A stretch of DNA of 64,000 nt. It comes from Buxus sempervirens. Taxonomy: Eukaryota; Streptophyta; Magnoliopsida; Buxales; Buxaceae. The stretch spans positions 39,103,829-39,167,828 of the forward strand of contig OX387187.1 of the NCBI GenBank assembly GCA_947561395.2, in the 5' to 3' direction. Below are positions 1 to 64,000 of this stretch, one piece after another; within the stretch, counting starts at the first letter, position 1, and each line of letters starts with the position of its first letter. The notes under the pieces are model-generated. The model worked only from the letters and a program-made list of their open reading frames with translations, had not been told where the DNA came from and searched no databases. Position numbers and translations under genes: made by a program.

Positions 1-267
1 TTATAACCATGTACAATGACGATAATACGCATATTCCGAATAAGCCGACTAAACTTCAATAATCCAATTCATATCAGTGCGGGAAAACCATCAGGTAAGT
101 CAAACAATAACAATCCGTTTCCAATCCTGAAGAATGCGATAAAATAAAGATTAACTAACAACAACATAGCGAATAACCATAATTTCGTATCTCAAGATGT
201 AATTCCAGATACACCAATGTCATATAACACAAAGTCTTCTCACAACCATGCCCACGCCTCCAAATGT

Positions 268-376
268 ATATCCGGCCTACTCAGGGTTTCGGATATTGAA
301 ATGACTACGTCATCCAATGCAGGCCTACTCCTTGGGTTTCTGCATTGACAACCAGGCCTACTCAGGGTTTCTGGCT
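268..376. repeat. Constant-core, variable-arm dyads, copy 1
   Basis: Three inverted repeats share the core GCCTACTCAGGGTTT or a 17-nt variant of it, while the arms differ. They are ATATCCG/CGGATAT at 268-296, CAATGCAG/CTGCATTG at 315-347, and AACCAG/CTGGCT (one mismatch) at 350-376. Between the first two lies ATGAC-TA-CGTCAT (301-313), a dyad with no core inside it. The stretch is repeated at 572-693. Confidence 0.8.
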
Positions 377-571
377 GCTCTACACCGGCGGGAAGAACAA
401 TACCCAATAATCAGTAAACAATATTCCATGAACCATAAATACCAACAACCAGCGAATAAAACATATCACGTCAAACAAAATCAAATACCAACATTGGTCA
501 ATGTCATGACTATTGTTCAGTTGATAAATTAAACATGCCAAGTAGACACTCCACACCTCCATGTACACAGT

Positions 572-693
572 TCCGGCCTACTCAGGGTTTCGGATACTCT
601 GAAATGACGGCCTACTCAGGGTTTCGTCATCCAATGCAGGCCTACTCCCCGGGTTTCTGCATTGACAACCAGGCCTACTCAGGGTTTCTGGCT
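572..693. repeat. Constant-core, variable-arm dyads, copy 2
   Basis: This is the second copy of the 268-376 block. Four dyads surround the same core: TCCG/CGGA at 572-594, ATGACG/CGTCAT at 604-630, CAATGCAG/CTGCATTG at 632-664, and AACCAG/CTGGCT at 667-693. The second of these occupies the place that is core-less in copy 1. Confidence 0.8.
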
Positions 694-1300
694 GCTCTAC
701 ACCGGTCGTGGCAACACACAAGGCCATGCAATTTCAACAACCAACAATAACATCACATTACTAAGCTTAGACTCTGGATCCAGGACAAGCTAGACCAAAA
801 CAGTAAACATCGTATAATCTCAATTTCAATGTCAAAACAAAACCATTCATTCCACATCATGTAAAAACTCATCACAATTCATCACCTGTCCCTCTGGACC
901 AAGCAGTACTTCAAGTACTTCGGTATTTATCTCATTTCCGTAACATATACCATTTGGAAATAAAACTCAAGCATTCAGACCAAGGAAATCCTTTCAATAC
1001 ATTTAAAGTTTCCAACAAGTGAAACCAGAAATACAATAACTTCTCAATCAAAACAGTGTATAGAACAAGGAAAAGCAACTGGTAACTCTTACTAGTTTGG
1101 TGTCCGGCACAATACTCATAAGTAACCTAAACTCAACTTAAAAACTCTTAAGAGGTTCACTAATTTTTCCTCTAATAATTTCATAGGCAAAACGGTTTCC
1201 CAGGTTCCTAACCAAGTGAATAGTGAAGTGGTTTAACCCCTAAGTAATACAAATACTCTTGGTCAAATCAGAAATTCCATTTCAGTAAGCAAAATAGGTC

Positions 1301-1571
1301 TGCCGCTCACTTACTGAGGTGGGCGCGAGGTGAGCGCCGGTCGACGGTGAAGAAAAAGGGTAAAATCGACCTGCCGCTTACCCGACGCTAGGTGAGCATG
1401 AGATGAGCGCGAGATGGGCGTGAGGTGGGCGTGAGATTCGCGCGAGATGGGCGCATCGTTTTCCGCTGAGCGCGAGCTGAGCGGCAGCCGGGCGCGAGCT
1501 GAGCGGTGGGTCGTTTTTAACGGGGCGCCTACCTCTGAGGTGAGCGCCGGTGAGCGCGAGGTGAGCGGATA
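1301..1571. repeat. GTGAGCGC-type GC-rich repeat cluster in LTR F
   Basis: This is a dense run of imperfect GTGAGCGCGAG and GTGGGCGCGAG units in an otherwise AT-rich LTR. Some form dyads, such as the CCGCTCAC arm at 1303-1310 facing GTGGGCG after a spacer containing ACTGAG. The same type of cluster occurs in the solo LTR at 53195-53465. Confidence 0.75.
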
Positions 1572-2162
1572 CCCCCCTGTGATTTTCATTTCTCTGTTAT
1601 TTTGAGATCTACATGACTGGCCGGTTTGTGAAGCTCTGTAATTACTCCAATAAACTCCTAATACTCCCAGAAGACTTCCCAACCATATTTGGAAATAATC
1701 TAAACACTTTCATTTTCAAATATAAAATTAAATCCGGAGACTCTGTTCATGTAATTTCCCGAAAACCAGAAAACCAGAAAAACTCATACTATCAGTTGAT
1801 ATATAAACCATATATCAGAATAATCTCGAGAGAAACATAAAACACAAAACCCCAGTTGTAAAACCGTGCTACTCACAAGTATACGCTTAATCCGAGAAAC
1901 AAAAGCTTATTCCACAACCGGCCGAGCATGACTTCCGGTTGCGCGCGTGGATGCGAAGGTCGCCGAACTGATCCCCTGCTCGCGAGAGGAAAAACCCACT
2001 GAAATCTGGATCTCCGACTCCACTAATCCAGTCGTAGCTCTCGCGGTTCTCATCTCTTCCCAGAGAAACCCTAATCGCCATAGTAGCCGCAAAACACCAA
2101 ACCTCTTCAGTTATAAAAATATGATGCGAGCATTCCAAACCAAAAACCTAATTTCCCCTTTA

Positions 2163-2172
2163 GTATATATAT
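2163..2172 (-). promoter_or_regulatory. TATA-like element of LTR F
   Basis: An alternating TA run reads TATATATATA on the minus strand about 290 bp inside the LTR start. Its position fits a promoter TATA box, but it is closer to the LTR start than in the other LTRs here, so the assignment is tentative. Confidence 0.4.
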
Positions 2173-2458
2173 ATACCCTCCACACGCTCCCATACGCATT
2201 GCCGCACTACAACCTTTTAAAAGCCTTGATCCTGTGCATGCCCGCCCACTGAAAACCTTACATTTTCCTGCATCCACTTAAGGTTATTCTCTTTGACAAC
2301 TAATGACCACAAATCTCCAGCAATAAATAAATTTTGATTAAGCCTGTCCGTAAATCCATGTGTTCATACTTTCGCATATATTTTATTTTATCTACTATTT
2401 TATATTGTTTATTATTTTATTATTATTATTTTTTTCCACTCAAAACTGGGGTTTTACA

Positions 2459-2893
2459 ACTTGAACTTGGCCGGCAGGTTAACATTAGGGTATAGGCACA
2501 AGTCTTCAAAATTGGTGCCCCCGAAGTTGTTCACACCTTTTACTTCCCTTAGTTCATCTTGGATCATTTCCAGTCGGTGCATGAACTTCCTTTCAACTTC
2601 TTCCCTTATCCTTTCTTTTTCCTTGGCTTTGTCCGATTCCACTGTCTCATCCCTGATCAGTATAGGTTCAGGAGTGGGTTCATAAACGGGTTCAGGAATA
2701 GGTTGAACTGGAGGTGGAATATTGATTTGGGGTGGAGGTGTTGGGTTGGAAGTGGATGCTTGATTTTGGGCTTGCACTTGTTGGTCCTGCACCAACAGTA
2801 TGTTTTCTAGCATCGGGCTAGTCCTGCCACTTGCTCCTGTAGCAAGACAATATCTGGGTGAGGAGCATCAGCTTCAGTCTCAATGGGATTCAT
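2459..2893 (-). pseudogene. Gag N-terminal fragment of element E
   Basis: The minus-strand translation starts at the ATG at 2893 and aligns with the gag N-termini of A (10398) and C (61583). They share a LLQEQVAGL-like start, a Q/P-rich linker with PEPILIRDE, an acidic and basic coiled-coil-like stretch (ERIREEVERKF), then GGTNFEDLCLYP and LPAKFK. The core gag domain that would follow is absent because the LTR of F begins here. It is a fossil fragment with at least one break besides the truncation. Confidence 0.75.
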
Positions 2894-3081
2894 GGCGCGA
2901 GCTCTTGATCTGGTTACAGGAGCTATGATTGCAAGTGTATTGGTACCTGAATTGAATAAAGAGAAAATATTAGTGCCAATTTAATCTTATTCACAAGCCT
3001 ATGAATGCCTATGTGCAAGCTGGGTGAACACGAGTTTGGATTTGTTTCTTTATTTGCTTCTTTTTTTTTCTTTTAGAAGTG

Positions 3082-3693
3082 TTGGAATATTCTAGGGCTT
3101 CCAACAGGTCCCATAAAAAGAGAAAAGGATCTGAAATTCAAAGGCTTTCAGAGGCCCAGGGGTATTTTTGAAAAAGGTCTGAAATTCAAAGGCTTTCAGA
3201 GGCCTAGAGATTTTTAAGAAAGGTCTGAAATTCAAAGGCTTTCAGAGGCCCAGAGATTTTTGGAAAAAGTCTGAAATTCAAAGGCTTTCAGAGGCCCAGG
3301 GATATTTTTAGAAAAAGTCTGAAATTCAAGGGCTTTCAGGGGCCCAAAGATCTGAAATTCAAAGGCTTTCAGAGGCCTAAGGAATAATTTCTGAAATTCA
3401 AAGGCTTTCAGAGGCCCAAAGGATAAAGTTTGAAATTCAAAGGCTTTCAGAGGCCCAAAGATTTTTTGAGAAAAAGTCTGAAATTCAAAGGCTCTCAGAG
3501 GCCCAAAGAAAAAGCTCTGAAATTCAAAGGCTTTCAGAGGGCTAGGGATTTTTTGAGAAAAAGTCTGAAATTCAAAGGCTTTCAGAGGCGAGGCCCAGGG
3601 AGTTTTGAGAAAAAGTCTGAAATTCAAAGGCTTTCAGAGGCCCAGGGATATTTTTAGAAAAAGTCTGAAATTCAGAGGCTTTCAGAGGCCCAA
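3082..3693 (-). repeat. Leader hairpin array of element E
   Basis: About 13 irregular units of roughly 35-55 bp each contain the dyad CTGAAA-N9-TTTCAG (minus-strand reading, loop GCCTTTGAA). The cluster ends nearest gag with a related dyad TTGGAA-N11-TTCCAA (3082-3104). Arrays with the same hairpin plan but other arms precede gag in A and C. Long ORFs across the array reflect the repetition, not a protein. Confidence 0.8.
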
Positions 3694-3829
3694 AGGATTT
3701 TATTTCACATTATTTATTTATTTATTTTTTGAAGCATTTTATTCAAACTCATTTCCCTTTATCATCATTTAAAGGTTAAAGGAACAGGATTTAGTGGGAA
3801 AAACTGATTAAAATTGAATTTTCCGCGAA

Positions 3830-3967
3830 AACCGCATATACAGTACGGTCCGGCCTTGCCCGCATTTAAATTACGAGCAAGCCGTGACCGTATAGTTGAC
3901 ACGGGCGAGCCCAGCCCGTATAACTAATACGGGCGAGCCCAGCCCGTGTAACCAATGCGGTTTACGG
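3830..3967 (-). repeat. Leader dyad cluster of element E
   Basis: One AACCGC-N9-ACGGTC dyad (3830-3850) is followed by two copies of ACGGGC-GAGCCCA-GCCCGT and related half sites. It sits in the leader upstream of the hairpin array, as do the clusters at 8452 (A) and 60178 (C). The ACGGGC arm type is seen nowhere else in the window. Confidence 0.7.
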
Positions 3968-4548
3968 AGCTCTTTTTGTTTTTTTTTTTTTCAGTTTTTT
4001 ACATGATTTGATCACTTTAATTGCTCATCCAAACATACGGTTCACCCATTGCAAGGCTTCTAAACTGTCTCAAAGTGGACTTTGATCTATTTGCAAAAAT
4101 ACTTGTTTAGGAGGGCACATGTTCCCTCCAAATCGATACCATATTCAGGGGTATGGTACCCTTTAGTTGCCTCTTGTTTGAATATTGGGTAGGATTGATT
4201 CTGAACAGAGTTAAAATTCTCCCTATGGGCTGCACCAACTTTAGGAAACATGCCTATTTGGGACCAATTTTATCCCAAACTGATGGACACCATGACATGA
4301 AAATAATGCAAAAATTAAGGTTACCTTGTTACCTTGTTTACCTTCAATATGGCATCCGCATTATGCCTTGGCTTGCAAACCATGTAAACGGCCTTCCCAC
4401 AATTACAAACCCATATCCGCACGTAATTGTGTACTTGTAGACACCCCAAATTGCACCCCAATATAAGAGATTAACTAAGAAGGACTCCAAAGGTCCTATT
4501 TGAGCCTTGACATAAGTCAAACTTTCAAAAACAATCAAAATTGGTGCC

Positions 4549-4815
4549 AACCGTGCTGAGTATGCGGTTTTTATAAGCTCGGTCTCAACCGCTCTGTATG
4601 TGCGGTTGCAACCGCACATATAGCACGGTTCACATCAAGGCTTGTTGCGCTGGCGGCCACGTGGCTTCGCGAATCTTCGGCCGTTAAGCCGCGTGGACAG
4701 CAATCAATTAAAGCATAACTGAATTGAACCGCCCTGTATATGCGGTTTGGTCAAATTTATACATGAACCGCACTTTGAGTGGCAGTTGTGTAGAAACCGC
4801 ACTGAGTATACGGTT
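4549..4815. repeat. AACCGY-N9-RCGGTT dyad cluster, 5' LTR of A
   Basis: Six dyads lie at about 4549, 4585, 4608, 4735, 4774 and 4795. Nearly all are exactly 21 bp with 6-bp arms and a 9-bp spacer. Spacers are mostly CTGAGTAT, CTGTATGT or CTGTATAT, in either orientation. The cluster ends about 200 bp before the TATA box. Confidence 0.85.
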
Positions 4816-5016
4816 TTGGCTGTTCCGAGGCTTTGAGAAATGGCTCGATCTCTGAGCCTTATTTACGCATATTACCTCTCTCTCAAGGACCTAAACTCCC
4901 TATTTCACCCTCCGAAACTTGCTGAATTACTCCAATTCAAGCCTTGGAGGAGAATTGGAATAATCTAGAAGGCCTTTTTGGCCTACCCTTGGGACTCTTC
5001 TACCCTTGACTTGGCC

Positions 5017-5024
5017 TATAAATA
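5017..5024 (+). promoter_or_regulatory. TATA box, 5' LTR of A
   Basis: TATAAATA followed by GAGGGG. The same octamer is at the matching place in the A 3' LTR, in both B LTR copies, and in D and C, so it is very likely the core promoter for gag-pol RNA. Confidence 0.8.
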
Positions 5025-6607
5025 GAGGGGTCCTCCTCTTGCAAATGGCTGACAATCTGAAGCTTAGAAGCTCTGCAAGAAGAAGGAGAACCTCTGCTGG
5101 ATTGGCTACTCAACTGCTCAAGCTACTAAGGTAAGGCCTATTTGAGTTATTGCTTCCCTTTTACATTCTAGCAAATCTCTCATCTTCTACCTTTCTGTAG
5201 TGTAAGGCCTTTGTGCATCTTTGAAACCCCAAACCCCTTCTAAAGTACCTGGGAATCCTCTCTAGCCGTAAAACGTGAAGAGAGAGCCTGGGGAAAAGGA
5301 AGGTGGAATGGATCCTCTAGGTTTAGAACCCTCAAATGATGAAAAGCATGCTATATGGTTATTTTGAACCCTTGAATGCTTCTCTGATTTTATTTTATAT
5401 TTGGAGAAGATGTGAATCCATGCTCTCAGTAGCCATGGATTCCAACCTTCTCATAGAAATGAGATTTTCCACACTTTCACACTCACTTTTCATTATTTTC
5501 ATCAAATAGGCTAGATCTTGGGCTTTCCATGTTCAATATGGAAAATCTGAGGTCCTAGGCCTTAGAATGAGTTTTAGAACTTCATGAGAGGATTTCTTGT
5601 TGATTTTGAGGTTTTGGTCGAATCCACATGCACTGGTTTCCATGTTTCCTCTTCAAAAACCTCAAAACAGGACAGATCTGTGGCCTGTCTTGGAAGACTC
5701 ATAGCTTCATCCTCCGGATGAATTTTTGAGTGATTCCAAAGACATGTGATAGATGGATGTGTCTATTTAATATCTGGAAATTTTCGTCCACTTCCATGTA
5801 GCCAATTTTTGACACCATCTCTTCAAAGTTTGTAAGACAGTTCAGCCCAGATTGCTGAACTTGCCGCTTTGATGGTGCACTATTTGCTCGGTTTGAACCC
5901 GTTTCCTATGATTCCAGTTTCTGAGTTTTCTTTGAGAAGTCTATTTTCATTTCCAACAAGTTTCAGCAGATTTCAATCTGTTTTGTGCCTTGGGTGCTCA
6001 ATTGACTCAGAGATGCTCGCTAGCATGGTCCAGAGCAGATCTGTGGTCTTTTAGGCCTGTTCAAGAGAGCACACAAGTCACATCCGGATAGAGATTGGTG
6101 TGAGGTTTTTTGCTTTGGAAAGATGACACTACATACTTCCTCCTTACCAATTTTTATGGGTTTTTATTGAGCCAAACTCCACGAATAGGACTTTGAAAAT
6201 GCCTACTTAACGCTTTTTCTGAGTTATAACAGCAGATTTTATATGAGGATTTCTCTCTCGTTTTGAATCAGATCGAGCTGAATTTTTTACTATATACTCT
6301 ACTATATACCAGTTTTCAAATGGCTTTGGTTTCATTGGATTTGGATTTAAATTGAGTAAGTTGTGGTCTATCAAAGCTTTCAAGCTCTTTTGACCTAATC
6401 TCTCCAGATTTGCTTTAGCTTGATTTCCTTCAATTTCACTTTGATTTTTCTTCACTCACGAAGTTTTAAAAATGATAGATCCACGAAGAGAGTCTAAGTT
6501 CATTAGATTTCTCATGTGGAAGGGTCACACACATTGTGCTTGTCAAGCACCACTTTGTTTATTTTACTAACAAATGATTTAAAGTATAAGCAAGCATGTG
6601 GTAACCG

Positions 6608-6771
6608 TCTTAGACGGATGAGCGGGGGTGCCTAATACCTTCCCCTGCTCATAAATAATTCCCCGTACCCAATCTCTGGATTTTTCCTTGTATTAGAGCT
6701 ACTTGGGCTCTATTTAACATCTATGAACCTTTTGGTGTCCATTCACACCTAAAAATGGATGGTGGCGACTC
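6608..6771 (+). promoter_or_regulatory. U5 stem-loop and PBS-like motif of A
   Basis: An imperfect inverted repeat (ATGAGCGGGG facing CCCCTGCTCAT) encloses GTGCCTAATACC. The same plan recurs in B and C with different bases in the arms. About 120 bp further on, TGGCGACTC (6763-6771) repeats the first nine bases of the primer-binding site at 6842. Confidence 0.6.
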
Positions 6772-6841
6772 TTAACATTTATTGATCCCCGCGTGACGAT
6801 AGTCGGAAGTCATCCGAGATGACGAAACCATGTCTCACGAC

Positions 6842-6859
6842 TGGCGACTCTGCTGGGGA
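6842..6859 (+). other. Primer-binding site of A
   Basis: TGGCGACTCTGCTGGGGA begins two bases after the LTR end. It opens with TGG, as expected for pairing with a tRNA 3' CCA. The matching stretch in C (58478) reads CGGCGACTCCACTGGGAA. I cannot assign the tRNA without a search. Confidence 0.75.
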
Positions 6860-7365
6860 TTCTTGGAATTGAGCCATGTCATTTGCTTGCTTATTCTTTG
6901 TTTGATTTTATTGATTGTTTGTTGTTTGGAGTGATTGTAATAAGCATGCTGATTTGAATGCTTCTATATCTAGAGAATGTGAGACCTTAGGAAATAGGGC
7001 ATGAGATGTGTGATGCTTTGTTTATGCTCAAAACCATGTTAGGAGACCTAGCTAGTTTTACCATGCTAGGCTACCATGTTTATAGGATGAGCATGTTTTG
7101 ATTAGGATTCTAATGTCATTGAGCATGTGATCAGGATTTTTAGGGAGATATTTTGAATATGTCAAAAGCATGCTCACCATAATTGAATGCTATTTGTTGT
7201 ATGATATGATAACATGCCTCCATGTTTGCATGATTGTGTGAATGCATATTTAGATGGAGCATGCTAGGCTTTCTTTTATTTAATTGAATGTTCCCATGTT
7301 TATTTGCTTCAAAAATGATCTCTATATCATGCCTTGGTGTGTATGGCTTGCATGGCTGCGAAAAA

Positions 7366-7830
7366 AGAGTGGCAAGGGTGGGACGTTGTGTTGAATGTGA
7401 CCCACTTTTTCAAATGCACTTGCGCACCTTTTTTCTTTTTTTACACAGCCTACCTATCACCTATAGGAAGTTGAACAAGAATGTGGGTAGCTTGGCGCAC
7501 CGAGGTCGTTACTTCGGAAAGCGAAAGTGAAAACATTCACCTTAGAGACTTTGAGCCAATGATGTGATGACATGGTGGATCTAGAATTCTGGTCATACAC
7601 TAGGCTTGAGCTCTAAGTTGCCAATAAGCCAAAACCCAAAACCCCTACGCGAAGGTGGAGAAACACCCTTTTGGCCAAAATAAACCAAATGCGATGGGGG
7701 AAGGGTTTGTAATGAGGGAAGGCCGTCTTGCATGGCTCAGGTGATCCAAGGTATGATATGGATACCATCTTGAAGATAAACATGAGATAACAAGGTATTT
7801 TCAAAATTTTCCCTTGTAATAACCTCCATA
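7366..7830 (+). other. Conserved leader block of A
   Basis: This aligns with 59550-60000 of C at roughly 80-85% by eye, far better than the surrounding leader. The best part runs from CACAGCCTACC (7444) through CCTATAGGAAGTTGAAC to ACTTCGGAAAGCGAAAGTG. The ORFs across it do not keep the same frame or start in the two elements, so an RNA role (packaging, dimerisation or translation) is more likely than a peptide. Confidence 0.6.
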
Positions 7831-8451
7831 CTTTATAAGAAGCAAGATTATGGTGTCCATTTGTTGGGATTTTGTTTTTCCCAGAAAATTACTGTTAGCC
7901 TAGGATTGGTGTAGCCCTTAGAGAGAGTTTTTACTCTTCTTAGGTGTCATTCTACCCAAATGCCCATAGGAGGCACCCAAAAGTCCCAAAATCCATGCAT
8001 TAGGTGTCCATTTTTTGGAGGGAGCCTAGGCCCTCCTTTGTATGAATATGGCTAATCCTCTTTCTTGCAGGGAATTTGGGTGTGAAGGCCATCCAAGAGC
8101 TGCTGGTGCAAAGAGCCTCTTCTTTTTTCTTTTGTGTAGAAATTTTCATTCTCAAGCCCAAGGAGGCTAAAATTGTCATTTTTATTTTGATTCATGCCCT
8201 TGAAGGCCAATTTGTATTGTAACATGTTTCTTTTATTATAAGAGATCTGTTTGTGCATATTTATGGTCTCCTCATGCACCTTCATGAAATTCATGGTCTA
8301 AGCGGGCTTTTAATGCCATTTGATGTCCCAAATGCCCAATTTGGGGCAGTCTGGAAGCCACCCAATGGTGAACAATGTGTTTGGGCATTTAACTAAGATA
8401 ATAAAACCAATTGGAAAAAGGAACAAATCGAAAATCTCATTTTCGGCTGGA

Positions 8452-8538
8452 AACCGTCCTGAGTATGCGGTTGTCTGCATTTTCGCTGCAACCGCATGTA
8501 TCATACAGTTTGAGCCAGACCGTCCTGAGTGTGCGGTT
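8452..8538. repeat. AACCGY-N9-RCGGTT dyad cluster, leader of A
   Basis: Three 21-bp dyads start at 8452, 8489 and 8518. The first and third have spacers CCTGAGTAT and CCTGAGTGT, the same as in the LTR cluster of this element. Confidence 0.8.
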
Positions 8539-9257
8539 TTAAGCCGAAATCCCATTCTGGCCTTGCTAATTAAACATTTCTGGGCCCTTTCATCCCTAAG
8601 TTATATAAGCAAGTGTGCAGTGATTCCAAATAAGATAAATGGCATTTAAACCATTCCAAATCCACCCAGATCAAGAGATTAAGGTCATTTTGAACATATT
8701 CATATAAATTGAGCAAATTAATCCAACTCAAAGGTAAAAATGATAAAATAAAAGTTGGCTCAAACCAAAAATCAAGTCAAGCACCAAATTTTGGGGTTTA
8801 AGCTCATGTTAGGCTCTTTTTACCTAATTTGAACACCTAATCCATCTTAATTGAAGTAAATGATTAAAAGAAAATTGGTTCAAATAACCAACCTAATCAT
8901 ACTTCAACCTCAAGAATTAAACTTGGAAATCACAATAAGCTTCCAAAGCATGTTTTTAGCCTAAAGTGGGATCTGAATCGAGAGAAGCTCAACTCTTTTA
9001 AAATGGAGCAAATTCCAACCAAAAATAAGAAATCTTTAAGCATAAAGTATTCAAACTTTTAAGACTTCAAATCATAGGTCATTTGGAAACCCTTGAATTC
9101 TAAGTCAAATCATTCAAAATTTTTTTTTTATAAAAGAAGATTTCAAATAAATCATCACCTTAAAGGCAAATTGAGTCTCTTTTTAACTCAAAACACCTAA
9201 GGGAAAATCAGAAATTTTTTTTAGGCATCTGAAAGCCTTGTAATTTCAGAAAATCAA

Positions 9258-9881
9258 CTCATAGGACTCCTGGAAGCCTGAAATTCCAGATTTTTCCAAA
9301 ATCTTCATAGGCCTTCTAAAGCCTGAATTTAGAAACTCATAGGACTCCTGGAAGCCTGAAATTCCAGATTTTTCCAAAATCTTCATAGGCCATCTAAAGC
9401 CTGAATTTAGAAACTCATAGGACTCCTGGAAGCCTGAAATTCAAGATTTTCCCAAAATCTTCATAGGCCTTCTAAAGCCTGAATTTAGAAACTCATAGGA
9501 CTCCTGGAAGCCTGAAATTCCAGATTTTTCCAAAATCTTCATAGGCCTTCTAAAGCCTGAATTTAGAAACTCATAGGACTCCTGGAAGCCTGAAATTCCA
9601 GATTTTTCCAAAATCTTCATAGGCCTTCTAAAGCATGAATTTAGAAACTCATAAGACTCCTGGAAGCCTGAAATTCCAGATTTTTCAAAAATCTTCATAG
9701 GCCTTCTAAAGCCTGAATTTAGAAACTCATAGGACTCCTGGAAGCCTGAAATTCCAGATTTTTCCAAAATCTTCATAGGCCTTCTAAAGCCTGAATTTAG
9801 AAACTCATAGGACTCCTGGAAGCCTGAAATTCCAGATTTTTCCAAAAACTTCATAGGCCTTCTAAAGCCTGAATTTAGAAA
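9258..9881 (+). repeat. 78-bp hairpin array, leader of A
   Basis: Eight units start at 9258 and repeat every 78 bp without length change. Each holds CTGGAA-GCCTGAAA-TTCCAG and a second weaker dyad AGGC-N8-GCCT. Because 78 is a multiple of three, a 157-codon ORF stays open on the minus strand; I take that as a by-product. Confidence 0.9.
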
Positions 9882-9969
9882 ATCATAAGCCCTTGGAAGC
9901 TTGAGTGATTCCAAGTCCTGATTTGTCTACAAACTTTTACTGTAGGCACATCATCTTTTGTGGGATATG

Positions 9970-10125
9970 TTGGAAGCCCTAGAATTTTCCAATATTAGTA
10001 GGTCTTTTTCGCACCAACCAAGTCGTAAGCCCTTAGAAGCTTGCGTAATTCCAATGCTTGACTATAGGTTTTTACTATAGTCATATCCTTCCTGTGGGAC
10101 ATGTTGGAGGCCCTAGAATACTCCA
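9970..10125 (+). repeat. Two isolated leader dyads of A
   Basis: TTGGAA-N11-TTCCAA at 9970-9992 and TTGGAG-N11-CTCCAA at 10103-10125 share the loop GCCCTAGAAT(T/A)(T/C). The arm difference is compensated on both sides. Equivalents lie at 3082-3104 in E and 61386-61408 in C. Confidence 0.75.
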
Positions 10126-10397
10126 ACAAAATTTCTGTGGTTTGATCTTTTTCGTATCAATTGCCACATTTTAATAAGGTTATTTTAACCATAAATACAA
10201 AAAGCCAAAAAATATGAATACAAAGAAAACCCCCAAACTCATGTTCACCAAGCTTACATGCATGCATGCATAGGTGTGTGAAATTGATTTAAAGGGATAC
10301 TAATATTTTTCTCTTTTGTCTTTTTCTTTTACTAAGGTACTAAGTTTCCACTGCAACCATTGCTCCCCGACGCTCTCAGAGATTAAAAGCTGCCACC

Positions 10398-12890
10398 ATG
10401 AACCCTGCTGAAGAACAATCTACTGTTTCGGCTGAGGCCTTTGCTCAACTGCAAGAGCAAGTGGCAGGGATGACCAAACTATTGGAAAATTTGCTGGCCA
10501 ACCAAGCCGCTCAGGCTCATGTGCAGGCGCAACAGGCGCAGGCTCAGGTTCACCAGGCTTCATCATCCCACAATGCACCACCACAGGCTCCACCCCAGAC
10601 TGAACTTCCACCACCAATCCAACCTATCCCACCTCAACCTGAACTCTCTCATCCAAACCCCGAGCCTATCCTGATCCGGGAGGAGGAATCTGAATGTGAG
10701 AGGGAAAAGGAGAAAGAGAAGGAGAGACTGAGGGTAGAAGTGGAGAGAAAATTCTTGGACAAGCTGGAGTCCATTCAAGAGGAATTGAAAGAAGTGAGAG
10801 GGATCAACACGTTGGGTGGTACCAACTTTCAAGATCTCTGCCTGTACCCCGACGCATGCTTACCGGCCAAATTTAAGTGCCCGGACTTTGAGAAATATGA
10901 CGGCACCGGATGCCCAATGAGCCATCTGAAGCTCTACTGTGGGGCGTTGTGCAAATTTGGCTGGGAGGATGGCATCCTGATCCAGCTATTCCAGAGAAGC
11001 CTAACTGGGGCAGCCTTGAGATGGTTCGCAACTGTGGACCATGGCAGAATCAGAACGTGGAAGGACCTAGCTGATGCTTTCCTTGCTCAGTACCGTTTCA
11101 ATGCTGACATCGTTCCAGATAGGTACGATATGATGAAAATGAGTAAGGGAAGAGATGAGACAGTCAGGCAGTATGCCAAAAGGTGGAGAGAAGCCGCCTC
11201 TCAAGTCAGGCCTCCCATGATGGAGCCAGAGATGGTTACCACCTTCATTGGCACACTGGGGCATCCATTTTACAATCACTTGGTGGGTCAGGTTACCACC
11301 AGTTTTGCTGCCCTAGTGTTGGTCGCGGACCGGATTGAAGATGGAATCAGATCCGGGCGAATCCACGACCATTCTGCCACGACTCGTCAACAGGAGCCAA
11401 CTTTTGATCCTTCTGCCCAGAAGCAGAAAAATGGGGCAAGAAGGAATGGAGGAAAGAAAGAAGGGGAAGTAAACATGGTACAACCCCAACCACCGCAAAA
11501 ACCCATCCAAATCAATATTGCTGCACCTCCACCCAGTCCGGTGCAGCCACAATCGACCTATCAAAACCCTCTCAACATTAATGTTCCTTAAGCAGCAATG
11601 CCCAACCAAAAAAGGGTATTCTCAAAAGAGGAGAGAGACGCTTGGATGGCGTCCAGAAGGAGCAGGGTCCTTTCCCCTCTTCCTGTAACCCCATCCCAGC
11701 TATTGCCATCTTTGTTAAACGCGGGGTATGTCACCCTGAAAGAACCAAATCCGAAGTCTTCAAAGGGAAAGAATTTCGATCCCTCCACCACCTGTGAATA
11801 CCATATGGGTGCACCAGGACACCCTACGGACAGGTGTTGGCCATTAAAACATGCCATCCAGGATTTGATCGATCAGGGAACCCTGTTGTTTAACACGGCT
11901 GCACCCTCTCCCGCCAGGACTGACATTGGTCAGAATCCTCTGCCCCAGCATAATGGGGCTGGTCCTTCCAATTTTGTAGGGACCATCTCTTCTAGACCTA
12001 GGACGTTTGATCCCTCGCAATTAATTGCGCCAATAGGGACGTCCGTTAGGGTCTATTTTGACCAGGAAGAGATAGGGGAACAAATCAATGTCATTTCTAG
12101 AAATAATGGAAGTGGCAAGACTGCAGAGGACATTAATGCCTCTTTAAACCGGGCCGCTTCTCTCATGGCCCAGCTTAATGTAGCCAAACCCCCTCTCATT
12201 ATTAATTGCAACCAGGCTGTTGCTTCCCCACCTACTCCATCATCCAAACCATCTTTGGTCATTAATTATGACCCCACCACTGCTTCAATTACGTCTGTTT
12301 CTTCTCAGACCTTAAAATCCTCTCAACCCAAGGAGCCCAGGCAATCTTCGCCTCTGGTTATTGAGGTGCCTTCTTCTAACCTTAATCCCACATCAACTCC
12401 TGCACCAAGGTCTCATCTCCAGCCCTTGGTATTTAACGTTCCTAAACCCTCCTATTCAGAAACTGCTGTACCTTGGAATTACAGCGAGGGTTATACGACC
12501 ACTATCCCAGTGGCCAGGAATCAGGGTCAGGAGGAGGTAAACCTCATGACAAGATCAGGGAGGTGTGTGGAAGGAAAAGAGCAAGAAAAGAAAGAGGCAG
12601 AGCAAGTCCAGAAAGGAAAGGCCAAGATAGGGGAGGACACCCCCCAGGTCGACAGTAAGGAGGCAGAAGACCTCCTAAAAATACTGAAAAAGAGTGAATT
12701 CAATATTGTCGACCAATTAACCAAGGTCCCTGCCCAGATATCAATACTGGGATTATTGATTAATTCAGAAAAGCATAGGGACTCATTAATGAAAGTACTC
12801 CATAGCGCCCACGTGCCCAAAACAATTGAGCCAAACCAACTCGGCACGATGATCGGTCAGATTTTATCTCACAATGTAATAAGCTTTTCA
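10398..12890 (+). pseudogene. Gag region of element A
   Basis: The start at 10398 lies in a favourable GCCACCATGA context and matches the C start at 61583. The N-terminus is Q/P-rich with a charged coiled-coil-like stretch. It is followed by GGTNFQDLCLYP, a core gag domain (LRWFATVDHGRIRTWKDL, then RQYAKRWREAASQV) and a CHHC zinc-knuckle-like motif (CEYHMGAPGHPTDRC near 11793). A long, poorly conserved linker with MTRSGRC leads into the protease. This is the structural protein of the element's particle. It is a fossil; the region as a whole has one or two breaks. Confidence 0.85.
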
Positions 12891-12899
12891 GAAGGTGAG

Positions 12900-14330
12900 A
12901 TAAGCCCTGGCGGATGTTATCACATGGACCCTTTGCACATCACTGTGCTTTGTAAGGATAACATGATAGCCAGGGCCCTAATCGATAATGGGTCAGCCTT
13001 AAACGTCTGTCCCCTAGTAACATTCGTGAGGCTTGGTTTGGACCAATCCAAGATAAAATAGAACGGGAGGATAGTGAGAGCTTTTGATAGCTCCAAAACA
13101 CACTCCCTAGGGGAGATTGAATTGCCGATTACCATCGGACCGAATATCTTTAATATCACATTCGAAGTGATAGATATTCCTGCTGCCTTCAATCTACTTC
13201 TGGGAAGGCCGTGGATCCACTCAGCTAGGGCTATACCCTCTACTCTTCATCAAAGAGTAAAATTTATAAAAGGCCAGAAGGTGATAACGGTCATAGCCGA
13301 GAGTCTAGTCCCTCCCTTCATACCACCTGATGTACCTTTCATTAATGTAGAATTAACGGCAGACAAAATTGCCTTTCACTCTTTTCAGTTTGAGACAGTC
13401 AAATTCATACCTGGGGGGTGTCTAAAAAAGAATGAGAAGTTGACCTGCGCCAATAAGATGGTGGAGAAAGTCTTAAAAGATTGCAATTTCCACCCAGGAA
13501 AGGGGTTGGGCATTAACCTGCAAGGAAGGGTGACGCCCATAGAGGCACAGAGGCTAGTCCCACGGGTAGGACTAGGGATGAAAATGAGAAGATGGAAGAG
13601 GGGACCACAGAAAGAAAATGAGAGGGAAAAGAATCAAGGAAAGTTCCCTCATTTAAGGGAAACTTTCCCGAAGCCCTCTCATACCATTCAATTGGCTCCT
13701 CCTACAGATTCCTCCAAGCCTCCGTATTTTAATGATAACCCTTTTAGAAAACCTTTTACCTCAGTCCTTCTACCTTTTACCCCATTTTTCCCCACTTTGG
13801 CACCCAAAGCCACGGGTGAGCCTGAGCCACTGCCACAAGAGCAGCAGGATTTCACAGAAGAGACAGGGGCATTCTTTGCAATGACAGAGAATGAAGGAAG
13901 AGAGAAAGCAGAAGAAGAGGTTCCTTTTATCGACTGGGCCTCAATCAAAATTCCTGATGAAGTCACCTCTGAACTCAGCCCCGAAGCAGAAAAGGGCAGT
14001 TTTTCAAATCCGGTAATGATGGTATCGGATCAAGAGTTTGAGGAGGAACAGGTTTGCACTATACCACCTGTTCCAGAGGGCTTTGTACTGAAAAATTGGG
14101 AAGAGATCCCTTTGACACTTGAGGCTGCATATGGTTGGCAATCAGCTGCGGCCTCCAAAAAAAAAACTCCATTAGTGGATTGCCCTTTTCCTGAAGGTTT
14201 TAATGAACCTTCATCTTCAGGAAAAGCCTCTTTAGAAGGTTCTCAAAAAACCCAAAAAGATTTTTCAATTTTTTCTAGAAAATCTAAAGCTTTCAAAATG
14301 GTCCAGACTGCTTATGAGCCATATATATAG
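12900..14330 (+). pseudogene. Protease and G-patch region of element A
   Basis: A pepsin-like retroviral protease is shown by ALIDNGSALNVCP (active-site D with GSA) near 12975, then LGRPWIHSARAIPSTLHQ near 13200. About 70 residues on there is a G-patch-like segment (HPGKGLGINLQGRVTPI, then GLGMK, 13490-13580). G-patches are known next to the proteases of some retroviruses. The rest is an acidic, proline-rich spacer before RT. It is a fossil with about two breaks across the gag-to-RT interval. Confidence 0.75.
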
Positions 14331-14384
14331 ACTGAATTAGAGCAAGTTGAATATGAATTCGATCTCGAGCTCGACTTCGACCTA

Positions 14385-17300
14385 ATGGGGATCGAAGAAG
14401 AGATCGAGGCCGAAGACGATGACCTTCCAAGAGAAATATCATATCAATTGGAACGTCACGAAAAGGGTATTCAACCTAATATTGAAGAAACCATTTCCAC
14501 AAACCTGGGAACCGAAGAGGACCCAAAAATTGTAAAGATTGGTGCATGCTTGTCTGGAATGCAGCGGAAGGAAATGTCCCAATTCTTAGCTGATTACAAG
14601 GACGTGTTTGCATGGTCCTATCGGGATATGCCAGGGTTGGATACAGACATGGTTGTACACAGGCTGCCAATCCTGCCAGGAGTAAAGCCTATTAAGCAGA
14701 AATTGAGAAGGTTGAAACCAGAATGGACTTTGAAAGTCAAAGATGAAGTAGTAAAGCAGTTTCAAGCCGGGTTTTTGGCGGTGTCCACATACCCTGACTG
14801 GCTAGCTAATATAGTCCCGGTTCCAAAGAAGGATGGAAAAGTCAGGATGTGTGTAGATTACAGAGACTTGAACAAAGCAAGCCCGAAGGATGATTTTCCT
14901 TTGCCACACATCGACATACTAGTTGATAATACGGCGGTGCACAGTTTGTTCTCTTTTATGGATGGCTTTTCCGGATATAACCAAATCAAAATGGCAAAGA
15001 AGGATCAAGAGAAAACCGCTTTCATCACTCCTTGGGGAACCTTTCACTACACAGTCATGCCTTTTGGATTGAAGAACGCCGGGGCAACATATCAGCGAGC
15101 CATGACAGCCCTTTTCCATGACATGATCCACAAAGAGATGGAGGTCTATGTGGATGATATGATTGCTAAATCATGTGAAGAGGAAGACCATCTGATCAAT
15201 CTAAAGAGGGTATTTGACCGTCTGAGGAAATACAGCTTAAGGCTTAATCCAGCAAAGTGTGTTTTTGGAGCCACATCAGGGAAATTGTTAGGCTTCATTG
15301 TAAGCAGAAGAGGGATTGAGATAGATCCGTCTAAAGCAAAAGCAATCATTGAGATGCCATCTCCTAAGACTGAAAAAGAAGTTAGGGGCTTCCTGGGAAG
15401 AATTCAGTATATCAGCCGGTTCATAGCACAACTCACTGCTATTTGCGAGCCGATCTTTAAGCTTCTAAGGAAGAATAACCCAACTATATGGAATGAGGAT
15501 TGCCAACAAGCATTCGACAAAATAAAGGATTATCTGCTAAATCCTCCTGTTCTAGTACCCCCAACTCCAGGAAAACCATTGATTATGTATCTATCAGTTT
15601 TAGAAACATCAATGGGATGTGTATTGGGGCAACATGATGAAACAGGCAGAAAAGAAAAGGCTATCTACTATTTGAGCAAGAAGTTCACAGATTATGAGAC
15701 GAGATATTCGCCTTTGGAAAAGACTTGTTGTGCTTTGGTCTGGGCAACTCAGAGGCTTAGGCACTATTTCTTAAGCTATTCAACTTTATTGATTTCAAGG
15801 ATGGATCCGTTGAAATATCTGTTCGAAAAGCCGGCTTTAACTGGTAGAACAGCGAAGTGGCAGCTATTGCTTTCGGAGTTCGACCTAACATATGTCACTC
15901 AGAAAGCAATTAAAGGTCAGGCAATTGCTGATCATCTAGCTGAGCATCCATTGCCAGATTATCAACCTCTTAAAACGAATTTCCCTGATGAGGCTATCTT
16001 ATTTGCTGAAGAGGAAGAAAGTGAAGACTCCTGGCAGATGTTCTTTGATGGGGCTGCAAATATGAATGGAAATGGGATCGGCGCAGTATTAGTAAAGCCA
16101 GATGGTTCACATATCCCAATCACAGTGAAATTGAGGTTTCAGTGCACGAACAACATAGCAGAGTATGAGGCATGTATAATCGGATTACAAGCTGCTCTAG
16201 ACCATGACGTTCAAGAACTTGACGTATATGGAGATTCGAGTCTTATCATCTTCCAAACAACTGGGGAATGGAAAACCAAAGATCATAAATTGATCCCATA
16301 TCACCAATATTTGGAAGAAATAAGTACCAAATTTACTCGAATTTCTTTTAGCTATATGCCAAGGGCTAAGAATCAGTTTGCGGTTGCCTTGGCGACATTG
16401 GCCTCAATGGTTAGTATTCCAGAAGGGGTAGACATACAACCACTTGAAATTGAAGTCAGAGATGAGCCAGCTTACTGTCTTGTTTTAGAAGGAGCGCCAG
16501 AAACGGAAATACCATGGTTTCAAGACATCAAGAATTTCTTGAATAATCGAGGTTTCCCAGAAGGCGCCAGTCGTACTGGAAAAAGAACTATACAGAGGTT
16601 AGCAGGGCAGTTCCTCCTAAGTGGTGGGCAGCTATACAAAAGATCTTACAATAATGTTCTACTTAGATGCGTCACCAAGGTTGAAGCAGAAAGGTTGATC
16701 GAAACAGTGCATGGAGGAGTTTGTGGGCCACATATGAATGGACACATGCTCGCAAGGAAAATACTGCGATTGGGATATTATTGGTCTACGATGGAGCACG
16801 ATTGCTGCCTACATGTGAAGAGATGCCATTTGTGCCAAATATACGCTGACAACAAGCATGCACCGCCAAGTGAGCTACACAGCATGACCTCTCCATGGCC
16901 TTTCTCTATGTGGGGTATTGATGTAATTGGGATGATTTCTCCTAAAGCGTCAAATGGACATCGGTTCATTCTGGTGGCAATTGATTATTTCACAAAGTGG
17001 GTTGAAGCTGCTTCGTATGCAAATATCACAGGAAACCATGTTCTTAAGTTTCTAAAGCACAACATAATTTGTCGCTATGGGTTGCCAAAAGCCATAGTTT
17101 CAGACAATGCTTCAAATATTAAGAACAAGGATATGAAGAAGATGTGCGAGCAGTTCCAGATAACTCATCACAAGTCAGCCCCTTACAGGCCAAAGATGAA
17201 TGGAGCAGTAGAAGCGGCAAATAAGAATATAAAGAAAATAATCCAGAAGATGGTGGTAAGCTATAGAGATTGGCACGAGATGTTACCATTTGCTCTCCAT

Positions 17301-17762
17301 GCTTACAGAACCTCGATCCGAACTTCTACTGGGGCAACGCCGTATTCCTTGGTTTATGGAATAGAGGCAGTCTTACCTGTTGAGGTAGAAATCCCTTCAT
17401 TAAGAATGCTTATGGAAACAGAGCTTGAAGAGGCTGAATGGGTTCAGTCTAGATATGAGCAACTTAATCTGATAGAAGAAAAGCGGTTGAATGCGCTTTG
17501 CCATGGTCAACTGTATCAGAGGAGAATGGCCAGAGCCTACAATAAGAAGGTGAAGCCCAGAGCTTTCCAAGTGGGTAATTTAGTCTTAAAGAAGATATTA
17601 CCATTTTTGGAAGACCCTCGTGGAAAGTTTAAGCCAAATTGGGAGGGACCCTATGTAGTGAAGAAAGTCTTGTCAGGAGGCGCTCTTATCTTGACAGAAA
17701 TGAATGGGACAGATTTTCCTGAGCCAATCAACTCCGATGCGGTCAAACAATATTTCCCTTGA
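14385..17762 (+). CDS. Pol of element A: RT, RNase H, aRNH, integrase
   Basis: An 1125-residue open frame copies the element's RNA and inserts the DNA. RT occupies about residues 100-330, with CVDYRDLN, MPFGLKNAGATYQ and YVDD (255-258). The RT-linked RNase H follows (about 395-490, with YYLSKKF and PLEKTCCALVWA). A second, archaeal-type RNase H starts at W550 (FFDGAANMNGNGIGAVLV, AEYEAC, YGDSSLI); this pair is diagnostic of the Tat lineage. Integrase has an HHCC finger from about 773 and a catalytic core with D846, D907 and E943 (DD35E), then a GPY/F module (FKPNWEGPYVV). There is no chromodomain. This segment looks whole as a reading frame; the element as a whole is broken. Confidence 0.95.
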   Translation: MGIEEEIEAEDDDLPREISYQLERHEKGIQPNIEETISTNLGTEEDPKIVKIGACLSGMQRKEMSQFLADYKDVFAWSYRDMPGLDTDMVVHRLPILPGVKPIKQKLRRLKPEWTLKVKDEVVKQFQAGFLAVSTYPDWLANIVPVPKKDGKVRMCVDYRDLNKASPKDDFPLPHIDILVDNTAVHSLFSFMDGFSGYNQIKMAKKDQEKTAFITPWGTFHYTVMPFGLKNAGATYQRAMTALFHDMIHKEMEVYVDDMIAKSCEEEDHLINLKRVFDRLRKYSLRLNPAKCVFGATSGKLLGFIVSRRGIEIDPSKAKAIIEMPSPKTEKEVRGFLGRIQYISRFIAQLTAICEPIFKLLRKNNPTIWNEDCQQAFDKIKDYLLNPPVLVPPTPGKPLIMYLSVLETSMGCVLGQHDETGRKEKAIYYLSKKFTDYETRYSPLEKTCCALVWATQRLRHYFLSYSTLLISRMDPLKYLFEKPALTGRTAKWQLLLSEFDLTYVTQKAIKGQAIADHLAEHPLPDYQPLKTNFPDEAILFAEEEESEDSWQMFFDGAANMNGNGIGAVLVKPDGSHIPITVKLRFQCTNNIAEYEACIIGLQAALDHDVQELDVYGDSSLIIFQTTGEWKTKDHKLIPYHQYLEEISTKFTRISFSYMPRAKNQFAVALATLASMVSIPEGVDIQPLEIEVRDEPAYCLVLEGAPETEIPWFQDIKNFLNNRGFPEGASRTGKRTIQRLAGQFLLSGGQLYKRSYNNVLLRCVTKVEAERLIETVHGGVCGPHMNGHMLARKILRLGYYWSTMEHDCCLHVKRCHLCQIYADNKHAPPSELHSMTSPWPFSMWGIDVIGMISPKASNGHRFILVAIDYFTKWVEAASYANITGNHVLKFLKHNIICRYGLPKAIVSDNASNIKNKDMKKMCEQFQITHHKSAPYRPKMNGAVEAANKNIKKIIQKMVVSYRDWHEMLPFALHAYRTSIRTSTGATPYSLVYGIEAVLPVEVEIPSLRMLMETELEEAEWVQSRYEQLNLIEEKRLNALCHGQLYQRRMARAYNKKVKPRAFQVGNLVLKKILPFLEDPRGKFKPNWEGPYVVKKVLSGGALILTEMNGTDFPEPINSDAVKQYFP

Positions 17763-18811
17763 AGTAATATTACAAAGAAATGATCCGAGGCCATTTTTCT
17801 TCATCCCTCACAAATTTTAATATCCCTAGATTAAACCAAGTTGAGCCTGTTCGTGTTTTAAAGAACCTAAACTGGAGCTTACAGTCGCGACTGGGGCAGG
17901 GTTAATAAAACGCACAGGAAAATAGCAAAGAAAGGCCAAATACAAAGAAAAGGAAAAAAGGCCAATATTAGGAATGGGGGGTCGCATCCATTATGACTGT
18001 AAGCCCGGTTGTCCCATCTTCAAGAGGTCGAACTTTTGAGCCTATAATAACCTTCCTTCATAAACTCAACCCAGCCTTCATTTCGTCCTATCGATCAAGT
18101 CCTCGGTGATCTGGGTGTATTCCTTCAAGCTCGGGATGTTGAAAGGGCAATGACGGAATAAATAAGCCGGTCATAGTGAAAACCGTAACAGGCACTAGGG
18201 GCAATATTGGCAGAAAGAAGGCGAAAGAAAAAAAAAAGAATAAAAGAAAAGAAAGAAACAAGGAAAAGGTCACCAACCGCACTTGGGATACAGTTTGAAC
18301 TAAACCGCCCTTTTTCCACGGTTTTGGCAGAAGGGCTATGCAACCGCATATTGAAGACGGTTTTGGCTAAACCGTTCTGAATGCGCGGTTTTGTGCAGCA
18401 GAATTGAATTGAGCAGATTTTCTGCATAGGACTGAACCAGTAGGCTGGGGCAGGCCCCCTGGAAGGGGGAAGGAAACTTGGGGATGAGTCTAAGGGTTCC
18501 AAGGGGGACGGATTGGCTTCCTCCTCATTAACTGAAATACCTTTTTTGCCCAACTTACTTCAATTCATCCAACTATGTGGGATTAAAGCATCATGGACCA
18601 ATTTACAATAAAAACACACAAAAATGAAAACTATATTATGGCCAATGATGAGAAATCAGTGACTTTTCATTAAAACAGTCAGTTTTTACAAGCATATGAG
18701 AGTTCTGAGGCCAATAGTATAAAAACCTATTTTGTATTCTCTACCTTTCCACTAGTGGAGTTTCTCTTTGTACAGAAGTGTAAAAAAGGAAAAAAAATAC
18801 AATGAAAGGGG
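17763..18811. other. Convergent region of A between pol and antisense gene 2
   Basis: Gag-pol and the antisense genes end tail to tail here. A stretch at about 18150-18215 (ending AGGGGCAATATTGGC) is conserved at 29800-29865 of B. A dyad cluster lies at 18275-18390. A minus-strand ORF of 142 codons (18125-18553) has no match in B and is low in complexity, so I leave it out as a gene. Confidence 0.6.
18275..18390. repeat. AACCGY-N9-RCGGTT dyad cluster, downstream of pol in A
   Basis: Four 21-bp dyads are spaced about 25-35 bp apart. Spacers include TCTGAATGC and ATATTGAAG. The matching place in B has no cluster. Confidence 0.8.
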
Positions 18812-20455
18812 CTAATCTCTATCCCCTAGCCTCTCCTCAAGCTCTCTGATCCGAACCGCCACAAGCCTTTCAGCCCCCTCTGCATCTGGGTCACTGAGGA
18901 ATGAGATGACGTCATCTGAGAGGGTCTGCCTAGTCCTCATATCTCGGAGCCTGGCCATGGTTTCATCATGCCTACGCCATGCAGCTCTCACCTCGAAGCG
19001 ACGGGCCTGTATCTGCTCAGATAATCGCCGCTCCAGATCTTCCTTCTCCAATCTCAAGGTTCGGGCCTCCTCCACCCATATGAGCTGAAGCTGCCTATGA
19101 GAAGCCCGCTCGGTCTCTCAGAGGTCCTCATAGGTAGGACACGGTATAGCAGGAGGATCCACCGGTACAGAAGCGCAGCTCTGCACCTGCTCTCTAATCC
19201 AAAAGAGGTAGTCCTTCTCATGTAACTTGGAGAAGACGGGACCTCTCAAGAAGCAGGCCTGCGACCAGTCCTTCAATAGGCGGAAGCAGAGGCCCATGGT
19301 AGCCGGTGTGAGCGGACCTATGAGCTCTTCATATCCCTGAGGTACCAGAATCCCTTGCACCTCCTCTCCAAATTGCCGGATGACCCTCAAAGGCAAGTAA
19401 AGCAAGGCAGATCTCAAGCCCATGAGCACAGCGAAATTCTGGTCAGAGAAGCTGATCACTGTCTCGACAGAAGGCTGATAAGCACCGGGCCATCTCACCT
19501 GGTCGTCCTGAAGCGTCCCCAAGAAAGCAAACCATCCCTGTTTGCCACCATGGATATTGGGACACCCCCTGTTGCTCATCAAAACAGGGATATTTAGCCG
19601 AGGGAAGAAGCGGCGGGTGATCTCTTCAACTTGACTTAGGTGGTCAAGTAGCCAGAGCTGCAAATAAAAGGGAAGCATTTCTATCTTAGAAAATCTCAAT
19701 ATTGCAATAAAAGTTATAATTCAAGAAAGAGGTTCAGATTTTACCTGAAGTATAGGGGCGCATGCAAGGAAACTTTTCTGCTTCCGGTGATAGCAGTCAG
19801 TCAGGGCCTGGTATATTTCAGCCAGGATCATAGGGGCGAGCCTTTCACGCTCCCTAACTTGGCAGATGACTGAAATGAGTGATAAATCGACCTCGCTATC
19901 ACCTCGGGGGAACAAAAGTTGATTGACCACTATCAAGGTCAAAGCATTGAACCGGGCCGACTGGTTTGGGCTATTCAACAGCTTTTCAATCAAAAATGAC
20001 TTTGATAGGGTCAATAAGGCATCTGCTTCCCCTAACTCTTTCTTGTTAATCCCTAAAAAGGTGGAGGCTTCCTTTTTAAAGCTTGGCTTGAGAGGTTGGT
20101 TGACTACTTTCTTGGAGAAGCTAAGGTTGAGGATGGTTTCAACCTCCTCGACTGTAGGGGTCATCTCTTTTTCCCCAAACCTGAAGAGGTTCAATTGAGG
20201 CTCCCAATGCCCAATTAGTGCCTCTATGATTTCCCATTTTAGAGGAACCTTTGGGATTGAGAGGAGGTGGCCTAGATTGGCAGAAGCCCAATCCATCTCA
20301 TCTTGAGGGGTCATTGAGGAGACCCACCTCTCATAAAATGTATCTACAATGGCATACCTAATCAAATTAGGAGGTTTGGACCTAATTTTTGGTCTAGGTG
20401 CTGGTATTTCAGGTACGGAAGATGAAGAAGGCACAGAAGCTGAACCAGAAGCCAT
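18812..20455 (-). pseudogene. Antisense gene 2 of element A, PMD/DUF7745-like protein
   Basis: It reads opposite to gag-pol, from the ATG at 20455 to the stop at 18812. The first exon-like segment (to about 19745) has a serine-rich start, then a block like the plant mobile domain/DUF7745 family (EALIGHWEPQLNLFRFG, then TPTVEEVETILNL). The next segment carries SNRGCPNIHGGKQGWFAFLG and DYLFWIREQ. The C-terminus is a coiled coil (EEARTLRLEKEDLERRL) ending RIRELEERLGDRD. An intron-like gap of about 90 bp with GT and AG ends separates the first two parts and recurs at the same point in B. The function is unknown; the family call rests on pattern similarity by eye. It is a fossil with about one break. 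Confidence 0.6.
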
Positions 20456-20586
20456 TAATGGGCAAAAGTGGATTAAAGGCAGCTAGGAGAGAGAAAATCA
20501 CCGAAACAGGGGGTTTCTGACCTAAGCAATACGTCAAAAGGACGTCCTGCCCGCAATTCGCGGTTTTAAAATAACCTAAGGGCGAA

Positions 20587-20704
20587 AACCGCATACACAG
20601 AACGGCTGTGCCTGAACCACACTTAATATGCGGTTACATTCCCGCAAAGTTTAAAAACCGTGGGATAAGTACGGTTCTTGTACAACCGCCCTGAATGTAC
20701 GGTT
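20587..20704. repeat. AACCGY-N9-RCGGTT dyad cluster upstream of antisense gene 2, A
   Basis: Four 21-bp dyads lie 130-250 bp upstream of the antisense gene 2 start codon (20455, minus strand). This is a promoter-like position, matched in B by TATCCGG dyads at 32178-32316. Confidence 0.8.
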
Positions 20705-20933
20705 TTTGCACAAAAAGGGGTTTTACTTCTTTCTTTTAATAAGTCATGTTCCCCAGAAAATCTGTTACCTGTATAACAATTGTAACATGACAAACATACA
20801 AAAATAAACAAAAAAATCTACAAAAAAGAAACAAAACCAAAAAATCTTCTCTTTTAATATAAACTGCCAATGAATACATCAAGTTTATATACAAATGTCA
20901 GATAAATCCTAATCTAGACCTATCTCTAACAGG

Positions 20934-23400
20934 TCAATCCCTATCGCCTCTACCTCGCCGTCGCTGCCGGATGAAAAAGTGATCTGAGAAGCGCTGGCCA
21001 GCGGGAGAAGAAGGCTCACCAAGCAAGGATGGACCAGAAAGAGGCTCTGGGTCTGCAGAAGGCACTGGATCGGTAGAAGGGGCTGAAACTGGAACTGGAT
21101 CCTCCCGGCTCAGGTCCATGAAGCAGGAGACTGAAGTGTCCGTCGCCAAAGGGATCAGCTCCAGAACCCGAGAGTCCTCGGCAGGAGGAGATGGATCTGC
21201 TAGCTCAGCTACGCCGGGAACGTCCTCCTCTCTCGCAGGCTCGACCGTCTCGGGAACCGCGGGAACCTCCAAGTCACCCTCCGCTGTCTCAGGAGCAGTC
21301 TCTGGCTCAGATGCAGGAGTGGTCTCAGATACAGGTGCAGCCTCGGGCATCTCGGCCGACTCAGGAACTACACCAGTAGAGGTAGCCTCGGCCGCCACCT
21401 CACTCTCTCTCTCGGGAATCTCCACAGCTCCTAAAGAGAAGGACAAAGTGCGGGAACTGGATGGTGAAGGCACCCCATCCTCCTGGAAGACAAAGACAGA
21501 CTGATCAGAAACAGGAAAGATAAAGTGGAAAAAAATACAAGAAGCTGAAGAAGACAGACCTAAGCTCCTGAAGGCCCCGCCTGGCCCTGAGCACTGGCCA
21601 ACTGGGCCCGCAAGTCGGCAATGAGAGCGGCCTGCCCGGTAATAATGACGTCGCTCTCAGCAATAGCGGCATCCCTCTCAGCCAGCTGGCGCTCCAGATC
21701 CGCATACCTAGCTCGGATCTCCTCTAGCTGTGCCTCCTGAAAAGAAGATAAGAAAGAAAAAATGTCAGTAAACTTTAAATAAGAAATGAAGGCCAAAGGA
21801 ATGCACGAGGAAAGGAGATTCAGACCGTGGTGTCATAGAGGCGGATCACCACCCCTCCTATCTCAGTAACTCCACCTCGAACGGGCATGGGCTGCATCAG
21901 ACAACCCACTGAGACCTGCCCGAACCAGGTATCATAGTCACCATCGACTAGAAGGCCATCTCCTGCCTCCCACTCGCAAAAGTGGGCAGGATCGAATGGA
22001 CCAGGAGGGGTGAAAGGTGCTGTAGCTGGAGGAGCCACTGGGATCCGGGGCTCGCCAGTATGCTGGAAGAAGAAGCGCTCCCCGAGGTACCATATACTGC
22101 CCAACTGCCCAATAAAGAATGGGTACCTCTGGCGTCGCTGATCCAGGGCGAAAGCGGCGTCCACAAAAGGCTGAAAAGCCAACTCGTCATGCAGGCCGTC
22201 AAGACGGGGAACAGATAACTGAGGGTAAACAAAGAAGAATATCAGAATCTGATAAAAGGGAGAAAAGGAAATGAGAAAAGAAAGATGGAGAAAGTGCTTA
22301 CCTCTCTCCTGAAGGTCCTATCCAGGTGAGCCCTGGCCGACCTAGGGCGACTCTTCTCTGAGTCGCGCCTAATCTGATTCCACCGACGGGCCAAGGGAAA
22401 CGTCCCCTCAGGCAAGGTGGAGGTAGGGCGAAAGTGGGCCACATAGACCCGAGCGAAGAACTGAAAAAGAAAAAAAAAGAAAAAAAAGAGGTTAAGCAAA
22501 GAAAAAAGAAAAAGAAAAAAGAAATGAATTTATACCTGCAGAAAGGGCCAGAAAAATCTGCAACCCACTCCGGCCCCCCTGGGAGAGGATAGGCCAGAAA
22601 CTACCCGCCATAGCCCGGCTAGCAAGGTGCCATAAACCAGCTGGCCCCAGGCATAGTCCCTCGCTCGGTGCAGATCCCGGAGAAGACTCAAGAAATGTGG
22701 GCTAACTGAAGTAGTATCCTCCAAACAGAAGCAGGAGCCCATCATCAGAAGAAAAAGAAATCTGAAAGCTATCGGAAAACTGGGATGCTCTGCTGCTAGG
22801 GTGCTGAATCCCCTCTCCACAAATGCCTCCCTCAACCATGTCCGGGAAATACGAGTGATCCTGCTCCGATCCCACGCCTCCACGGGCATCTTGTCATATC
22901 CCAACAGCTCGGCAATCTCCAAGTCCGCCGGCCGATCCATCTCAATGATGACATCTCCAGTCATCTTGATCCCGGTAATGAGAGCGAAGTCGGAGGGTCG
23001 AATGCCTATCTCCACATCCGGCAGATGGAAGCCCAGGGTCTCCGGGAAAAAGCGCTCCAACAAAGCCAAGATCAAGGGCCGATCTTGACGAATGCCGGTG
23101 ATGGTAATGAAGGAGCCAAATCCAAAACGGCCCATCTCTCGGCGCAGAGAAGTCGAGCAGGCCCCTACAACATCAGCAAAAAGGGCCCTGCTCCCTCGGA
23201 AATGAGAAGAAGGATATCTAAGAGGGATGTCTGCCCTAACGCCTGCCGAAGGATGCGTCGTCAAACTATGAAGGAGAGGGGCGTCCCAGATCTGATCTGC
23301 TATCTCTGCAGGAATGGCGACACGAGTCGCCCGGGCCCCTGCCCTACCTCTACGACGGGCTCCCCTACGCTCACGGACCTCACCAGCAGGCTAGAAAGGC
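20934..23400 (-). pseudogene. Antisense gene 1 of element A, main part, plant mobile domain-like
   Basis: Minus-strand segments run from about 23395 to the stop at 20934. The first (to about 22545) resembles the plant mobile domain: RPLILALLERFFPETLGFHLP, then DFALITGIKMTG, LLGYDKMP, a WLREAF segment, FLFLLMMGSCF and YAWGQLVYGTLL. Next come a segment with RPTSTLPEGTFPLARRW, one with YLGERFFFQHTGEPRIPV and TEIGGVVIRLYD, a coiled coil (ARYADLERQLAERDAAI), and a long acidic P/S/T-rich tail ending RQRRRGRGDRD. Gaps between segments look like short introns and match those in B. Its first exon is at 39397-39609, beyond the inserted element B. The function is unknown. It is a fossil split by the B insertion. 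Confidence 0.6.
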
Positions 23401-23415
23401 GAATAAAAAGGGTTT

Positions 23416-23420
23416 AAGTG
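23416..23420. other. Target-site duplication left of B (AAGTG)
   Basis: AAGTG directly precedes TGTAGACACC and is repeated at 39367-39371 right after TCTCACA. This fixes both ends of element B and shows it inserted into A. Confidence 0.9.
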
Positions 23421-23511
23421 TGTAGACACCCCAAATTGCACAAACAATCATCAAAAATCATTATCTCCTGGAAAGCCAGCACAGAATTTGAAGAAAATAA
23501 ATTTTTGCCTG

Positions 23512-23651
23512 TATCCGGATACTCAATCCGGATACAAGTGCTCCTCCCCGTATCCGGATACTCATACCGGATATGTGTGAGCCTTAGTCTATCCGGTACC
23601 ATGTACCGGATACCTTAAGGCCCTTTGTTATCCGGTCTGACATACCGGATA
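23512..23651. repeat. TATCCGG-N9-CCGGATA dyad cluster, 5' LTR of B
   Basis: Four perfect-arm dyads of exactly 23 bp have spacers ATACTCAAT, ATACTCATA, TACCATGTA and TCTGACATA. The cluster lies 160-300 bp upstream of the TATA box, as in A. Confidence 0.9.
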
Positions 23652-23808
23652 CCTTAAGTTTGCTCAAAATAAGGGTTTTCTGAGAGCTTTTCACTTTTAC
23701 CATCATGTCCCTCATTAAATGAGGGGAAATCGCGGAAATGACCTTAGGGTTAAGGTTGGAGGGGTTCTAGACATTAATTTGTGTCTACCAATGACCTTAG
23801 CCCTTGCC

Positions 23809-23816
23809 TATAAATA
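23809..23816 (+). promoter_or_regulatory. TATA box, 5' LTR of B
   Basis: TATAAATA followed by GGAACCTCCTCC, at the same relative place as in the other LTRs. Confidence 0.75.
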
Positions 23817-23940
23817 GGAACCTCCTCCTTGAGCAAAAAGGACACAACTCTTGTTTTGAATTCTCGCAAAGAAGAACTCCAAGAGAAGAAGGAAACCGCT
23901 GTGGAATCGCCTCCAGCACTCAGGTTAAGTTTGCTCAAAA

Positions 23941-25774
23941 TTGGTTGTAAATGTGCAGCCAGCCCATGCTATCCCTATACCGGCCCATACATCCCGGTCC
24001 AGACTCCAGCCATTAGTGGTAAACATCCCTAAACTAGCCTATTCTGAGGCCGCTGTACCATGGAATTACAGCGAGGGAATCACGGCTACGGTTCCAGTGG
24101 TCAAAGACCAGAACCAGGAGGAGGTGAACCTCATGACGAGGTCAGGGAGATGTGCAGGGGGTGAAGAGAAGGAGAAAGAGATAGAAGTAGAAAAAGAAAA
24201 AACAGAAAAAGAAAATGAAGAAAAAAGAAAACAGAAGGGAAAAAACAAGATAGGAGAAGACACCCCCCAGGGTGCAGAAAATGAGGCAGCAGACCTCATA
24301 AAAATAATAAAAAAGAGTGAATTTAATCTTGTGGATCAGCTGAACAAGGTCCCGGCCCAGATTTCAATACTGGGCCTTTTGCTGAATTCCGAAAAGCATA
24401 GGGATGCATTGTTAAGGGTGCTACAGAGTGCACACGTATCCCAGACAATTGATCCGGACCAGCTTGGTAAAATGGTTGGTCAAATCTTGTCACATAATGT
24501 GATAAGTTTCTCAGAGGGTGAGATCAGCCCAGGTGGGTGTTATCATGTGGACCCTTTGCACATCACTGTGCTTTGTAAGGGCTGCATGGTTGCACGGGTT
24601 TTAATCGACAACGGGTCGGCATTAAACGTTTGCCCGTTAATCACTTTTACCAAGCTGGGTCTGGACCAGTCAAGGATCAAACGAAATGGGCGGATAGTTA
24701 GGGCTTTTGATAGCTCCAAGACCCACTCCCTAGGGGAGATTGAACTGCCGGTCACAATTGGGCCGAATATCTTTAACATCACATTTGAGGTGATGGATAT
24801 ACCCGCAGCCTTCAATCTGCTCCAAGGAAGGCCGTGGATACATTCGGCTAGGGCAATACCATCCACGCTCCACCAAAGGGTGAAATATGTAAGAGGGCAA
24901 AGGGTGATAACAGTCCTAGCCGAAAACTTGGTGCCGCCCATTGTGTCACCTGATGTACCATTAATCAATGTGGACTTGACTGTCGACAAGATTGCATTCC
25001 ACTCATTTCAATTTGAGGCGGTAAATTACATACCTGGGGGGTGTGATAAAAAGAAAGAAAAGGGGACCACTGCAGAAAGGATGGTCAAGAAAGTGATGGA
25101 GAAATACACTTTCACCCAGGGAAAGGCCTGGGGATCAATCTGCAGGGGATGGTGGAGCCAATCACGGCTAAGAAACTGATCCCCAAGGTAGGGTTGGGCT
25201 TCAAGCCCAGAGGCTGGAGAAGAATGAAGCAGGAAGAAGGGGAGAGCAGAAGCAAAGGAAAACTCCCTCATTTAAGGGAAAGTTTCCCCAAACCCTCCTA
25301 TATAATCCAAATTTCTCCTCCCATGGACCAGTCCAAGCCTCCATACCACAACCTTAACCCATTTCAAAAGCCTCCTGTTTCGGCCCTCCAACCCTATAAC
25401 CCATCTCCAATACTGGAAGTAGTGGATGGGCCTGGACCACAGCCCGAGCAGCAGGTGGACTTTTCTGAAGATGTTGGTGCATTCTTCGCCATGACTGAGG
25501 GCGAAAAGACAGGGGCAGACATGGAACTGCCATTCATTGATTGGGCCGCAGTAAAGGTTCCAGACAAGGTCATTTCTGAACTGGGCCCCGTAGCAGAAAA
25601 GGGCAGTACCCACCCGGTGATGATGGCATCGGACGCGGGGCTTGAAGAGCAGGCTTTCCCTATTTCCCCTGCTCCCCAAACTTTTGTACTGAACAATTGG
25701 GAGGAAACTCCTCTTACCTTTGAAGCAGCGTCTGTGTGGCAAACTGACGCGGCTTCCAAAAAAAAACTCCAATA
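23941..25774 (+). pseudogene. Gag linker, protease and G-patch region of element B
   Basis: It opens in the gag linker (LQPLVVNIPKLAYSEAAVPW, then MTRSGRC), which aligns with C at 63460-63680. The protease follows (VLIDNGSALNVCP near 24600, GRPWIHSARAIPSTLHQ near 24830), then a weaker G-patch-like stretch and the acidic spacer before RT. The core gag domain and zinc-knuckle motif are absent. It is a fossil with about two breaks. Confidence 0.8.
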
Positions 25775-28700
25775 GTGGAATGCCATTTCCCTGAAGGTTC
25801 TAATGGGCCTTCGTCTTCAGGGGAATTATGTTTAGAAGGCCCACAAAAAACCCAAAAAGATTTTTCTATTTTTTCTAGAAAATTTAAATGTTTCAAAAAG
25901 GTCCAAACCACTTATGAACCATATAATCAGACCGAATTGGACCAGGTTGAATATGACTTCGACCTTGAGCTCGACTTTGATCTCATGGGGATCGAAGAAG
26001 AGATCGAGGTCGAAGAAGAAGACGTTTCAAAAGAAATTGAATACCAATTGGAACGTCATGAAAAGGGGGTCCAACCTAATATTGAGGAGACCATATCCAT
26101 AAATCTTGGGACCGAAGAGGACCCAAAAATTGTGAAAATTGGGTCATGCTTGTCTGATGTGCAGAAAAATGAAATGTCACAGTTCTTGGCAGATTACAAG
26201 GATGTGTTTGCTTGGTCGTATCGGGACATGCCGGGGTTGGACACGGACATGGTGGTGCATAAGTTGCCAATTTTGCCAGGGGTTAAGCCGATTAAGCAGA
26301 AGCTGAGAAGATTGAAGCCTGAATGGACCTTAAAGGTCAAGGACGAAGTGGTCAAACAATTTCAAGCCGGATTCTTGGCAGTCTCTACGTACCCAGAGTG
26401 GCTCGCAAACATAGTGCCAGTACCAAAGAAGGACGGGAAGGTCCGAATGTGCGTGGATTATAGAGACTTAAACAGGGCAAGCCCAAAGGATGATTTTCCG
26501 CTTCCACACATCGACATTCTGGTCGATAATACTGCAGTACATAGCCCGTTTTCCTTCATGGATGGTTTCTCGGGATATAATCAGATCAAGATGGCTAAGG
26601 AGGATCAAGAAAAAACAACATTTATCACACCTTGGGGCACATTCCACTACACAGTCATGCCATTTGGGCTTAAGAACGCTGGGGCAACATACCAGCGGGC
26701 CATGACTGATCTATTTCATGACATGATCCATAAGGAGATGGAGGTCTAGGTGGATGATATGATTGCCAAATCATGCAAAGAGGAGGACCACTTGATCAAT
26801 CTGAAGAAAGTGTTTGATCGGCTCAGGAAGTACAGTCTACGGCTTAACCCGGCTAAGTGCATCTATGGGGCTACATCAGGAAAGTTGCTTGGGTTTATAG
26901 TGAGCCGAAGAGGAATTGAAATTGACCCAGCTAAAGCCAAGGCCATAATTGAAATGCCAGCACCCAGAACGGAGAAAGAGGTCAGGGGTTTTCTTGGAAG
27001 GATTCAATACATAAGCCGGTTCATAGCACAGCTCACTGCTATCTGTGAACCAATTTTCAAACTTTTGAGGAAAGATAACCCGACGGTCTGGAATGAGGAC
27101 TGCCAGCAGGCATTTGACACGATAAAGAGGTATTTGCTGAACCCACCTGTGTTAGTACCACCAACTCTAGGAAGACCACTGATCCTGTACTTGTCAGTGT
27201 TGGAAACGTTGATGGGATGTGTCTTGGGGCAGCATGATGAGACTGGTAGAAAAGAAAGGGCAATTTACTATCTGAGTAAAAAATTCACAGAATATGAAGC
27301 TAAGTACTCATCATTGGAGAAGACTTGTTGTGCTCTAGTGTGGGCTACTCAGAGGCTAAGGCATTATTTCCTTAGTCACTCCACACTATTGATATCCCGG
27401 ATGGACCCGCTGAAGTATTTATTTGAGAAACCGGCACTGACTGGCAGGATGGCAAAGTGGCAACTGCTACTGTCCGAATTTGACCTCACATACATCACCC
27501 AGAAGGCGATCAAGGGTCAAGCCATAGCTGATCACCTGGCTGCACATCCTTTGCCAGAATATCAACCCTTGAAGACCAACTTCCCAGATGAGGCAATTCT
27601 GTACACTGAAGAGGAAGACAGTGAGAGTTCTTGGCAGATGTTCTTTGATGGGGCCGCCAATATGAATGGAAACGGAATAGGGGCAGTCTTGGTTAAACCA
27701 GATGGTTCACATATCCCAATTGCAGTAAAGCTGAGATTCCAGTGCACCAATAACATAGCAGAATATGAGGCATGCATAATTGGATTGCAAGCAGCCATGG
27801 ATCATGGAGTAGAGGAACTTGACGTATATGGGGATTCGAGTCTTATCATCTTCCAAACAACTGGTGAGTGGAAAACCAAGGATCACAAATTGATCCCCTA
27901 TCACCAGTACTTGGAAGAAATAAGCACAAATTTCACTCGAATTTCCTTCAACTATATGCCAAGGGCCAAGAATCAGTTTGCGGATGCTCTAGCAACCTTG
28001 GCTTCAATGGTCAGCATATTAGAAGGAGTAGACATCAGACCGCTGGAAATTGAGGTCCGAGATGAACCGGCTTACTGTCTCGTTCTAGAGGGAGCACCAG
28101 AAGAAGAAACACCATGGTTTCAAGATATCAAGAATTTCTTGAATAATCGGAGTCTGCCAGAAAATGCCATTGCTACTGAGAAGAGGACAATACAGAGATT
28201 GGCTGGTCAATTTCTGCTAAGTGGTGGACATGTGTACAAGAGATCACATAACGACATTCTGCTCAGATGTGTTGCCAAGGCTGAATCGGAAAGGCTGATT
28301 GAGACTGTACATGGAGGAGTCTGTGGGCCCCATATGAGTGGGCACATGCTGGCTAAGAAGATCCTGAGGCTGGGATACTACTGGACAACCATGGAGCATG
28401 ATTGCTGTATACATGTCAGGAGGTGCCACCAATGTCAGATATATGCAGATAACAAGCATGCACCCCCAGGCGAGCTGCACAACATGACATCACCCTGGCC
28501 CTTCTCTATGTGGGGCATAGATGTTATTGGCATGATCTCACCTAAGGCATCGAACGGGCACAGATTCATCCTGGTGGCAATTGATTACTTCACTAAATGG
28601 GTGGAAGCAGCATCATATGCAAATATCACAAGCAACCATGTTATTAAATTTTTGAAGTACAATATCATTTGTCGCTATGGGCTGCCAAGTGCCATAGTAT

Positions 28701-29362
28701 CAGACAATGCTTCAAATATTAAGAACAAGGACATGAAGAAAATGTGTGAGCAGTTTCAGATCACCCACCATAAGTCAGCTCCGTACAGGCCAAAGATGAA
28801 TGGGGCAGTGGAAGCAGCAAACAAGAACATAAAGAAAATCATTCAGAAGATGGTAGTGAGCTACAAGGATTGGCATGAAATGCTGCCACTTGCTCTGCAT
28901 GCATACAGAACCTCGATCCGGACTTCAACTGGGGCAACCCCGTACTCCCTAGTTTATGGGATGGAAGCAGTCTTGCCCGTGGAAGTGGAGATCCCATCAC
29001 TCCGAGTGCTCATGGAAGCAGAACTAGAAGAAGCCGAATGGGTCCAGTCGAGACATGATCAACTCAACCTGATAGAAGAAAAGCGGTTGAAAGCGCTTTG
29101 CCATGGGCAGTTGTACCAGAAGAGAATGGCCCGAGCCTACAATACGAAAGTGAGGCCCAGAACTTTCCAAGAAGGAAACTTAGTGCTAAAGAAAATTCTA
29201 CCATTTTTGGAAGACCCTCGCGGTAAGTTCAAGCCTAATTGGGAAGGCCCATATGTCGTCAAGAAAGTCCTGTCAGGGGGTGCACTCATCTTAGCAGAAA
29301 TGGATGGGTCAGATTTTCCTGAGCCCATTAACTCTGATGCGGTAAAAAGGTATTTCCCTTGA
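25775..29362 (+). pseudogene. Pol of element B: RT, RNase H, aRNH, integrase
   Basis: It is collinear with A pol at roughly 85-90% protein identity by eye. RT motifs (CVDYRDLN, MPFGLKNAGATYQ) lie at about 26440-26700. The first RNase H is at about 27180-27400. The archaeal-type RNase H begins at 27632 (FFDGAANMNGNGIGAVLV). The integrase finger is near 28305, the core near 28511 (WGIDVIGMI) and the GPY/F module near 29230. It encodes the replication and integration enzymes of the element. It is a fossil with about one break. Confidence 0.9.
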
Positions 29363-30328
29363 GTGAATATTTCTAGGAAATGATCCGAGGCCATTTTTTT
29401 TTATTTCCTTCAAAAATTTTAATCCCTAGTCTAGCCAAGTTGAGCCGGTTCGTTTCTTTGATAAACCCAAACCGGATTTACAGTCTTAAATTGGGGCAAA
29501 ACAAATTGGGGCAAAGCCAATTGGGGTAAAGTAAGGAAAGAAAAAGAAAAAGAGAGGAAAAGCAATGGAAATGGCAAATGAAAGCCAAGTGTGAAAAATA
29601 AGATGCAAAAAAATGCAATTTGGGGAAAAATGGGTAAATTTATCATGACTGTAAATCCGGTTGACCTATTTCCACATTTGAGAATTTTTGGGCCTTTAAT
29701 ACCCTTTCTTTCATAAACTGAGCCTAGCCTTTGTTTCGTCCTATTTTTAAGCCCTCGGTGATCTTAGCTGGTTCATTCAAATATCAGAGTAAGATGAGTG
29801 ATGACGGAATTCAGAAGCCGGCCCTAGTGAAAACCGTAACTGGCGCTAGGGGCAATATTGGCAAAAAGAAAAAAAAGAAAAAAAAGAAAAAAAAAAGAAA
29901 AAATGAAAAAATCAGAGGTTGAGTTGATCATGGAAATCTGAGATTGAAGCAAAATCGGCATGAGCAGAATGGGGCAGTTTTGGCAGTGGGGGATGACTCT
30001 AAAGGTCCTAAGATGGACGGTTCTGATCCCTCAGTATTTTCTGGACTACCCTTTTCATTATTTAACCTGGTTCTAATTCCTTTAATTATAGGTGATTAAG
30101 TGCATGGACCAAATTTCAAAAAAATACAAAAAAATATATAAAAAGGAAAAATTATACTTTGGCCAGTGATGAGAAATCAAATACTTTTCATAAAACCTTT
30201 GTTTTTACAAGCATCTGAGCATTCTGAGGCCAATAATATAAAAATTTTATTTTGAATTAAATCCTTTGTCTTTCCACTATTGGAGTTCAATTTTGTACAA
30301 AGGTATGAAAAATGTGCAGGAAATAAAG
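29363..30328. other. Convergent region of B between pol and antisense gene 2
   Basis: It is homologous to 17763-18811 of A, with the same block ending AGGGGCAATATTGGC at about 29800-29865. A purine-rich run lies at 29866-29905. No dyad cluster is seen here, unlike A. Confidence 0.6.
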
Positions 30329-32047
30329 CTAGTCTCCTAGCCGCTCCTCAAGCTCCCGAATCCGAGCTGCCTGAGCTGCAATGACTCCTGAAGCCCCCTC
30401 TGCAGCGGGATCACTCAAGAAGGAAATGACCTCATCTGAAAGGGCCTGCTTGATCCTCATACTCCTAAGGCTGGCCAAAGTAGCCTGGTACTTCTGCCGG
30501 ATCATGCGGACCTCGAAGCAACGGGCCTGCCTCTGCTCCTCCAGCTTCTCTTCCACGGCAATACGGCGTGAGATCTGCTCCTCAAGCTGCCTCTCCAGAT
30601 AAGCGCCTTGTATCCTGAGATCCTGGGCCTCCCGCACCCATATCTGCTGAAGCCGCTTATGAGAAGCCCGCTCGGACTCTAGAATGTCCTCATAGGTGGG
30701 AGCCAAGACTACAGGAGGATCTTCGGGTACTGGGGCCTGAGTCTGTATCTGTTCCTTGATCCAGAAGAGATAATCCTTCACATGGGCTTCCGAGAAGACT
30801 GGACCATGCATAAAGCAGACATAAGACCACTCCTTCATCAACCAGGCATTCAGCTTCATAGAAAGAGGCCCAAGACGATCCTCATATCCACATGGGAGGA
30901 TAAACCCCTGGGTCGCTCGAAACTGACGAAGGACCCGCAGAGGAAGATAAAGCACTGCATGTCTCAGGCCAGCCAAAATCAGAAAGTTGCGGTCTCGGAA
31001 GCTAATCACTGTCTCCGCATTAGGCTGATAAGTACCAGGCCATCTCACCTGGTCATCCTGAAGCGAGCCCAAGAAAGTGAACCAGCCCTGTTTGCCCCCT
31101 GGAATATCGGGGCACCCCCTGTTGCTCATCAAGAGAGGGACTTTCAGACTCGGGAAGAAGTGTCGATTGATCTTTTCAATCTGGCTCAAATGATCAAGTA
31201 GCCAAAGCTGCAAAGGAAGAGAGAGGTGTCAGCACATTGTATAAAAAAAAAAAAAAAAAAAAAGAAAAAAAGAAGAAGCAAAAAAGGCAAAAAGAAAGCC
31301 AAAAAGCAAGAAAAAAGAAAAAAAAAAAAACTTTTTTACCTGCAGGATCTGGGCACATGCTAGGAAGCGTTTCGACTTCCTATTGTAGCAGTCGGTTAAG
31401 GCCTGATATATCCCAGCTAAAATCATTTGGGCTAACCTCTCCCGCTCCCTAACCTGGCATATCACGGAAATCAAGGCCAAGTCCACCTCGTCATCCTCCC
31501 GTGGGAAAAGCAACTGGTTGACCACTATCAGGGTCAACGCATTGAATCGGGCCTCCTTATCTTCTCCCCTCAAAAGCTTCTCAGTCAAAAAAGCCTTAGA
31601 TAGGGTCAAAAGGGTGTCAGAATCCCCCAAGTCCTTCTTCCCTATGCCCAAAAAAGTAGAAGCTTCTTTCTTGTAACTGGGCCTAAGAGGTGGATTCACC
31701 ACCTTCTCATCAAACCTCAGGCCCAGGATGGTTTCCACCTCTTCAATGGTTGGGGTCATCTCATGGGTCCCAAAACGGAACAAGTTGAGATCAGGAACCC
31801 AATGACCAATCATGGCCTCTATAATCTCCCACCTGAAGGGAACCTTGGGAATGAGCAGGGTATGACCTAGATTAGTAGAACCCCATCTCCTCTCCTCATC
31901 TAGGGACATAGAGTTAACCCACCTTGTGTAAAAGGAATCCACAGGGTTGTACCTAGTGAGATTTGGGGGGTTTGATCTAAAAGGCTGTTTTGCAGGGGAG
32001 GCAGTGTGGACAGACAATAATGGGGCAGAAGATGATCCGGATTCCAT
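30329..32047 (-). pseudogene. Antisense gene 2 of element B, PMD/DUF7745-like protein
   Basis: I chose the ATG at 32047 because MESGSSSAPL aligns with MASGSASVPS of the A copy; an upstream ATG at 32140 would add a hydrophobic stretch absent from A. The domain block reads EAMIGHWVPDLNLFRFG and TPTIEEVETILGL. After an intron-like gap of about 130 bp (A-rich, GT and AG ends, same position as in A) come SNRGCPDIPGGKQGWFTFLG, DYLFWIKEQ, a coiled coil (AYLERQLEEQISRRIAVEEK) and the end RIRELEERLGD. The match to the A copy over the whole length shows the gene belongs to the element family. The function is unknown. The segments look nearly whole. Confidence 0.6.
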
Positions 32048-32177
32048 TGGATTTGACGGGAGCAAGCTAGAACTCAAGAGGAGGAAGAAAAAGGCGAAAA
32101 AGGGGGTTTCTAAACTCAAAAACTCGTAAAAAATGCTCAAATCCCGAGGCAGGTTGCATTTATAGCATCTTTTAACA

Positions 32178-32316
32178 TATCCGGTAACTCAGACCGGATA
32201 CAAAGGCTTTAGTAATATCCGGATAAGTATACCGGATACAGAGGATTCCATGAATATCCGGTATGACATACCGGATACAAAGACCAATCAATGTATCCGG
32301 TATGTCAGACCGGATA
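32178..32316. repeat. TATCCGG-N9-CCGGATA dyad cluster upstream of antisense gene 2, B
   Basis: Four 23-bp dyads lie 130-270 bp upstream of the antisense gene 2 start. Spacers are TAACTCAGA, ATAAGTATA, TATGACATA and TATGTCAGA. They take the place of the AACCGY dyads found at this position in A. Confidence 0.9.
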
Positions 32317-32538
32317 CCGAGAAAAAATGCAAAAAAAGAGCTAAGGATGAAAAAATCCGAATTTTTTACCTGTTTTACCTGCTTACATGTCATAATTGCA
32401 TAAAATTGAGAGCAAAAGATGTGCAAGACATGATAGAATGAATAAAAAGTTTTTTTCATATATATCTGGAAGTTTTGTACAGGGATGATGATATAAATAT
32501 ATGAAAATGAAAAAATCCTAATCTACTCCTATGCAGGA

Positions 32539-35210
32539 TCACCCCCCGCGTCCTCGGCCGCGTCCACCTCTACGGCCTCTCCCCCAAAGTGCTCGGCCTC
32601 TAGAGTATGCAAGGATCCGCTCGGCTGCATGGCGAGGATGCCGACCTACCACCTGCTGAAGCTGATACTCCAAGCAATAATCCTCGAGATCTGGGGGAGG
32701 AGTAGGAGCAGAATCTGGGGAAGAAGCCTCGGGCTCAGCAGCAACCGGCCCAACTGGGCCCTCATCCAAAGCATCCTCTGCTCCCGCAGCTCCAGAAGGC
32801 CCAGCATCAGCAGCAGAGGGGCCAGGATCAGAAGTAGCTGAGTCCACAGAAAAGAGAAAAATCAGAAGACTCAGATATAAGGAAGAATAAAAGAGGAGAA
32901 TTAAAAGAAGATCATACCAGGAATGTCTGCAGAAGGAGCAGGAGGATCCGGCTCGTCAAGACCAGCCGCTGGGGCATCCTCGGGATCAGAGGCCCGAGCA
33001 GGAGATGGGTCAGGAATCAGGAAATCATGCTCAAAGAAGGCATCCTGATCATGGACCGGGCCCTGCACAAGTCAAACAAGCATATCAGAATAGCAGAAAC
33101 AGGAAAATAATGAAAGAAATGAAAATATAAGAAGGCCAGATACCTGTCTAGCCTTGAGCTCAGCAACTAAGGCCTCCAGCTCCCTGATCCGGGCATCCCG
33201 CTGGGCCACGACCGCATCGTGTTCCGCGATCATATCATCGATCGCAGCCCGCTGACTCTCAAACCGGTCCCGGATGGTATTCAGCTCGTGTACCTGCCAA
33301 CAAGAACAGAAGAAGGGTCAGAAATGCATAAGAAAAAAAAAGAAGGATGAAAATATAAAGAGTATAAGACTTACGGTGTCCTCATGGATCCGGATACGGA
33401 TCCCGCCGATCTCAGTCACCCCGGCACGAGTGGGTCGATCCATCAAGCATCCAATAGACACCCTCTGGAACCACTCGTCGTAATCTCCGGCTACTGTGAG
33501 CCCCTCTGCATCCAGAAAATGATCGAACTGATCCACGTCGAAGCCGGGAAGGAGTGTGTCGGGACCCACAGGAGGAGGAGGGACGGGGATGCGAAGTGCG
33601 CTGGTGTGCTGGAAGTACAGGCGCTCTCCTAAGTACATCACCCTACCAAGCCTCCCGAGGAAGCACTGGTAGGGCTGACGTCGTCGATCTCTATCGAAGG
33701 CGTCCTGTACCGCCATCTCACGAGCCACCCCGACATCCACGTCATCAAATCGGGACAGAAGGAGCTGCAAAAAAGGGAAACTGTCAGGTACAGTCAAAAT
33801 ACAGGAAAGGAAAAGGAAAAGATAAAAGGCTTACATCAGATCGGCGGGCACGGTCTAAGTGCACCCGGGCAGTGCGAGGCTGGCTCCTATTAGCATCTCG
33901 AACCTGGGCCGACCATCGCAGGGCCACAGGGAAATCCGCAACCTCAGGAACCGGAGAGGGGCGGAAGAAGGTCATATAGGTGTACATGAACACCTAAAAA
34001 AAAAAAAAATCAGTCAAGAAAAGATAAAGCCTAAAGAATTAAGCCAGACAGATGAATGCAATACCTGTAGAATCTGCCAGAAGAACCGGCTGCTAACTCC
34101 ATCACCTCTCGGAGATGCTAAGCCTCGAACCGCTCGGCACAGCCCGGCCAAGATGGTCCCATAGATGAGCCGACCCCATGCTAACTGGCGGGTCTGATAG
34201 AAATCTCTCAAAGCGTCCAAAAAGAGCGGACTGACACCGGTAGTATCCTCCGGGAAGAAGCAGCTCCCCAACATCAGCAGGAATACATGTCGGAAGATCG
34301 GCGCAAAGGCTGCATCCTCCACAGAGATGGTCTCGTGCCTCCTCTCAAAATGGCGAGCCAGACTCTCCCACAGCCAGCTAATGGAGAGCCGGCCACTCCT
34401 CCCATCCCAAGCAGTAGGTGGCAGGGCCTGATACCCCAGTAGCAGGCCGATGTCCTCCGCAGAAGGTCGCTCCAAGATGATGGTCCGCCCCGTCAATGGA
34501 ATACCGGTGATCATCACAAAATCAGAGGGGCGGATCCCCAGCTCCACGTCGGGCAGATGAAATGACTGCGTCTCCGGGAAATATCTCTCCATCATGGCAA
34601 AAATAAGCGGACGGTCGGCTCTGAATGATGGAATACTGAGGAAGTGATCCAGGTGGCACCTCCCAAACTCCCGCCTAAGTGCCGGAGAAAGTGACTGTGC
34701 CAACTCACTGAATCTCCTCCAGCTGCCTCGCAAGTGGGAAGAATGGTATGGAAGCGGCACATCGGCCCTGATGCACATGGAGGGGTGGCTATCCAAGCCA
34801 CAGAGGAGCTCTGTATCGTGCACAGAGGCCCTCAACTCCTCAGGAACTCCTGCAAGAGCTACAGCAACCCCCTCCGGAGCCGTATCTCTGGCTCTGCCTC
34901 GGCCTCTGCCACGGCCTCTCTCGCCCTCAGGGGCCTGATCCTGAACCCGGCCTCTGCCTCTGCCTCGACCCCGAGCAGGTGCAACCGCGGGCTAAATTTC
35001 AAGGAAAAAGTATAAAGGTGGTGTGGGAAAGGAGAATAGAAGAAAGGAGAGAGAAAGAATTTGAAAGCCTACCTCAGCAGAGCTCTCTCGGGAGACTTCT
35101 AATGGCTCAGACAAGGTAGCGCTGGAGCTCGCCTCTGTCCGAACCCGCGAACTGGAGGGCTGATCAGCAGGGTCAGCCTCCTCTCTAACACGGGAACGAC
35201 TCCTAGCCAT
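32539..35210 (-). pseudogene. Antisense gene 1 of element B, plant mobile domain-like
   Basis: Segments on the minus strand begin with a basic, serine-rich first exon at 35210 (MARSRSRVREEADPADQPSS). A plant-mobile-domain-like part follows (about 34860-34060): RPLIFAMMERYFPETQSFHLP, DFVMITGIPLTG, LLGYQALP, HVFLLMLGSCFFPED and LAWGRLIYGTIL. Then come RPSPVPEVADFPVALRW, YLGERLYFQHTSALRIPV with TEIGGIRIRIHED, a coiled coil, an acidic P/A-rich part and an RG-rich tail (GRGRRGGRGRGRGG). Segment order and gap positions match antisense gene 1 of A. The RG-rich end suggests nucleic-acid binding (inference). The function is unknown. The segments look nearly whole. Confidence 0.6.
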
Positions 35211-36391
35211 CTACACAGGGAAGTGTTTTATGAATTCTAGTATAAGTTTACCAGAAATTTTAACTTGTTTTGAATTTCAGTTCATCTGGGATCTTGCATG
35301 ATTTTGTTTGGTCTTAAGAAAATCTTCTGTTAAATTTGTTATCTGTTTCGGCTCAGAGTTTAAATAGTTGGCATCGCTAGTGTGTGAAATCCTGACTCTG
35401 AAGTTTTTCCAAGGACATATACAAGGTGTAATATTTGCTAAATCTACTGCAGGACTTCTACATGAAAGCTGGACAATGATGCAGAAATCAAAGACCCAAG
35501 GGTCAATCAAGGAAAGGCCCGGACAGTCAAAATACCATCTTGATCAAGGGCAGGCAAAAATCAGAGAAGAACAGGTCATAACATCCAGAAAGATTTCTGC
35601 TCCACCAACAATTCAACAGAAGTTCAAGGATCCATACAAAGCAGGCAATCAGTTTCAAAAGTGGAGAACCCACTTAAAAAGATCAAGGTAATCATACCAG
35701 AGGTGGTCAAGAACAAGTTAGATGGAGCACCACCTTATCAAGAAAAAAAGGGATCAAAGCATGTTGAAGAACAAATCATATCAGTACATTTGAAGTCACT
35801 CAACATGAAACACGCAATTCAGTTCCCCACCAATAAAAGAATTCAGTTGCTGCCAATTTAAGAGTACCAATGAACAAGAAAATTTTTTATCCAATCAAGG
35901 ATGCAGCCAATAAGAGATCCGGTGAAAGAAAACCCAATGGACAAAGCAGAATGCAGCAAATCAGGATGCAAGTCAAGCAAATTTTTGCAACATGGATTCG
36001 GCAATCATTCCACCATCAATGAGAAATTGTCACAAGAAAGGAATTATGCATTGTCGACAAAAGAAAAAAAAAACACAGCTTTACTACTTACTGATGGTAG
36101 TGACAATGTGTAAACCGGCAGAAGCTTGGATTCAAGCACTAATGAAGAGCAATTGGCCGAACTAGAAGTGATCGCCGGAGCAAATGCAACAGCGTCGGGC
36201 AATGAACCGTCGGCAGGAGGAGAAAATAGCCGAAATGAGGGTTTCGTCCCAACTGGAATCAAATGTGATTGTCGCCGGCAGCAATAGCAGTCACCGGAGC
36301 TCAAGGAAGCGTCGGACGTCGCCGGAGAAGAAAGGAATACCGTCGGGCGACGAAGGGGGAGAAGAACGTCCGGTCTGAGTAATCGGAGCAA
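35211..36391 (-). other. Intron-like and 5' UTR-like sequence of antisense gene 1, B
   Basis: Just upstream of the ATG the minus strand reads CCCTGTGTAG, an acceptor-like end, as in A (CCTGTAG before its ATG at 39609). The far end (about 36120-36390) is rich in CGCCGG and CACCGG motifs, like plant 5' UTR exons. The 115-codon ORF here has no counterpart in A, so I do not call it a protein. Confidence 0.45.
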
Positions 36392-36443
36392 GGAGAAAAG
36401 AAATGAAAAGTCGCGGTCGCGCGCGACTTAAGTAAACCTGCGG

Positions 36444-36505
36444 GATCCGGATACTCAGGCCGGATACCCGCAGACCCTTGATTATCCGGATACACTTACC
36501 GGATA
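36444..36505. repeat. TATCCGG-N9-CCGGATA dyads upstream of antisense gene 1, B
   Basis: Two 23-bp dyads have spacers ATACTCAGG and ATACACTTA. They sit just upstream of the 5' UTR-like sequence of antisense gene 1 and about 600 bp before the 3' LTR. Confidence 0.85.
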
Positions 36506-36680
36506 CTAAAGAAAAAAAAGAAAAAAAATAGAAAAAAGCAGAAAAAAATAGAAAAAATAGAGGAAAAAAACAGGGAAAAATAGAAAAAAAAGAAGAAAAG
36601 AAAAAAGAGAAAAAAGGAAAAAAGAAAAAAAAGAGAGAAAAAAAGAAAAAAAGAAGAAAAGAAAAAAAAAAAAGAAAAGC
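36506..36680. repeat. Purine-rich low-complexity tract
   Basis: An almost pure A/G run of about 170 bp follows the dyads. It may be a replication-slippage product. No other content is seen. Confidence 0.8.
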
Positions 36681-36709
36681 AAACTTGCGCTATAATTCTT
36701 ACTATTCTC

Positions 36710-37075
36710 TCAAAAATCCTATTCTTGTTTTGAAATCCACCTCACAGCCACGAGAGCTCTGTGGAATTTAGGACAACTTTGGGAAATGTGCCTGGTCAAA
36801 AGGATGCTATCCACTCAATTTTCAACTTGGTTTGATAAAAAATCAGTTTTTCAAAAAATCCTATTTTTGGGCTTAAAATCCACTTCACAGCCACAAAGGG
36901 CTCAGTGGAATTTAAGAATTCTTGGAGAGATGCCCCCTTAAAGTGAGGGCTTTTTGGCAAATCTCCACTCAAAAATGGTTTTCTACAGAAATTGAATTGA
37001 ACCGAGCAAATCATGCTCAAGGGAATGCAATTTGGGCTTGTCTACTCTTTGCAGCTCACTGCTTCGCAGCTCCCG
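36710..37075 (+). other. Conserved sequence before the 3' LTR of B
   Basis: This holds two copies of a motif like CACAGCCACGAGAGCTCTGTG (36745 and 36886), whose outer bases form CACAG/CTGTG. Single copies lie before the LTRs of A (about 41050) and D (about 43890). Confidence 0.5.
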
Positions 37076-37089
37076 CAAAGAGGGGCAGT
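37076..37089 (+). other. Polypurine tract of B
   Basis: AAAGAGGGGCAGT directly precedes the 3' LTR. The same tract precedes the D LTR at 44092-44104. It would prime plus-strand DNA synthesis. Confidence 0.8.
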
Positions 37090-37180
37090 TGTAGACACCC
37101 CAAATTGCACAAACAATCATCAAAAATCATTATCTCCTGGAAAGCCAGCACAGAATTTGAAGAAAATAAATTTTTGCCTG

Positions 37181-37320
37181 TATCCGGATACTCAATCCGG
37201 ATACAAGTGCTCCTCCCCGTATCCGGATACTCATACCGGATATGTGTGAGCCTTAGTCTATCCGGTACCATGTACCGGATACCTTAAGGCCCTTTGTTAT
37301 CCGGTTTGACATACCGGATA
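37181..37320. repeat. TATCCGG-N9-CCGGATA dyad cluster, 3' LTR of B
   Basis: Four dyads match those at 23512-23651, with one spacer difference (TCTGACATA against TTTGACATA). Confidence 0.9.
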
Positions 37321-37477
37321 CCTTAAGTTTGCTCAAAATTAGGGTTTTCCGAGAGCTTTTCACTTTTACCATCATGTCCCTCATTAAATGAGGGGAAATC
37401 GCGGAAATGACCTTAAGGTTAAGGTTGGAGGGGTTCTAGACATTAATTTGTGTCTACCAATGACCTTAGCCCTTGCT

Positions 37478-37485
37478 TATAAATA
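37478..37485 (+). promoter_or_regulatory. TATA box, 3' LTR of B
   Basis: TATAAATA at the same relative place as in the other LTRs. Confidence 0.7.
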
Positions 37486-39366
37486 GGAACCTCCTCCTTG
37501 AGCAAAAAGGACACAACTCTTGTTTTGAATTCTCGCAAAGAAGAACTCCAAGAGAAGAAGGAAACCGCTGTGGAATCGCCTCCAGCACTCAGGTAAGCCT
37601 CAACTTTTCTTTTTATTTTCTGTCTTTACATTCCTAGATCTAGATCTCTTCTTCTACCTTTCTGTAGTGTAAAGCCTTGTTTGTATGTGTGGAAATCCTT
37701 CCCCGGCTCAAAGTATCTCAAGACTCCCCTAGCCGTAAAACGTGAAGGCGGATCTAGGAGAAACGAGACTGGGGATTGACCCTAGTGCTAGAACCTATGT
37801 AGTATAAGGCCTTTTTGATTGATTGTAAACCGTTCCATATTCAAAGTACCCTTGATTATCTTAAAGAGAACAAAGGGAAACGATAATGGAACGGAACCCT
37901 AGGCTATGCTAGAACCTATTTTGTTGAATCTATATGCATGTGTATGGATCTTGCTTGGTTTTTTTCACTTTTGCACACATATCACTATTTTGGCGGGATA
38001 GGCTCATATTTGGGGTTTATTGCATTTATTGTGATAAAACTCAAATAAATGACCTCAATCAAATCCTGGAGTATTTTAAAATGCTTTTCAAAGGTTTTGG
38101 ATTCATCTCACACGAATCACACACTTTTTGTCAATTTTCGGATTTGGTTTTCTTCAAAAGTGGCTTAGCTTGACAGCACCTGTACCCTTACCTCGGACGT
38201 CCGTAACTTCATCATCCGGATGAATTTTGGGACGATTCCAGAACCATGGGAAAGGTGAGGCTGTCTAGTTTATGTCCACCAAATTTCATGAATTTCTATC
38301 TAGCCGATTTTTGACACTTCTCTGTCGAAGTTAGGTGGACAGTTCAGGTCCAAGTACAGAACTTGTCACTTCGACGGACCGCCATGTGTTCGTTTTAAGT
38401 CCGATTCAAGTGATTTTTATTTCTGGGTACTCCTTTATGAGTCTATTTTCAAATCCAGTTGGTTTCATAATTTTTGGATTCCATTTGAATTATTGGTAGC
38501 CGATTTACTCAGAACTGCTCATTTGCATTTTTCTGGGTAAATCTGTGATCTTCGGGGCCTGTTCGGGAGACCACCCAGGGCACATCCGAAGGGATTTTTG
38601 TATGAGGCTAGTTTCTTTGGAAAGATGGCCATACAGACTTTAATCACACCAAATTTCGTGGACTTTTATGTAGTGGATTCTTCTAGACAATTTTCCAAAG
38701 TTGCCCACTTACCACTTTTAAAAATCCCCAGCAGCAACTTCAAAGGAGCATAACTCCTAGGATTTTTATCGGATTAACTTGAGATTTTGCATGAGCTCCT
38801 CATTTATCATAATCTTTCAACTAGAGTTCGTTTGAATCAATTTGAAATTGGATTTGAATGATTTCAAAACAAAGGACCTTATTTTTTACCAAAATTCCCG
38901 GATTTGCCTCAACTTGGTTTTGGCCACTTGTGCTTTGATTTCCGTCTCTTGAAGTACTCCAGAAGTGATATTGACATAATAGAAGATCTAAAATCCATTT
39001 GGATCTTCATGTGAAAATATCATACATTTGACCTTTTTCAAGGTTTCTCATGATTTTTAGCAAGCTTTCTTACTTTATTTTTGCATGAACATACACTTGG
39101 CAACAACTTTGGGTGGATGAATGGGGGTGCCTAACACCTTCCCCCGTTCATAATCTAATCCCCTTACCCATCTCTGGATTTGATTTTCAAGTAGGGTTAT
39201 TTTTATCCTAGAATGTTTCTTTTGGCTATTTTTGCTTATTTGTGAACTCTTTGGTGTCCATTCTCACCCCAAAATCATGAATGGTGGCGACTCTCCCAAT
39301 TTTTGCGTTGAGCCCGTGTGTTGACGGAGGGATGATCACTCTGGTGATTTTTTCCCATGTCTCACA

Positions 39367-39371
39367 AAGTG
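39367..39371. other. Target-site duplication right of B (AAGTG)
   Basis: It pairs with 23416-23420. Element A sequence resumes here. Confidence 0.9.
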
Positions 39372-39396
39372 AATGTGATAAAAGAAAGGCCAGATT

Positions 39397-39609
39397 TTAA
39401 AAAGGGAAAGGGAATACCTCTGGGATCGACTCCAGCGAATCCCCAGACGCTCCAGAGTCTGAATCTGAGAGCTCCGGACCACTGGGAGAGGAAGGCTTAG
39501 GGTCCGGCTCGGCCCTAGAAGAAGAGGCCACATCGGCCGGGTCCTTCCGAACCCTCGAAGATGAAGGCTCATCTACAGGACCCCGAGAAGCACGACATGT
39601 GCGAGCCAT
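39397..39609 (-). pseudogene. First exon of antisense gene 1, element A
   Basis: MARTCRASRGPVDEPSSSRV and the acidic serine-rich sequence after it align with the first exon of the B copy (35210). A donor-like GGTATT follows on the minus strand. It is separated from the rest of its gene (23400-20934) by the 16-kb element B, which landed in the first coding intron or at its edge. It is a fossil. Confidence 0.6.
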
Positions 39610-39613
39610 CTAC

Positions 39614-40800
39614 AGGACCAAATTGCAGGGATAAATTCATTATATTCTTTACATTTAAAGTCATAATTTTCACTAAAGTATTTTGTTCATGTTTAAAAGT
39701 CATAGATTTTTGTTTTATTCTTAGGTTTTCTTCACTATTTTGTTCTGCATATTAATCATTTTGTTTGGATTGCAGGGAGAAAAAGAAGCCAGAAGAGGCA
39801 CTTCAAGGAGTGTCTAACCGAATCAGAATAATTGTAAATTCTGTTATAAGAATTATATGTTTACCAAGGACAGACAGCACCAAGGGCAGCCAAGGCAGGA
39901 TTATAGTAGCAAGGATCTATTTAAACCTGGTCGTGGTGGGATTTTTGGTTGAAAACGCCTAAGGCAAAGGGCAGAAAGTGATTCATGTTTGCTACAATTA
40001 GACAATTGGAACAAATGTGAAGACATGAATAAATGGGAACAATAGCCAGATCCAAGCATGCAGAGGTATCAACCAAGAAAAATCAGATATATACTAGCAT
40101 GAACAAATGAAGAAAGAAGAAATAGTAGACGGCATTGGCATTCAAAAGGATCACAAATTATCAGAAATCCATGTTGTCGGCAAACATAGCATTTGGGGTT
40201 TGTCTTCAATCAAGACATTCAAGCATGCTGGAAAAACAGAAAATTCCAGTCTAGGAGTTTAGGCTAATACAGACAATTGGCACATTCAAGATTGGGGATT
40301 TTCTCCCATCAGCAATTAAGCAGCTAATACAGTCAATCAAGAACAAAGAATCAAAATCATGCCTCAAACAAGTTCATTCAAAGGCAAGTATATGCATGGA
40401 TTTTCGGACTGAGAATTTGCATGAGAAATCCAGATTCGGCCACCTACCTGTTCGGTCGAAAATATAAGAAAGACGGAGTCTTGGCCTCACCGAAGCTCCA
40501 GAAGTGACCGACCGGACGATTGGCGAACTTAGAAAACCCTCAATCGACGAGGAAGCTGAGGCTAGGTCGTGGTAGGATGGAAAGAACTCGCCGGAATCCT
40601 CAACCACAGGAAGTTGTCAAAACAGAGGTCGCCGGAGAGAGCAGAGTTCACCGAAAAATATGATTTCACCGGAGGAAGAGTGATCTCACCGGAGGAGAAG
40701 AGGAGAAGACCGGAGCAAAACAACGGTCGCCAGAGGAAAAGATGAGTTCGGGAGTTCGAGGGTTTTGCGAAGACAGAGTGGGGAACCGCGGTCGCGGTCT
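39614..40800 (-). other. Intron-like and 5' UTR-like sequence of antisense gene 1, A
   Basis: It is acceptor-like next to the ATG at 39609 and donor-like near 40450 (CAG then GTAGGT on the minus strand). Beyond that, sequence rich in CACCGG and CGCCGG resembles a plant 5' UTR exon. ORFs here are not shared with B. Confidence 0.45.
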
Positions 40801-40820
40801 CGGTTATATGAAACCTAGAA

Positions 40821-40919
40821 AACCGCATACATAGAGCGGTTGGTATTAATATTGTTGAAAACCGCACATACAGCACGGTTGAAATCAAAATTGTTAAAAA
40901 CCGCATGTTCAGTACGGTT
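40821..40919. repeat. AACCGY-N9-RCGGTT dyads upstream of antisense gene 1, A
   Basis: Three 21-bp dyads at 40821, 40860 and 40899 have spacers ATACATAGA, ACATACAGC and ATGTTCAGT. They lie just upstream of the 5' UTR-like sequence and match the position of 36444-36505 in B. Confidence 0.85.
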
Positions 40920-41346
40920 GGCACCCAAAAATGAATCTTCAAAACTTTTTTCGATCTCTCTCAAAGGATCTATGTCCAGGGCAGTTGTGAATTGCAAGAA
41001 ACACCATCCTATCAACTTTTGCTTTTAAAAATTTGCTCAAATCTCACTTCATAGCCACGAGTGCTCTGTGAGAGGCGAGGAGAGGATTTGACCCTTAAGG
41101 TTAGGGGCTTTTCATCAAATCCTTTAAACAAATTCTTTTTCAAAAACCATATTGGAGTTCTTGCAGCTCATAATCGAATGGACATGATCCTGAGAGGTGC
41201 AATTTGCGGGTCTTTTGCTCTCCGCTGTCAATTGATTCCAATCCCAAATTGCACCCCAATATAAGAGATTAACTAAGAAGGACTCCAAAGGTCCTATTTG
41301 AGCCTTGACATATGTCAAACTTTCAAAAACAATCAAAATTGGTGCC

Positions 41347-41613
41347 AATCGTACTGAGTATGCGGTTTTTATAAGCTCGGTCTCAACCGCTCTGTATGTG
41401 CGGTTGCAACCGCACACACAGCACGGTTCACATCAAGGCTTGTTGCGCTGGCGGCCACGTGGCTTCGCGAAGCTTCGGCCGTTAAGCCGCGTGGACAGCA
41501 ATCAATTAAAGCATAACTGAATTGAACCGCCCTGTATATGCGGTTTGGTCAAATTTATACATGAACCGCACTTTGAGTGGCGGTTGTGTAGAAACCGCAC
41601 TGAGTATACGGTT
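41347..41613. repeat. AACCGY-N9-RCGGTT dyad cluster, 3' LTR of A
   Basis: The same six dyads as at 4549-4815. About five of the differences between the two LTRs fall inside these dyads, and all are transitions. Confidence 0.85.
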
Positions 41614-41814
41614 TTGGTTGTTCCGAGGCTTTGAGAAATGGCTCGATCTCTGAGCCTTATTTACGCATATTACCTCTCTCTCAAGGACCTAAACTCCCTA
41701 TTTCACCCTCCGAAACTTGCTGAATTACTCCAATTCAAGCCTTGGAGGAGAATTGGAATAATCTAGAAGGCCTTTTTGGCCTACCCTTGGGACTCTTCTA
41801 CCCTTGACTTGGCC

Positions 41815-41822
41815 TATAAATA
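41815..41822 (+). promoter_or_regulatory. TATA box, 3' LTR of A
   Basis: TATAAATA, identical in context to 5017. Confidence 0.7.
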
Positions 41823-43404
41823 GAGGGGTCCTCCTCTTGCAAATGGCTGACAATCTGAAGCTTAGAAGCTCTGCAAGAAGAAGGAGAACCTCTGCTGGAT
41901 TGGCTACTCAACTGCTCAAGCTACTAAGGTAAGGCCTATTTGAGTTATTGCTTCCCTTTTACATTCTAGCAAATCTCTCATCTTCTACCTTTCTGTAGTG
42001 TAAGGCCTTTGTGCATCTTTGCAACCCCAAACCCCTTCTAAAGTACCTGGGAATCCTCTCTAGCCGTAAAACATGAAGAGAGAGCCTGGGGAAAAGGAAG
42101 GTGGAATGGATCCTCTAGGTTTAGAACCCTCAAATGATGAAAAGCATGCTATATGGTTATTTTGAACCCTTGAATGCTTCTCTGATTTTATTTTATATTT
42201 GGAGAAGATGTGAATCCATGCTCTCAGTAGCCATGGATTCCAACCTTCTCATAGAAATGAGATTTTCCACACTTTCACACTCACTTTTCATTATTTTCAT
42301 CAAATAGGCTAGATCTTGGGCTTTCCATGTTCAATATGGAAAATCTGAGGTCCTAGGCCTTAGAATGAGTTTTAGAACTTCATGAGAGTATTTCTTGTTG
42401 ATTTTGAGGTTTTGTCGAATCCACATGCACACATGCACTGGTTTCCATGTTTCCTCTTCAAAAACCTCAAAACAGGACAGATCTGTGGCCTGTCTTGAAA
42501 GACTCATAACTTCATCCTCCGGATGAATTTTTGAGTGATTCCAAAGACATGTGATAGATGGATGTGTCTATTTAATATCTGGAAATTTTCGTCCACTTCC
42601 ATGTAGCCAATTTTTGACACCATCTCTTCAAAGTTTGTAAGACAGTTCAGCCCAGATTGCTGAACTTGCCGCTTTGATGGTGCACTATTTGCTCGGTTTG
42701 AACCCGTTTCCTATGATTCCAGTTTCTGAGTTTTCTTTGAGAAGTCTATTTTCATTTCTAACAAGTTTCAGCAGATTTCAATCTGTTTTGTGCCTTGGGT
42801 GCTCAATTGACTCAGAGATGCTCGCTGGCATGGTCCAGAGCAGATCTGTGGTCTTTTAGGCCTGTTCAAGAGAGCACACAAGTCACATCCGGATAGAGAT
42901 TGGTGTGAGGTTTTTTGCTTTGGAAAGATGACACTACATACTTCCTCCTTACCAATTTTTATGGGTTTTTATTGAGCCAAACTCCACGAATAGGACTTTG
43001 AAAATGCCTACTTAACGCTTTTTCTGAGTTATAACAGCAGATTTTATATGAGGATTTCTCTCTCGTTTTGAATCAGATCGAGCTGAATTTTTTACTATAT
43101 ACTTTACTATATACCAGTTTTCAAATGGCTTTGGTTTCATTGGATTTGGATTTAAATTGAGTAAGTTGTGGTCTATCAAAGCTTTCAAGCTCTTTTGACC
43201 TAATCTCTCCAGATTTGCTTTAGCTTGATTTCCTTCAATTTCACTTTGATTTTTCTTCACTCATGAAGTTTTAAAAATGATAGATCCACGAAGAGAGTCT
43301 AAGTTCATTAGATTTCTCATGTGGAAGGGTCACACACATTGTGCTTGTCAAGCACCACTTTGTTTATTTTACTAACAAATGATTTAAAGTATAAGCAAGC
43401 ATGT

Positions 43405-44104
43405 ACTTCTTCAAAGCAATCAAGGCTGGGGCATGGTCAATTTCCTTTGCTTCTGGGTCCTTAATGAAAGGAGTCATATCATCCTAAAGATATGGCGACG
43501 CCTTCAGATCATAGAAATTTCAAAGCAACAGAATATCTCTTCCTTCAAACAAGAGCCCTTATCTTTCAATCATGAAGATGCCATTCAGTTTGGTAGTAAG
43601 AAGGCATGAAGGCAGGTTATGGGTAGCAAGGGCACATACATCATTAGTGAGAGAGCAAAAAGATGAAAAAGCAAAAGCAAATTGCAGAATATTCAAGCAC
43701 AGGTTTGGGCAGCAGATGGCACCCAGGTGAGTCAATAAAAATCAAATCTTGAAAAATTCAATAAAATATTACCTTCCTTATGGTTGAGCTGTAAAGTGAA
43801 AAACATCAAAAGCAATTGAGTTTGCAGAGGTCAATTTTAAATCCACCTTCTTTTTAAAATTTTCTTGTCTCAGATTTCTTTTCATAGCCATGAGAGCTTC
43901 GAGAATTCTGAGATAAAGAAGAGACGCCACCCCATCAGACTTCAAGCAGGGGTTTCATTGGCTATCTTCAAATCCATGTTTTTTATCACTCATTTGTTTG
44001 ACCAAAGCAAGTTCAACTGGTGAGATGTCTTTCAAACGTGCAATTTTGAGTTGTGCCTATTCTTTGCTGTTCATTGTGTTACAACTCCAACAAAGAGGGG
44101 CAGT
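43405..44104 (+). mobile_element. Element D, 3' internal end with polypurine tract
   Basis: Non-coding sequence ends in CAAAGAGGGGCAGT (44091-44104), the same polypurine tract as in B, just before an LTR start. The part near 43860-44080 resembles the pre-LTR sequences of A and B. It is an old fossil; nothing of its coding region remains in the window. Confidence 0.7.
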
Positions 44105-44557
44105 TGTAGACACCCCAAAATTGTACGATTTTTGATAAATCTTGAAGGAGAGAAATATTTTATTGGAATTTTCAATTCTTAGCATTGGGTTTGAGATCCT
44201 TAACCCATTTGAATCCAAAATCGCAAAGGAAAAGGCCCGGATTCAATCTTTTATGCAAAGTCAAACTTTTTCGGGTTGAATTTTGTTGACTTTTGACCCC
44301 AGAAAATGAAATATTTTTTAAAGCAAGATTTCAAGTTGATTTTTCCCGGTAATCAGGTTTTTAGCAATGTTATTGCATAAATGAATTTTTTGAGATTTTA
44401 AATCTGGACGAATACCTTGGTATTAACATGTTGAATCTTTTTACCGGACCTGAAAAACCGGAATTTAGCCTGCAATTGGAAAGTTGACTTTTTATTCACT
44501 TGGAATTTGGGTCTGGAACTATTTTTAATGGATTCAAATGGGGGGAGGGGGGTGTTT

Positions 44558-44641
44558 GCTTATTTACATGTAATATCTTAAGTAAATGGAGATTACAAAA
44601 TATGAGGACATTTACTTAAACGATATTACATGTAAATAAGC
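44558..44641. repeat. 84-bp foldback
   Basis: Arms of about 31-33 bp (starting GCTTATTTACATGTAATATC, and its complement at the far end) flank a loop of about 20 bp. The arms differ only by a small length difference. A fold this good inside a worn LTR suggests a separate, more recent insertion, perhaps a miniature foldback element. No target duplication is clear. Confidence 0.7.
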
Positions 44642-44693
44642 CTTGCCTGTGCAAGTAAGGCTCTAAACCAGCCAAAAATGTGCTGACTACAGT

Positions 44694-44958
44694 ATATGTG
44701 CGGTTTTTGTTATTTTGGTCTTAACCCCCCTGTGTGTGCAGTTGCGACCGCACACACAGTGTGGTTGATGATAACGCTTCTCTCGTGGATTGCAACGTGG
44801 ATTCTAGAAGCTTAGGCCGTTAGGCCATGTCGACAGCAATCATAAGGAGCGTAACTGAATTTGAACTGCCCTGTATGTGCGGTTAAGGTGAATTTGCATG
44901 GAAACTGCATATAGAGTGACGGTTTTGTGAAAACCGTACTGTGTATGCAGTTTTGCTG
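44694..44958. repeat. Worn AACCGY-type dyads in the D LTR
   Basis: Several dyads with the A-type arms and spacers such as ACACACAGT and CCTGTATGT, many with one arm mismatched. The layout matches 4549-4815. Confidence 0.65.
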
Positions 44959-46010
44959 GTTTCGTGCATTTGCGAAAAGGCTCGATCTCTGAGCCTTATT
45001 TACGCACTTTACCTCTCTCTTGGGGACTTGAACTCCCTATTTCACCCTTCGAAACTTCCAAATTTACAACAATTCAATGCTTTAACTCGAATTGGAACAA
45101 TCTAGAGGGATTTTTGGGCATACCCTTGGGACTTTTATACCCTTGGTTGTGCCTATAAATAGAGGGGTCTTCTTCTTACAAATGGCTTGCAATTTGAAGT
45201 ATTGAAGCTCTACAAGAAGAAGGGAAGCTCTGCTGGATTGTCTACTCAAGTGCTCAAGTCATCAAAGGTAAAGCTCCATTTACATTTCTAGCTTCCTCTT
45301 TACATTTCCAACTCCCATCTTCTACCTTTCTGTAGTGTAAGGCCCTGGGTGTTTTTTTGAAGCCCCAAACCTCTTCCAAAGTACCTAGGAATCCTCTCTA
45401 GCCGTAAAATGTGAAGAGAGAGCCTTGGGAAAAGGAAGGTGGAATGGATCCTTTAGGCTAGAACCTCCATTGAATGTTTTGCATATTATATTTTTTTTAT
45501 GTGCTGATTACTTGTGCTATTTGAATCTAGAGAAGTCAATGTGATCCATGCTCTCAAAAGCAATGGATCTTAATTTTCTCCTAGATATGTGTTTTTCACC
45601 TCTACACACACCTTTCACTACTTTCATCAAATAGGGTAGATCTTGGATTTTCCATGTTCAATATGAGAAATCTGAGATCACTGGCCTTAGAATTATTTTT
45701 AGAACTTCATGAGTTTGTTTTTCAGGATTTTAAGTTGTTTTGGTCGAATCTACTTGCACACATGCACTGATTTTGGCCTTTTATTCAAAGTTCTTCAAAA
45801 CAGGACAGCATCTGTTGCCTGTCTTAGAATGCCTTAACTTCATCATCCGGATGAATTTTTGAGTAATTCTAAAGACATGTGATAGATGAGTTTGTCTAGT
45901 TTATATTTGGAAATTTTCATTCAATTTTATGGAGCCAATTTTTGACACCATCTGTTCAAAGTCGGCAAGTCAGTTCAGTCCAGATTGCTGAACTTGCCAC
46001 TTTGATTCTG

Positions 46011-46389
46011 AAAAGTCTATTTGTTGTATTGTTAAAGTAAAGCTATTTTCTATTTTTGGCTCTAAAAATGGGACTTCAGATAAAAAGCTGTATATTAGCT
46101 TAAACAAAAACCTTGATAACTCTTGAGGTCCCTTTTGATTTTTTAGGCAGATGTGCAATTTGATTATTTATTAACTTGATAACTTGATATTAGTACACTT
46201 CAGTCCATATGGAATGGAAATTTGCTCTAACATATATGATTCGTAATTCATGTGTTGTTTTTCTTTGAACTTGTTGGGTGTCAAAACCAATATCAAATTG
46301 TCAATTATTGATAACAGCCATTACTAATGGCTATCTTAAAATATATTGGTAGCAAGACCATAGAGGATGACATTTGAAATAAGACTAAT
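46011..46389. other. Unassigned AT-rich sequence
   Basis: Between the last recognisable D LTR sequence and the LINE. I see no gene, dyad cluster or known repeat. Confidence 0.5.
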
Positions 46390-47873
46390 TGAAAGTCCAA
46401 TATCGGCTCATTCATAATAAGTTAGGGACTCTGTTATACTCTAGATTAGATAGGTGTCTTGCATTGGGCTCGTGGGACTCTTCAAGCCAATTTCTCAAAT
46501 GGTTCATCCCAGACTGGTCTTTGATCATTCTCCAGTGTTTTTGTCTAATGAGCCTGTGCAATGTTGTCCTACCGCATTCCATTTTTAAAATATGTGGCTG
46601 TCCCATCCCTCTTTCTAGAATCTTATGGAGGGATGGTGGGGTGAAGGAAGAAATGCAGTATCGAGGTGGGCAGGATTTAGGTTTATGGGGTGTTTACGAG
46701 AGGTCAAAATTAAAATAAAGGGGTGGAATAAGGAAAGTTCGGGAAGGGTGGAGATTCAGAAAAAGGAGGCTATGGATGAGCTAGCAGCCTTGGATTTTAA
46801 GGAAGTGGGGATTGGGGGCCCCAAGATAGGGGAAGAAGATTGGAGGTTAAAGCTTCTTTGGAAAGGATGTTGAAATATGAGGAAACTCATTGGAGACAAA
46901 AATCAAGGATTAGATGGTTAAAGGAGGGAGACGGGATACATCCTTCTTCCATAGGATAGCGAATGGGAGAAGAATAAAAAACACTATCACTTGGTTGGAG
47001 GTTGATGGCAAAAGTATTGAGGATAGTGAGGAAATTGAACAGTCCTTCTGTCAATTTTATGCCAATCTTTACAAATTGGCACAAGAATTGTGTTTCAAAT
47101 TAAAGGAGAATGATCAATCAAAGGTGTGCTAGGTGATGAATGGGTGGATTGAAATAGAGTTTGAAGTGGAGGAGATTAAGGAAGCAATATGGGAGATGGA
47201 AGGAGATAAGGCGCTTAGGGCCGATGGATTTACAATTGAATTTCTTAAGAAAAATTGTGAGATTGTCAAGGATGATTTGCTTAAGGTGTTATAGGAGTTT
47301 TATAGGAATTTCATTATTCATAAGGCTACAAATGCGACCATCCTTGTCCTAATTCCTAAGAAAGTAGGGGCAATAGGGGTTAAGGACTTCAGGCCTATAG
47401 GTCTAACCACTAGTGTTTATAAGATAATAGCAAAGGTGTTGTCGGTTAGGCTAAAGAAGGTGTTGGAAAAAATCATCTCTTTGAATCAAGGTGCCTTTGT
47501 GGAGGGTCGCTGAATCATGGATTGTGCGTTAACTGCAAATGAATGTGTGGAAAGCAGGAAGAGGTCTGGGGAGCTAGGAGTAGTGTGTAAATTGGATATA
47601 TATTGAAAAGGCGTATGACAAAGTGGAGTGGGGTTTCATAGACTTAGTGTTGAGATGGAAAGGATTTGGTGAGCAGTGCTGCAGTGAAGGAGGTGGATTC
47701 GTGGTGTCTGGGAAATGTTCACTTCTCTATATTGGTAAATGAAGTGGAGAGAGGGGTTTTCCCATCTTCTAGGGGTATTCAGCAGGGGGATCCGCTACCC
47801 TTCTTATTCACTTTGGTAGCTGAGGTGTTGATTAGTTTTTCATGACTGGTAGGAGTCAGGGCTTGATCAATGG
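46390..47873 (+). mobile_element. L1-type LINE, piece 1: endonuclease end and RT start
   Basis: Translations across frames show the end of an L1 endonuclease (SRLDR near 46445, then PRLVFDHSPVFLS). A linker follows with WWGEG, GFRFMGCLREVKIKIKGWNKE and GDTSFFHR-like and ANGRRIKNTITWLEVDG. The RT start has KALRADGF, LIPKKVGAIGVKDFRPIGLT and NQGAFVEGR. Stops and frameshifts are scattered throughout, so it is long dead. The 5' part of the LINE is missing. Solo LTR 1 interrupts it at 47874 within RT. Confidence 0.85.
47869..47873. other. Target-site duplication left of solo LTR 1 (AATGG)
   Basis: AATGG precedes TGTAAGCAC and is repeated at 51172-51176. Removing the insert restores the LINE reading order (GLINGF). 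Confidence 0.9.
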
Positions 47874-47974
47874 TGTAAGCACTTCATTTTTGTGCTCCCA
47901 GAAATGCAAACCCTGCTAAAAAGTCAAACCTGGAAGGGTCGAAAAGTTGACCTTTTGATCAAATGAAATTTGGC

Positions 47975-48280
47975 GGCCTTGATCTATACCATTGGATAAA
48001 TAATCCCGACACGGTTCCAGCGCAACCGAGTTTGCAGGAATCGGAGTCCGGATAAAGGTTCTGCGGGCGGTCAAACTCAAGGAAAAGCCAAGAGTTGACT
48101 TGTCCTCGATTTTCGTGCCAAATACCTTACTTTAGCCCAATGGATAGAGAATCCCGACACGGTTCCAGCGCAACTGGGTTTGCAGGAATCGGAGTCCGGA
48201 TGAAGGTTCTAAGGGCAGTCAAACTTAAGGGAAGGCCAAAAGTTGACTTTTCCTCGGAATCCGTGCCAAGTGCTTAGCCC
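47975..48280 (+). repeat. Tandem repeat of about 145 bp in solo LTR 1
   Basis: Two clear units, plus a worn third, each contain CCCGACACGGTTCCAGCGCAA, GTTTGCAGGAATCGGAGTCC and GGTCAAACT. The inverted counterpart is at 55040-55580. Confidence 0.75.
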
Positions 48281-48545
48281 CATGTCATTAAATAGAGGGC
48301 CCCGATACAAGTTTAGCACAATTGAGTTTGCTCGAATCGGAGTTTGGGTGAAGGAGATATGATCTGTCGAAGTTTCCGAGTAGCAAAAACCGGAAACTGC
48401 ACACGTGGCAGCCAACGCAGCAAAATATCTCAGGGACTAAATCTTAAATATAAAAATTTCGTACGGGCGATCCGTAGATATCCGAAAGGGTCAAATCGGT
48501 CGAATCGGTCAAGTTGAAGGGCAAATCCGTAATTTTTTCGATCGG

Positions 48546-48789
48546 TATCCGGTCACATATACCGGATACACTGCCTATCCTTCATGGCCGGACTTGAAGG
48601 CCGGATACATAAAGATATTCGCGCGAAATTCGCGCCACTTGGCCGACAGATTCGCGGCGGCATTAAATTTTGAAATGATTAAGTCATGTATCCGGCCTGA
48701 GTTGCCGGATACAAAGGGAGGCTAGTGTATCCGGACTTGAAGTCCGGATACGAGGAGGCCTTAGTGTATCCGGCCTGAGTTGCTGGATA
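48546..48789. repeat. TATCCGG-N9-CCGGATA dyads upstream of TATA, solo LTR 1
   Basis: Four or five 23-bp dyads, with spacers TCACATATA, CCTGAGTTG (twice) and ACTTGAAGT, plus a worn one. The TATA box is at 48802-48809. Confidence 0.85.
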
Positions 48790-48801
48790 CATTATTTTTT
48801 C

Positions 48802-48809
48802 TATAAATA
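48802..48809 (+). promoter_or_regulatory. TATA box, solo LTR 1
   Basis: TATAAATA about 930 bp from the LTR start, directly after the dyads. Confidence 0.7.
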
Positions 48810-49913
48810 GCAAACCAGCAGCTCATTTCCGGGGTTGATCTTTTCTTGGCTGTTTTGGGCTTCCCTTTCCCACTTTTTCTCACGAAGTCTCTGCCTCCCT
48901 TGCCCTTCCTAGCTTCATCAATCCTCCCAAAAGCCATCCAAGCCTTGGCCTTCTCCTTCCTTTTCATTTCCCGGTTGAAGCAAAGAGGAGAGCTTGCTGT
49001 TGCTGCAAGAAAGAGCTATTCCGGCCACTGTCCAGCCTTCAGGAGGTGCTTCCAGCTTGTTCCAGGCTCTAAGAACCCTCAGGTATCACTACTCATCACA
49101 TTAGCTTCCACATATATTAAATCTGTGATTTTCTGAAAATATGTCTGCCTAGCTTCCCTCTTGTGCATGGGGCCATGTTCCCACCTTGTTTAAACACGTA
49201 TTTACTTTCGTTTCATGACATGAGGGTCACCCCACGTGAGAAACCCACGTAGGTCCCTTTAGGGGAGGACGGGAGTTCGTCTCACGTGCACATATTAGTG
49301 TCATTCAATTGCTGTTATGGGTTTTGTTTCAAGATTTTTAAAGGAGCATGTTCCTTCTCATCCCATGATCCATTGTATCCCTGTTTAAGCCCCTCTTCCC
49401 TCTCCCTTCTGTATATTTTTCGTAGGTTAAAGTAGAAGGTCTTAGGTTTAGATGATTGCTAGGAGGTGGACAAAATTGTATGTTAGATCATTGGTTCACC
49501 TTGGTGGTTTCCCTGCATGTATTAGTTCTTCGCCTTGTTGATTTCCTCACCTTTCGCATGTTATGCATTTCTTTTTTTTTTCTTTGCTGATTAGTTGATA
49601 AGGAGTGCTAGACTTCCTTAGTCATACCTATTTGTTCAAGCATGATAAAATTGTCCTCCCACATGTATGCATGTTTTGACCGATCATGGGAGCATGTCCC
49701 AAGTCCTGGATTCGAAAAGGGTTCTCCATGAGCCCTTGTTGTGAGCTAGGAGGAAGGTTTGGAAACCACAGCAGGGACACCTTGGTCCCTGCCATGCAAG
49801 TACACGTGATCACATAGAGGTAGAGGCAGTCCGGATGCCTCTTTCCCCCATTGGTTTCGCTGCAAAGTCCCAGAAGGAGAAGCCAAAAGTGGCTTCTCCC
49901 AAACCTGTACGTA

Positions 49914-50820
49914 TGTGGGCCCATCCGAGGGCCCACCTGACTCCTAAAACCTCCATGGGAGCCCCTAGGAGCCCCTGGGATCAATCCCGAAAGGCCAAAG
50001 CCCAAAAAAGCCCATTCCAGGGTGATCAGGTAACTCAGGCCGGATCACCTAGGGCCTTAGCATATCCGGCCACCGAGGCCGGATCACCTGTGGAACTCGT
50101 GTATCCGGCCTGAGTTACCGGATACACACAGAAGCATGTTTTTTTGCATATTCTGTTGTATTGCCGAATTCCATGGTAGTTTGTGTCAAAATCATTGAAC
50201 CAGCAGGGTTTCCGGGCCACCCGGAAACCCAAGATGGGACTTGGACCGACTGGTCCAGCTTTGCACGCTAGTGGGCCTTCCAACGGGGCCCACCAAGCCC
50301 AACACACAGAAGCATGTTGATTAAACAATTAAAACGAAATGAACCAATTGAACCAGGCGGGCCAAGCCCAATGCGGCCCGCCAGTACCTTGTGATATGAG
50401 TGAATGCATAAACTGCCTGGTTTGGCCGGGACCGTGGGCTAGGGCCTGTCGGGCCCACCAAAAGCCTGCTAATCAAGCCAAGTTAGGGTGTAAACCCTAG
50501 ACTTCGAAGCACTGGGCCTTCAAGCCCGAAGCTTGGATCACGGGCCCCAAGCCCAGTGACCAGCTCACTTTGGCAAGGTTAAAATAAGATAACACAAAAT
50601 CACTTGGCCACCATGTGGGCCCACCTAAGGGGCCCACAAACCAATCCGGCCCACCACTTGCCTGAAAATAACTTAGTAATCAAACTTAAACCCCCATGTA
50701 AAATCAATACAGTAACCAAAGCCCACAGGGCCTACTAGGATAGGCAGAGGCCCACAAGGGCCCACGGGTTGGACTAAGCCCACCAAGGCACACTAGTGGG
50801 CCTTCCAACGGGGCCCACCC
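49914..50820. promoter_or_regulatory. GGGCCCAC-rich region, solo LTR 1
   Basis: At least a dozen TGGGCC or GGCCCA hexamers, including the palindrome GTGGGCCCAC at about 50614. Class I TCP factors are known to bind GTGGGNCCAC and site II elements TGGGCY. Similar density occurs at 52400-52990 of solo LTR 2. Activity is inferred only. Confidence 0.5.
50022..50124. repeat. TATCCGG-type dyads downstream of TATA, solo LTR 1
   Basis: One perfect 23-bp dyad (spacer CCTGAGTTA, ending 50124) and two variants with GATC in place of GATA on one side. In solo LTR 2 the equivalent site holds GTGAGCGC repeats. Confidence 0.75.
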
Positions 50821-51171
50821 AATCAGACCCAGATTATCTAAATTAATCAAGATAAAATCAACTAAAGGGACCCACACCACTTAGGTGGTCCCACAAAGAC
50901 TTAACTAAATCGCATGCTGGTTTAGGAATCGGGTGAGAATCATATAGGAAGAGCTGACTAAAATCAGGGAACCCACGGGACCCGTCATCCGACGGGGTGG
51001 ACTGGGGTGTCTACGGACTTCCCCAGCCCGCAACCGAGAACCAACCTTAGAATCTCAAGCCGCAGACCCAAGAGCCTTAATAGGCAAGATTAGGGACCAA
51101 GGTGTCCGCCTGCACCCCATCAGGCGGTGGCGACTCCGATTACCCCGTGCCGCGTTTCCCACACGCGCACA

Positions 51172-52058
51172 AATGGTTTTAAGGTCGGAAGAGATGAGGT
51201 AACAATATCTCACCTACAGTTTGCTAATGATACCTTGGTGTTCTTTGAAGCATTTTAGGATTAAATGATTTGGTTGTAGGGTATATTGCACACATTTCAT
51301 ATGGTATCAAGTTTGAAAGTTAATTGGGAGAAGAGTTCCATAGTGGGATTGAATCTGGGGGAGGAAGAATCATTGTCTTTTAGTCGGATTTTAGGTTGTC
51401 AGGTGGGTTCTTGGCTGATGTTGTATCTAGGTCTTCATCTAGGTGTGTCCCCTCGTAATGTCAGTTTTTGGGAGCCGGTCATTGAGAGAGTTGAGAAGAG
51501 ACAGGCATTATGGAAGAGGAATTACTTATCTTTAGGGGGTCGGATAATCCTAATTAAGGTTGTGCTTGCAAATCTTCCGGTTTATTTTATGTTTTTGTTT
51601 AGGATGCCTAGAATAGTTGTGGACATTATTGAAAAAGCTCCAAGGGATCTTTTGTGGGAGGGTGGGGGAGAAAGAAAGACTCATTTAGTATGGTGGGAAA
51701 ATGTGTTTGGCAAGGAAGATGGGAGGAATTGGTTTGGGCAAGATAGCCCGTCGAAACTCTTTTCTTTTAGCTAAATGGTTGTGGCGCTTCAGCACAAAAA
51801 AGAAAAGTTTGTGGCATCAAGTGATCACAAGCAAATATGGAAGTAATGATAATGGATGGTTCATAAACTTGAGGACACGACCTCCGGGAAATTACCTGTG
51901 GAAGGCCATTATGAGACTAGCACCTTTGTTTTACGCCCATGTTGGATTGAACATTGAATCTGGCTCATCGGTTCATTTTTGGCATGATCAGTGGTGGGTT
52001 AATCAGACGTTATCTAGCTAGTTTCCTCGGTTATTGTCCCTTGCTCTCCATCCTAATG
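51172..52058 (+). mobile_element. L1-type LINE, piece 2: RT end and linker
   Basis: It continues piece 1. It shows VTISHLQFANDTLVFFEAF (the RT active-site block, FADD-like but ANDT here), LKVNWEKSSIVGLNL, YLGLHLGVSPR, LSLGGRIILIKVVLANLPVY, RDLLWEGGGERKTHLVWWENV and GIGLGKIARRN. Several stops and at least one frameshift are present. Solo LTR 2 ends this piece. Confidence 0.85.
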
Positions 52059-53194
52059 CTTCTTGTGCGCGCGTGGGAAACGCGGCACGTGGGTGATTCG
52101 GAGTCGCCACCGCCTGATGGGGTGCAGGCGGACACCTGGGTGCCTAATCTTGCTTATTAGGGCTTTTGGTTTGCGGCTTGAGATTCTAAGTCTGTTCTCG
52201 GTTGTGGTCCGGGGAAGTCCGTAGACACCCCGGTCCACCCCGTCGGATGACGGGTCCCGTGGGTTCCCTGGTTTGAGTCATCTTCCATTGGTCTCACCTG
52301 ATTCCTAATCCGATATGCAATTTGGTTAAGTCTTGCGGGACCACCTGAGTGGTGTGGGTCCCTTTAGTTGCTTTTATCTTGATTACTTAGGTGATCTGAG
52401 TCTGGTTGGGTGGGCCCCGTTGGAAGGCCCACGGTATCCTTGGTGGGCTTAGTCAAGCCCGTGTACCCTTGTGGACCTCAGTCTAGCCTGAGAGGTCCTT
52501 TGGGCTTTGGTTAGTTCAATTGATTTTACTTTAAGTTCAGATTTGAAGATTAAGTGTTTTTCATGCACAAGTGGGCCGGACCGGTTTGTGGGCCCCTAAG
52601 GTGGGCCCACATGGTGTCCAAGTATTTTTTATCGGATTTATCTTTTTAATTTTGCCAAAGTGATTTGGACACTGGGCTTGGGGCCCGGAGTCCAAATCTG
52701 GGCTTGTAAGCCCAAGTTACCGAAAGTTAGGGTTTGCACCCTTCCTTGGTTCGATTGGTGGGGTTTGGCGGGCCCGGTAGGCCCTTGCCCTTGGTCTCGG
52801 CCAAACCACGCAATTCATGCATCAATTTCACATAACAAGGCTCGGGTGGGCCGCATTGGGTTTGGCCCGCCCGGTTCAAATTGTTCATTTTACTTAAGTT
52901 ATTTTAATGGCATGCTTTGGTGTTTATTGGGCTTGGTGGGCCCCGTTGGAAGGCCCACTGGAAGTCAAGTTGGACCGGGAGTCCAAGTCCCATGTCGGGT
53001 TTCCGGGTGACCCAGAAACCCTATTGGTTTATCCGGTTCGGTTCAGAAATATCATTCACATCTAACAATAATCACACAAAAAGACACAAGATAGACACTC
53101 TGTCAGAAAAAAACTGGCTCATTGTGCTGGGTCCAAGGTAAAGGGTATTTTTGGAATTTTCAAAAAAAATAACAATTCGGCCTGTTTTGGACCT

Positions 53195-53465
53195 GGCGCT
53201 CACCTCCTGAAGTGAGCGCCAGGTGGGCGCCAGAATCGGGCGAAATTTTGACCTGGCGCTCACCCGATACCAGGTGAGAGCGAGCTGGGCGGGAGGTGAG
53301 CGCGAGATGGGCGGGAGGTGAGCGCGAGATGGGCGCGAGAATTTCACCTGGTTTTTAGTGGGCGCGAGCTGAGCGCCAGGTGGGCGCCAGCTCGGCGGGA
53401 AGTGAGATGAAAGGGGCGCCCACCTCCTAGGTGAGCGCCAGGTGGGCGCCAGATGGGCGGCAGGT
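53195..53465. repeat. GTGAGCGC-type repeat cluster, solo LTR 2
   Basis: It opens with the dyad GGCGCTCAC-CTCCTGAA-GTGAGCGCC (53195-53220) and continues with many GAGCTGGGCG and GTGAGCGCGAG units. It is the same type as 1301-1571, and the sequence that follows is also alike in F. Confidence 0.8.
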
Positions 53466-54671
53466 CACTGCAATTTTCAACTCTCTGTTTTTTTGAGATC
53501 TCCAACTCTGGCCGATTATTTTAGGTCTGTAACTGTTCCACTAGCCTCCCAACATGCTCAGAACACCTCCCAACTAATCTTGGATTTAATCTAACTACAT
53601 TTTATTTCAAGTTTTGAAAACCCAGAAAACTTACAATACAACCATGCTTTCAAAATACTTCACGAATAACATGCCCAGAACACTTCCCCGGGCTTCGACC
53701 ACTCCCCAGAAGTTACTTAAACTTGTATTAAAACTAGTCTAAGCATGATTCATGCTTCATCCCACAACCCAAAAGAAAACAAACCCGATAAAAAAACTGG
53801 TACAGATGCATTAATATCTTAAAAAAAAGGGGGGTGATGGGAGCATGCTTACAGGGGCACCACAAGGAGCAAGCATCATAGGCAGGGGGTTGGGGGGCAT
53901 GTTAGCAAGTACAGCACAATAAAAACAAAAAAAACAGCATGCAGACATTACATGCATTTTCCTCCAACCGGCTGGACCTCAAGCATGCACACTAATATCC
54001 GAAGGCACGCTAACATCCGAAGAAGGGAAGTCGAAGGGGGTTACAGGGATACAAAAGACTTGTTTGAAGCGAGGGAACAGACTCCCTTTACTTTACTGAA
54101 TGATCAACCAAAAAAATAACTCTCCAGATAGTGGCCAGGGTGGTCTAAAGTGGGATGGCCAAGCTTCCTACATCATCATGGGTCTCCCTTACCCTCCGAG
54201 ACCTCCGTGTCACCGAAAATACAAGAACATGCATGTTACAGTAAAGAGAAAGAACAAGCTCGATAGCATGCTTAGATAACTCCCATATTGATATATGTGA
54301 AATAAAAATAGATGGCGAACAATACCTGAGGTTCTGTAAGCTCACGTGCAGGGTGGAGGCTCCTCCTTGAGACGAATCCTCCTTGAGACGAAAGTGCTGG
54401 AGCTTCCTTCCTTTGAACCTCCAACAACAACCTCCCCTTTTTTAGGCTTCTGCGATAGTGGAGAAGACAAAGGGGAAAAGGGGTGATCAGGCGGGTGGGG
54501 TGTTCTGGGAGCTCAGGAGTCAATGAGGGATGAGCCCAGAGGGAGCTCGGACGAAAGAGGGAAGGCAAACAGAAGTCTTGACAGCCAAAACTTTTTAACC
54601 AAAAAATCTTCCAACACTTAGCTTTTTTTTCCGCAAAAAATCCAACCCCTCTGCGCGAAATGCCGCGCGGC

Positions 54672-54678
54672 TTATATA
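54672..54678 (-). promoter_or_regulatory. TATA box, solo LTR 2
   Basis: It reads CCTATATAAG on the minus strand about 980 bp from the LTR start, matching 48802 in solo LTR 1. Confidence 0.65.
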
Positions 54679-54689
54679 GGCCAGAAAAA

Positions 54690-54795
54690 AGGGGGTGCCG
54701 CTCACCTTGGCACCCAGCTCGAGGTGGGCGCAAACCCGCTCGCCACATCCGCGCGAGCGGCATAATGATGAAAAATCATTAAATGCCGCCGCGCG
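54690..54795. repeat. GC-rich repeats upstream of TATA, solo LTR 2
   Basis: Short units such as GCTCACC, GAGGTGGGCGC and CGCGCGAGCGGC lie at the site where solo LTR 1 has TATCCGG dyads. Confidence 0.6.
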
Positions 54796-55039
54796 TCGGT
54801 CGAAAAATCTAAAAAAATCAGATTTAGTCCCTGACAATTTTTGGTAAAATCCGATATTCTCGGATTTTTACAGATTTAATCCCTGGGATATTTCGAATGT
54901 TCGGATATTTACGGATTTGATCCCCGAGATATTTTCCTGCGCAACTCGCCACGTGTGCAGCTTTTTGCCACGTGCGCAGATTGCCGGTTTTGCTGCTCGG
55001 AAATTTCATCAGCTCATATTTTCTTCATCCGGACTCCGA

Positions 55040-55580
55040 TCTGGGCAAACTTAGTTTCATTAGAATCGTATCGGAGCCCTCCATCCCCTGACCTAGGGGT
55101 AGGCCTCCGGATCGGATTTTAGCAGAAAGTCAACTTTTGGCTCTGCTCAAGTTTGACCGCCCGCAGAACCTTCATCCGGACCCCGATTCCTGCAAACTCA
55201 GTTGCGTTGGAACCGTGTCGAGATTCTCTATCCAATGACCTAGGGGTAGGCCTCTGGATCGGATTTTAGCAGAAAGTCAACTTTTGGCTCTGCTCAGGTT
55301 TGACCACCCGCAGAACCTTCATCCGGACCCCGATTCCTGCAAACTCAGTTGCGTTGGAACCGTGTCGAGATTCTCTATCCAATGTTATAAAGCAAGGTAC
55401 TTGGCACGGAATTCGAGGAAAAGTCAACTCTTGGCTTTTCCTTAAGTTTGACCGCCCGCCGAACCTTCGTCCGGACCCCGATTCCTGCAAACTCAGTTGC
55501 GTTGGAATCGTGTCGAGATTCTCTATTCAATGAGATAAAGCAAGGTGGCCAATTTTCACTTGATCAAAAAGTCAACTTTT
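55040..55580 (-). repeat. Tandem repeats of about 145 bp in solo LTR 2
   Basis: Three to four units spaced about 145 bp apart (near 55127, 55270, 55420, 55568), each with AAAGTCAACTTTTGG-like and CCCGATTCCTGCAAACTCAG sequence. Confidence 0.75.
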
Positions 55581-55659
55581 CACCCCTTAGGGTTTGACTT
55601 TCTATCCAGGGTTTGCATTTTTTGGTTTTTTCGGGGAGCGCAAAAATGAGGTGCTTACA

Positions 55660-56187
55660 CTTCTATGGCCGATACCTTGCCTTGGTCTTCTTTTGGTTCA
55701 GATTGGAATCTTCCATTTAGGAGGAATCTTTGTTCTCTAGAATTGGAAGAGATAACTTTGCTCATTGATGGTTTAAAGGATGTGATTCTTGATCCCCTAG
55801 GTTTTGATAAGATATTATGGTGCCTTCTGTCCATTAGATTGTACTCTTGCTAATCTTTTTTCAATTCGGTCACGCATAGCTTGTCACATCTGAGGGTGTC
55901 CTTTTCGGTACATCAACTATGGAAGCCTGAGGTTTCTCTTAAGATTAAAGCTTTCTTATGGACTGCCATCTTATACAGGATAAACACGGTTGATCAAATT
56001 CAAAGATGGAAAAGGATTGCTTTATCCCCGTATGTGTGCTTTATGTGTATGGAGGTTGGCGAGATCATAGATCATCTTTTTATTCAATGTCAGTTTGCTA
56101 GTATTATTTGGATGGGTTTGTTTGAGATGACCGGAGTCTCTTGGGTGTTGCCATATACTCTTAGGGCATGGTTTGAGTAGTGGCGAG
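55660..56187 (+). mobile_element. L1-type LINE, piece 3: C-terminal zinc-binding domain
   Basis: It shows the plant L1 reverse-transcriptase zinc-binding region (zf-RVT): WKPEVSLKIKAFLWTAIL, RINTVDQIQRW, CFMCMEVGEIIDHLFIQCQF and WMGLFEM. Stops are present upstream. The 3' end and tail are cut off by the 5' LTR of element C. Confidence 0.85.
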
Positions 56188-56276
56188 TGTAGACACCCCA
56201 AATTGCACAATAATCATCAAAAATCATTATCTCCTTGAAAGCCAGCACAAAATTGAAGAAAGTAAGTTTTTACTTG

Positions 56277-56415
56277 TATCCGGCAACTCAGGCCGGATAC
56301 AAGTACTCTCCTTTGTATTCGATTGAAAATACAGGATACAAGCAATCCTTAGTATATCCGGCATTATATCCCGGATACATTAAGACCCTTGTATATCCGG
56401 CCTGATATGCCGGAT
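56277..56415. repeat. TATCCGG-N9-CCGGATA dyads, LTR of C
   Basis: Four dyads: three intact (spacers CAACTCAGG, CATTATATC, CCTGATATG) and one worn at about 56319. Confidence 0.85.
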
Positions 56416-56572
56416 ACATTAGTTTTGCTCAAAATTAGGGTTTTCCGAGAGTTTTCACTTATTACCATCATGTCCCTCATTAAATGAGGGGAAATTTTAG
56501 AAACAGCCCTAGGGTTAAGGTTGGTGGGCTCTAGACATTAAGTTGTGTCTACCATCAACCCTAGCCTTTGCC

Positions 56573-56580
56573 TATAAATA
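56573..56580 (+). promoter_or_regulatory. TATA box, LTR of C
   Basis: TATAAATA followed by GGAGGCTCC, placed as in B. Confidence 0.75.
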
Positions 56581-58477
56581 GGAGGCTCCTCCTCAAGCAA
56601 ATGGCCAAGAAGTTGGAGATCCAAGAGCTCCGAGTGAAGAAAGGAACCGCTACCGGATTGCTTCCAGAACCCCAAGTAAGCCTCAAGCCTCTTCTTTATT
56701 TTCTTAATTTTATATTCTAGATCTAGATCTCTTCTTCTACCTTTCTGTAGAATAAAGCCTTCTATGTGTATGAAAACCCTTTCCTGGCTCAAAGTATCTC
56801 AAGACTCCCCCTAGCCGTAAAACGTGAAGGCGGGATCTAGGAGAAACGAGACTGGGGATTGATCCTAGTGATAGAACCTCTCTTGCATAAGCCTTTTGAA
56901 TGATTGTAAACCGTTCCATATTCAAAGTACCCCAAGATTATCTTGAAGAACCGTGTTTAACGGGGAGAGAGAACTAAGGGAAACAATAATGGAACGGAAC
57001 CCTAGGTTGTTTTAGAACCTTATTTTGATGAATATGAATGCATGCTATGTTGTTATATTGTTCTTGTATGATTTTTCACACTTGCACATACATAGCACGA
57101 TTTTGGCGGGATAGGCTCACATTTGGGGATTTATTACATTCGTTGTGATAAATCTGAAATAAATGGCCTCAATCAATTCTAGAATGTCTTTGAATGTTTT
57201 TTAAAGTATTTGGATTCATCTTGCACGAATTGCACACACTTTGTCACAGATTTGAATATTTTTCTCCAAAAAAGGCTTTACTTGACAGTAACTGTACCCT
57301 GACTTCGGACACTCATAACTTCATCATCCGGATGAATTTTGGAGTGATTCTAGAACCATGGGAAAGGTGACGCTGTCTAGTTTATGCCTACCAAATTTCA
57401 TTAATTTCTATGGAGCAGATTTTTGACACTATTCTGCCGAAGTTGAGAGGTCATTTCAGGTCAAACTGTTGAACCTATCACTTCGAATGGGCGCCATTTA
57501 CTGGTTTTAAATCCGATTTGAGTGATTTTTGTTTCTGGGAACTCCTTTATGAGTCTATTTTTAAATCCAATTAGTTTCATAATTTTTTGATTTAAATTAT
57601 GTCGTGGAGAGCAGATTTACTCAGAATTGCTCAACACCATTTTTCTGGGTTAATCTGTGATCCTTGCGGCCAGTTCGGGAAGTCACCCAAGGCACATCTG
57701 AATGAGTTTTCATATGAGGCTAGTTTCCTCTGAAAGATGGCCATACAGACTTTATTCATACCAAATTTCATTGATTTTTATTGAGCTGATTTTTCTAGAT
57801 GATTTTCCAAACTTGCCTATTTGTCACTTTTGATTTTCTCCGGCAGCAACTTTAAAAGAGCCATCACTCTTAGAATTTCAACCAGATTTAATTGAAATTT
57901 TGCATGAGACTATTGTTTACCCTAATCTTTTAAATGGATTTTGTTTGATTTAATTTAAAATTGGATTTGATTGATTGCAAGACAAATGGCATTGTTTTTT
58001 ACCAAATTTCCCGGATTTGCCTCAACTTGGTTTTGTGCAACTTTTGCTTTGATTTCCATCTTTTTGTGATATTGCAGAAATGATATTGACATAAAAGAGG
58101 ATCTGGAATTCATTTGGCTTTTCATGTGAAGATATCATATATTTGTCCTTTTTCAAGGTTTTAATGATTTTTAGCAAGCTTTCTTATTTCTTAGCATGAA
58201 CAACACTTGGCAACCACCTTGTGTGGGTGAATGGGGGTGCCTAATACCTTCGCCCGTTCATAATCTAATCCCCTTACCCATCTCTGGATTTGATTTTCAA
58301 GTAGGGTTATTTTTACTTTAGAATTAGTCTTTTATCTCTTTTTGCTTGTTTTTAATCTTTTGGTGTCTATTCACACCTCTAAACCTTGAATGGTGGCGAC
58401 TCCCACGTTTTTACGTCGAGCCCGTGTGTTGACGGAGGGATGATCATCTTCGGTGATTTTTTCCCATGTCTCACAAC

Positions 58478-58495
58478 CGGCGACTCCACTGGGAA
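58478..58495 (+). other. Primer-binding-site-like sequence of C
   Basis: CGGCGACTCCACTGGGAA follows the LTR end by two bases and aligns with the A site at 6842. It opens CGG where A has TGG. Confidence 0.65.
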
Positions 58496-59549
58496 CTTGT
58501 GGATTTAAGCCATTTTGTGTATATTCATGCTTTTTACTTATTTTTGAATGTTTGCTATTTTGCTTATTTTATTGGGCATATTGTTGTATTTTAAATCTGA
58601 ATGGGATGTTTAAAAATTTACATGGACAAAGGCATGTATGGGTTGCTTGATGTTATCTAGAAATTTGTCTAGAAGAAGCATATCTTGAAACATGATTTTG
58701 ATGTATTTCATGATAACATGCTCTAATTTGAGTTTTTATGCCATGAGTTGAGCACAAAATTTAAAAGCATGAAATCTAGGAGTTTAATGGTGTTTTTGGT
58801 GCCTTCAAGCATGTTTTTCCTAAATTAAAACTCTTTGTATGCCATGTGATTAGTTGCTATATTTTTAGGCTCTAATTTGGGTTTCAATGCCATGTTAATC
58901 AAGAGAAATTGTGAAAAAAAAATCTGAAAGTCTAGTAGCCAATTTGGAGGTTTTCAAGGATGTTTTCCTCAAACAAAACATCTCTTGGGCAATGCATTTA
59001 GGTGCTGTATTTTTAGGCTTGGATTTGGACATAAAACAATGTCACTTGAGCATAAAAATGAAGAGCATGAAATCTGGAATTTTAGTGTACATTGTGGGAT
59101 TTTTTAAGCATGTTTTCACCAATATACCATGTCAAATAGTTGCTGAATTTTTAGGCATCAATTTGGGGTATAAGTGATACACTTTTGAGTATGAAAAATC
59201 TGGAGATTTTAGTGTATATTTTGGGGGTTTTCAAGCATGTTTTTACCATCAAAACTCTCCTTATACCATGTCAAGTAAGTGCTGAATTTTTAGGCTTCAA
59301 TTTGGGTAGAAATGGTACACTTTGAGCATGAAAAAGAGCATGAAAATCTGGAATATTAGGGAATGCTTTTGGGTTTCAAGCATGCTTCCATGGTTTAATT
59401 GTTGTTTGCACAAATAACATGTTTGTATACTTTTTGGGCATGTAATACTTGTGTGCATATTTAGTGGCTTTGGTTTTCTTGTTTGCTTGTATTTAGCTTC
59501 ATTATATTGTCATATGTGCCTTGGCTTGAAATTGAATGCATGGCTATGA

Positions 59550-60000
59550 AAAAGAGTGGCAAGGGGCTGGGACGTTGTGAATGTTACCTCAATTTTAAAT
59601 TGCACTTGAGCACTTTAAACTATTTGCACAGCCTACCCATTACCTATAGGAAGTTGAACCATGAATGTGTGTAGGTTGGTGCACCAAGGTCGTGACTTCG
59701 GAAAGCGAAAGTGAAAACATTTACCTTAGAATTTGAGTCAATGATGTGATGACAATGGGATCTGTGATTCGATTCCAGGCATCACTAGACTTGAGTTCTA
59801 AGTTGCGAATTAAGCCAAAGCCCAAAAACCATACGCTTGAAGGTGGAGAAACACGTTTTCAGCTAAAAGCACACAATTACGTTTGGGGAATTGGGTGTAA
59901 ATGTGGGAAGGCCGTTTGCATGTTTTACAGGCCAAGGTATAATATGATACCATATTGAAGGTAATACATGGTGGCAAGGTAAAGCCATGTTCTTTTCATG
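59550..60000 (+). other. Conserved leader block of C
   Basis: The counterpart of 7366-7830 in A; the strongest match starts at CACAGCCTACC (59627). Confidence 0.6.
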
Positions 60001-60177
60001 AATTTGTGAATTTTGCAATAATGATGTCCAAGCCCAATTTGGGGCAAGTTTTAGAGGCCAAGTTAAGGTGAACATCAAGTGGAAATGAAAATAACCTAAT
60101 CTGGTGAAAAAATGAGTCAAAAATGGCCATTTCGGCATTAACTGGCAACTCAGGCTGGTTAAAAACAATTCCCTTCA

Positions 60178-60278
60178 TATCCGGTATATATTGCCGGATA
60201 CAAAGGTATATGCGTGTATCCGGTCATTATTGCCGGATACAATAAGACATATCCTTATCCGGCACCTAATACCGGATA
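60178..60278. repeat. TATCCGG-N9-CCGGATA dyads, leader of C
   Basis: Three 23-bp dyads with spacers TATATATTG, TCATTATTG and CACCTAATA, at the place of the A leader cluster (8452-8538). Confidence 0.85.
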
Positions 60279-60589
60279 CATGCAGAAAATGTATAAATTG
60301 GCTTTTTAGCCCGAATTTTCAGAATAAAATGCCTAAACACTGCGGATAATCCTCAAGCACCCCAAAGAAAATATAAAAATGTCTAAAAAAAAAATAAAAA
60401 AAAAATACATAAAAAAATATATATTCTTTTAGGATTTAACATAATTTTGAAACTAAAAGAGCAAGCTAAGGTGTCATATTTTTTGATATCAATTCAATTC
60501 AAACATGTGTCAATCAATGGAACTTGAGAACTGAGAAAATTCAGCAAAACAAAAGGGGGGGGGGGGGGAAACCTTGGTTGGTTATTTTT

Positions 60590-61408
60590 ATCAATCAAAT
60601 CAAAAAATGTGGGACCTCTGGAAGCCCTAAAATATTCCATGAAAACCTTGGTTGGTTATTTTCCTCAATCAAATCAAAAAATTGTGGGACCTCTGGAAGC
60701 CCTAAAATATTCCATAAAAACCTTGGTTGGTTATTTTTATCAATCAAATCAAAAAATTGTGGGACCTCTGGAAGCCCTAAAATATTCTATGAAACCCTTG
60801 GTTGGTTATTTTATCAATCAGATCAAAAAATTGTGGGACCTCTGGAAGCCCTAAAATATTCCATGAAAACCTTTGGTTGGTCTTTTTCGTACCAATCAAA
60901 TCAAAAATTCGTGGGACCTTTGGAAGCCCTAAAATATTCCATAAAAACCCTTGGTTTTTTTTTCGTACCAATCAAATCAAAAAATTGTGGGACCTCTGGA
61001 AGCCCTAAAATATTCCATGAAACCCTTGGTTGGTCTTTTTTGTACCAATCAAATCAAAAATTTGTGGGACCTTTGGAAGCTCTAAAATATTCCATAAAAA
61101 CCCTTGGTTGGCCTTTTTCGTACCAATCAAATCAAAAAATTGTGGGACCTCCGGAAGCCCTAAAATATTCCATAAAAACCCTTGGTTGGTCTTTTTTGTA
61201 CCAATCAAATCAAAAAATTGTGGGACCTCTGGAAGCCCTAAAATATGCCATAAAAACCCTTGGTTGGTCTTTTTCGTACCAATCAAATCAAAAAATTGTG
61301 GGATCTCTGGAAGCCCTAAAATATTCCATGAAACCCTTGGTTGGTTATTTTTATCAATCAAATAAAAAAAAAATTTGTGGGACCCTTGGAAGCCCTAAAA
61401 TATTCCAA
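60590..61408 (+). repeat. Hairpin array of about 78 bp, leader of C
   Basis: About 11 units with period 74-79 bp, each holding TGGAA-GCCCTAAAATA-TTCCA. The last unit has TTGGAA/TTCCAA arms (61386-61408). A run of G lies just before (60556-60569) and a run of A just after (61409-61430). Confidence 0.9.
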
Positions 61409-61582
61409 CAAAAAAAAAAAAAAAAAAAAACAAATCTGGACTGGTGTTCACCTAACCTACTTTCTACATGTATAGGGGTGTGACTCAAGTTAAATGGAAG
61501 CTAACATGTTCTTTTGATTTTTCTTCCCCAGGTACAATTATTTGCAACCATTGCTTTCGTGACCAGATCCAAAGCTAGAGCC

Positions 61583-64000
61583 ATGAACACTGAGGAGAAC
61601 CAAGCCCAAGCTACTGTCCCCGCTCAAGACTTTGCTCAGCTGCAGGAGCAAGTGGCTGGTTTGGCCAAGATGCGGGGGGGACTTACTGGTGGCTCAGGCC
61701 CAACAGGCCCAGGCCCAAAATCAAGCATCGACTTCCCATCAGGCACAACCACCTCAAGCCTACATGCCGCCTCCGGCTCAACCCATGCCTGAGCCCATTT
61801 CTGAACCAGTCCCTGAACCCATTCTGACCAAGGAAAATATAGCAGAATCCGAGAAAGAACTGGAGAAGGAAAAAGCTAAGGAAGAAACTGAAAGGAAAAT
61901 GCTGCTCAGGATAGAAAGGATCCAGGAAGAACTGAAAGAGGTGAAAGGGGGAAATAGCTATGGAGGTACCACCTTTGACGATCTGTGCATGTACCCAGAC
62001 GTATGTCTATCGGCCAAATTCAAGTGCCCGGACTTTGACAAATTCGATGGCACAGGTTGCCCCATGAGCCACTTGAAACTATACTGCGGGGCCCTATGGC
62101 AGTTTGGCCGGGATGATGGCATACTGATCCAACTCTTTCAAAGGAGTTTGACCGGGTCAGCTCTTAGGTGGTTCACTACAGTGGACCATGGAAGGATCAG
62201 GAGGTGGAAGGACTTGGTCGACGCGTTCCTAGACCAATATAAGTTTAACTCTGAGATCGTGCCAGACCGGTACAACATGATGAGGATGAGCAAAGGGAAA
62301 GATGAGCCTGTACGGCAGTATGTCAAGAGGTGGAGAGAGGCCACCTCCCAGGTCAGGCCACCTATGCAGGAACAAGAAATGATCTCAACGTTCATGGGCA
62401 CACTGGGGCAGCCCTTCTACAACCATTTGGTGGGTCAAATCACCACCAACTTTGCAGCCCTAGTACAGGTGGTGGACCGGATCGAGGAAGGGGTCAGGTC
62501 AGGAAGGCTTATTGACTACTCTACTCTGACTGGACAGTCTGATTCCTCTGCCTCCATGGCTCAGAAGAAGGGGGCTGGGTTCAAAAAGACCGGGGCCCGA
62601 AAAGAAGGAGAAGTGAACCTGGTCCAGGCTCCTCCGGCCAAGAAGCCGCTTCATGTGAACATCTCTGCACCCCATCAGGCTCAGCAGGCCCAGCAGTTTT
62701 ATCAGACCCCGCTTAATGTCAATTTCTCCCCCTCCGTACCAGCAAACCCAAGGAGGGCTTTTACCAAGGAAGAGAGGGAGGCCTGGTTAGCAACAAGGAG
62801 GAACCGGGTCTTTACGCCTCTCCCGATATCTCTGTCCCAGCTGCTGCCAACCCTGTTGAAGGGTGAATATTTGACTCTGAAAGAGCCCAACCCGAATGCC
62901 ACTAAGGGGAGGAATTTTGATCCGGCGGTCACCTGTGACTTCCACATGGGTGCACCGGGGCACTCTACGGATGCTTGTTGGGTTTTGAAGCACGCGGTCC
63001 AGAACTTGTTGGACCAGAAGGCCTTGGTTTTTAACACTGCTGCACCCACTCTGTCCGGGAACGATATTGGGCAGAACCCTTTGCCTTACCACAATGGGGC
63101 AGGCCCATCCAACTCTATCACAGCCATATCCACCACAAGAAGGGCCTTTGACCCATCTTAGCTCATAGCTCCAGTAGGGACCACGGTCCAGGTCCGATTT
63201 TTCCAAAAGAAGGAAGAAGAGGAGATCAACATGGTCTCCCAGAAAAATAATCTTGCTGTTGAGGACATAAGCTCCTCTTTAAACCGGGTCTCCTCTCTCA
63301 TGGCCCAGATGAATACTGCAAGGCCTCAATTGGTCTTCAATTGCAGTCCACCCATTTATTCACCATCCAAGCCGTCCAAGGCTCCACTGGTCATCAACCT
63401 TGACCCCACTACTGCTTCCATCACTTCTTCTATCCCCACAAAATCCAAGCTCCAGCCCCTGGTTGTAAATGTTCAGCCAGCCCATACTATCCCTAAACCG
63501 GCCCATACATCCCTGTCCAAACTCCAGCCATTAGTGGTTAATATCCCTAAACTAGACTATTCTGAGGCTGCTGTACCATGGAATTACAGCGAGGGAATCA
63601 CGGCTATGGTTCCAGTGGTTAGGAACCAGAACCGGGAGGAGGTGAACCTCATGACGAGGTCAGGGAGATGTGCAGGGGGTGAAGAGAAAGAGAAGGAGAC
63701 AGAAGTAGAAAAAGAAAAAAAAGAAAATGAAGAAAAAAGAAAACAGAAAGGAAAGACAAAAATAGGAGAAGACACCCCCCAGGGTGCAGAAAATGAGGCA
63801 GCAGACCTCATAAAAATAATTAAGAAAAGTGAATTCAATCTTGTGGATCAGCTAAACAAAGTCCCGGCCCAGATTTCAATACTGGGCCTTTTGCTGAATT
63901 CGGAAAAGCAAAGGGATGCATTGCTAAGGGTGCTACAGAGTGCACATGTGTCCCAGACAATTGATCCAGACTAGCTAGGCAAAATGGTTGGTCAAATCTT
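61583..64000 (+). pseudogene. Gag region of element C (runs off window)
   Basis: It starts MNTEENQAQATVPAQDFAQL, aligning with A at 10398. It has the Q/P-rich and charged N-terminus, GGTTFDDLCMYP, the core gag domain (LRWFTTVDHGRIRRWKDL, RQYVKRWREATSQV), the CHHC knuckle-like motif (CDFHMGAPGHSTDAC near 62937) and the linker with MTRSGRC (about 63650). The window ends inside the linker before protease. It is a fossil with about three breaks. Confidence 0.85.

Follow-up and report, generated by a model that had tools for sequence, protein, structure and literature searches.

Retrotransposons in a 64,000-nt stretch of Buxus sempervirens DNA (GCA_947561395.2, contig OX387187.1, positions 39,103,829-39,167,828, forward strand; hereafter the window) carry arrays of palindromic dyads with the fixed core CCG-N11-CGG, and these arrays sit in LTRs, in gag leaders and upstream of antisense genes for plant mobile domain (PMD) proteins. 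The dyads are very probably dimer sites that act on promoters, and our preferred reading, to which we assign a probability of roughly 50%, is that they are activating sites for a dimeric regulator, which may be the element's own antisense PMD protein.

Fixed geometry of the dyads

An earlier note on this DNA had described some 40 dyads of two types sharing a CCG-N11-CGG core of fixed length, and exact counting gave a stronger pattern than it had claimed. Across gaps of 0-30 in the window, AACCG-gap-CGGTT (type A) occurs 18 times at gap 11, twice at gap 12, once at gap 15 and not at all elsewhere, and TATCCG-gap-CGGATA (type B) occurs 23 times at gap 11, once at gap 15 and at no other gap. With at most one mismatch, the window holds 27 type A and 26 type B dyads; dinucleotide shuffling leaves means of 0.78 and 0.03, respectively, and none of the 100 shuffles per dyad type reached the window count. 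A motif-free count of every 5-base arm at gaps 3-30 in the window placed ATCCG at gap 11 first (26) and AACCG at gap 11 fourth (18), with the ranks between them taken by TCCGG at gap 9 and TATCC at gap 13, which are type B dyads re-framed. The window also contains a third arm class, mixed GACCG/GCCCG at 3886-3962, within a cluster of mixed AACCG/GACCG/GCCCG dyads (3830..3962) whose final three members are spaced 28 bp apart.

Equal abundance at other gaps, named at the outset as evidence against the pattern, was not found when the whole 676.5-Mb genome was searched: TATCCG-N11-CGGATA has 41,458 exact occurrences, compared with 225 for gaps 2-10 pooled (counted genome-wide for type B alone) and 960 for gaps 12-20 pooled. 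AACCG-N11-CGGTT has 19,195 exact occurrences and GCCCG-N11-CGGGC, representing the third class, 17,547, with the gap-11 peak common to three arm classes, which together amount to about 78,000 exact sites in one genome. Neighbouring dyads are themselves regularly spaced. Type B dyads lie 39 bp apart in 15 of the 18 neighbouring pairs in the window that are less than 200 bp apart, and type A spacings that recur in the window are 28, 38, 39, 23, 68, 117 and 41 bp.

Array positions and arm classes

Element A carries six clusters, all of type A. These lie in the 5′ LTR (4549..4815, with dyads at 4549, 4587, 4610, 4727 and 4795 and one at 4766 that has gap 12 and a mismatch), in the leader between a primer-binding-site-like sequence and gag (8452..8538), between pol and the 3′ end of antisense gene 1 (18275..18390), directly upstream of antisense gene 1 (20587..20704), upstream of antisense gene 2 as three dyads with 39 bp spacing between the end of the inserted element C and the 3′ LTR of A (40821..40919), and in that 3′ LTR (41347..41613). 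Element C (23421..39366, plus strand), inserted in A with a 5-bp target duplication AAGTG, has four type B clusters: four dyads spaced 39 bp apart in its 5′ LTR (23512..23651), which is shortened and fused to sequence downstream of the gag domain; four spaced 38 or 39 bp apart upstream of antisense gene 1 (32178..32316); two upstream of antisense gene 2 (36444..36505); and four in the 3′ LTR (37181..37320). Downstream of LTR 56188-58476, probably the one previously taken for a solo LTR, come a primer-binding-site-like sequence and, after another 3 kb, a gag ORF; this LTR therefore looks instead like the 5′ LTR of an element, E, that runs out of the window. Type B dyads occur in this LTR (56277..56416) and, as three dyads with 39 bp spacing, in the leader ahead of the gag of E (60178..60278). 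Worn type A dyads are found in a further LTR, D (44685..44952), and an LTR-like repeat of another family has type B dyads at 48546..48789, with a TATA box 12 bp downstream at 48802, and in a second cluster at 50024..50124.

The pol genes of A and C have the Ty3/gypsy order RT-RNase H-integrase, and a Retrotrans_gag match is present. Features of the Tat lineage were found as well, namely gag-pol with a second RNase H (RVT_3), which we take to be a mark of that lineage, and an antisense ORF between pol and the 3′ LTR. The leaders also contain 78-bp tandem arrays (9256-9887 and 60572-61407), whose period is twice 39 bp and whose consensus units lack a dyad; we treated these as unrelated.

The outer arms had been proposed to be element-specific, and this stands in that each of A, C and E carries a single class (type A in the six clusters of A, type B in the four of C and the two of E). 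The classes are not fully pure, however: AACCGG-N9-CCGGTT units occur near type B dyads (at 38-40 bp in four cases and at 116 bp in a fifth, among the matches listed), both arm classes occur in locus L049, and arms are mixed at 3830-3962 and in locus L067.

Between related LTRs, type B arms outlast the spacers, and type A arms do so less clearly. In 18 of 18 ordered comparisons of type B LTRs, conservation is higher in the arms than in the spacers, the linkers or the remaining LTR; the pairing of C's own two LTRs was excluded from this set. For instance, the 3′ LTR of C matches LTR 56188 at 53/56 arm, 18/36 spacer, 99/127 linker and 220/276 remaining positions, and matches locus L065 at 56/56, 17/36, 85/115 and 224/240, respectively. 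Across 14 type A comparisons the arms were ahead of the spacers in 11, of the linkers in 13 and of the remaining LTR in 12, and trailed them otherwise. These comparisons bear on the idea that the dyads are functionless tandem repeats passed on by descent, which the 39-bp and 28-bp periodicity (among the matches listed) would suggest by its resemblance to tandem duplication. Against it, type B arms and their geometry persist while spacers and linkers diverge, which is why we set plain tandem repetition aside; in addition, the arm class has switched with the geometry kept at locus L066, and the commonest distance to a TATA box is identical in three arm classes. We consider passive repetition exceedingly improbable.

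Distance to TATA boxes

Thousands of dyads precede TATA boxes, with a commonest core distance of about 16 bp in all three arm classes, which is a new observation. Genome-wide, TATAAA lies 5-35 bp downstream of a dyad at 3,702 places for type B, 2,164 for type A and 2,311 for the third class, whereas the same search with reversed patterns returned 1, 37 and 8 places. Among the 100 places listed first for each class, which all lie on contig 1, the distance from the CGG core to TATA was 15-17 bp in 97 for type B, 100 for the third class and 42 for type A, where the main groups were 16 bp (36), 13 bp (24), 36 bp (15) and 18 bp (10). The linkers from type B dyad to TATA share CATTAA among the matches listed, and part of the type B phasing therefore reflects common descent.

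Within the window, TATAAA follows 12-13 bp past the array in 3 of 16 clusters, none of them type A. One such box (32159..32164, minus strand) lies 13 bp from the last dyad and faces antisense gene 1 of C, and another (60292..60297, plus strand), also 13 bp from the last dyad, faces the gag of E. In the type A LTRs a TATA box lies on the minus strand within the array, 11 bp from a dyad; in the 5′ LTR of A this is 4570..4575, next to dyad 4587, a candidate antisense LTR promoter.

CTGA or TCAG within the spacers, which the earlier note had remarked on, is real, and in TATA-proximal type B dyads it has a fixed orientation: this asymmetric core points towards TATA in 33 and away in 0 of 68 distinct type B dyad-TATA sequences among the matches listed. 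Some TATA-proximal spacers are palindromic. The suggestion that the dyads form the site of a dimeric protein is borne out in part, as such a site fits the conserved arms with their free spacer, a contrast that is clear in type B, and the preferred TATA distance.

A position upstream of TATA is the usual place for an activator. The arrays might instead limit transcription, as copy-number control by a repressor that the element encodes or by a silencing factor of the host; arrays at the promoters of the regulator's own gene also fit negative autoregulation, and the host PMD proteins MAIN and MAIL1 act in TE silencing, according to the available part of PMC7156037. However, the dyads lie upstream of the TATA box and not over it, and the elements have attained tens of thousands of sites, which makes repression improbable in our view.

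The TATA distances also bear on the possibility that the dyads work as RNA hairpins in element transcripts (6-7-bp stem, 9-nt loop), for instance as packaging or export signals. The arms are self-complementary, and a typed genome sample shows some excess symmetry just inside them: relative to the prediction from independent halves, type B positions are complementary in 46/51 dyads (36.8 expected) and at the next position in 30/51 (19.9 expected), and type A positions in 28/45 (20.6 expected), although, once the four AACCGG dyads are set aside, the innermost type A pair is complementary in 24/41, with about 22 expected. Whether the sixth type A base is Y or R varies rather independently between the halves of a dyad, and the innermost pair is the non-complementary C..A in 13 of 27 dyads in the window and in 10 of 45 in the genome sample. 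A preferred TATA distance is, moreover, a feature of DNA, and dyads upstream of TATA precede the presumed transcript start. On the strength of the C..A pairs and the TATA distances we set RNA hairpins aside as very improbable.

Antisense genes and candidate regulators

Two antisense genes lie on the minus strand of each of A and C. In A, gene 1 (DUF7745/PMD) comprises two exon pieces with a GT..AG intron by inspection (19118..20455), and a first visible exon piece represents gene 2 (PMD; 22530..23390). In C, gene 1 (30329..32050) has a DUF7745/PMD exon at about 31340-32050, an intron and a second exon, whose product is predicted to terminate in a long helix, and gene 2 (PMD) is again seen as a first visible exon piece (34014..34991). 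The antisense PMD genes are apparently spliced. Between A and C, gene 1 is under purifying selection, with dN/dS of 0.09 and 0.15 and dS near saturation, and its splice signals are kept. Dyads lie just upstream in 60 of 60 fetched gene-1 loci (30 of 125 plus 30 of 150 scored matches); these loci are not independent, because they are close copies (93-98% identical) and include the window's own two.

None of the DNA-binding domains known to Pfam was detected in the antisense ORFs. An AlphaFold model of one gene 1 copy was poor (mean pLDDT 42.7), with a long helix at the C-terminus. With the first exon of C gene 1 as query, a protein database search returned 2,708 candidates, none at E 0.001, and solved structures gave no match up to E 1.

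The geometry, the constraint on type B arms, the preferred TATA distance, the array positions, the agreement of arm class within three elements and the selection on the antisense gene are observations; that a protein binds, that it is a dimer, that it activates and does not repress, which protein it is, and that the antisense genes are spliced are inferences. A homodimeric, sequence-specific protein would read the CCG-N11-CGG core together with the element-specific outer bases and would dock on the arrays beside several promoters of one retrotransposon, namely those of the LTR, the gag leader and both antisense PMD genes. Where a TATA box is recognisable, the core of the nearest site lies most commonly about 16 bp upstream of it, from where the bound activator could contact the initiation machinery. 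If the protein is the product of the antisense PMD/DUF7745 gene, which has sites in its own upstream region, the element would activate itself in a circuit whose operator code is specific to it; that the element encodes its own binding protein is the likeliest option in our view, at about even odds. Gal4-type proteins, which are coiled-coil dimers with a Zn2Cys6 domain, use CGG-N11-CCG sites upstream of TATA. The dyads resemble these in the CGG/CCG triplets, the 11-bp gap and the position upstream of TATA, but the triplet orientation is reversed (CCG-N11-CGG), and no Zn2Cys6 domain was found in the scanned element ORFs.

Alternatively, the binding protein may belong to a host transcription factor family that dimerises on CCG/CGG palindromes and was recruited by several retrotransposon lineages, with the arm classes corresponding to family members. 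LOB-domain factors, for example, dimerise and prefer CGG-containing sites. The LTR-like region of another family (47873-55660) has type B dyads beside a TATA box, and none of the 10 ORFs scanned there (of 16 of at least 90 aa) gave a PMD match. Sireviruses are not known to have PMD genes, and similar palindromes there would therefore favour a host binding protein. Such palindromes exist: as far as the accessible text of PMC2829016 goes, palindromic CGG/CCG boxes precede both TATA and env in the LTRs of Sireviruses (Ty1/copia), and the box CGGTCTGACCG has a TCTGA centre too. On the other hand, the outer arms co-vary at non-homologous sites between A and C, which a fixed factor does not require, although a switch of family member could explain it. 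A host factor is the main alternative and a substantial possibility, though short of even odds.

These Sirevirus boxes, termed RM boxes, correct the earlier remark that no such motif family was known, and are the closest described system in the portion of the literature available to us. They are high-copy palindromes in LTRs with element-specific outer bases and form CpG islands, according to the available text of Bousios et al. 2010 (PMC2829016). In common with the dyads they are palindromic, CGG/CCG-containing and high in copy, and they lie a short distance upstream of TATA and also upstream of an extra gene. By the same partial account, RM boxes have the core CGG-N(few)-CCG, with far shorter gaps and halves adjoining or a few bases apart, and occur in Ty1/copia elements, whereas the dyads are exactly CCG-N11-CGG and occur in Ty3/gypsy elements, where they are phased at 39 or 28 bp, often stand about 16 bp from TATA and neighbour antisense PMD genes.

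Retand/Grande-type elements, too, are described as having antisense genes between pol and 3′ LTR, and maize Grande is reported to have a promoter upstream of its antisense gene, for which DNA binding and a regulatory role were suggested (Vicient 2025, PMC11963269; review 2020, PMC7264820; both in the parts available). Those antisense ORFs have a TRP28 domain and family-specific tandem repeats; dyads, TATA phasing and a target site are not described in the same parts of these sources (PMC11963269, PMC7264820). The host PMD proteins MAIN and MAIL1 offer a further likeness through their link to the promoter motif ‘DOWN’ (CATGCAGTTT, MORC1 promoter), a putative PMD target that, unlike the dyads, is non-palindromic in the accessible portions of PMC7156037 and PMC9899485.

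The element-encoded reading also recalls the anti-silencing protein VANC of VANDAL transposons, a TE-encoded DNA-binding protein with DUF1985/DUF287 that binds family-specific short motifs in non-coding regions and removes DNA methylation, motifs and protein changing together from one family to another (Hosaka et al. 2017, PMC5735166). Like those motifs, the dyads are repeated in the element's own non-coding regions and differ between related families, but VANDALs are DNA transposons with short, asymmetric motifs (YAGTATTAY; PMC5735166), whereas the dyads are palindromic and occur in retrotransposons. One antisense ORF gave a sub-threshold DUF1985 match (E 0.036, 14.5 bits against a cut-off of 35.1) and none of the antisense ORFs had DUF1985 or DUF287 above cut-off, and we do not regard a PMD-DUF1985 link as established. 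Tentatively, and not far short of even odds, the spliced antisense gene may encode a PMD protein that acts as a dimer, either to activate transcription or to oppose methylation, on a palindromic, TATA-phased and family-specific operator set in arrays at the element's promoters, its own among them; this protein would co-diversify with the operator arms, as a retrotransposon counterpart of VANC.

In their available parts, PMC11963269 and PMC7264820 treat the role of antisense ORFs in plant retrotransposons as an open question. A family-specific candidate operator beside antisense-gene promoters lends itself to a direct binding test, in which two or three arm classes would control for one another. 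Should the sites be read by a host factor instead, about 78,000 exact sites, several thousand of them adjoining TATA, would form a large reservoir that could redirect host genes. Finally, the spacer cores GAGTAT and GAGTTG resemble VANC21 and VANC6 motifs, a likeness that is probably due to chance.

Gap length and genomic abundance

The dyads are real, strongly non-random and promoter-linked, and the positions claimed for them in the earlier note are borne out by exact and one-mismatch counts. In the window, AACCG-N11-CGGTT (type A) occurs in 18 exact copies, with three at all other gaps from 0 to 30 together, and TATCCG-N11-CGGATA (type B) in 23, with one at the other gaps; allowing one mismatch gives 27 type A and 26 type B dyads (shuffled means 0.78 and 0.03, respectively). 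When every 5-base arm was tallied at every gap from 3 to 30, with no motif picked beforehand, ATCCG with gap 11 ranked first and AACCG with gap 11 fourth; the two ranks in between went to type B dyads read in another frame.

The spacer-length comparison proposed in the earlier note, run on the 676.5-Mb plant genome containing the window with the reversed pattern as control, gave a sharp peak at gap 11 for all three arm classes: 41,458 places for type B (control 23), 19,195 for type A (control 1,691) and 17,547 for the third class, GCCCG-N11-CGGGC (control 1,289). With gaps 12–20 pooled, type A arms number 8,031 (control 7,950) and third-class arms, at 2,652, fall below their control of 3,785. 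Type B arms occur at 225 places for gaps 2–10 (control 137) and 960 for gaps 12–20 (control 162), and are thus slightly over-represented away from gap 11 as well; one repeated sequence accounts for many of the gap 12–20 matches listed. All four genome stretches fetched around listed dyads contain LTR sequence related to the window LTRs.

Array placement, TATA boxes and phasing

Element A, whose LTRs (start about 4436) are 98.8% alike over 4445–6599 and 41243–43404, has a PBS-like site at 6842, gag-pol within 10344–17762 (gag, RT, RNase H, a second RNase H (RVT_3) and integrase) and two antisense genes. Its six dyad clusters, in both LTRs, the pre-gag leader, the interval between pol and gene 1, and upstream of genes 1 and 2, are all type A. 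Element C (23421–39366; target duplication AAGTG, 5′ LTR shortened), nested in A, has four clusters, all type B, in both LTRs and upstream of each antisense gene, so that arms are common to non-homologous sites within one element, and at every one of these sites the arms of A are unlike those of C. Element E, of which the LTR at 56188–58476 is read as the start and the rest runs beyond the window, has type B clusters in LTR and leader. An array lies just upstream of gene 1 in 60 of 60 fetched loci, which are close copies and hence not independent (30 of 125 scored with the C query and 30 of 150 with the A query, including the window's own two); it is type B at C-query loci and type A at A-query loci. 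One locus, L049, has type B dyads elsewhere as well. At 3121–3701, an array with a repeat unit of about 46 bp adjoins third-class dyads.

In three of the 16 window clusters examined, TATAAA lies 12–13 bp beyond the last dyad and points away from the array: facing gene 1 of C (minus strand), facing gag of E, and at 48546–48789. In the region 47873–55660, two LTR-like repeats in inverted orientation, each starting TGTAAGCACYTC, contain 147-bp subrepeats, and type B dyads are present with a TATA box 12 bp beyond them; ten of the sixteen ORFs of this region, scanned against Pfam, gave one weak hit and no match above cut-off. Genome-wide, a dyad is followed by TATAAA within 5–35 bp at 1,830 + 1,872 places for type B (reversed control 1), 1,145 + 1,019 for type A (37) and 1,111 + 1,200 for the third class (8). 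Measured from the CGG core end in the first 100 matches listed per class, the distance is 15 bp (49), 16 (47), 17 (1) or other (3) for type B; 16 (73), 17 (26) or 15 (1) for the third class; and 16 (36), 13 (24), 36 (15), 18 (10) or other (15) for type A. The 36-bp group is consistent with 13 + 23, counted from the farther of two dyads spaced by 23 bp, and since the A LTR has such a pair (4587 and 4610) with a minus-strand TATA at 4575, an antisense promoter seems to be present in type A LTRs. A set of 68 distinct type B dyad–TATA sequences taken from the matches listed has 42 different linkers; the TATA lies 12–13 bp from the dyad end in 64, and TGAG/TGAT in the spacer is oriented toward TATA in 33 and in none away from it; CATTAA is common to the linkers, so common descent accounts for part of this.

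Successive dyads up to 250 bp apart, at the first places among the matches listed, step by 39 bp (45/57) or 78 bp (7/57) in type B; by 28 (5), 55–56 (6) or 109–111 bp (4) in the third class (n = 15); and by 38 (5), 68 (3), 23 (2), 28 (2) or other distances in type A (n = 19). The gag leaders of A (9256–9887) and E (60572–61407) contain 78-bp tandem repeats with different consensus units and an equal period, twice 39.

Arm conservation and exchange between LTRs

Dyads defined in one LTR were scored in another, in comparisons that are not independent. Arm conservation is clear for type B, where arms are better kept than spacers, linkers and the rest in 18 of 18 comparisons (C against itself excluded). 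From the C 3′ LTR, arms, spacers, linkers and rest are kept at 53/56, 18/36, 99/127 and 220/276 in the 56188 LTR, 56/56, 17/36, 85/115 and 224/240 in locus L065, and 48/56, 12/36, 56/125 and 159/226 in locus L066. It is modest for type A, whose arms surpass spacers in 11, linkers in 13 and the rest in 12 of 14 comparisons, again with the element's two LTRs not set against each other. From the A 5′ LTR the corresponding values are 47/60, 32/45, 158/236 and 282/355 in D, an LTR with worn dyads, and 52/60, 35/45, 151/242 and 409/534 in locus L068b; the A 3′ LTR against D is a counter-example (arms 39/48, spacers 31/36).

Within 8 kb, L066 has two related LTRs whose dyads, located at the matching LTR end, have TATCCG arms in one and GCCCG arms in the other; the arm class has thus switched with dyad geometry retained. 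The internal stretch preceding the 3′ LTR is 92–93% identical between the window (44102–44651), L065 (5219–5768) and L066 (4143–4702), in elements with different dyad arms and with LTRs of only about 67–73% similarity, a pattern suggestive of module exchange. In L065 (5049–5188, compared with window 37181–37320), spacers resemble those of the 56188 LTR (29/36) and the rest of the LTR is nearer C (224/240); this array may have been swapped independently of its LTR.

A candidate reader and the antisense genes

The symmetric core, fixed gap, free spacer, regular array steps and preferred TATA distance look like a dimeric activator site. One CG and one CHG position fall within each half-site, and binding could therefore be gated by methylation. 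One candidate reader is the product of antisense gene 1 (DUF7745/PMD; gene 2 is PMD): dyads lie in the gene's own upstream region, the gene is under purifying selection and arms vary with the element. The structure model, otherwise poor (mean pLDDT 42.7), gives the protein a long C-terminal helix (residues 455–547; pLDDT 72–86 over 481–530) that would be fit for dimerisation. Against this candidate, Pfam finds no DNA-binding domain, protein and structure searches gave no match, and Sireviruses have similar palindromes.

Promoters of plant retrotransposons are already known to contain palindromic boxes specific to the element, and the dyads are a variant of these. The Sirevirus RM boxes, e.g. 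CGGTCTGACCG and AATCCGGCTWRCCGGATT, lie upstream of TATA and env, with no reader found for them (PMC2829016). The accessible parts of other papers describe antisense TRP28 ORFs of Retand, with DNA binding predicted and function unknown (PMC11963269), an antisense promoter upstream of Grande gene23 (PMC7264820), PMD in 57% of Ogre elements (PMC6317226), the VANC anti-silencing system (PMC5735166), and PMD proteins and the DOWN motif (PMC7156037, PMC9899485). We found no description of CCG-N11-CGG dyads in the available text of the cited papers or among the literature matches listed, with subscription journals mostly outside coverage; the geometry is unusual, and the link to antisense PMD genes can be put to the test.

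When A is compared with C, identity in gene 1 is 71% for exon 1 (dN/dS 0.09) and 67% for exon 2 (dN/dS 0.15), at dS close to saturation. For exon 1 of gene 2 it is 53%, at saturated dS, and for pol 90%. By inspection, both genes contain putative GT..AG introns, and the stops seemingly breaking the antisense ORFs are therefore probably intronic; the predicted gene 1 intron site is identical in A and C, after ...LQ. These putative introns are retained through retrotransposition in the antisense genes at 30329–32050 and 19118–20455, as expected if the spliced strand differs from the genomic RNA strand. At least one antisense-gene copy, that of locus L069, has its intron open in frame.
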